From positions 1 through 34,067 of the forward strand of contig NZ_JAILWL010000010.1 in assembly GCF_025698965.1 (NCBI RefSeq): 34,067 nucleotides of DNA. The letters are read 5' to 3'. A program made the position numbers and the translations under genes. Below the pieces are notes generated by a model. It was not told where the DNA came from. It saw only the letters and a program-made list of their open reading frames with translations, and did no database searches. Origin of the DNA: Roseibium sp. (lineage in GTDB: Bacteria > Pseudomonadota > Alphaproteobacteria > Rhizobiales > Stappiaceae). Numbering within the stretch: the stretch's first letter is position 1; each line of letters begins with the position of its first letter. Below, one piece after another: positions 1 to 34,067 of the stretch.

Positions 1-346
1 GATTCAAACTGGCGAATGGGTCCTGAAAGATCATCTGGACCTCAAGAGCATAGCGCTTGCGCTGTGCCGATGACATCGCATCGAGTTGGTGACCATCATA
101 GTAGATGGCTCCCGCCGTCGCTGCCTCGACACCGGCCACCATGCGGCCAAGGGTCGACTTGCCGCATCCGCTTTCCCCGACAAGGCCAAGGACTTCACCT
201 TGATGGATTTCAAGATCCACGCCGGAAACCGCTCTGACGACGGTTTCCTGATAGTTCGCTCCCAAAAGGTTGGCGATCTTCTCCGCGGTGTCGGGCTCGC
301 TCACATAGCGTTTGGTCAGCCCGTCAAGTTGCAGAAGCGGTGTCAT
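1..346 (-). CDS. Peptide-type ABC transporter ATP-binding protein (OppF/DppF family), 3' partial
   Basis: This is the second ATPase of a peptide/nickel-type ABC importer and would energise uptake from the cytoplasmic face. I read about 115 residues from an ATG at 344-346. Walker A GESGCGKST is at residues 57-65, and a Q-loop of the form QDPFASLN lies at the truncated end. The stretch before Walker A (VSGVDLEIHQGEVLGLVGES) is typical of OppF. The ABC signature, Walker B and C-terminal oligopeptide domain lie beyond the left edge. The start overlaps the end of the preceding ATPase gene by 23 bases, so the two are probably translationally coupled. The family is clear; the substrate is not determinable from this subunit. 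Confidence 0.9.
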   Translation of the reverse strand, partial: MTPLLQLDGLTKRYVSEPDTAEKIANLLGANYQETVVRAVSGVDLEIHQGEVLGLVGESGCGKSTLGRMVAGVEAATAGAIYYDGHQLDAMSSAQRKRYALEVQMIFQDPFASLN

Positions 347-1319
347 CAAGCCCCTCCTCGATTGGATTGTGGCACCGGACCGTACGTCCATCCCCGGTAG
401 ATGACGTCTCCGGATCGCTCGCGCAGATATCGCTCGCTCTCGGGCACCTCGGCCGGAAGGGACATCCTTTTCCGAGGTTCAGGAGATTGGGCGTCATTCC
501 CGGGATCTGGGTCAGGCGTTTGCCGTGAGAAGCATTGCTCGGGATTGAGTCGATCAACCCACGCGTATAGGGATGCGCCGGCCGGTCCAGTAGGTCGCTG
601 ACGGGGCCGAATTCGACGATGCGTCCCGCATACATAACGGCCACTTTATGAGCCAGACCGGCGACAACCGTCAGGTCGTGGGTGATCCAGATCAGTCCCA
701 TGTTCCGGTTACTCAAAAGACGCTGCATTTCGAACAGGATTTGGGACTGGATGGTCACGTCCAGGGCGGTCGTCGGCTCATCGGCAATGATCAGGTCGGG
801 TTCCAGCATCAATGCGATCGCTATGACCACTCTTTGACGCATTCCGCCCGACATCTCGTGCGGATAGGTCTTCAACCGCTCGGCGGGAGAAGGAATCCCG
901 ACCTGTGCCAGCGCATCCTCGGCAAGTTGCCGGGCCTCGGCATGCGAGACTTTCCGATGTGCCAGGATTGTTTCGATCATCTGTGTGTCGATGCGCAGAA
1001 CCGGGTTCAACGTCATCATAGGATCTTGGAAGATCATCGCGATGCGATCGCCGCGCAGTTGCCGCAATTCGGTGTCGCCAAGACGGCCAAGGTCCTTCCC
1101 GTTGAGCAGAATCTCGCCGGACTTCACTTTTCCTGGCTTGTCGAGGAGCTGCATGATCGAAAAACCGGTGATCGTCTTGCCAGACCCCGATTCACCGACG
1201 ATGCCAAGCACTTCGCCGGGCATGACGTCGAAGCAGACATTGTTGACCGCACGCAGCGCACCGGCGCGGGTGTCGAATTCCGTGACGAGGTCGCGGACAG
1301 AGAGAACAGGCGCCGTCAT
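324..1319 (-). CDS. Peptide-type ABC transporter ATP-binding protein (OppD/DppD family)
   Basis: This 331-residue protein is the first ATPase of the importer. Walker A GESGSGKT is at residues 42-49, the Q-loop QDPMMTLNP at 98-105, the ABC signature MSGGMRQRV at 156-164, and Walker B LIIADEP at 176-182. The C-terminal CPFRPRCPRA segment is the conserved cysteine region of the oligopeptide ATPase family. The frame stays open upstream to 1706, but homology begins at the ATG at 1317-1319, which overlaps the permease stop as ATGA. Length matches the family norm of about 330 residues. Its partners are the permeases upstream and the OppF-like ATPase downstream. Confidence 0.93.
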   Translation of the reverse strand: MTAPVLSVRDLVTEFDTRAGALRAVNNVCFDVMPGEVLGIVGESGSGKTITGFSIMQLLDKPGKVKSGEILLNGKDLGRLGDTELRQLRGDRIAMIFQDPMMTLNPVLRIDTQMIETILAHRKVSHAEARQLAEDALAQVGIPSPAERLKTYPHEMSGGMRQRVVIAIALMLEPDLIIADEPTTALDVTIQSQILFEMQRLLSNRNMGLIWITHDLTVVAGLAHKVAVMYAGRIVEFGPVSDLLDRPAHPYTRGLIDSIPSNASHGKRLTQIPGMTPNLLNLGKGCPFRPRCPRASDICASDPETSSTGDGRTVRCHNPIEEGLDDTASAT

Positions 1320-2203
1320 TTCTGCATCCTCGGATTGAGAATGTCGCGGACATGGTCGCCGACCACGTTGATGCACACCAGTGTCACCAGCAGCACGACA
1401 CCAGGGTAGAAACTGATCCAGTAACGACCTGACAGCAGGTAACCGAAGCCGTTGGAGATCAGCAAACCGAGCGACGGTTCGGTAATCGGCACGCCGACAC
1501 CGAGGAAGGAGAGCGAAGCTTCGATGGCGATCGCGTTGGCGACCTGAACCGTGGCGATAACGATCACCGGCGGCAGGCAGTTGGGAAGCACATGGCCGAA
1601 CAGAATACGCATGGGCTGAAGCGCCAGGCACCGGGCCGCCATGACATAGTCCTTGCGGATCTCGACAAGAGCCGCGCCACGGACCGTCCGAGCAAAATAC
1701 GCCCACTGCACCAGAACAAGGGCAATGATGACCTTGTCGATCCCCTTGCCGAGGATCGCCAGCAGCAGCAATGCCACCAGTAGAGCGGGAAAAGAAAGCT
1801 GAATATCGACGGCCCGCATGATGAACGCTTCCACGCGTCCGCCACTCCAGGCCGCAAGCATTCCAAGGCTCATGCCAATGGCAACGGCCGAACCGACCGC
1901 AATCAGACTTACCGACAACGAAATTCGTAGTCCGTAGATCATGGCCGACAGCATGTCTCGGCCTTGTTCGTCGGTTCCGAGCCAGTAGTGGAAGCCGTCA
2001 AACCCCACCGAACCGGGCGGCAGGCTGCCGTCCATGATGTTGATTTCAGCAAGATCGTAAGGGTTCTGCGGTGCGATCTGCGCTGCGAAAATTGCGACAC
2101 ATGCAATCCCCAGCACTCCAATGGCAGCTATGACTGCGGTCGGGCTGCGGACAAAGTCTTCAACGAACCGCCTGAAAGGGCTTTCGACAGGTATTGCACT
2201 CAT
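1316..2203 (-). CDS. Peptide-type ABC transporter permease (OppC/DppC family)
   Basis: This 295-residue inner-membrane permease has the OppC layout. A short cytoplasmic N-terminus leads into a first membrane segment (AVIAAIGVLGIACVAIFAAQ) and a periplasmic stretch with the family motif HYWLGTDEQGRDMLS. The BPD_transp_1 domain follows, with the EAA-loop region around EIRKDYVMAARCLALQPMRI. Its start overlaps the end of the OppB-like gene by four bases, and its end overlaps the OppD start by four bases. Both overlaps indicate one tightly coupled operon. Nothing looks damaged. The substrate is not predictable from the permease alone. Confidence 0.93.
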   Translation of the reverse strand: MSAIPVESPFRRFVEDFVRSPTAVIAAIGVLGIACVAIFAAQIAPQNPYDLAEINIMDGSLPPGSVGFDGFHYWLGTDEQGRDMLSAMIYGLRISLSVSLIAVGSAVAIGMSLGMLAAWSGGRVEAFIMRAVDIQLSFPALLVALLLLAILGKGIDKVIIALVLVQWAYFARTVRGAALVEIRKDYVMAARCLALQPMRILFGHVLPNCLPPVIVIATVQVANAIAIEASLSFLGVGVPITEPSLGLLISNGFGYLLSGRYWISFYPGVVLLVTLVCINVVGDHVRDILNPRMQK

Positions 2204-3177
2204 GACTTACCTGCCTTGATCCGGATCCTTGGATCCAGCATCGAGTACGCCATGTCGACGAAGAAATTGATCATTACGAACATAAACACCGTGAGCATCA
2301 TGTAGGCGACCACCACCGGCCGATCCAAGAGACCGATGCTGTCGATTAGCAGCTTGCCGATGCCGGGCCAGGCGAACACCGTTTCGGTCACCACAGCGAA
2401 CGCGATGACATTGCCGAGTTCGAGCCCCAGAACCGTTACGACCGGAATGAGAATGTTCTTCAGGATGTGAACGCCAACGATCCGTTTTTCGGACAAGCCA
2501 CGCGCTCTGGCGTATTTCACATAGTCCTGAAGGGAGACTTCTGATGTACCGGCCCGGCTTAACCGGATCACCAGCGCAATCTTGAAGATCGCCAGATTGA
2601 GCGCAGGCAAAATCAGATGCTTTAATCCATCCAGGGTCAGGAAGCTGACCGGAATGCCGAAAAGATCGGTGGTCTGGCCTCGGCCACCGGATGGCAGAAC
2701 TCGCCAGAAAACCGCGAACAGCATGATCAGCATGAGACCTTGCCAGAAATTCGGAGTTGAGAACCCGATGATCGACCCGCCCATGATGACGCGACTGCCG
2801 GGAGAACTCGGATAGAGCCCGGCAATCATGCCAAGGGGGATCCCCAACAGGATTGCAAGCAGCATTGCGAAGAATGCTAGTTCCAGAGTTGCTGGAAGAC
2901 GCGACAGGATCAGTTCCAGAGCCGGCGTGTTGTGCACAAACGACACACCCAGGTTGCCGGTCGCGATGCCTTTCAGAAACTGGAGGAACTGGATGTAAAT
3001 CGGCTGATCGAGGCCCAGTCGGCGGATCGCCGCTTCCTGGGCGGCCAGGTCATCCTCCGGATTGATCAGGAGATCGACCGGATTGCCGACCATGTAGAGG
3101 CCAAAAAAGACAATCGTCGCCATGACCGCCATAACCAGAAGCGACTGGCCAAAGCGGCGAATGAGATAAGCAAGCAT
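2200..3177 (-). CDS. Peptide-type ABC transporter permease (OppB/DppB family)
   Basis: This 325-residue permease begins MLAYLIRRFGQSLLVMAV, the classic OppB start with a basic RRF motif before the first membrane helix. A periplasmic loop with LGLDQPIYIQFLQFLKG and a BPD_transp_1 domain follow, with an EAA-like loop near VSLQDYVKYARARGLSEKRI. A TTG eleven codons upstream (3208-3210) is in frame. I reject it because it falls inside a perfect hairpin and the family homology starts at the ATG at 3175-3177. The gene lies between the binding protein and the OppC-like permease, with an ATGA overlap into the latter. Confidence 0.93.
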   Translation of the reverse strand: MLAYLIRRFGQSLLVMAVMATIVFFGLYMVGNPVDLLINPEDDLAAQEAAIRRLGLDQPIYIQFLQFLKGIATGNLGVSFVHNTPALELILSRLPATLELAFFAMLLAILLGIPLGMIAGLYPSSPGSRVIMGGSIIGFSTPNFWQGLMLIMLFAVFWRVLPSGGRGQTTDLFGIPVSFLTLDGLKHLILPALNLAIFKIALVIRLSRAGTSEVSLQDYVKYARARGLSEKRIVGVHILKNILIPVVTVLGLELGNVIAFAVVTETVFAWPGIGKLLIDSIGLLDRPVVVAYMMLTVFMFVMINFFVDMAYSMLDPRIRIKAGKS

Positions 3178-3200
3178 GCTGCTGTTCCAAGTGGGGATAA

Positions 3201-3219
3201 GCCGGGGCAATGCCCCGGC
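3201..3219 (-). promoter_or_regulatory. Intercistronic stem-loop after the binding-protein gene
   Basis: The bases form GCCGGGGCA, a one-base centre, and TGCCCCGGC, a perfect GC-rich inverted repeat. It lies between the stop of the binding-protein gene (3228) and the start of the OppB-like permease (3177). No T-run follows on the minus strand, so it is more likely an mRNA-stabilising or attenuating hairpin than a full terminator. Such hairpins commonly let the binding protein be made in excess over the membrane parts. Confidence 0.7.
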
Positions 3220-3227
3220 TCAAATGA

Positions 3228-4837
3228 TCAGTCGACCGGGCGAACCGTTGTCAGCACAGTGTGCTGATCAGCGCGCGGTGTGATCGTCAGCCCTTTGCGC
3301 AAAGCCCAGGGAGTGACTTCGTAATGCAACGGAAGGATCGCGACGTCGTCAACAACAATCTTGCTTGCGCGGCGCAGTGCTGCATCATGGGCTTCCGGCT
3401 CAACAGTTGCCAATGCCGTTTCGATCTCCGCGTCAAGTACAGGGTTCGAATAACGACCGCGATTGGTTCCACCGAGACCCTTGTCCTTGTTCTGTGACGC
3501 GACAAGTGCCCTCAACGGCGACGCCATTCCGGCGCCCGAAGCTCCCCAGCCTGCAAGATAGAGCGAGAACTCATACTTGTTCCGGCGTGAGAAGAACACG
3601 CTCTTGGTCATTGCATCGACGTCAGTCTTGATGCCGGCACGGGTCAACATTTGCGCAACTGCCTGGGCAATCTTTGAATCGTTGATGTAGCGGTCATTGG
3701 GCGTGCCGAGCACGAGTGTGAAGCCATCGGGATATCCAGCTTCCGCCAGAAGTTTTTTGGCTTCTTCCAGATTTGCTTCCTCAAGCCCGATTTCCGGGTC
3801 GACGCCGCGCATGAAATCCGGCACGAGCTGGCGCGCGGGAACTGCCAGACCACCCATGATCCGGTCGACGATCAGCGGCCGGTCGATCGCTAGGGAGATT
3901 GCCTTGCGTACACGCACGTCCTTCAGCGGGTTTTTGCCATCCGTTCCGCCGATCCCCGGGCTTGGTTCACCCTGGTGGTCGAAATGCAGATAAATCACCC
4001 GCGACGATGCACCCTGCACGACGTCAACGCCGTCTTCCGCCCGAAGTGTTTCCAGATCCTGTACCGGCGGTTTTTCAATAATGTCCACATCACCTGCGAG
4101 GAGCGCGGCAACACGGGCACCGTCATTTGTGATCGGCCGGATAACGATTTCTTCCCAATGAGGTTTTTCGCCCCAATAGTCATCGAATCGAGCCAAAGTA
4201 ATCCTGTCGCCGGAAACGAAACTGACGAACTTATAGGGGCCGGTTCCGATCGCGGCCTTGCCTGAATTGTAGTCCTCGGATGGCGGGTAGGACGCGATGC
4301 CTTCGCAACCGCCTTTCGTGTAGGTTACCGGCCCGTCATGACCCGCAGCGCTTGCCGATACGACGCCGAAGCTGGCAAAGTCGCTTAACAGCAATGGGTA
4401 AGGTGTTGCGGTCGTTACGCGGATCGTATGGTCATCCGGAGCCTCGATGGTTTCGGCACGTTTGATGAACCCTTCCATCGAGGACGGACTGTTGGGAACG
4501 TTCGGGATGCGGCAAGCCGTGTAAAGGAAATCCCGTGCTGTAAAATCGGTGCGTCGTGGAACTTGACACCATCGCGCAACTTGAATTCCCACGTCAGATC
4601 ATCCGGGTTGCTCCAGCTTTCAGCAAGCATCGGAACAATGCCCAGGTTCTCGTCTTCACCGACCAGAGCCTCGAACATGTGCTTGCGAAGCGCGTTGTTT
4701 GGTCCGAGATTGTGATAGAGCGGATCCACGGAGCTCGGTTCAGACGCGAAACCGGCTGTCAATGTCTCCGCATGCGCAGTCACGCCACTGACTGCCAGGC
4801 CTGCGGCCAATGCCACCTTCCAAATCGTATTCTTCAT
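3228..4837 (-). pseudogene. Peptide/nickel-type ABC substrate-binding protein (SBP_bac_5), frameshifted
   Basis: This is the periplasmic binding protein of the adjacent importer, read in two frames. The ATG at 4835-4837 follows a strong GGAGG five bases upstream, and a GTG two codons earlier lies inside that ribosome site. The signal peptide runs MKNTIWKVALAAGLAVSGV to a likely cut after AHA. The first frame carries the family sequence to VKFHD at 4553-4555. The family sequence then resumes in the next frame with TDFTARDFLYTA from 4550. Adding one base would restore DGTDF and give about 536 residues, normal for the family. The damage is therefore a single-base deletion next to 4552. It could be a true mutation or a sequencing error; the rest is intact and well conserved. 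Confidence 0.85.
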
Positions 4838-4904
4838 GTCCACCTCCGTATTTTTTAAAGAGTTTCAGAGGTGGAAAATCGAAATTCAACTGTATTCACA
4901 ATCG

Positions 4905-4936
4905 GAAAGCCCTATTCCAAAATGGAATGGGGCTTC
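4905..4936. terminator. Imperfect palindrome at the end of the LysR gene
   Basis: GAAAGCCCTATTCCA at 4905-4919 and TGGAATGGGGCTTC at 4923-4936 pair around a three-base loop, with one mismatch and one bulged base. On the minus strand the hairpin sits over the LysR stop codon and upstream of the binding-protein ribosome site. It may terminate or attenuate LysR transcription before the ABC operon. The T-run after it is short, so terminator status is uncertain. Confidence 0.5.
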
Positions 4937-5861
4937 AGGAGTAACTCAGTGTCTCCACTTTCAGTCCCGTTGTTTCACACATATGTTGGATACTCGAATG
5001 GAGGCACTTCAGGAAGCTGTCGACTTCCGGTTTTCTGTCGAGACCTGCGACCTCCAGCAATGCCAGCGTGTGAAAGATCTCCGAACCAAACGGACGAATA
5101 GCCACTCGCGAGCTGCCGGTATAACCAGCCATCAGTGCATTCACGATGGCAATACCCAGGCCCTGTTCGGCACATCTGCAAGCCGCCAGAACGTTTGCTG
5201 TTTCGATTTTGACGTTCGGGCGTATTCCATTACGTCGAAACGCCTCGTCAATCTGTTGCCGGGTCGGCTGACGGGTCGAAAGCAGAACAAGCGGTTCATC
5301 GATCAGATCTTCGGCAGAAATCCGCTCCTTATTCGCAAGAGGATGCGACTCAGGTATGCAGCAATGACTTGTCGAGCGGTAAAGGGGCTGAACGCTTAGC
5401 GTTGGGTGAGAGACCGGCAGCGTCACGAGCGCAAAATCGGCCGCCTGGCGGATCATCGTATCAATGGTTGCATGGGTCGTGCGAACATCGAAGAGAACTC
5501 GGGTCTCGGGGTGCAGCTCGTAAAACTGCTTCAGGACTGTTGGTATGACGGCGTGAGCCAGGCTGGGAACGGTCACCAGGCTGAGGACCTTTTGCGCAGC
5601 GTCATTGCGGTTGTCTCGCACGGATCGAAGCGAGGACATGGCCTCTAGAACTTTCCGAACCCGTCCGAGTACGGATGATGCTCTGGGGGCAGGTACCAGC
5701 TTTCCGTTCTGCCTATAGAAAACTTCGTAACCGAGATCGTCTTCGAAGCGGGCCAAAATTTTGCTGACGGCGGACTGAGTCATCCCCATCTCTCGGGCAG
5801 CCGCCGAGATCGACCCGGAACGAACGATGGCGTCAAAGACCTCAAGCTGTTTCAATTGCAT
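4935..5861 (-). CDS. LysR-family transcriptional regulator
   Basis: This 308-residue protein begins MQLKQLEVFDAIVRSGSISA, followed by the winged-helix segment AAREMGMTQSAVSKILARFE, within the first 60 or so residues. A LysR substrate-binding domain fills the rest (VPSLAHAVIPTVLKQFYELHP, later FALVTLPVSHP and CRCAEQGLGIAIVNALMAGY). The length is usual for the family. It lies directly upstream of and in the same direction as the ABC importer genes, and divergent from the formylglycine-generating enzyme gene across 185 bases. It could control either or both; the sequence does not decide. The ligand is unknown. Confidence 0.92.
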   Translation of the reverse strand: MQLKQLEVFDAIVRSGSISAAAREMGMTQSAVSKILARFEDDLGYEVFYRQNGKLVPAPRASSVLGRVRKVLEAMSSLRSVRDNRNDAAQKVLSLVTVPSLAHAVIPTVLKQFYELHPETRVLFDVRTTHATIDTMIRQAADFALVTLPVSHPTLSVQPLYRSTSHCCIPESHPLANKERISAEDLIDEPLVLLSTRQPTRQQIDEAFRRNGIRPNVKIETANVLAACRCAEQGLGIAIVNALMAGYTGSSRVAIRPFGSEIFHTLALLEVAGLDRKPEVDSFLKCLHSSIQHMCETTGLKVETLSYS

Positions 5862-6046
5862 GTGGCAGGACTTGAACTTTCAATTGACTTTACAGAAATA
5901 TTGGCTCCAAAAGAGCAAACTGCAAGAAACTTTGTTTGTGCTCCAGAAAATCCGTCAGCAATTTGATGAGATGATCGCCGTTTGCTTCATGCCGGGAGAG
6001 ACATTTCCGATGAAGGACGGAGAGAGGGATCTGCAAAGGGAAAAAT
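5862..6046. promoter_or_regulatory. Divergent promoter region, LysR gene / FGE gene
   Basis: The 185 bases lie between two outward-facing genes and are AT-richer than the surroundings. A loose inverted repeat, GAGCAAAC near 5913-5920 and GTTTGTGCTC at 5934-5943, could be a LysR-type site. An AAAGGG about seven bases before the GTG at 6047 is a plausible ribosome site for the FGE gene. I could not place -35/-10 boxes with confidence. Confidence 0.4.
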
Positions 6047-6892
6047 GTGACCGAAATTATTTGGTTTGACGGCGGTACAAGTGTTGTCGGGACAAACCGC
6101 CCGGAGATACCCACCGACGGCGAGGGACCTGTTCGCAAGGTCAAGTTAAAGCCGTTTGGAATGGCCGCCTGCACCGTATCCGTTTCGGAGTTTGCGAAAT
6201 TCGTAATGGGTACAGGCTATGTGACAGAAGCAGAAAAAATCGGCTGGTCGTTTGTGTTTCGCGGTCTGTTGGACCAGGAATTGGGGCCGAAACCACCCGG
6301 TCTGCCTTGGTGGAACAGCGTCGAAGGTGCTACCTGGAAAACTCCCCTCGGACCAGAGACGGAAGCGTCTGCGCGTCCAAACCATCCGGTTGTCCATGTT
6401 TCGCATAACGATGCGGTCGCCTATGCCGAATGGGCAGGTGGTCGGTTGCCGTCCGAGGCAGAGTGGGAGCATGCCGCCCGAGGCGGAGCGGAACTTGTTC
6501 GTTACCCGTGGGGGGACAGGGAGCCGGACGATGATGGCTTCCAGCCCTGCAACATTTGGCAGGGCGAGTTTCCAACTCAAAATACTTGCAAGGACGCCTA
6601 TTACGGAACCGCGCCGGTCGACAGTTTCGAGTCGAACGCCGCCGGACTTTACAACATGAGCGGCAACGTCTGGGAATGGTGCCATGACCTCTTCAGGATA
6701 CGGTCTCTCAGCTCAAAGGCTAAATCGCGGAACGAAAAAGCGCGCCGGGAAAAGGAAAGGTTATTGAAGGGGGGATCATACCTCTGTCACCGCAGTTATT
6801 GCTGGCGTTACCGGATCGCTGCCCGAACCGGTCGACAGCCCGACAACGCCACGTCTCATTGCGGTTTCCGCCTGGCGTTCGATCCTGCCTGA
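6047..6892 (+). CDS. Formylglycine-generating enzyme (sulfatase-modifying factor)
   Basis: This 281-residue protein converts the active-site cysteine of sulfatases to formylglycine, using oxygen and copper, before they can work. The FGE-sulfatase fold is recognisable throughout: [10 protein letters not shown] near the start, [20 protein letters not shown] at 113-132, [15 protein letters not shown] at 133-147, and [11 protein letters not shown] at 201-211. The key motif [11 protein letters not shown] at 242-252 gives Cys247 and Cys252 with the same spacing as the two catalytic cysteines of human SUMF1. It is therefore a true FGE rather than one of the many related proteins lacking them. The start is GTG after an AAAGGG. 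There is no signal peptide, so it acts in the cytoplasm, which fits the two unexported sulfatases downstream. A basic stretch at 219-239 precedes the active-site motif. Confidence 0.93.
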
Positions 6893-7065
6893 TTCAGGAT
6901 CGTATGCGCCTCTTTTGGTTGAGCTATCGAGATGGGCCGCATGTGATCCATCATGGAGTTGCCGGGAGGAAACCAGTTGATCTGCGATGTTTCACAAATT
7001 CAACACGTGCATGATCAGCCAAAGTCGATTGAGCTGGCTTCAGCGCGTTAGGGCAAGCGTCTCGG

Positions 7066-7761
7066 TTAGGAAAAGAAATTCTGCAAGTGGTCATCTATCG
7101 CCACTGCCGCCGCAGACAGGTGTTCGCTCATCATTTGTTCCGCTTTTGCAGCGTCCCGGGCTTCCAGTGCTTCGATTATCCGCTTGTGTTCTTTCTGGGA
7201 TTCCGCTCGGCGGTCGGCAGACTGAAACGGAGCGCGTTGAAAAGGGGCAATGCGCAAGCGGCAGAACTCGACTGCATCAATCAGGTCAGTGTTCTGCGTA
7301 CCAGAAATAATCGCGCTATGAAACTTCCGGTTGGCAAGCGCATAGCCTTCAGCGTCGCCAGACTTGTGAAGCGTTTCACATTGCTCGTGTATCTTGCGGA
7401 GACGGCCGATCTCCACCGCACTGATTCTACTTGCCGCCAGCTTGGCACAGAGTGACTCGAGCAGGATTGAGGCCTCGCACAGCGAAGCGACGCGTTCAAT
7501 CTCCACTCCTTGCACGATTGTTCCTGAATGTGGCTTGCTGCTGACAAGACCGGCCGCTGCAAGCTGTTGCAAAGCTTCTCTAACCGGGGTTCGAGACACT
7601 CCATATTCGTTTGCGAGCGAACGTTCATCCAGACGCGTTCCAGGTTCGCATTTTCCAGACAATATGTCGTCGGCAATATGCCGCCGAAGTACGTTGGCCA
7701 AGGTATCGCCGCGCTCAACTTGCAGCGGTTTCACTGGCGCCGCTTCTTTTTGATTCTTCAA
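7066..7761 (-). CDS. GntR-family (FCD subfamily) transcriptional regulator
   Basis: This regulator of about 231 residues has an N-terminal winged helix (GDTLANVLRRHIADDILSGK, then ERSLANEYGVSRTPVREALQ) and an all-helical FCD ligand domain with the FHSAIISGTQN and HLSAAA histidines that usually bind metal and acid ligands. The frame is open further upstream, but those residues look like translated promoter. I therefore choose the TTG at 7759-7761, which has AGAGAG eight bases before it and gives the usual FCD length. The gene is divergent from the first TctC gene, whose promoter carries GntR-like half-sites. It probably senses an organic acid carried by that transporter (inference). Confidence 0.9.
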   Translation of the reverse strand: MKNQKEAAPVKPLQVERGDTLANVLRRHIADDILSGKCEPGTRLDERSLANEYGVSRTPVREALQQLAAAGLVSSKPHSGTIVQGVEIERVASLCEASILLESLCAKLAASRISAVEIGRLRKIHEQCETLHKSGDAEGYALANRKFHSAIISGTQNTDLIDAVEFCRLRIAPFQRAPFQSADRRAESQKEHKRIIEALEARDAAKAEQMMSEHLSAAAVAIDDHLQNFFS

Positions 7762-7840
7762 TTTGCTGTCTCTCTGAATTTTCTGTCCACAAAGACATAC
7801 CCAAGTCCACCAAAATTTGCGAGTTGCCACACTTAGAATT

Positions 7841-7876
7841 ATTTGGTACACAATATTTAGAAATGGCATACCAAAT
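7841..7876. promoter_or_regulatory. Candidate GntR operator between the gntR-like and tctC genes
   Basis: ATTTGGTA at 7841-7848 and TACCAAAT at 7869-7876 are exact inverted repeats with a 20-base spacer. The right arm overlaps a near-palindromic TGGCATACCA at 7864-7873, which resembles the TGGTATACCA-like sites of FCD-type GntR proteins. The site is 80 bases from the regulator start and 63 from the TctC start, a position suited to control of both. Confidence 0.55.
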
Positions 7877-7938
7877 GGAAATGAGCCATACCGACTACGT
7901 CGGCTGGTGTGATTGCGACGAATTTCTGGGAGGAATAA

Positions 7939-8925
7939 ATGCAGTTGCAAACAAAGCGGTGCGCAGCCGCGATTGGGTTATCCGTGGCTTTGGGAATCGG
8001 CTTTGCGCTTTCGGTGCAGGAAGCGGCGGCAGATTTCCCCGATCAGCCGATTACGCTTGTTGTCGGATCGGCACCAGGATCGGCGCCAGACACGCTTGCG
8101 CGAATTATTGCGGAAGAGATGAGCCAGATCCTGGGGCAACCGGTCGTCACCGACAATCGGCCAGGAGCTGCGGGGGCCATCGCTGCGGGGTCCGTCGCTC
8201 GTTCAGATCCTGATGGTTACACCATGATGATGATGACGGCGGTCCATTCGATTTCACCGACGACGCGATCTGACCTGAACTACAGTTTTGTCGACGATTT
8301 TGAAGGTGTCGGAATGGTCGCCTCGGTGCCATTGCTATTTGTCGTGAACAATGACCTCGAAACAACCGACATGCCGGGTTTCATCGAGCGCGCCAAGCAG
8401 GGAGATATTTTCTATTCCACTCCTGGTGTTGGCACGCTGCAGCATTTGTCGACGGAGGACTTCGCAAAAAAAGTTGGCATTGAAATGACCATGGTTCCCT
8501 ACAAGGGAGGTGGAAATGCAACGAAGGCAGTTCTGGCGAATGAGGTTCAGTTGTTTTTCGCCGGTATCCCACCTGCATTGCCGCATGTGGTTTCCGGGTC
8601 CTTGACTGCGCTGGGTATTTCCACGCCAGAGCGTTCTCCGGTGCTGCACGACGTTCCGACTTTTCAGGAGCTCGGTTTTGAGGACTACAATGTGGACAAC
8701 TGGCACGCACTCTACGTGCCCGCAGGCACACCAGCCGATGTTGTCTCCAAACTGTCAGACGCACTGAACGCCACTCTGGCGAAGCCGGAAACCGCGCAAT
8801 CGTTTCTGAATGTTGGAGCAACCCCAAGTCCCAGTTCTCCCGAAGCTCAAACGGCATTCGGCCACAGCGAAGTGGCGCGCTGGAAGAAGATTGTCGAAGA
8901 CACAAATATCGACCTCGGCAAATAG
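7939..8925 (+). CDS. Tripartite tricarboxylate transporter substrate-binding protein (TctC/Bug), first system
   Basis: This 328-residue periplasmic binding protein has a signal peptide (basic LQTKR, then AAAIGLSVALGIGFALSVQE, cut near AAA-DFP). The Bug-family start DFPDQPITLVVGSAPGSAPDTLARIIAEEM follows. The family loop VTDNRPGAAGAIAAGSVARSDPDGYT and the second-domain segment VPYKGGGNATKAVLANEV are both present. GGGAGGAATAA before the ATG is a strong ribosome site. A sulfatase gene, then TctB and TctA genes, follow on the same strand, so this is the capture component of that transporter. Bug proteins bind carboxylates; the exact ligand is not visible. Confidence 0.93.
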   Translation: MQLQTKRCAAAIGLSVALGIGFALSVQEAAADFPDQPITLVVGSAPGSAPDTLARIIAEEMSQILGQPVVTDNRPGAAGAIAAGSVARSDPDGYTMMMMTAVHSISPTTRSDLNYSFVDDFEGVGMVASVPLLFVVNNDLETTDMPGFIERAKQGDIFYSTPGVGTLQHLSTEDFAKKVGIEMTMVPYKGGGNATKAVLANEVQLFFAGIPPALPHVVSGSLTALGISTPERSPVLHDVPTFQELGFEDYNVDNWHALYVPAGTPADVVSKLSDALNATLAKPETAQSFLNVGATPSPSSPEAQTAFGHSEVARWKKIVEDTNIDLGK

Positions 8926-8962
8926 GATCGGCGCAATCAAGACCAGAAGAACGGCTGTCACT

Positions 8963-10417
8963 ATGAGACCTAGAAACCTCCTGATAATAATGGTTGACCA
9001 GATGGCATCCAAAGCGGTTGGGTGCTACGGCAACCCAACCGTCAAAACACCCAATATCGACCGGTTGGCGTCGAACGGCGTCCGATTCACGAATGCTTAC
9101 GCGACCTCGCCAATCTGCATCCCGGCGCGTGCGGCCTTCGCGACTGGGCAATACCCGAATCAGACAGGGTATTGGGATAATGTCTTTGCGTATGACGGAA
9201 GAGTGCAAAGCTGGGGGCACAGGCTTCGGCAGACGGGGCACCGTTTCACGTCAATCGGAAAACTTCATTTCGAAGGCGAAGACTATCCAACCGGAATCGA
9301 TGAGCAGATCCTGCCGATGCATGTTTATGGCGGCGGCGACGTTTTTGGTTTGGAACGGGAGAACCCGCCGGCAAGGCCTCAAAGTGCGTCGGTTGCGCGC
9401 GAAGTCTTTGTGGGCGACAGCCAGTATACGCGCTATGACAGGAAAATCACGGAACTGACGGAGAACTGGTTCGAGACCAGGTTGAAGGATCAGGGAGAAA
9501 AGCCCTGGGTTCTGTTCACATCATTCATAGCACCTCATTTTCCTCTGACCGTCCCCAAGGAGTATCTGGACCGCTACGAGATTGGAGACATTGAGCTTTC
9601 CAAGAAAAAACTCGATATGAGCGGCTCGATAGGAGAGTGGTGGAGACTATTCCGATACGGCTACAACTTCGACGACTATTTCGTGGATGATGCGCATCGA
9701 CGGCGTGCGCTGCTTCACTACTATGCCTTGTGCTCTTTTGCGGATGACAATGTCGGCAGAGTTGTAAACGCGCTTGAGTCCAGCGGACAGGCCGAGAATA
9801 CAACCATTTTGTTCCTCTCGGACCACGGTGACCACATGGGTGCTCGTGGTTTGTGGGGGAAGTCGACCATGTGGGAAGAGTCGGCAAATGTTCCGATGAT
9901 CCTGGTTGATCCTCAATTGCCCGGCGGGACGGTTTGTGAAACGCCTGTGTCGTTGGTCGATGCATATCCGACAGCGCTGCATACCGTCGGCATTGAGTTG
10001 ACTGCCGAGGAGGAACGCCTGCCGGGACGATCGTTGCTGACCATTGCTGCGGCACAATACGATCCGGATCGTGAAGTCTTCTGCGAGTATCATGCATCAT
10101 GTGCACCCACCGGTCTCATGATGCTGCGCAAGGGTCGTTTCAAATATATCCACTACACCCATTACGGCGCCGAACTCTACGATCTTGAGGCGGATCCGGA
10201 AGAATGCTTCAACTTGGCGACAGATCCTCAGCATCAGAGCATTCTTGAGGAATTCGAGACTGCATTGCGAAAAATTGTAAATCCAGAAGCGGCGGATGCA
10301 CGTGCAAAGCGAGACCAAAAAAAGCGTCTGGAGGCACTTGGCGGATTGGAGGCAATTGTCGCGGAGGGTGGGGTCACGCATACCCCGCCACCCGGCGAAA
10401 AGGCTAGTGTGATGTAG
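8963..10417 (+). CDS. Type I sulfatase (formylglycine-dependent), first copy
   Basis: This 484-residue alkaline-phosphatase-superfamily hydrolase cleaves sulfate esters. The N-terminal metal site is in LLIIMVDQ (Asp12). The maturation motif SPICIPAR gives Cys52 in CxPxR, the residue FGE converts to formylglycine. GKLHF at 99-103 carries a lysine and a histidine, APHFPL holds His192, and SDHGDHMG at 286-293 gives the second metal ligands, with Lys300 beyond. There is no signal peptide, so it should act in the cytoplasm. The start is the ATG at 8963; the open frame reaches back over the TctC end but homology begins here. It sits between the TctC and TctB genes, an unusual insertion that ties its substrate to that transporter. 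Similarity is to the choline-sulfatase-like side of the family, but the substrate is not fixed. Confidence 0.9.
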   Translation: MRPRNLLIIMVDQMASKAVGCYGNPTVKTPNIDRLASNGVRFTNAYATSPICIPARAAFATGQYPNQTGYWDNVFAYDGRVQSWGHRLRQTGHRFTSIGKLHFEGEDYPTGIDEQILPMHVYGGGDVFGLERENPPARPQSASVAREVFVGDSQYTRYDRKITELTENWFETRLKDQGEKPWVLFTSFIAPHFPLTVPKEYLDRYEIGDIELSKKKLDMSGSIGEWWRLFRYGYNFDDYFVDDAHRRRALLHYYALCSFADDNVGRVVNALESSGQAENTTILFLSDHGDHMGARGLWGKSTMWEESANVPMILVDPQLPGGTVCETPVSLVDAYPTALHTVGIELTAEEERLPGRSLLTIAAAQYDPDREVFCEYHASCAPTGLMMLRKGRFKYIHYTHYGAELYDLEADPEECFNLATDPQHQSILEEFETALRKIVNPEAADARAKRDQKKRLEALGGLEAIVAEGGVTHTPPPGEKASVM

Positions 10418-10459
10418 GCCGTTCGTACTACTCACTGACGCGGACCGGAGGAGGGAAAA

Positions 10460-10936
10460 GTGTCGTCGGGTCTGGAAATTAAGGAAAATACAAAAAGTCT
10501 GAGGTCCCGCAATCGGGTCACTGGACTGGTCATGTCGGCGATTGGCGCCTTCGTCATCTACGAGGCGCTGTCTTACAATTTGGGCACTGCAGCCCGCATG
10601 GGACCGGGTTTTTTGCCGCTTGGCCTAGGCATACTGATCATCGTCTTCGGCGTTCTTGTAGCTGTTGTGAATGACGACGGCGATGAGGCCGCGGTCGGAA
10701 TCGTCTGGCGGCCGGTCGTTCTGGTGCTTTCCGCGCTTCTGGCGTTCGCGCTATTGATCGAGCCGGCTGGGCTTATGGCGGCGACTGCGGCACTTGTCTT
10801 TATTTCCGGGCACGCGGACCCGAGCCACACCTGGCGCAGTCTCACTGGCCTTTTCCTGTTCCTCTTGATTTCGGTCTACCTGGTATTCGGAATCGCCCTC
10901 TCAATCCCGTTCAAGCTTGTACCGGGTGTAATCTGA
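10460..10936 (+). CDS. Tripartite tricarboxylate transporter small membrane subunit (TctB), first system
   Basis: This 158-residue protein is poorly conserved, as TctB usually is, but has the right size and the four-helix pattern. Segments are LVMSAIGAFVIYEALSYNLG, PLGLGILIIVFGVLVAVV, PVVLVLSALLAFALLIEP, and a C-terminal pair ending near LFLFLLISVYLVFGIALSI. The motif ARMGPGFLPLGLG is the common GPGxxP signature of the family. The start is GTG, supported by GGAGGAGGGAAAA immediately before it. The stop overlaps the TctA start by one base (TGATG). Confidence 0.9.
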   Translation: MSSGLEIKENTKSLRSRNRVTGLVMSAIGAFVIYEALSYNLGTAARMGPGFLPLGLGILIIVFGVLVAVVNDDGDEAAVGIVWRPVVLVLSALLAFALLIEPAGLMAATAALVFISGHADPSHTWRSLTGLFLFLLISVYLVFGIALSIPFKLVPGVI

Positions 10937-12462
10937 TGGATATCTTCTCAAACCTCGCCCTGGGTTTCGGGGAAGTACTTTCCCTCCAAACCCTGTTTTA
11001 TTGTTTCGTCGGTGTCACGGTCGGAATGCTTATCGGTGTGTTGCCTGGAATTGGCGCTATGGCGGCTATTTCCATGTTGCTGCCGATTACGTTTTATCTC
11101 GAACCGTCCCAGGCGTTGATAATGTTGGCGGGGATTTACTACGGAGCACAGTACGGAAACTCGATTGCATCGATACTGCTAAATACCCCGGGGACGCCCT
11201 CTGGTGCCATCACGTGTCTTGACGGCTACCCACTCGCTCAACAGGGCCGGGCGGGCGCGGCATTGTTCATGACGACATTTTCTTCTTTTGCTGGCAGCTG
11301 TTTTGCAATTGTCTGTCTGGCGGCCTTTACGCCGGTGATTGCAGACTTTGCACTGGGTTTCGGCTCAGCTGAATATTTTGCCCTGATGGTTTTCGGCCTG
11401 GTCCTCGCATCAACCGTTGCTCCCGGTTCTCAAATCAAGGGGCTGGTGATGGTAGTCATTGGCCTGGTCTTGGGACTGGTGGGGACCGATATCACATCCG
11501 GCACTTTCCGCTTTACCTTTGGATTGCTTAATCTCGGCGATGGATTGAATCTCGTCGCCGTCGCGATGGGTGTCTTTGGTGCGGCCGAAGTCATCAACAA
11601 TCTCAGCCGGTCGAGCAGCGATCGTGGTGCCGCCAGAGCGGTTGCTCTGCGCGAGTTGATTCCGCTGAAATCGGACTTGAAACAGATGATCAAGCCGATG
11701 TTGCGTGCCGCGCCGATTGGAACTTTCTTAGGTGTGCTTCCGGGAGCTGGCGCAACGATTGCCTCATTTGTTGCCTACGGCGTCGAAACCCGCGTTGCCA
11801 AGGATCGCAGTCGCTTCGGAAAAGGTGCCATCGAAGGCATTACCGCGCCTGAAACGGCAAACAACGCGGCCGCGCAAGGTGGGTTTATTCCAACGCTTGC
11901 TCTTGGCATTCCAGGTGATGCCGTGATGGCGCTTATGCTTGGCGCGCTCCTGATCCATGGCGTCAATCCGGGCCCGCAATTGATTGGTGAGCATCCCGAA
12001 ATCTTCTGGGGGCTGCTGGCGAGCTTCTGGGTCGGAAATCTGATGCTTCTGGTAATGAACATTCCTCTAATCGGTATCTGGGTGAAGATCCTGGCAATCC
12101 CTTACAAGTATCTCTTCCCGGGAATCTTGATGCTGATTTGTGTTGGCGTATACAGCGTGAACAACAACCCCTTCGATCTCCTTGTTGTCTTCGTCTTTTC
12201 GGTGATCGGCTATCTGATGGTGCTGGCAAGGCTTTCGCCCGCACCCATGATGCTCGGCATCGTGCTCGGCCCGATGATGGAAGAAAACTTCCGCCGCGCG
12301 ATGCTGTTGTCCCGGGGCGATGCCACCGTGTTTCTTGAAAAACCGGTCTGCGCGGCATTGCTGGGCCTGACCCTGCTGGTGCTGGTCTGGCCGTTAATTC
12401 CGATGCTGATGCGCCGCATGCGACGCCCGAAACGCCGTCTCAGGGCGAAAACCCTGAAATGA
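10936..12462 (+). CDS. Tripartite tricarboxylate transporter large membrane subunit (TctA), first system
   Basis: This 508-residue multi-helix permease has the TctA hallmarks. GVLPGIGAMAAISMLLPITF forms the first conserved loop, YYGAQYGNSIASILLNTPGT the second, and LGVLPGAGATIASFVAYGVE the repeat-related loop in the second half. TAPETANNAAAQGGFIPTLA and LGIPGDAVMALMLGALLIHG follow. It is the sodium- or proton-coupled translocation subunit, paired with the TctB just upstream. Length is standard. A basic tail (RRMRRPKRRLRAKTLK) ends the protein. Confidence 0.95.
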   Translation: MDIFSNLALGFGEVLSLQTLFYCFVGVTVGMLIGVLPGIGAMAAISMLLPITFYLEPSQALIMLAGIYYGAQYGNSIASILLNTPGTPSGAITCLDGYPLAQQGRAGAALFMTTFSSFAGSCFAIVCLAAFTPVIADFALGFGSAEYFALMVFGLVLASTVAPGSQIKGLVMVVIGLVLGLVGTDITSGTFRFTFGLLNLGDGLNLVAVAMGVFGAAEVINNLSRSSSDRGAARAVALRELIPLKSDLKQMIKPMLRAAPIGTFLGVLPGAGATIASFVAYGVETRVAKDRSRFGKGAIEGITAPETANNAAAQGGFIPTLALGIPGDAVMALMLGALLIHGVNPGPQLIGEHPEIFWGLLASFWVGNLMLLVMNIPLIGIWVKILAIPYKYLFPGILMLICVGVYSVNNNPFDLLVVFVFSVIGYLMVLARLSPAPMMLGIVLGPMMEENFRRAMLLSRGDATVFLEKPVCAALLGLTLLVLVWPLIPMLMRRMRRPKRRLRAKTLK

Positions 12463-12472
12463 GGGAAACGCT

Positions 12473-12491
12473 GCGGAAGGAAAGTTTCCGC
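12473..12491 (+). promoter_or_regulatory. Stem-loop between TctA and SulP genes
   Basis: GCGGAA and TTCCGC pair around a seven-base loop shortly after the TctA stop. No T-run follows, so it may be a processing or attenuation hairpin rather than an end of transcription. Confidence 0.45.
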
Positions 12492-12546
12492 GCTGTAGAC
12501 GCAACTCTCGAGAGAGCAATCTAGCTACGGATCTAAGGCGAAATGC

Positions 12547-14373
12547 ATGGCTGAGTTCATGTCGCGGACCACTTCACAATTCAAACCGTTTCGACCGTGG
12601 TTCGCTCAAGTTTCGGGGAACTCGTTGCGCGATGATGCCATCGCCGGTTTCACCAATGCGGCGATCGTTTTGCCCCAGGGGGTAGCGTTTGCAGTCATCG
12701 CGGGGTTGCCGCCTCAATACGGGCTGTTCACTGCGATGATCACACCGGTTATAGCCGGAATATGGGGTTCGTCGATGATCATGGTCTCGGGACCGACAAC
12801 GGCCATTTCCGCCGTCATGTTCGCGTCACTGTCGGGAATGGCCCCTCCAGGGACGCCCGTCTATGTGAACCTGGCCCTTACCTTGACGATAGTCGCTGGT
12901 CTTTTTCAGCTTGCTGCGGGCATGTTGCGCCTCGGCGGGTTGATTTCCTTTATTTCGCATTCGGTTATCGTCGGATTCACGGCGGCGGCCGCCCTCCTGA
13001 TTGCCGTGTCCCAGCTTGGCGGCGTGCTTGGAATTGAAATCGAACAAGGCGGAGGCGTGATTGACCGCTTAAGGTTTGTCGTCGGTAACGCCGGACAGGC
13101 CGATTGGCTTGCCCTCATGATTGCGGCATCGACCTTCGGGTCTCTGATCCTTTTTCAGAAGATGAGCCGTAAATTGCCTGCCTATCTTATGGCTCTTGTT
13201 GTTGGAGTGATTGTTGGAGAGCTCTCCGGAGCACGCAGTGCGGGCATCGCGATGTTTTCCGCATTGCCGGCGGTCATTCCCAGCTTTGCTCCGCCCAACA
13301 TCAGCCTGGCGATGATAGCCGAACTTCTGCCAGGATCGGCAACTGTCGCCTTTGTAGGTCTGCTAGAGGCGATCAGTATCGGACGTTCGTTTGCCCTGCG
13401 CCGTCATGAGCGTTACGACGCCAATCAGGAAATCATTGGCCAGGGCCTCTCGAACGCACTTGGCGGGTTCTTCCAGGCTTATGCTGGCTCAGGGTCATTT
13501 ACCCGCTCGGCGCTCAATGCAGAGTCAGGGGCAAGAACGCCGGTCTCTGCGATCTTTGCAGCAGCGTTTTTGCTTGTGTTGCTGCTCATGTTTGCACCGT
13601 TTGTCGATCGCATTCCGGTTCCCGCGATGGCCGGCATCATCATCTATGTCGCCTGGCGCCTCGTTCAGTTTCGCGAAATCCATCACATCATCGAGAACTC
13701 ACGAAGTGAGACGCTCATCCTTGTCCTGACATTTCTGACCGGACTTCTTACGAAACTTGATAATGCGATCGTTGTCGGTGTCATTGCTTCCTTATGCGTT
13801 TTTCTTCACCGCAGTGCGCGCCCGCACCTTGCGGTCATGACGCCGGCAATGTCGCGCGGCCGTCGCTCAATGCGCGGTGTGCTTTATTATGATCTGAAAT
13901 CATGTCCTCAGATCAATTTTATGCGCCTTGAAGGCCCATTGTTTTTCGCGTCGGTCGAACACGTGGAAAGTGAGATGCGTCATGTCGATCGACAGTTCCC
14001 TGGTCGCAAGCTGAAAATTCTTTCAATGAAGGGAATGGGCCGGATGGATCTTGCCGGCGCCGACCTCCTGATCCAGGAAATCAGGGACGCTCGGGAAGTC
14101 GGCGGCGATTATCACATTGTCGCGGCCCATTTCACGATCGTCCGAGCGCTCAAAAAAATGCAAGTACTGGAAGCGCTTGGGCCAGAAAACCTGCATCCCT
14201 CGAAGGGCGACGCAATCGAGGCCACCGTTGCACAAGTGGAACCGGCCATCTGCCGCACGTGCACGATCCGGGCGTTCACGGAATGCAAAGGCAAACCTGC
14301 ACCAAAGAGCATCGATCCCTATTGCGACCCCCCGGTTATTGAGAATGTCTATTTGGAGCGAAAGAAATGGTGA
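12547..14373 (+). CDS. SulP-family inorganic anion transporter with STAS domain
   Basis: This 608-residue membrane protein has the SulP core. DAIAGFTNAAIVLPQGVAFA and the following AGLPPQYGLFTAMITPVIAG form the family signature, with SGPTTAISAVMFASLSG next. The membrane part ends near residue 430. A cytoplasmic STAS domain spans roughly 450-545 (INFMRLEGPLFFASVEHVES, then GMGRMDLAGADLL). The C-terminal tail has four cysteines, Cys569, Cys572, Cys580 and Cys593, a CxxC-type pattern that is unusual for the family. SulP proteins move sulfate, bicarbonate or dicarboxylates. Placed between sulfatase genes, sulfate is the obvious candidate, and direction could be efflux of sulfate released in the cytoplasm (inference). 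Confidence 0.9.
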   Translation: MAEFMSRTTSQFKPFRPWFAQVSGNSLRDDAIAGFTNAAIVLPQGVAFAVIAGLPPQYGLFTAMITPVIAGIWGSSMIMVSGPTTAISAVMFASLSGMAPPGTPVYVNLALTLTIVAGLFQLAAGMLRLGGLISFISHSVIVGFTAAAALLIAVSQLGGVLGIEIEQGGGVIDRLRFVVGNAGQADWLALMIAASTFGSLILFQKMSRKLPAYLMALVVGVIVGELSGARSAGIAMFSALPAVIPSFAPPNISLAMIAELLPGSATVAFVGLLEAISIGRSFALRRHERYDANQEIIGQGLSNALGGFFQAYAGSGSFTRSALNAESGARTPVSAIFAAAFLLVLLLMFAPFVDRIPVPAMAGIIIYVAWRLVQFREIHHIIENSRSETLILVLTFLTGLLTKLDNAIVVGVIASLCVFLHRSARPHLAVMTPAMSRGRRSMRGVLYYDLKSCPQINFMRLEGPLFFASVEHVESEMRHVDRQFPGRKLKILSMKGMGRMDLAGADLLIQEIRDAREVGGDYHIVAAHFTIVRALKKMQVLEALGPENLHPSKGDAIEATVAQVEPAICRTCTIRAFTECKGKPAPKSIDPYCDPPVIENVYLERKKW

Positions 14374-14449
14374 GCTCTGCTTTGGCCCCTGTTCTCCAAA
14401 ACCTGAACACCTGCGAACCACGACCAATGTGAAAAGGCTGGAAAGACTA

Positions 14450-15208
14450 ATGACGCTCATTGTCGAATGGATGCTGCAGCCAGTGGACCCTACCAGAGCC
14501 CATGCGGTTGATTTCTATCTTTCGTGGCATGCACGCATCATGGTGCTGGCGTGGGGTGTCATTGCCCCGGTTGCCGTGCTTGCAGCGCGCTTTTTCAAGA
14601 TCTTGCCGTGGCAGTCCTGGCCCAAGGAACTGGACAATCCAGCCTGGTGGAAGATTCATTGGATTGGTCAATCCGGTGCGATCGCCCTGACCTTTTTAGG
14701 TTTCGGTTTAATACTGTTTTCACAGGAAGTAGGGGTGTCTGCGCACTCGCACAAGGTTCTGGGTTACATTGTATTGGTTTTCGGTTGCCTGCAGGGGCTG
14801 ACAGGCTTTCTTCGAGGATCCAAAGGCGGCCCGACCTCACCCGCACCGGATGGGTCCCTGATTGGAGACCATTATGACATGACGCCGCACAGGCTGCTGT
14901 TTGAAGCAGTGCACAAATCGCTTGGCTACGGGCTCATTGTGGTGGCTTTTGTTTGCATCCTGATGGGTTTGTGGGCCGCAAACGCGCCCAGGTGGATGTG
15001 GTTGCTTATTCCGGGTTGGTGGGGGTTTTTAATTGCTGCAGCTGTCTGGCTACAGCTTCGGGTTGGATCATACGATACCTACCAGGCGATTTGGGGGGCG
15101 GACAATACTCATCCCGGCAATCGAATGAAGAAGCAGGGGTGGGGAACCGTTCGGCCAGGCGACACAATGCAGGTTTGGGGCAATAAAAGAAAATACAATG
15201 ACAGCTGA
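14450..15208 (+). CDS. Cytochrome b561-like membrane protein
   Basis: This 252-residue protein has about five membrane segments and the paired histidines of the b561 fold: His27 in LSWHARIMVLAW, His70 in WWKIHWIGQSG, His101 in SHKVLGYIVLVFG, and His155 in VHKSLGYGLIVVA. These would bind two hemes and carry electrons across the membrane. The ATG at 14450 is chosen because the open frame upstream only covers the SulP end in another frame. The cytoplasmic or periplasmic tail (WGADNTHPGNRMKKQGWGTV) is of unknown role. It lies between SulP and the second sulfatase on the same strand. Family assignment is good; the electron donor and acceptor are unknown. Confidence 0.82.
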   Translation: MTLIVEWMLQPVDPTRAHAVDFYLSWHARIMVLAWGVIAPVAVLAARFFKILPWQSWPKELDNPAWWKIHWIGQSGAIALTFLGFGLILFSQEVGVSAHSHKVLGYIVLVFGCLQGLTGFLRGSKGGPTSPAPDGSLIGDHYDMTPHRLLFEAVHKSLGYGLIVVAFVCILMGLWAANAPRWMWLLIPGWWGFLIAAAVWLQLRVGSYDTYQAIWGADNTHPGNRMKKQGWGTVRPGDTMQVWGNKRKYNDS

Positions 15209-15241
15209 CCGGTCCAAAGCCAGAGCACAGGAGAAGCGATA

Positions 15242-16735
15242 GTGACCAATGTTCCCGATCGCCCGAACGTCTTGTTGATCATTGCAGATCAGTGGTCTGG
15301 AGGCCGGACGGGTTATGCCGGCCATGCGACCGTGCAGACGCCGACGCTCGATCAGATAGCCCGTAACGGTGTCGTATTCCCGCGCGCGTATAGTGAATCG
15401 CCAATCTGCATTCCTGCCCGACGTTCTCTTTATACAGGAACGACTCCGCGCACACACGGCGACAGGGTGTTCCGCAAGTCTGGCAGAATGCCCGAAGTGC
15501 CGACGATGGCCCAAACCTTCCGAGATGCAGGGTATCAAGCCTACTGTGTCGGAAAGTTGCATGTTTTTCCGGAGAGAGATCGTATCGGCTATGACGATGT
15601 GTTGTTGTCCGAAGAAGGACGGCCCCATCTGGCGATCGATGATTATTCACTTTACCTTTACGATCAGGGCCACGCGGGCCAGGCATTCATGCACGGTCTG
15701 CCCAACAACAACTACCTTCACCGGGAGTGGCATCTGGCGGAAAATTGCCACGTGACCAATTGGGCAACCCAGCAGATGTGCCGGATTATCAAGCGTCGTG
15801 ATCCGACACGGCCCTCTTTTTGGACGCTTTCCTACGAAGCGCCACATCCGCCATTGGCACCACTGACGACCTACATGGAATTCTACCGGCAACTTGAAAT
15901 AGAAGCGGCACTTCGGTCTGACTGGGGCATTGGAGCGGAAGATCACCCGCATGCGCTGAAGGCTCTCTACAATTACTATGCTGAATTGTCCGCACCGGTT
16001 CTTGCCGAGATGCGCCGCGCCTATTATGCCCTCTGCACTCATGTCGATCACCAGATTCGCGCCGTGCTTGGTACTCTCAGGGAGGAGCGGGAACTCGACA
16101 ACACCATCATTGCCTTTTGTAGCGACCACGGCGACATGCTTGGCGACTTTGGTCTTTATGCCAAGCGGACGTTTTATGAAGGGGCGGCCCGCATTCCGAT
16201 GATCCTTATGGGCACCGCCAACGACAAGAGGATCAAAAAAGGCGCAGTGGATAATCGATTGGTTGGCCTGCAGGATGTCATGCCGACGCTGCTTGATTTG
16301 GCGGATATTGAAACGCCGTCCGAGTGCGACGGATTATCCATGATCGGCGAGAAAAGACGAAATCTCTTCTATGGAGAGGTTCTGGAAAACAATAGTGCCT
16401 CGCGGATGATGCACGACGGTCGCCACAAGCTGATCTGGTATCCGGCGGGCAACTGGGTTCAATTGTTCGATCTGGAAACCGATCCTGACGAGACACGCAA
16501 TTTGGCGGACGATCCGACTTACGCCAGCGTACGCCGGAGCCTGGAAACCGCTCTTGCCGCCCATTGTTATGGAATTGATGTCGATCAGGGCTGGGTGGTA
16601 GATGGAAAACTCGTGGGATACGACCCTGGCCCCTATGTTCCCAAGGCGGACCGGAGTTTCTCGTCACAGCGCGGGCTGCACTATCCGCAACCCCCAGCCG
16701 GGGAGGTGCCGGATTGGGTCGGTTTCCCCGAATAG
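15242..16735 (+). CDS. Type I sulfatase (formylglycine-dependent), second copy
   Basis: This 497-residue sulfatase has Asp16 in LLIIADQW, the maturation motif SPICIPAR with Cys56, GKLHVF at 104-109, and APHPPL with His202. The second metal site SDHGDMLGDFG starts at 294, followed by Lys308. The start is GTG with AGGAG eight bases upstream. No signal peptide is present, so like the first copy it should be cytoplasmic and depend on the FGE at 6047. It shares the CIPAR core with the first copy but differs widely between residues 80 and 260. The two therefore probably take different substrates rather than being a recent duplication. The substrate is unknown. Confidence 0.9.
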   Translation: MTNVPDRPNVLLIIADQWSGGRTGYAGHATVQTPTLDQIARNGVVFPRAYSESPICIPARRSLYTGTTPRTHGDRVFRKSGRMPEVPTMAQTFRDAGYQAYCVGKLHVFPERDRIGYDDVLLSEEGRPHLAIDDYSLYLYDQGHAGQAFMHGLPNNNYLHREWHLAENCHVTNWATQQMCRIIKRRDPTRPSFWTLSYEAPHPPLAPLTTYMEFYRQLEIEAALRSDWGIGAEDHPHALKALYNYYAELSAPVLAEMRRAYYALCTHVDHQIRAVLGTLREERELDNTIIAFCSDHGDMLGDFGLYAKRTFYEGAARIPMILMGTANDKRIKKGAVDNRLVGLQDVMPTLLDLADIETPSECDGLSMIGEKRRNLFYGEVLENNSASRMMHDGRHKLIWYPAGNWVQLFDLETDPDETRNLADDPTYASVRRSLETALAAHCYGIDVDQGWVVDGKLVGYDPGPYVPKADRSFSSQRGLHYPQPPAGEVPDWVGFPE

Positions 16736-16980
16736 ATTGCCGATCTTGAACTTGTCAGGAACGAGAGCGGAAACATCCACTGCTCGGGATACGGAGCCTT
16801 GAGCAGCCAGTGCACGGTTGCTTTCCAGGTCGCTGCGCCTTCTGGAACAGAAATCTCGCAGCAACTAAGGTGAATGGCCGTCGCCCAGACGGACCTGATA
16901 CCAAAAAAAGGTCTCCCGGGCTTGAATTTCGGGCCGATGCGGCACTGGGTCGGCGTTTTGCTGTCCGTTCACTCAAGCTG
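16736..16980. other. Intergenic region between convergent sulfatase and LysR genes
   Basis: No gene is supported here; short open frames lack homology and start signals. CCGTC at 16878-16882 and GACGG at 16888-16892 form a small hairpin, and an A-run at 16913-16919 becomes a T-run on the minus strand but precedes the hairpin in that direction. I see no convincing terminator. Confidence 0.4.
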
Positions 16981-17889
16981 TCAATGCTGAAGGGATGTCA
17001 TGGTGCCAAGGAAGCGGGTGGTGCTATCTTTGATCAGGTCCATAAGGTGACCGGCAGTCTGCGTGACTTCCTCGTCAGATCGCCGAATGAACCCAAAACT
17101 GCTCTTCGGCGCACTTTCGATCGGTACCAATCGTACTGAATTCTTTGCCCAATCAGGCATCAATGCATCGAGGATTGCCACCCCGTGCCCCTTTGCGACG
17201 AAGGCGCAGCAATCGTCGACTCTTGAAACATGAAGCCGCGAAATCGGTGTCATACCCGCTTCATCGAACATTTGCTGCGCCCGAATGCCAATCATGGTGT
17301 TCGGTGGCAAGAGTATGAACGCTTCGTCTGCGAGCTCTCCAAGCTTGAGTGATGATCTGTCCGCAAATCTGTGGTTTGGAGGAAGCACGGCTACGGTCGG
17401 TAGCGAACAAAGATGCTCTGAGACGAGGTTGCTGTGATGCATGGGCAGTGAGCCGAGCGCGAGATCACACGATCTGTTCAACACACTTCGCAGGATCAGG
17501 GATCGGCCTTCAACAATGAGCGAGACATCCTGGTCGGGCTGCTCGTTTAGGAAGCTCGACAATGCGGGAAGGGTGACAGCGGAAACGAGCCGTGGCATTA
17601 CCGACAGGCGCAGCCGTCGTAGAGGCAGACGCCTTATCTCCGAAGCAACTTCGTTGATGCGTTCCAATTCCTGCAGGGAGGGTTCAATCCTCCTCAAAAG
17701 TTCAATGCATTCGCCGGTTGGTGAGAGTGTTCTGCCGCTCCTTGAAAACAACTTCAGTCCGATTGACGCCTCAAGTCTGGTGATCTGGCGGCTCAATGCT
17801 GCCTCGCTGATATTCAGCTCCTGGGCCGCCGAATTCAGACTGCCGCGCGTCACAATCATGTTAAGCGCGGTAAGGGTCTTAAGCTTCAT
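16981..17889 (-). CDS. LysR-family transcriptional regulator
   Basis: This 302-residue regulator begins MKLKTLTALNMIVTRGSLNS, followed by AAQELNISEAALSRQITRLE, the DNA-binding helices. The effector domain follows (LRLSVMPRLVSAVTLPALSS, later VSRVDDCCAFVAKGHGVAIL). The frame is open for 38 more codons upstream, but the LysR fold starts at the ATG at 17887-17889. It is divergent from the second TctC gene, the usual place for a regulator of a tripartite transporter. A strong inverted repeat lies in the shared promoter. The inducer is unknown and probably related to the carried acid. Confidence 0.92.
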   Translation of the reverse strand: MKLKTLTALNMIVTRGSLNSAAQELNISEAALSRQITRLEASIGLKLFSRSGRTLSPTGECIELLRRIEPSLQELERINEVASEIRRLPLRRLRLSVMPRLVSAVTLPALSSFLNEQPDQDVSLIVEGRSLILRSVLNRSCDLALGSLPMHHSNLVSEHLCSLPTVAVLPPNHRFADRSSLKLGELADEAFILLPPNTMIGIRAQQMFDEAGMTPISRLHVSRVDDCCAFVAKGHGVAILDALMPDWAKNSVRLVPIESAPKSSFGFIRRSDEEVTQTAGHLMDLIKDSTTRFLGTMTSLQH

Positions 17890-17924
17890 AGGATCACCAC
17901 GGCCGTTGTTGCTTTGATTGATTA

Positions 17925-17960
17925 TTGCATTTTTTCGAAGAGTCGACCTGAAAATTGCAA
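17925..17960. promoter_or_regulatory. Candidate LysR operator upstream of the second TctC gene
   Basis: TTGCATTTTTTC at 17925-17936 and GAAAATTGCAA at 17950-17960 form a nearly exact inverted repeat with a 13-base spacer. It is 35 bases from the LysR start and about 97 from the TctC start, the normal position of an autoregulatory LysR site. Confidence 0.55.
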
Positions 17961-18056
17961 CGCCCGACGCTCTTATGCCGCGTACTCTCATAATTAGGCG
18001 CATGGAGCACGGATCTCTCAGCTTACAGCGCTGCTATGGAGACAGGAGATTGATGC

Positions 18057-19046
18057 ATGATACCTGATCGACCTTACTCTCAGATCAAGTCAACTCTGTT
18101 GGGAGCCGCAATTGCATTTGCTGCAAGCTTGCCAATGGCGGCACCGGCATTGTCCGATTATCCCGAAAAACCAATCACCATCCTGGTTGGCTTTGCGCCC
18201 GGCGGTGGCAATGACATTTATGCCCGGCTGATTGCCGATGGTCTGCGCGAAGACCTTGGACAACCGGTCGTGGTCGTGAACAAGCCTGGCGCCGCTGGCA
18301 GTATTGCCGCCAAGGATGCTGCGGAGGCAGATGGTGATGGGTACACGCTGCTAGTCACCAACGCCGGGACTATGATCTCCAAGGAGATAATCGACGGTGA
18401 CAAGTCGAAAATCGACTCGGAAAAAGACTTCATCGTTCTGGGGAGCATTGGGCGGCTGGAAACAGCTGTAATGGTGCCGACCGACAGCCAGTTTGAAACG
18501 GTTGGCGAACTGATAGACTACGCAAAATCAAATCCTGGCTCCTTGAAATGGGCGCATGCCGGGCGGGGGAGTTTTCAGACACTTGGCGGCTTCACGCTGC
18601 TCGAAACGATAGGCGTGTCCGCCAAAGACATTCCTTTCAAGGGGGGCGCGCTTGCCAGAGGAGCGCTGATTGCCCGCGAGGTCGATTTCACAGTTGCGGG
18701 TCTGCAATCGGCCAGTGGATATGAAGGCGAAATCAAACCGCTTGCGGTCATGAACAACGAGCGGGATCCGAACTTTGAATACGTTCAAACTCTAAGTGAC
18801 GCCGGGTTGCCTGACATTGATTGGTCTGGCCCGATCATGGTTTTTGCTCCCGACGATATTCCCGCCGAAATTGTGGACGCACTCACAACGTCCATCGAAA
18901 AGGTTGCGCTTTCGGAGAGCTATGAGGAGGCCACAACAGCCGCGGGCTTGTCGCCCAGATACATGTCTCCGGTGGCTTCAGAAAACCGGATGCATGTTCT
19001 TCGGGCAAATCTGGTGGGCGTGATCGCGCAGATCTTCAAAAAGTGA
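18057..19046 (+). CDS. Tripartite tricarboxylate transporter substrate-binding protein (TctC/Bug), second system
   Basis: This 329-residue binding protein has a signal peptide (STLLGAAIAFAASLPMAAPA) and a mature start near DYPEKPITILVGFAPGGGND. The Bug loop VVNKPGAAGSIAAKDAAEAD is present, as is IPFKGGALARGALIAREVDF in the second domain. AGGAG lies about ten bases before the ATG. TctB and TctA genes follow directly, giving a complete second transporter. It differs clearly from the first TctC in the ligand loops (GGGND rather than GSAPD), so a different organic anion is likely. Confidence 0.93.
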   Translation: MIPDRPYSQIKSTLLGAAIAFAASLPMAAPALSDYPEKPITILVGFAPGGGNDIYARLIADGLREDLGQPVVVVNKPGAAGSIAAKDAAEADGDGYTLLVTNAGTMISKEIIDGDKSKIDSEKDFIVLGSIGRLETAVMVPTDSQFETVGELIDYAKSNPGSLKWAHAGRGSFQTLGGFTLLETIGVSAKDIPFKGGALARGALIAREVDFTVAGLQSASGYEGEIKPLAVMNNERDPNFEYVQTLSDAGLPDIDWSGPIMVFAPDDIPAEIVDALTTSIEKVALSESYEEATTAAGLSPRYMSPVASENRMHVLRANLVGVIAQIFKK

Positions 19047-19116
19047 CGTGACGACGGCCTTGCGGGCTATGTGGGGCCGTCTCAATCAAATCAAGAGAAC
19101 GGATAAGAAAATCGCG

Positions 19117-19566
19117 ATGACCCGTCAAATGATGTCCGCAGTTGTCTCCTTCCTTGTCGGCAGTTTCTTTCTTCTCGTCGCCTTTGGCGTTGAGGATACC
19201 GGTGACGATCCTGTCGGACCCGGTATCGTAGCGATCGCGTTTGCCACAGCGATCATGCTGCTTTCCATCGTCCTTGGGACAAGTTCACGTAGACAAAGTG
19301 AAAACGGCAGCAGCGCCACTTTCGCTCCGGTCTCGGTCTTCCTGGCTTATGCGGCTGCCGGACTGATCTGCACATTTGGTATCCGGGTGCTGGGATACAC
19401 ACCTGTGATCTTCCTTGCACTGGCAATACTGCTCTGGTCCTTCGGCACGCGTCGCATGACGTTGCTGGCGGCGATTTCCGCCCTGGCTTCAGCCGGATAC
19501 TACATCTTCTTCATCAGAATGCTCGGGCTTCACGATCCCCGGGATCTCCTCGCCATGGTTCTTTGA
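19117..19566 (+). CDS. Tripartite tricarboxylate transporter small membrane subunit (TctB), second system
   Basis: This protein of about 149 residues has four membrane segments, beginning MTRQMMSAVVSFLVGSFFLL and including VSVFLAYAAAGLICTFGIRV and VIFLALAILLWSFGTR. The motif DPVGPGIVAIAFA matches the family GPG region. A GTG at 19048 in the same frame would add 23 polar residues but has no ribosome site, so I prefer the ATG at 19117. It lies between the TctC and TctA of the second system. As with most TctB, assignment rests on size, helices and neighbours. Confidence 0.85.
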   Translation: MTRQMMSAVVSFLVGSFFLLVAFGVEDTGDDPVGPGIVAIAFATAIMLLSIVLGTSSRRQSENGSSATFAPVSVFLAYAAAGLICTFGIRVLGYTPVIFLALAILLWSFGTRRMTLLAAISALASAGYYIFFIRMLGLHDPRDLLAMVL

Positions 19567-19584
19567 GGGGAAAGGGGACAGGCG

Positions 19585-21090
19585 ATGTCTGAAATTATCC
19601 TGGGATTTTCGACAGTATTTTCGGAACCGCTGACGTTGGGCCTGATACTGGCCGGGGCGCTGTGCGGTGTTTTGGTCGGTGCTCTGCCGGGGCTGACTGC
19701 GGCTGCCGCAATCGCGCTCCTGTTTCCGCTGACGTTCCATCTCGAGCCGTTGCCAGCGCTGGCCTTGCTTTACGTCCTGGGCAAGGCCGGGCGCTATGGC
19801 GGGTCGATCTCGGCGATCCTGTTTAATACTCCCGGCACCGCCGCATCTGCCGCGACCATGCTCGACGGTTACCCGATGACCCGAAAGGGGCAGGCAGGTA
19901 AGGCTCTAAAGGTCAGTGCAGTCGCTTCAGCTTTCGGCGACTTCCTGGGCGAATTGTTGCTAATTTTCGGTGCCGTCAAGATCGCGGTATTCACTAAGAC
20001 ACTCGGACCGCCCGAGTATTTTGCAATCATGATGATGGCTTTCGTAGTGATCGGGAGTGTGGTCGGCGAGTCAGTCGTCAAAGGACTGATTGCCACGGCC
20101 ACCGGAGGATTTCTCGCCCTGGTCGGTACCGATCCGATTTCCGGTTACTCACGCATGACCCTTGGATTTCCTCAACTGGAAGACGGTTTCACGTTGGTGC
20201 CGTTGCTTATCGGGCTCTTCGTTTTCGCGGAAGTTCTGGTACAGGCCGAAATGGTTCATTCAAAGGGCGACGAAGACGTCAACTTTCGATCTTCCCGCGA
20301 AGGATCGCGGCTGCCTATGCCGGAATTCCTTCGGCTGGTTCCAACCATGTTTCGCAGTTCGGTAATCGGGTCTCTGATCGGCATGCTGCCTGGCCTCGGA
20401 TCGTCGGTCGCATGCTTTGTCGCCTATGGCGAGGAACGACGCAGGTCGAAGCGGTCCGGCGAATGGGGCACCGGTGTGCCCGAGGGTGTCGCAGCGCCCG
20501 AAGCCGCCAACAACGCCGTCTCCGGACCAAGCATGATCCCGCTGCTTACGCTGGGGATCCCCGGCAGTACGATAGCGGCAATCTTGATTGGCGTATTCAC
20601 GATACACGGTATTCAGGTGGGGCCTATGATATTCGACCGCGAACCTGCGCTGGTATTCGGGCTCTTTTCTGCAGGACTGATAGGTATCCTCGCTTACGGC
20701 TTGATCGGCTATTTCGGTGCCCCATTGGTCGGTAGAATGATTGCCTATCTGCCGCCACGTATCATTTATCCGTTCGTTTTCGTCACCGCGTTCTCGGCTG
20801 TCTATTCAGGCAACAACAGCGTGTTTGACATTGGTGTCGCCCTGATTTTCGGTGTTATCGGCTATGCTATGCGCAAGTCCGGATTCCCGATCGCGGCATT
20901 TATCATCGGGTTTGTCCTGGCGCGAGGCGCTGAAGAGGCCTTTCGCCAATCGCTTCTTCTTTCAGACAATGGTTTCGGCATTTTTCTCGAACGCCCCGTC
21001 GCGATCGCCTGCTTTGCTATCGCGGCGCTGGTCTCAGTCCTTCGCGGCGCACAATCCCTGCGCCGCACGAAGTCACACGCAAAAACCTAG
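19585..21090 (+). CDS. Tripartite tricarboxylate transporter large membrane subunit (TctA), second system
   Basis: This 501-residue permease shows the TctA conserved loops: GALPGLTAAAAIALLFPLTF, GRYGGSISAILFNTPGTAAS, GMLPGLGSSVACFVAYGEER, VAAPEAANNAVSGPSMIPLL and LGIPGSTIAAILIGVFTIHG. GGGGACAGGCG precedes the ATG. It follows TctB by 18 bases and is followed by the metallohydrolase gene after 19 bases, so those genes are probably in one transcript. Length is normal. Nothing is missing. Confidence 0.95.
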   Translation: MSEIILGFSTVFSEPLTLGLILAGALCGVLVGALPGLTAAAAIALLFPLTFHLEPLPALALLYVLGKAGRYGGSISAILFNTPGTAASAATMLDGYPMTRKGQAGKALKVSAVASAFGDFLGELLLIFGAVKIAVFTKTLGPPEYFAIMMMAFVVIGSVVGESVVKGLIATATGGFLALVGTDPISGYSRMTLGFPQLEDGFTLVPLLIGLFVFAEVLVQAEMVHSKGDEDVNFRSSREGSRLPMPEFLRLVPTMFRSSVIGSLIGMLPGLGSSVACFVAYGEERRRSKRSGEWGTGVPEGVAAPEAANNAVSGPSMIPLLTLGIPGSTIAAILIGVFTIHGIQVGPMIFDREPALVFGLFSAGLIGILAYGLIGYFGAPLVGRMIAYLPPRIIYPFVFVTAFSAVYSGNNSVFDIGVALIFGVIGYAMRKSGFPIAAFIIGFVLARGAEEAFRQSLLLSDNGFGIFLERPVAIACFAIAALVSVLRGAQSLRRTKSHAKT

Positions 21091-21109
21091 TCCGGCAAGG
21101 AAATCAATC

Positions 21110-23362
21110 ATGCCATACAACGACTATCGCCCAGATCTTATGGGCACGGCGACGCTTGAGCCGCGCGGACCATTCGAAGTCCGAAGTTGGCAAAGTCTTA
21201 CTCTGGTCTATACCGCCGGACTGTTCGGTATCGATGACCAAGGCAGTGTCAAGATCGGCATGCGCGGACATTTTGACGGCTCACCGCTACAGACGACAGA
21301 GCCTACACAACCGGGATATGTGACTGCTGAAGCGTCGAATGGAGCGCCTCTTGAGGTTTCGATCGAAACGCGCCGAAATATCCGCCCCTGGAACAAGTCG
21401 ATCTTTATCCGTTGCCTGCGGTATCTAAAGGAAGGGGACACGATTACGCTGCGACTGGGTGACAAGCGCAACGGATCGCCTGGCCTGCAACTTCAGACAT
21501 TCTGCGAAAGCAAACTGACCTTCCAGGTTCTGGTGGATGCTTATGCCACTTACGACTACGTTCCGTTGGCGGAGGCGCGAACACCGTATGTTTCGGTCGT
21601 TCCAACAGTGCCGGCGGTTTGGAAAATCGTCGCACCAACACTGCGCCGTCCCGGAGAACCTTTCCGGATCTCAATCAAGGCCGAAGATGTGTGGGGCAAC
21701 CCATCTGACAAGATCGACCAGACGATCCGGCTGTCGGCGACAGGTAGGGTAGACGGCCTGCCAGAAAACGTAACCTTTCTGCCAGGCGAATTCGTGCAAA
21801 TTGCCGAAAGACTGAAAGTGGAGGAAGAGGGAACGTACACGATACGCGCGCACGACGAACGTGGAAACCTCCTCGCAATGTCAAACCCTATCGTGATCAA
21901 ACCTTGTTCCTTCGCCCATTTCTGGAGCGATATGCATGGCCAGAGTGGGGAGACGATCGGTATCAACACTGCAAGGGAGTATTTCGACTTTGCGCGAAAC
22001 AAGTCTTTCCTCGACATTTGCGGTCATCAAGGAAATGATTTCCAGATCACGGACGCCTTCTGGCAGGAGCTCAACTGTCTGACGGCGGAGTTTAACGAAG
22101 ACGACCGGTTTCTAGCGGTCCCCGGTTACGAGTGGTCGGGGAATACCGGCACGGGTGGCGACCACAATGTGTGGTACCGGGGTGAGGGCAGGCCGATCTA
22201 CCGTTCAAGCCGCGCCTTGATCGCAGACCGCACCCGCACGGACAAAGATGCCCACAGGTTGCCGGATCTGTTTGACCGGCTCGAAGGCGAGGACGCGATC
22301 GTCGTCGCGCATGTTGGCGGCCGGCATGCGGACGTCAAATATGCTTTTGAAGCGAAGCTTGAACCGTCGGTCGAGATTCACTCCGCCTGGGGCACATTCG
22401 AATGGATCCTGAAAGACGCGATTGAAATGGGATATCGCGTCGGCATCGTTGGCTCAAGCGATGGGCATAAAGGCAGACCCGGGGCGAGCTATCCCGGTGA
22501 CAGCAGTTTCGGCTCCTACGGCGGGCTTACCTGCCATCTGCTGCCGCGTCTCAATAGGGATGCGCTGTTTGCTGAATTCCGCAAGCGCCACCATTATGCC
22601 ACGACCGGGGCACGGATATTCCTGGATGTGGCCGGACAATTTGACAATGGCTGCCGGGTGCTTCAGCCGGATTCGTCGACATCTCCGGCAACTCAATGCC
22701 TCATGGGAGATGTCGTTGAAACCGGTAACGAGTCCATGCGGCTGGCCCTTCGCGTTGAGGGATCGGCCCCGATCGAGCGTGTCGAAATATTCGATGCGAC
22801 AGAACTCATCAGGACATACCGGACATGGGAGCAGCGCGAGCTTGGAAACCGGATACGTGTCACCGTTGCGGGTCAACGTTACCGCGGCCGCGGTCGGCTT
22901 GTGCGCTGGCAGGGCAAACTAAGGCTAAGCGGCGGTGAAATAGAACGGTACGCGGCCGTCAATTTCTGGAACCACAACGAGCAACCTAAACAGGTCTCTG
23001 ACAGCGAAATCATCTGGACCGCGGTCACGACCGGAGGCGAGGCGGCGATCGATATCTGGGTCGACGCAGCAGCCATGGAAGGCGACGTGATCATCGATAC
23101 GAATTTCGAGGGTGGGAGGTTTGCGATGCGATCGCTCGACGCCGACGGTGAAACGGTAAATTGCGGCGGTATGGACATTCGCTTCAACGTGAAAAGACTG
23201 CCCGAAATCCTCAAGACCTGTTCGTTCGATCAATGCGTAGAGCTGCCGCTCTCGCGAAAGAAGGAAAACAAATTCTTTGTCAAGGTAACGCAGGAGGACG
23301 GGCACAAGGCCTGGTCGAGTCCGATCTATGTATCCAGCAGTTCCCAGGGGGATGTCCGATGA
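21110..23362 (+). CDS. DUF3604-type PHP-superfamily metallohydrolase
   Basis: This 750-residue protein has no signal peptide. The first 265 residues are beta-rich, ending in an Ig-like segment (PGEPFRISIKAEDVWGNPSD to TYTIRAHDERGN). The rest is a PHP-like metal-dependent hydrolase. Candidate metal ligands lie in SDMHGQS at 273-279, CGHQGND at 304-310, AHVGGRH at 400-406, EIHSAWGT near 422-429, SSDGHKGRPG at 449-458, and HHYATTG at 494-500. The first motif is H-G-Q rather than the classic H-x-H. Another 240 or so residues of beta-type sequence follow. AAGGAAA supports the ATG; the frame is open upstream only through overlap with TctA. Family members are mostly of unknown function; hydrolysis of a carbon-skeleton intermediate is inference. 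It overlaps the next gene as ATGA. Confidence 0.8.
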   Translation: MPYNDYRPDLMGTATLEPRGPFEVRSWQSLTLVYTAGLFGIDDQGSVKIGMRGHFDGSPLQTTEPTQPGYVTAEASNGAPLEVSIETRRNIRPWNKSIFIRCLRYLKEGDTITLRLGDKRNGSPGLQLQTFCESKLTFQVLVDAYATYDYVPLAEARTPYVSVVPTVPAVWKIVAPTLRRPGEPFRISIKAEDVWGNPSDKIDQTIRLSATGRVDGLPENVTFLPGEFVQIAERLKVEEEGTYTIRAHDERGNLLAMSNPIVIKPCSFAHFWSDMHGQSGETIGINTAREYFDFARNKSFLDICGHQGNDFQITDAFWQELNCLTAEFNEDDRFLAVPGYEWSGNTGTGGDHNVWYRGEGRPIYRSSRALIADRTRTDKDAHRLPDLFDRLEGEDAIVVAHVGGRHADVKYAFEAKLEPSVEIHSAWGTFEWILKDAIEMGYRVGIVGSSDGHKGRPGASYPGDSSFGSYGGLTCHLLPRLNRDALFAEFRKRHHYATTGARIFLDVAGQFDNGCRVLQPDSSTSPATQCLMGDVVETGNESMRLALRVEGSAPIERVEIFDATELIRTYRTWEQRELGNRIRVTVAGQRYRGRGRLVRWQGKLRLSGGEIERYAAVNFWNHNEQPKQVSDSEIIWTAVTTGGEAAIDIWVDAAAMEGDVIIDTNFEGGRFAMRSLDADGETVNCGGMDIRFNVKRLPEILKTCSFDQCVELPLSRKKENKFFVKVTQEDGHKAWSSPIYVSSSSQGDVR

Positions 23363-24282
23363 TCGCTGAAAATGTTCTGGAGCTAATCGGCAATACACCG
23401 ATGATGACGCTGGATAGAACCTTTCCCGGGTGCGCCGGCAGGATCGTGGCGAAGCTTGAATGCCTCAACCCGACTTCCATCAAGGACCGGCCAATGCTGA
23501 ACCTGGTTCGAAAAGCCGTGGCGTCGGGAAAAATCACCTCCTCCACAGTCGTTGTCGAGGCAACCAGCGGCAATTCCGGCATTGCGCTGGCCAGTATCGG
23601 CACGGTTCTGGGGTTCCGCGTTCGCCTCTTCATGAGCGAGGCCTGTAGCGTTGAGCGCCAGAAACTGATGCGCGCTTATGGCGCTGAACTGGTATTGACA
23701 CCTGCCAGCGAGCACACGCGCGGCGCGCGTGATCGAGCTATTGCTTTCTGTGACGCCGATCCAAAGAACACTTTTTTTGTCAACCAGCATAGTGTTGGGG
23801 AAAACGGTGAGGCGCACTATCTGTCAACCGGACCGGAGATATGGCGGGCGACAGATGGCAAAGTCGGTGCCGTCGTGATCGGTCTAGGAACATGTGGCAC
23901 GCTTGACGGGCTGTCGCGATATTTCAAGGAGAAGGATCCAGCAGTTCGCATCATCGGAGTGGAACCCAAGGCAAGCCCCGTTTTCTCCGGTGGCGCATCC
24001 GCACCGCATCGCATCAACGGAATAGGCCCCGGTCTGGTGACCGAGAATTTCAAGCGTGTCAGTGACCTGGTGGACGACATTCTGTTGATTGACGATGATA
24101 CGGCGTTCGAATGGGCTCGAATTGTATCCAGGGCCGAAGGCCTGATTGTCGGCCCGACCAGCGGCGCGACCGTATGGGGTGCAGATCAAGTCCGGAAGTC
24201 ACTCGATCTAGCGGACAGGAAGATTGTCTGCTTCCTATACGACAGCGGAGAACGGTATCTGTCCATGGACGGTCTGTTCTGA
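23359..24282 (+). CDS. Cysteine synthase-like PLP-dependent enzyme (fold type II)
   Basis: This 307-residue enzyme has the beta-replacing fold. It begins VLELIGNTPMM, with Lys42 in NPTSIKDRP as the likely PLP lysine. The substrate loop TSGNSG is at 70-75, and the phosphate-binding GLGTCGTLDG and C-terminal GPTSGAT segments follow, ending in ERYLSMDGLF. The PLP-lysine motif is one residue shorter than the usual NPxxSxKDR, so it may not be an ordinary O-acetylserine sulfhydrylase. It is coupled to the metallohydrolase by an ATGA overlap. It could make cysteine or a related amino acid from released sulfur, or eliminate sulfate or another group from a beta-substituted amino acid; both are inference. 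Confidence 0.85.
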   Translation: MIAENVLELIGNTPMMTLDRTFPGCAGRIVAKLECLNPTSIKDRPMLNLVRKAVASGKITSSTVVVEATSGNSGIALASIGTVLGFRVRLFMSEACSVERQKLMRAYGAELVLTPASEHTRGARDRAIAFCDADPKNTFFVNQHSVGENGEAHYLSTGPEIWRATDGKVGAVVIGLGTCGTLDGLSRYFKEKDPAVRIIGVEPKASPVFSGGASAPHRINGIGPGLVTENFKRVSDLVDDILLIDDDTAFEWARIVSRAEGLIVGPTSGATVWGADQVRKSLDLADRKIVCFLYDSGERYLSMDGLF

Positions 24283-24328
24283 TCCGTTGAAGGTCCGGGT
24301 CAGCAGACTGTGCCTTTTACCCATTGCT

Positions 24329-24341
24329 GCGGGACATCCGC
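24329..24341. terminator. Weak stem-loop between convergent genes
   Basis: GCGG and CCGC pair around GACAT in the 98-base gap between two genes that face each other. Stem length is only four to five pairs and no T-run follows on either strand, so this is a poor terminator candidate, but nothing better is visible in the gap. Confidence 0.25.
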
Positions 24342-24380
24342 GACACATACTCCCCGGAGGGCAGGCTATTGGTCCAGTGC

Positions 24381-25733
24381 TCACCACCGATCCATGAGAC
24401 CGTAAAATGCAAAGGCAAAAGGTAAGGCGTGCCGACGCAGGCGCGGTATGGGGAAGCGGGGCAGCCCCGTTGCCATGAACTCCGGGTAAGGGCTGGGATC
24501 GGGTTTTTGCGCAGTTAGGCCGGCGAGCATCCGCCCGGCATAGGTCGCCATCGCGACTCCCCCGCCGTGGTAGGCCAGACCGGTCCACGCGTGCCGCCAG
24601 TCGCCGATCCGCCCGACATAGGGAACCAGATTTCGTGAAAGGCACACAAGACCGCTCCAGTGGAACTCTGTTTCCGCAGCCGTGAATTCCGGGAACATCG
24701 CTTCGAAATGCCTCCGCACCAACCTGCCCATGTGCGCTTGGCTCTTCGGAGTAATATCGCTGGTTCCGCGCATGCCGAACAACATCCGCCCATCCGGCAG
24801 GAGCCGAAAGTAGTGCAGAAGTCCGCGTGTATCGAATGCAATTCGCCTGCTTGTCCAGCCCTGAGACTGCAATTCCTGGTCGCTCAAAGAGCGTGTAACC
24901 AGCATGTGCGACACCACGGGAAGATAGCGGCCGCGCAGCCAGTCGGGCAGGTTGTCGCTACTGTAACCATTAGTCGCGACGATCAGTCGGTCCGCCAGGA
25001 TCCGCCCGGTGGGGGTGTCTACCTGGTACCGGCCATTCTCCAGCTCGCGGATTTCAATTGCCGGACTGTTGCCAAAGATTCGGCTGCCGGCTTTTTCCGC
25101 CGCTTGGGCGAGGCCTTGGACGTATTTGCCCGGATTGAGACCAAAGCCCTTGGGCAGCAGCAGTCCACCATGAAGCCCCTCGGCATGAACACCGTTGGCG
25201 CGCAATTCCTCCGCTGCAAGTAGGTCACAGGTGTGGCCGGTGAATTTCTTGAGGCTTGCTGCATGGGCAGGCAGGGTGGTCTTGGCGGCGGCGCTGTGGG
25301 CCAGGCAATATTCTCCTTCCGGTTGGGTATCCGCATCGATGCATTGCTCCTTTAATAGACTGCGGACGAGCTCGATGGCCTCACCCTGAGCCGAATAGAA
25401 GCAACGCGTCTGGTCTTCACCGTATAGCTTCGTCATCCGGCCGTCGGAAAGCTTGGCACCGCCGTATCCGCAAAAGCCTGCATTGCGGCCGGAGGCACCC
25501 CAGCCTGGTTGCGCGGCGTCGAGCACAGTCGCCTCAATACCGTGATCCCTGGCAAGATGCAGCGCCGCGCTCAGGCCAGTAAATCCGCCACCGATGATGA
25601 CGACATCGGCCCGGTGGTCGCCAACCAGAGAAGGGCAGGGCCTAGGTAATGGCAGTGTGCTTTCCCAAACAGTGCCGACCCTTCGGGTTGGTGTGTAGGC
25701 ATGGTCGTCATAGATCCGTTGAAGGGACTGCAT
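24381..25733 (-). CDS. FAD-dependent amine oxidoreductase (DAO family, PuuB-like)
   Basis: This 450-residue flavoprotein has the dinucleotide site VVIIGGGFTGLSAALHLA near 44-61. ASGRNAGFCGYGG follows, typical of glutamylputrescine oxidase and related DAO enzymes. A FAD-contacting C-terminal region (GLAYHGGGVAMATYAGRMLA) is also present. It oxidises an amine, probably a polyamine derivative, to an aldehyde that the neighbouring dehydrogenase could take. It is last in the minus-strand polyamine operon, after a 116-base gap with a strong hairpin, so it may be expressed at a lower level. The PuuB label fits the context, but specificity is not proven; no glutamate-putrescine ligase gene is in the window. 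Confidence 0.85.
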   Translation of the reverse strand: MQSLQRIYDDHAYTPTRRVGTVWESTLPLPRPCPSLVGDHRADVVIIGGGFTGLSAALHLARDHGIEATVLDAAQPGWGASGRNAGFCGYGGAKLSDGRMTKLYGEDQTRCFYSAQGEAIELVRSLLKEQCIDADTQPEGEYCLAHSAAAKTTLPAHAASLKKFTGHTCDLLAAEELRANGVHAEGLHGGLLLPKGFGLNPGKYVQGLAQAAEKAGSRIFGNSPAIEIRELENGRYQVDTPTGRILADRLIVATNGYSSDNLPDWLRGRYLPVVSHMLVTRSLSDQELQSQGWTSRRIAFDTRGLLHYFRLLPDGRMLFGMRGTSDITPKSQAHMGRLVRRHFEAMFPEFTAAETEFHWSGLVCLSRNLVPYVGRIGDWRHAWTGLAYHGGGVAMATYAGRMLAGLTAQKPDPSPYPEFMATGLPRFPIPRLRRHALPFAFAFYGLMDRW

Positions 25734-25809
25734 CCTGGTAGACCTTATCCGGCGGGCTGGGTCTCGAATAAGCCCCGAGTGTCAAGACTGAAGGTTTGTG
25801 CGATATATG

Positions 25810-25841
25810 CCCTTCCTGCCTTTCGGTTTTTGCAGGAAGGG
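25810..25841 (-). terminator. Perfect 10-bp stem-loop between ALDH and FAD oxidoreductase genes
   Basis: CCCTTCCTGC at 25810-25819 and GCAGGAAGGG at 25832-25841 are exact complements around a 12-base loop. It lies just beyond the aldehyde dehydrogenase stop. No T-run follows on the minus strand, so partial termination or 3'-end protection is more likely than a full stop. Confidence 0.6.
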
Positions 25842-25849
25842 TTGGAACC

Positions 25850-27280
25850 CTATTGCGGGATGGCGATGACCTTGGTTTCCAGATACTCCGCTATGCCCTC
25901 GCGGCCACCTTCACGGCCGATCCCGGACATCTTCACTCCGCCAAAGGGTGAACCGGCACCGAGAAAGGCCCCATTTATGTTGACCATGCCGGAGTGCAGA
26001 GCGCGCGCAACGCGGGCGGCCCGGGCATTATCAGCCGTTTGAACATAGGCCGAAAGCCCGTAAGGTGTGTCATTCGCGATGGCGATCGCCTCCTCTTCAT
26101 CGTCGAAAGGGATCATCACCAGCACCGGGCCAAATATTTCCTCCTGCGCAATGCGCATCGCATTGTCCACGTCTGCAAAGACGGTCGGGCGCGCGTAGTA
26201 TCCGGTCTCGTATCCTTCCGGTTTGCCTGGACCGCCGGCGATCACCCGCGCGCCTTCCGAAATGCCGATGTCGATCATGGCCTGTACGCGGAAAAGTTGC
26301 CGGTCGCTAACAAGCGGTCCCATATGACCCCCGGATTTCGCCGGATCGCCCACTGACATTTCGGCACATTTAGCCTGTGCAATCTCAACCGCGCGATCAT
26401 AGACGCTGCGTTCCACAAGCATTCTTGTGGCGGCATCGCAGCTCTGGCCTGTATTGATGAAACAAGCCTCCAGACCTTCCGAAATCGCAGATTCCAGATC
26501 GCAGTCCGCAAACACAAGGTTTGGCGATTTTCCGCCCAGTTCCAAGGCAACCTTTTTGACGGTTTCAGCCGCATCCTTGGTGACGTCAACGCCACCCCGG
26601 GTGGAGCCAGTGAAGGACATCATTGACACATCCCGATGCCGCGACAGCGCAGCCCCGGCGACAGACCCTTCGCCATGCACAAGGTTAAAGACACCAGCCG
26701 GAACTCCGGCTTCGTGCAGCACTTCGGTGTAGAGGATCGCCGAGAGTGGCGTCAGCTCAGAAGGTTTCAGGACCATGGTGCAGCCGGCCGCCAGGGCTGG
26801 TGCCACTTTCAGAACGATCTGGTTGATCGGCCAGTTCCACGGCGTGATCAGTCCGCAGACGCCAACCGGCATCCGCACCAGCGTATCTCCATTGACCAAC
26901 GTCTCCTCGAAGCCGAGTTCCGTCAGCTCAGAAATCACGGCCTTGAGATGGTCGATCCCGACCTGCGCCTGCATTTCGCGTGACATGGTGATCGGGGCCC
27001 CCATCTCCAGGGAAATCGCTTTTGCAAAATCATCGATCCGGGCGGTGTAAACCTCAAGCACCTTCTTTAGCAGCGCAACCCGTTCCTCCCGGCTCGTGCG
27101 CGCAAAGGCCGGGAGAGCAGACCTGGCAGCGGCCACTGCCGTATCGATGTCGGCCTCGTTTCCAAGGGCGAGCTGTCCGATCGATTGTTCGGTCGCCGGG
27201 TTGATTACATCGGCGGTGGCGTCGCTAACTGGCCTTTTCCAGGTCCCGTCAATGTAGAATTCGGTCATGTTGTATTTCAT
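25850..27280 (-). CDS. NAD(P)-dependent aldehyde dehydrogenase
   Basis: This 476-residue enzyme has all the catalytic parts of the family: PWNW with Asn149, KPSE with Lys172, FTGSTRGG for cofactor binding, ELGGKSPN with Glu247, and the nucleophile Cys281 in NTGQSCD. It oxidises an aldehyde to an acid. In this operon the likely substrates are gamma-aminobutyraldehyde or a similar product of putrescine breakdown (inference from neighbours). The ATG at 27280 is chosen; a second ATG four codons in is possible but has no better ribosome site. It lies 28 bases after the last permease gene. Confidence 0.93.
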   Translation of the reverse strand: MKYNMTEFYIDGTWKRPVSDATADVINPATEQSIGQLALGNEADIDTAVAAARSALPAFARTSREERVALLKKVLEVYTARIDDFAKAISLEMGAPITMSREMQAQVGIDHLKAVISELTELGFEETLVNGDTLVRMPVGVCGLITPWNWPINQIVLKVAPALAAGCTMVLKPSELTPLSAILYTEVLHEAGVPAGVFNLVHGEGSVAGAALSRHRDVSMMSFTGSTRGGVDVTKDAAETVKKVALELGGKSPNLVFADCDLESAISEGLEACFINTGQSCDAATRMLVERSVYDRAVEIAQAKCAEMSVGDPAKSGGHMGPLVSDRQLFRVQAMIDIGISEGARVIAGGPGKPEGYETGYYARPTVFADVDNAMRIAQEEIFGPVLVMIPFDDEEEAIAIANDTPYGLSAYVQTADNARAARVARALHSGMVNINGAFLGAGSPFGGVKMSGIGREGGREGIAEYLETKVIAIPQ

Positions 27281-27307
27281 TGCCGTATCCAGTTGTTTGG
27301 TTTGATT

Positions 27308-28126
27308 TCACGCTGGCGCTGCAGCGCGTGTTTCGTTTTCAAGCCGCCGCTCCTGCCTCCGGTTAACCAGAGACGCGATGAGGACGCCGGAAGCGACAAT
27401 GCCGATTAGCATGGTCGACAGCGCGTTGATCTCGGGCGAGACACCCAGCCGGACGGAGGAATAAAGTTTCATTGGTAGTGTGGTGGAGCCTGGGCCGGAG
27501 GTGAAAGTTGCGATCACAAGGTCGTCGAGCGACAAGGTGAAGGACAGCAACCAGGCGGACATCACAGCCGGGGCAATGATCGGCAAAGTGATCTGGCAAA
27601 AGGCAGAAAACGGCGAACAGCCAAGATCGCGAGCCGCGTCCTCCAGAGACCTGTCGAAGGTGCGCAATCGCGACGTAACCACCACGGACGCGTAGCACAT
27701 GGAAAAGGTCACATGCGCAATGGTAATCGTCCAGAAGCCGCGATCTATGCCAATGGCGACAAACAATAAAAGCAGCGACAGGCCGGTCACGACCTCTGGC
27801 ATCACCAACGGCGCATAGATCATGCCGGAATAAAGGGTCCGACCCGGAAACGAGCCCATGCGCACCATGACGACGGCGCTCAGGGTGCCGAGCACGGTGG
27901 CCAGCGATGCACTGAGGGCGGCGATCCGCAAGGTGATCCAGGCCGCTTCCATATAGGCCTCGTTGGCCAGAACCACAGCGTACCATTTGGTGGAAAACCC
28001 GCCCCACACCGTCACCAGCCGGGAATCGTTGAAGGAAAAGATGATCACCAGCAACAGCGGCAGGTATAGGAAACCGAAACCGAACGTCAGCGCCGTCAGA
28101 TTGAATGTGTTGAAACGGCGGTTCAT
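27308..28126 (-). CDS. potI: Polyamine ABC transporter permease (PotI/PotC family)
   Basis: This 272-residue permease starts MNRRFNTFNLTALTFGFGFL, then YLPLLLVIIFSFNDSRLVTV, the characteristic FSFNDS of PotC/PotI. The binding-protein-dependent domain includes the EAA loop (DRSLEDAARDLGCSPFSAFC). Its start overlaps the PotH stop as ATGA, so the longer open frame upstream is rejected. It is paired with PotH as the membrane channel of the polyamine importer. The protein is full length and undamaged. Confidence 0.92.
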   Translation of the reverse strand: MNRRFNTFNLTALTFGFGFLYLPLLLVIIFSFNDSRLVTVWGGFSTKWYAVVLANEAYMEAAWITLRIAALSASLATVLGTLSAVVMVRMGSFPGRTLYSGMIYAPLVMPEVVTGLSLLLLFVAIGIDRGFWTITIAHVTFSMCYASVVVTSRLRTFDRSLEDAARDLGCSPFSAFCQITLPIIAPAVMSAWLLSFTLSLDDLVIATFTSGPGSTTLPMKLYSSVRLGVSPEINALSTMLIGIVASGVLIASLVNRRQERRLENETRAAAPA

Positions 28127-29025
28127 CCCAGTTCTCCCTGATGCTTTTGCTGATGGCGCTGAAACAATACGATCGGCACGATCAGGATCATCAGCAGCAC
28201 GATGGCCACAGCGCTTGCCACGCCCCAATCCCGATTGGCGAAGAATTCCAGCCACAGGGTTTTGCCAATCATCAGCGTTGCCGAGCCTCCGAGCAGATCC
28301 GGGATCACGAATTCACCGATAGCCGGAATGAAGACCAGGAAGCTGCCTGCGATCACGCCCGGCAGGGACAAAGGAAACGTCACCTGCCAGAATGCAGAGA
28401 CAGAGCCGCACCCGAGATCCTCGGCGGCCTCAAGAAGCCGTCCGTCTATGCGCTCCAGAGAGGCATAGAGCGGCAGAATCATGAAGGGCAGATAGGAATA
28501 GACGATGCCAATATAGACAGCGGCATCGGTGTAGAGAATGTTCAAGGGTTCGTTGATCAGCCTGAGCTTCAGCAGCGCGATGTTGAGATAACCTTCGCTC
28601 TTGAGGATGCCGATCCAGGCATAGATCCGGATCAGGAAACTGGTCCAGAACGGCAGGATCAACAACAGCAGCAAAGTGCTGCGCCAACGCTTGGGGGCTT
28701 TTGCCATGCCGTAGGCGATCGGATAGCCGATCAACAGGCTCACCAGTGTCGAAATTGCCGCGACCTTGAGACTGAACAGATAGGCTTTCAGGTAGACGCC
28801 GTCTTCAATGAGCCAGACATAGTTTTCAAAGTCGAACTCGGAGAGCGCGGCCCAAAGTCCTGCCAAACCGTCCTGAACGGTCAGTTGCGGTGTGTAGGGC
28901 GGACTTGCCGTGATGGAGTCCGACAAGGAAATTTTTACGACGATCAGAAAGGGAATCAGGAAGAACAGAAGCAGCCATACATACGGCACGGCGATCATAA
29001 GGCTGCGCAGGGAGACTTTTCTCAT
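28123..29025 (-). CDS. potH: Polyamine ABC transporter permease (PotH/PotB family)
   Basis: This 300-residue permease has the PotH layout: IAVPYVWLLLFFLIPFLIVV and KISLSDS near the N-terminus, a long periplasmic stretch (ENYVWLIEDGVYLKAYLFSL), and the EAA loop LLEAAEDLGCGSVSAFWQVT. IPDLLGGSATLMIGKTLW near the C-terminus is also typical. It lies ten bases after the ATPase gene and overlaps PotI. A long open frame on the opposite strand of this gene has no family features and is not a gene. Confidence 0.92.
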   Translation of the reverse strand: MRKVSLRSLMIAVPYVWLLLFFLIPFLIVVKISLSDSITASPPYTPQLTVQDGLAGLWAALSEFDFENYVWLIEDGVYLKAYLFSLKVAAISTLVSLLIGYPIAYGMAKAPKRWRSTLLLLLILPFWTSFLIRIYAWIGILKSEGYLNIALLKLRLINEPLNILYTDAAVYIGIVYSYLPFMILPLYASLERIDGRLLEAAEDLGCGSVSAFWQVTFPLSLPGVIAGSFLVFIPAIGEFVIPDLLGGSATLMIGKTLWLEFFANRDWGVASAVAIVLLMILIVPIVLFQRHQQKHQGELG

Positions 29026-29035
29026 TTTGCGGACC

Positions 29036-30202
29036 CTATGACTCGATAATCACACATGCTCCGGCCCGCCAACTCAGCCAGACCCGGTCGTCCCAATCAA
29101 TCTCGCGACGGGACGCCAGGAGGCGGTTGGCTTCCTGGGCGCGGATGAGAACGCCATCATCGAGACGGACGTGGAATGTGGATACACTGCCAATATACGA
29201 GATTTCCTCCACGACACCCTCGACCATGTTGATGTTAAAGGCTTCCTCGGGGCGCTCCTTGGACACGTGGATTTTTTCAGGTCGCAGAACCAGCGTCTTC
29301 TGAGCACCTGCGCTCAGACGGTCTTCCGGCTGTGGCCGAATGACCATGTTGCGGCCATTGCCCCAAGTCACGTCGATCAGTTCACCATCCGTTGCCGAGA
29401 TCCGGACCGGAAGCAGGTTCACATTGCCGATGAAGTCAGCGACATAGGCATTTGCCGGATGTTCGTAAATGCGGGAGGGTTCCCCGACCTGAAGCAACTT
29501 GCCATCCTTCATGACCGCGATCCGGGAGGACACGGTCATTGCCTCCTCCTGATCGTGGGTGACGATGATGAAGGTCAGTCCGAGCCGGTCCTGAACGTCC
29601 ATGAGCTGAAACTGGGTTTCTTCGCGAAGCTTCTTGTCGAGCGCACCCAGAGGCTCATCCAAAAGCAGAACCTTGGGCTTCAGGGCGAGCGAGCGTGCCA
29701 GGGCCACCCGCTGCATCTGTCCACCCGATAGCTGGTGCGGCTTCCGGTCGGCGAAATTTTCCATCTGGACCAGCGCCAGCATTTCGTCGACGCGGTCCGC
29801 TATGTCACGCTTGCGCCAGCGAGCCTGTTTCAATCCGAAGCCGATATTCCGAGCAACGTTCATGTGCGGAAACAAGGCGAATGACTGGAACATCATGTTG
29901 ATGGGCCGCCGGTTCGGCGGCATGCCGGTCAGGTCCACGCCGTCCAAGAGAATACGACCAGATGTCACGCTCTCGAAGCCGGCGAGCATGCGCATCATCG
30001 TGCTCTTGCCGCACCCGGAAGGGCCGAGCAATGAGAAGAATTCACCTTGGTGAATGTCGAGTGACAGATCCGAGATTGCAGTGAAGCTTCCATAGGCCTT
30101 GGTCACGTTCTCAAAGCGGATCATGGGTTCTCCCACCTGTTCAGAACGGGCAATGGCCGCGGCTGGTCGGAAGGAAGATGGCTTGCGTGTTTGCAGGTTC
30201 AT
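29036..30202 (-). CDS. potG: Polyamine ABC transporter ATP-binding protein (PotG/PotA family)
   Basis: This 388-residue ATPase has Walker A GPSGCGKST at 60-68, signature LSGGQMQRV at 158-166, Walker B LLLDEP just after 178, and a C-terminal TOBE-type region (VLRPEKIHVSKERPEEAFNI). ATG at 30202 follows AGGA ten bases upstream and gives the N-terminal extension usual for PotG. A second ATG at 30124 has an even stronger GGGAG site and would give 362 residues; both starts could be used. It lies after the binding protein and a hairpin, and before PotH. Confidence 0.92.
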   Translation of the reverse strand: MNLQTRKPSSFRPAAAIARSEQVGEPMIRFENVTKAYGSFTAISDLSLDIHQGEFFSLLGPSGCGKSTMMRMLAGFESVTSGRILLDGVDLTGMPPNRRPINMMFQSFALFPHMNVARNIGFGLKQARWRKRDIADRVDEMLALVQMENFADRKPHQLSGGQMQRVALARSLALKPKVLLLDEPLGALDKKLREETQFQLMDVQDRLGLTFIIVTHDQEEAMTVSSRIAVMKDGKLLQVGEPSRIYEHPANAYVADFIGNVNLLPVRISATDGELIDVTWGNGRNMVIRPQPEDRLSAGAQKTLVLRPEKIHVSKERPEEAFNINMVEGVVEEISYIGSVSTFHVRLDDGVLIRAQEANRLLASRREIDWDDRVWLSWRAGACVIIES

Positions 30203-30243
30203 GGATGGCATTTCCTGTAGCAACACAAAGGACGAGAAACTCT

Positions 30244-30271
30244 CCCCCGAACCCCTTTCAGGATCCGGGGG
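30244..30271 (-). promoter_or_regulatory. Intercistronic stem-loop between PotF and PotG genes
   Basis: CCCCCG at 30244-30249 and CGGGGG at 30266-30271 pair, and inner CCT and AGG extend the stem. It lies in the 106-base gap after the binding-protein stop. It parallels the hairpin after the other ABC binding-protein gene at 3201-3219 and probably favours excess binding protein. Confidence 0.55.
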
Positions 30272-30308
30272 CGGGCTGTCATGCCGGTGACACGGCACGT
30301 TGGCCCGA

Positions 30309-31406
30309 TTACTGACCTGTGCGTACTTTCGACCAGGTGCGGGTGTAGAAGCGCTCGGTCTTCCGGTCCTGCACAACGGGCGTCGTCAGGCGCTCGAAGG
30401 TCTTATCGGTCGGATAGACAGCGGGATTATCGAGGAGTTCCCTTTCAATCCCGGACTGCGCAGTCAGATTGGCACTGCCGTATCGAATGAAGTTCGCGTT
30501 CTGCGCCGCGACGCTGGGCTGCATCAGGAAATTCAGGAACGCATGGGCCTCGTCGACATTCTTTGCCTCATTCAAGATTGCAAAGCAGTCCAGATCCAAC
30601 AGCGTTCCTTCCTGGGGAATAAAGAAGTCCAGTTTGACGCCGTTACCGGCTTCCTTGGCGCCTTCCGCGGCCCAATAGGCATCCCCGCTCCATGTCAGAC
30701 CGAGGCAGGCGTCGCCGTTGGACAAAGCCGCAACCACTCCGTCGGCTGAAATCTGGGCTATGTTTTCGCGCACCGCACCCACATGTTCCCCCGCAGCAGA
30801 AATCTCGCCCTTGTCCGTAGTGTTTGGGTCAAGTCCCAGGTCGATCAACGCCGCGCCAAGGACATCGACCGGGGAATCGACGATCAGGATGTTGCACGCG
30901 GCCAGCGTCGACGAGATCTTGGGGTCCAGCAGCAGGTCCCATGACTTCGGGAAATCCGGACCCAGCCGTTCGTTCAGCATGTCGGTGTTGTAGGCCACAC
31001 CGAAGGTCCACCAATTGTAAGGAACGAGATACTCATTGCCGGGATCGAAGGTTTCGATCATTCTGGAAATCTTCGGCCAGACATGTTCAAGGTTAGGGAT
31101 CTTCTCCTTGTCGATTTTTCGGAGCATGCCGGCCTCAATCAGGCGGGCCGCGCCGTTGCTCGACGGGACGATAATGTCATACCCGGAGCCACCCGCCAGC
31201 ACCTTGGTTTCCAGGATTGCGTTCGAATCGTAGGTGTCGTAGGTGACCTTGATGCCGGTCTCCGCCTCGAAAGCTTCTATGACAGCAGGATCGAGATAGT
31301 CGCTCCAGTTGTAGATAACGAGATTGCCGGTACCTGCGGCTGCGCTTCCTACGCAGGCAATGGCTGTCACCCCGCCCAACAATGCGCGGATGAAAGAATT
31401 CGCCAT
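30309..31406 (-). CDS. potF: Polyamine ABC transporter substrate-binding protein (PotF/PotD family)
   Basis: This 365-residue periplasmic protein has a signal peptide (FIRALLGGVTAIACVGSAAA) and then the PotF start LVIYNWSDYLDPAVIEAFEA. YDIIVPSSNGAARLIEAGML and VPYNWWTFGVAYNTDML match the polyamine-binding fold, where aromatic and acidic residues hold the amine. AAAGGGG before the ATG is a good ribosome site. It lies 45 bases after the aminotransferase gene. Putrescine or spermidine is the expected ligand, from family and neighbours. Confidence 0.93.
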   Translation of the reverse strand: MANSFIRALLGGVTAIACVGSAAAGTGNLVIYNWSDYLDPAVIEAFEAETGIKVTYDTYDSNAILETKVLAGGSGYDIIVPSSNGAARLIEAGMLRKIDKEKIPNLEHVWPKISRMIETFDPGNEYLVPYNWWTFGVAYNTDMLNERLGPDFPKSWDLLLDPKISSTLAACNILIVDSPVDVLGAALIDLGLDPNTTDKGEISAAGEHVGAVRENIAQISADGVVAALSNGDACLGLTWSGDAYWAAEGAKEAGNGVKLDFFIPQEGTLLDLDCFAILNEAKNVDEAHAFLNFLMQPSVAAQNANFIRYGSANLTAQSGIERELLDNPAVYPTDKTFERLTTPVVQDRKTERFYTRTWSKVRTGQ

Positions 31407-31451
31407 AACGTTCCCCTTTGATTGGTGTGTGGATTCATCTTCGGTGCGGGG

Positions 31452-32864
31452 TCATCCCTGCACCGGTTCCAGTTCCAGCCCTTGGCGCAGCAGCTCTTCG
31501 GTGGCTTCCTTGACGCCCTGGGTCAACAAGTCGAACAGGTCATCGATCTGGGCTTCGGTGATGATCAACGGTGGCGAGAAGATTGCCATGTTGCCGTAGG
31601 GACGGACCATCAAACCCAAATCCTGGCAACGCGCGTCTATGACGGCGCCAATGGTTGCGTCGATGTCCGGGCTCGACTTACCGTCGCGGGTCAAGGAGCA
31701 CTCGATGGCGCCCATCAGTCCCATTCCGCGCACATCGGCGATGATGGGCAGATCAAGCATTTCGGCCAGCCGTTTCTGGAAATGCGGGATCACCCTGCGC
31801 GTGTGTTCCAGAACACCATCGCGTTCGAAGATTTCGATATTCTTCAACCCCGCGGCGGCGCAAACCGGGTGACCGGAATAGGTGAAACCGGACGTGAAAT
31901 AGGCTCCTTGCGAAACCTCTCCCTCCAGGTCCTTGAACAGCCGGTCAGAGAAGATTGCCGCGCCCATCGGGGCGAAACCAGAGGTCATACCCTTTGCACA
32001 AGTGATGATGTCCGGAACGATGCCGAAAACCTCCTCGGAGGCGAACCAGTGTCCGAGGCGGCCGAAGCCGGTCACGACTTCGTCGGAAAGATAGAGCACA
32101 TCGTATTTCCGGCAGATTTCCAGACAGAGCCTGTGGTAGCCGGCTGGCGGCACAATCACGCCACCAGATCCGAGCACTGGCTCGGCGACGAAAACCGCAA
32201 CATTGTCCGGGCCGAGGTCAAGAATTGCGTTTTCGAGATCCGCGACCTTCTCTTTGAGAAAGTCCTCCATGCTCTGGTGCTCAGGTCGGCGGTAGGGAGT
32301 GACGTCAGGCAAGAAGTGACACAGATACTTGTCCGTATCGAGCCAGGCCTTTTCGCTCGGCTTGCCGCTCAACGATGCGGTCAGATAAGTGCCGCCGTGA
32401 TAGGCTGCCACCCGAGAAATGATCTTCTTCTTCGTGGGCTTGCCAAGCAGATTGTTGCGGAAGTGAATGAAGCGAATTGCGGAATCCACCGCAGTAGAAC
32501 CGCCCGTGGTGAAATGCACCCTGTTTAGATCGCCCGGTGCCCGTCGGGCGATTTCATGGGCAAACTGAGCGCTTACGGATGTTGCCTCACTGAAGGGTGA
32601 GCAATAGGCCATCTTGCGAACCTGGGCCGCCATGGCGTCGGCGATCTCGCCATTGCCATAGCCAAGCTGCATGCACCACATGCCGCCAGGACCGTCGATC
32701 ACCTTGTTGCCGAGTTCGTCGAAGACATAGATGCCTTCCGCATATTCGCTGAACGTGCGATCCGGCTTGTCATCGCCCGCCTTGTCAAACGCATCCCAGG
32801 GGTGAAAATTGTTGTCCTTGTCCCAGGTCTTATAGGTTTGGAATTCTCTACGAAGTCCCGTCAT
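31452..32864 (-). CDS. Class III PLP-dependent aminotransferase (putrescine-pyruvate transaminase-like)
   Basis: This 470-residue aminotransferase has TTGGSTAVDSAIRF at 119-132, AYHGGTY with Tyr155 and His156, the PLP-nitrogen Asp261 in DEVVTGFGR, and the PLP lysine Lys291 in CAKGMTSG. This is the omega-amino-acid:pyruvate transaminase branch, which includes SpuC of Pseudomonas. It would transfer the amino group of putrescine or a related diamine to pyruvate, giving an aminoaldehyde for the dehydrogenase at 25850-27280. It is first in the operon, next to the TetR promoter region. Family is certain; exact amine is inferred. Confidence 0.92.
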   Translation of the reverse strand: MTGLRREFQTYKTWDKDNNFHPWDAFDKAGDDKPDRTFSEYAEGIYVFDELGNKVIDGPGGMWCMQLGYGNGEIADAMAAQVRKMAYCSPFSEATSVSAQFAHEIARRAPGDLNRVHFTTGGSTAVDSAIRFIHFRNNLLGKPTKKKIISRVAAYHGGTYLTASLSGKPSEKAWLDTDKYLCHFLPDVTPYRRPEHQSMEDFLKEKVADLENAILDLGPDNVAVFVAEPVLGSGGVIVPPAGYHRLCLEICRKYDVLYLSDEVVTGFGRLGHWFASEEVFGIVPDIITCAKGMTSGFAPMGAAIFSDRLFKDLEGEVSQGAYFTSGFTYSGHPVCAAAGLKNIEIFERDGVLEHTRRVIPHFQKRLAEMLDLPIIADVRGMGLMGAIECSLTRDGKSSPDIDATIGAVIDARCQDLGLMVRPYGNMAIFSPPLIITEAQIDDLFDLLTQGVKEATEELLRQGLELEPVQG

Positions 32865-32885
32865 GTCGGTTCCCGTTTGAAAAGA

Positions 32886-32919
32886 AATTTCACTGTATGA
32901 ACGTTCATACAGTGAAATT
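32886..32919. promoter_or_regulatory. Perfect 34-bp palindrome, candidate TetR operator
   Basis: AATTTCACTGTATGAAC is followed at once by its exact reverse complement. It lies 22 bases upstream of the aminotransferase start and 100 bases from the TetR start, in the shared promoter region. The core TATGAACGTTCATA is a typical TetR-family site. Binding here would block the polyamine operon promoter. Confidence 0.8.
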
Positions 32920-32924
32920 AGATG

Positions 32925-32938
32925 AATGATCGTTCATT
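32925..32938. promoter_or_regulatory. Second, weaker TetR-type half-palindrome
   Basis: AATGATCGTTCATT shares the TGAnCGTTCA core of the 34-bp palindrome, with one mismatched pair, and begins six bases after it. It may be a secondary site nearer the TetR gene. Confidence 0.5.
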
Positions 32939-33018
32939 GTCTATGGTGTTTTGTCGAAAAATCCGGCATGAAGCCGCAATGATCGAAAATTTGGCAGTTG
33001 GATCAAAGAGGAAAGACT

Positions 33019-33663
33019 TTGTCCGAAAACATTGACCGGCCAAACAGACGCCAGCTGGACAAGGATATGAACCGGCAGGTGCTACTTGAAGCGACCGCCC
33101 GGGTTATCCTGGAATATGGAGCTGGTGGTGCCACCATCAGCCGGATTCAGGCCGAGTCGGGTCTGTCGCGCGGAATGATCAACCTGCATTTCCAGTCGAA
33201 GGACAACCTTATTCGCGAACTGGCCCACTACCTTGGCGAGCGGTACGATAAGTTGTGGCAGACCTTTGCCGACGGCTCGTCCCCAAACGTGACGACGCCG
33301 GAAGAAGCGGCCGCGCGTATGCGATCCCTGTTTGAAACGGATCTGTCGCCAGAGGTGCTTGATGAGCAGATTGCCCGCCTGACCGTCTCTTTCCGGGCCG
33401 AACCACAGCTTCAGGATCTGGCCCCGTCTTTCCTGGAAACTCGGAACACCGTGTTGCATAACTATGTACGGCGTTGCTGCGAAGTCTTGTGCCAGGCCTG
33501 TCGTCCACAATCCGATCCGGAAAAGATTGCCATGGCCTTTATGTCGCTCTTAGAGGGTTTGTGGATTGATTTCCAACAGCATCCGCACGACTTTGACCGC
33601 AACTATGCGATTGACATCTGCCTGACCACCGCAAACGCATTTTTCCCAGATTATTTTGAATGA
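33019..33663 (+). CDS. TetR-family transcriptional regulator
   Basis: This repressor of about 214 residues has the TetR DNA-binding domain near its N-terminus: NRQVLLEATARVILEYGAGG, then ATISRIQAESGLSRGMINLH and FQSKDNLIRELAHYL. The C-terminal ligand domain has no recognisable signature and resembles BetI-like members. The TTG at 33019 has AGAGG seven bases before it; another TTG at 32998 and an ATG at 33067 are alternatives. It is divergent from the polyamine operon and flanks the 34-bp palindrome, so it most likely represses that operon and itself. A polyamine or breakdown product as inducer is inference. Confidence 0.9.
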   Translation: MSENIDRPNRRQLDKDMNRQVLLEATARVILEYGAGGATISRIQAESGLSRGMINLHFQSKDNLIRELAHYLGERYDKLWQTFADGSSPNVTTPEEAAARMRSLFETDLSPEVLDEQIARLTVSFRAEPQLQDLAPSFLETRNTVLHNYVRRCCEVLCQACRPQSDPEKIAMAFMSLLEGLWIDFQQHPHDFDRNYAIDICLTTANAFFPDYFE

Positions 33664-33864
33664 GGACTGCTTTAGCATCCGACGTACATGTTGCTTAAGC
33701 TGTGAAACCGCAACCGGATATTTAGTCCGATTGCTTAAGACACTGTCTCAAGCTTTTCATCGTCTGTTTTGAGGTAACTCATTTGTAGCTGAATTTACGA
33801 CGATCTAGCGACGCGCGATGGTTAATCATTTCAAGCGCGCGCATTTCACTAGAGCGCATCCACA
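33664..33864. other. Intergenic region with no gene seen
   Basis: No coding frame is supported. TTGCTTAAG occurs twice (33691-33699 and 33731-33739). CGGA and TCCG could form a short stem near 33716-33730, too weak to call the TetR terminator. The AT-rich sequence leads into the transposase remnant. Confidence 0.4.
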
Positions 33865-34067
33865 TTATGCTGGTTCATATCCGTTAGCCGCAAAGTAGTT
33901 GGCGCATTCTTTAAGTTTGAACTGGGCTATGAGATCGCCAACTGTGTACCACAGAGCATCGACGGTCCACGCAGCCGTGCCATCTTCATGTTCAGGCCGG
34001 TTTCACCAATGAAGACGCGCTTGGCCGGATCAAGATCAAGCTGGCTTTCGAACCAGGCCTGACGCCG
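33865..34067 (-). mobile_element. IS630-family transposase remnant, internally deleted, 5' part beyond window
   Basis: Read from the right edge, the minus strand gives RRQAWFESQLDLDPAKRVFI, GETGLNMKMARLRG, then an abrupt frame change near 33966. TVDALWYTVGDLIAQFKLKE and CANYFAANGYEPA then follow, with a stop at 33865-33867. Both pieces match IS630 transposases: the first is the region around the second catalytic aspartate, the second the extreme C-terminus. The middle with the third acidic residue is missing, and the expected FIDE aspartate is glycine, so it cannot be active. I did not find clear terminal repeats in the window. Confidence 0.8.

Follow-up and report, generated by a model that had tools for sequence, protein, structure and literature searches.

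Does a bacterium whose sulfatase genes lie among those of an organic-acid importer take up its substrates whole and desulfate them inside the cell? In marine bacteria, many of the sulfatase pathways studied so far work on polymers outside the cytoplasm. The locus described here, of about 18 kb (positions 6047-24282), brings together genes for an FGE, two sulfatases, two TctCBA-type tripartite tricarboxylate transporters (TTTs), a SulP permease, a b561-like protein, a DUF3604/PHP hydrolase and a CysK-like PLP enzyme. It lies within a window of 34,067 bases, by which we mean the whole stretch of DNA that was analyzed; this is one entire contig of an assembly of 6.36 Mb in 678 contigs. The initial annotation, made from the sequence alone, had read these nine families as one pathway of import, cytoplasmic desulfation, sulfate movement and a cysteine-synthase-like step.

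Gene content and location of the sulfatases

In Pfam searches, and with refined start positions, every gene of this proposed set was found as an open reading frame in its interval (Table 1). Two minus-strand regulators, of the GntR/FCD and LysR types, were absent from the earlier gene list. The plus-strand genes behind them form two blocks with intergenic gaps of less than 90 bases: block A (7939-16735) has the order tctC1-sulf1-tctB1-tctA1-sulP-b561-sulf2, with sulf1 sitting between tctC1 and tctB1, and block B (18057-24282) the order tctC2B2A2-php-palp. Each block lies behind a divergent regulator of its own; we read them as two operons.

Table 1. Genes of the locus, with their positions in the window, strand and sequence evidence
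Gene product	Position	Strand	Evidence and remarks
FGE	6047-6892	+	PF03781 242.7 bits; GTG start; no export signal seen
GntR/FCD regulator	7066-7869	-	PF00392, PF07729; divergent to operon A
TctC1, periplasmic receptor of TTT1	7939-8925	+	PF03401 205.3 bits; N-terminal hydrophobic stretch
Sulf1, FGly-type sulfatase, cytoplasmic by sequence	8963-10417	+	PF00884 163.6 bits; CIPAR
TctB1	10460-10936	+	PF07331 60.9 bits
TctA1	10936-12462	+	PF01970 525.2 bits
SulP permease carrying a STAS domain; proposed outlet for sulfate	12547-14373	+	PF00916 285.8 bits, PF01740 32.1 bits
b561-like membrane protein	14450-15208	+	PF03188 17.5 bits, below the 23.0 cut-off
Sulf2, FGly-type sulfatase, cytoplasmic by sequence	15242-16735	+	PF00884 152.1 bits; CIPAR
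LysR regulator	16981-17889	-	PF00126, PF03466; divergent to operon B
TctC2	18057-19046	+	PF03401 147.8 bits
TctB2	19117-19566	+	PF07331 39.9 bits
TctA2	19585-21090	+	PF01970 443.4 bits
DUF3604/PHP-type metal hydrolase	21110-23362	+	PF12228 31.8 bits; no export signal seen
CysK/CysM-like PLP enzyme	23359-24282	+	PF00291 218.3 bits; 4-base overlap with PHP gene

Both transporters are full TctA/TctB/TctC sets over the Pfam cut-offs, and so are the Sulfate_transp and STAS domains of SulP, which reaches 336.6 bits against the sulP subfamily model TIGR00815 (cut-off 380.45). The b561-like protein stays below the cytochrome b561 cut-off; its plasmid relatives are annotated as ‘cytochrome b561 domain-containing’, and one of them adjoins a Sulf1 homolog in Polaromonas. 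Residues 5-280 of the FGE can be aligned with the solved FGEs 5nxl and 6s07, and the protein keeps the CHxxYC motif, whose cysteines we take to be copper ligands; with its FGE domain and the two copper-site cysteines, it has the sequence features of an aerobic copper FGE. It is not unique to the locus, as further FGE-family matches occur on three other contigs of the same assembly (C99, C63 and C434).

Sulf1 and Sulf2 carry an S1-type sulfatase domain over the cut-off and the CxP[SA]R motif in the form CIPAR, and are predicted to be FGly-dependent sulfatases with respect to both the maturation of the cysteine and their activity. Against the choline-sulfatase model TIGR03417, they score 311.3 and 206.9 bits, neither reaching the equivalog cut-off of 433.45, while Sulf2 obtains 405.9 bits against the arylsulfatase model PRK13759, under the cut-off of 481. 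The CIPAR cysteine is found at residue 52 or 56 of the two proteins. Their frames open directly on the first catalytic-domain strand, and what we presume to be the first active-site Asp is at residue 12 or 16. Such starts leave no room for a signal peptide before the active site, and the prediction that both enzymes desulfate their substrates inside the cell is well supported at the level of the sequence. Likewise, the sulfatases of other loci start at the catalytic domain in 15 of 15 cases, 14 of them with CxP[SA]R. Export was judged by this N-terminal room and by hydropathy: the maximum over 15-residue segments near the N-terminus is 0.65-1.35 for Sulf1, Sulf2, the FGE and the PHP hydrolase, versus 2.17 and 1.91 for TctC1 and TctC2. 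At other loci these ranges overlap (one of six TctC controls at 0.96, one sulfatase at 1.55); as hydropathy gives no clean separation there, it is the lack of space ahead of the active site that carries the argument on location. The earlier statement that the sulfatases and the FGE lack export signals is thus borne out, by low N-terminal hydropathy and, for the sulfatases, the lack of space for a leader.

Conservation and linkage in other genomes

The region reads as strain-specific: Sulf2 has no match at E<=1e-60 in any of 24 genus relatives, and the right flank of the window shows only about 65-74% DNA identity to such relatives over the longer pieces listed. It was likely gained horizontally. 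Contamination of the assembly was also considered; in composition, the window fits the assembly, with a distance of 0.076 and a correlation of 0.975 when compared with the average over 24 other stretches.

Alphaproteobacteria is the label carried by named operon A relatives, and probably the class of the source genome as well. Operon A has a counterpart in a closed 2.6 Mb genome from another family of the class (G381, locus L075), where a single run comprises homologs of the GntR regulator (61%), TctC (63%), TctB (53%), TctA (73%), Sulf1 (about 69-70%) and Sulf2 (about 73-74%) as well as a third sulfatase, in a gene order slightly unlike that of the window. The 20 kb surrounding this module yielded no SulP, b561 or FGE gene, and the PHP homolog is located 0.7 Mb away. 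The same TTT1-Sulf1-Sulf2 run recurs, again without sulP and b561, in an alphaproteobacterial MAG (L126; GntR homolog 60%), and Sulf1-Sulf2 in another (L112), on a contig that starts inside Sulf1. The neighbors in these loci (in L112, from Sulf1 on) include class II aldolases, an FGGY kinase, a HAD hydrolase, a lactonase-like protein and UPF0261.

Among 385 genomes of the class, a Sulf1 relative (E<=1e-60) is found in 55 and a PHP relative (E<=1e-20) in 34, our own included. TctA occurs in the fetched flanks of seven of 37 Sulf1-like loci, against 0.92 expected (P 2e-5), or, by genus, in six of 20 against 0.88 expected (P 6e-5), and in the flanks of six of 37 PHP loci, against 0.88 expected (P 2e-4), or four of 21 genera (P 0.006), while a sulfatase lies near PHP in four of 21 genera, against 0.84 expected (P 0.006); all these P values are rough, given differing thresholds and rounded genome sizes. 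The expected TctA counts derive from the number of TctA genes in each genome. For the expected counts, matches were taken at E<=1e-30 (TctA) or 1e-15 (sulfatase), and for the local matches by tblastn at 1e-10; the Sulf1 tally takes in all but two (G109:C49 and G178:C236) of the 39 non-own rows at E<=9e-89, and the PHP tally all but one of 38 non-own rows. Since most Sulf1-like and PHP loci have no TctA nearby, the linkage is above chance without being a rule. Sulf2 relatives mostly lack a TTT link: among 15 with at least 50% identity in named contigs, several of which end early, one has TctA and two have any TTT gene.

Two TTTs together with at least two sulfatases are found at three other places. 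On plasmid pPABY1 of Salipiger abyssi (L153, L160), whose TctA is the next nearest to TctA1 (55%) after those of L075 and L126, the order tctC-sulfatase-tctB-tctA is the same as in the window, and there is likewise a second TTT with a sulfatase, a LysR gene and an FGE. In contrast to the window, a TauE/SafE gene takes the place of SulP behind tctA, IlvD/Edd and a KdgK-like sugar kinase are present, and the stretch has no PHP match; literature searches found no paper on this locus. Plasmid p420573 of Paracoccus seriniphilus (L154) resembles the window in having two TTTs, each beside a sulfatase (TTT-sulfatase and sulfatase-TTT), one TctA being 56% identical to TctA2, but differs in that LtnD, OtnK, an aldolase and a TIM barrel follow and that the stretch has no match to SulP, FGE or PHP. 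In G109, a 12.6 kb piece that runs to the contig end holds a Sulf1-like gene, TctC-TctB-TctA-sulfatase (this TctB being assigned by position only), an FGE with TauE/SafE beside it, and TctC2B2A2 (TctA2 60%). Other arrangements are LysR, TctCBA and a sulfatase in Chelativorans, a partial sulfatase with TctC and TctA on contig C443 of our own genome, and OtnK and an aldolase near a sulfatase in Sulfitobacter mediterraneus, with a TTT 2 kb on. Some plasmid relatives of Sulf1 or Sulf2 lie near MFS, ABC or TRAP importers.

A conserved pathway of all nine families, by contrast, is rejected: its parts are separate in G381, in Pseudosulfitobacter, where a TTT2-PHP run has no sulfatase match within 12 kb, and elsewhere. 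Of the proposed co-occurrence, the linkage of TTTs and sulfatases above chance is supported, the conserved set of nine is not.

Proposed function and alternative explanations

With TTTs and sulfatases of the cytoplasmic type linked above chance and recurring in two-TTT clusters, the core of the initial annotation, uptake followed by intracellular desulfation, gains support. We consider it probable that the locus comprises two catabolic operons, which import sulfated organic acids, desulfate or hydrolyze them in the cytoplasm, let the sulfate out and use the acid as carbon. TctC1 would capture the sulfated acid in the periplasm and TctA1/TctB1 would carry it inward. In the cytoplasm, the FGE would turn the CxPxR cysteines of Sulf1 and Sulf2 into formylglycine, and the two sulfatases, each with a substrate or position of its own, would cleave the sulfate ester. 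SulP would then pass the freed sulfate out and the organic acid would enter central metabolism as a carbon source, the GntR/FCD regulator sensing the acid. In operon B, under the control of LysR, the second TTT would bring in a related acid, to be opened by the cytoplasmic DUF3604/PHP hydrolase. What the sequence itself establishes is the gene families, the missing space for a leader on the sulfatases and the linkage; the direction of transport, the release of sulfate, the supply of carbon instead of sulfur and the class of substrate are inferred.

For SulP, an outlet for freed sulfate is the simplest reading, and such a path out would fit the use of the acid for carbon. A SulP paralog (43-44%) lies directly behind a TRAP-linked sulfatase on contig C223 of the same genome, in the order DctP-DctM-sulfatase-SulP, the sulfatase frame as found being without its N-terminal end. 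This close pairing was seen in our own genome only: no such pair occurs at seven non-own SulP matches within the taxonomic order (four with about 3-8 kb of flank, three with 1.5 kb), and the only other SulP match in the neighborhood of a Sulf1 relative (L101) is a weak one, at 21% and about 7 kb off. Import by SulP was rated less likely than export; TauE/SafE, named as an exporter, occurs in two comparable loci. Of the proposed sulfate-movement step, the permease is thus present, whereas a role in uptake has become the less likely one.

Were SulP nevertheless an importer, the locus might serve sulfur scavenging, the sulfatases freeing sulfate for assimilation, SulP importing more and the CysK-like enzyme making cysteine. 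Cytoplasmic sulfatases with importers do supply sulfur in some soil bacteria, the locus holds both SulP and the CysK-like gene, and the CysK-like relative in G381 has a weak SulP match (28%) at a distance of about 5 kb. We find this improbable, given the TauE/SafE genes, sulfur-specific regulator models that all stay under cut-off and window proteins among which our scan found no sulfate-reduction family. The CysK-like gene also speaks against it: it falls under the equivalog cut-offs of cysK (297.5 of 350.95 bits) and cysM (237.9 of 394.2) and has relatives at E<=1e-78 in three of the 385 genomes, our own included. The surroundings of the two non-own relatives differ, one lying beside an EamA transporter and the other beside FAD, PhyH and TPP enzymes, and TTT-PHP runs without palp are found elsewhere. 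We rejected the CysK-like enzyme as a core component: its place in the system is probably not a stable one, its gene shows no conserved linkage to TTT, sulfatase or PHP genes, and the cysteine-synthase-like step is unsupported.

It is also possible, if less likely than not, that the operons are unrelated and chance neighbors, with A acting on a sulfated acid and B (TTT2-PHP-PALP) on a non-sulfated ester, lactone or carbamate. As far as operon A goes, this reading agrees with our preferred explanation. The separate regulators, the distance between A and the PHP homolog in G381, the TTT-PHP loci of Pseudosulfitobacter and Sulfitobacter S190, which lack a sulfatase match, and the existence of kin of the PHP hydrolase, such as CehA, that split carbamates all favor it; against it stand the four of 21 genera with a sulfatase near PHP and contiguous one-direction runs of TctA-TctC-PHP-sulfatase in G378 (L053) and TctA-TctC-PHP-PHP-sulfatase in G306 (L039). 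The TctA tree speaks against it as well. Among its 49 proteins, a clade of 16 (support 100/99) contains TctA2 and takes all seven PHP-linked rows, the single row linked to both, six of 17 sulfatase-linked and two of 24 unlinked rows, counts that describe and do not prove, since the rows were partly picked by their neighbors (loci chosen for a sulfatase or PHP, plus 24 with neither within 4 kb). Within it, TctA2 groups with Pseudosulfitobacter, where PHP follows, and Paracoccus seriniphilus, where a sulfatase follows (100/100), so that in these cases a PHP hydrolase and a sulfatase take each other's place as partner. Among the three TctA2 orthologs nearest to it outside the window, one has sulfatases close by, and the other two show no sulfatase or PHP gene within 3-4 kb. 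TctA1 falls into a clade with the sulfatase-linked TctAs of L075, L126 and L160 (100/98).

A further and rather unlikely proposal is that the PHP enzyme is a formylglycine-free, metal-dependent hydrolase that cleaves sulfated acids imported by TctA2-type TTTs and is interchangeable with a sulfatase; two unrelated enzymes would then be interchangeable ends of one import-then-cleave system. Its residues D274, H306, E341, D351, H401, E422 and D451 are invariant in 19 sequences, and H276 and H453 nearly so; these residues would be metal ligands. A structure model has a mean pLDDT of 88.2, a Foldseek search with it yielded large multidomain proteins, beta-sandwich ones among them, with query-length TM scores of at most 0.16 among the 50 matches listed, and a profile search of solved structures returned no match.

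Very improbable is a phosphorus locus, in which the ‘sulfatases’ cleave phosphonate or phosphate esters like the PehA-type enzymes of the same superfamily. While the GntR regulator scores best with the phnR_burk model (124.2 bits, cut-off 271.5) and phosphonate monoester hydrolases are among the solved-structure matches, the two proteins score 153.9 and 162.8 of 900 bits against the PehA model and higher against the choline-sulfatase and arylsulfatase models; moreover, SulP is part of the operon, and no phosphate carrier is among the proteins scanned.

If sulfated acids are indeed imported, they may be sugar acids of the aldonate or tetronate class. Some TTT-sulfatase loci do contain sugar-acid genes, namely those listed above for Paracoccus seriniphilus (LtnD, OtnK, aldolase, TIM barrel), Sulfitobacter mediterraneus (OtnK, aldolase) and Salipiger (IlvD/Edd, KdgK-like kinase). 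By a core list, sugar-acid genes are found in 10 of 18 TTT-sulfatase loci and four of 17 other TctA loci (P 0.09); the difference is eight versus four without same-locus references (P 0.29), 10 versus seven by the full list (P 0.50), and eight of 21 with three sulfatase-bearing control loci added to the first set (core list, own references out; P 0.49). These three came from the 20 loci picked as controls and, on account of their sulfatase, were taken out of that set; the 18 exclude the window locus, its second fetch (L074), the overlapping Salipiger locus L153 and our own contig C443 (L169). As the enrichment is not significant, a sulfated sugar acid is a lead and not a result; no sugar-acid genes adjoin the window locus. 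Ascorbate-2-sulfate is a guess, considered because b561 and an SMP-30 lactonase co-occur in some loci; searches of open-access literature on this compound and on ascorbate catabolism brought up nothing relevant.

If our preferred reading of two operons for sulfated acids is true, the recurring import of small sulfated acids as whole molecules, by a system that has a transporter family, an FGE and a sulfate outlet of its own, would point to a dissolved organosulfate pool that serves as carbon, provide a testable new ligand class for TTT receptors and give a functional lead for DUF3604.

Relation to known systems

In passages of PMC7029141, PMC11366302, PMC13050008, PMC10838667 and PMC6383258, no TTT-sulfatase locus is described, and absence from the open-access literature is a weak negative; according to the proposal in PMC13050008, ulvan products enter by TRAP or ABC systems, and sulfatases are present in both periplasm and cytoplasm. 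The closest solved relatives of Sulf1 are choline sulfatases, which links the locus to the choline-O-sulfate system. There, the FGly sulfatase BetC acts after import of the substrate. The window differs in its TTT importers, in sulfatases that score under the choline-sulfatase cut-off and in its LysR protein, with 49.4 of 324.8 bits against the choline-sulfate regulator model. In Pseudomonas aeruginosa, the cytoplasmic arylsulfatase AtsA is genetically coupled to the sulfate-ester ABC importer AtsRBC, under sulfur-starvation control, whereas the window combines its sulfatases with TTTs, an FGE and SulP. With respect to the CehA/McbA and DUF3604 metal hydrolases, the PHP hydrolase is over the DUF3604 cut-off of 20.4 bits, with only part of the model covered, and at 26.9 bits under the CehA/McbA cut-off of 80 (NF038032). 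The locus is a variant on the known theme of import followed by desulfation, with its parts linked more than by chance.

Flanks of the window

The genes to the right of the locus look like an amine catabolism cluster, in which the ABC importer is built of two permeases, an ATPase with a TOBE domain and a binding protein. On the left, the LysR regulator sits just upstream of the FGE gene.

Features flanking the locus and in G381, a closed genome from another family of the class
Feature	Coordinates	Content
Left flank	window 324-5861	peptide-type ABC importer (minus strand), LysR regulator
Right flank	window 24381-33663	FAD oxidoreductase, aldehyde dehydrogenase, ABC importer, class III aminotransferase, TetR-type regulator
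Sulfatase island	G381:C1:1204162-1217127 (L191)	five more sulfatase genes, ~34-47 kb from the counterpart of operon A (tctC1 to sulf2 in the window) in the 2.6 Mb genome
PHP neighbour	L036:8603-11989 (G381)	enolase-superfamily (MR_MLE) gene directly after the 59% PHP homologue

Sulfatase genes and a possible sugar-acid link in G381

The stretch near operon A in G381 is a sulfatase-rich island, and the MR_MLE gene behind the PHP homologue is a further hint that points to sugar acids.

Other contigs and records

Within the window's own assembly, contig C63 (L072) has a GC content of 0.467 and a tetranucleotide correlation of 0.48 with the assembly mean, the outlier among 24 sampled stretches, and it may be a contaminant or foreign DNA. 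Both an FGE and a sulfatase are encoded on it. Filed among the plasmid collection is NZ_CP119142, a Neisseria gonorrhoeae record of 2.17 Mb that is probably a chromosome. In Polaromonas sp. P1-6, several genes of locus L161 are fragmented into pieces; its matches comprise PdxA2, rhamnonate dehydratase, a DHDPS-like protein, sulfatases, b561 and SMP-30.
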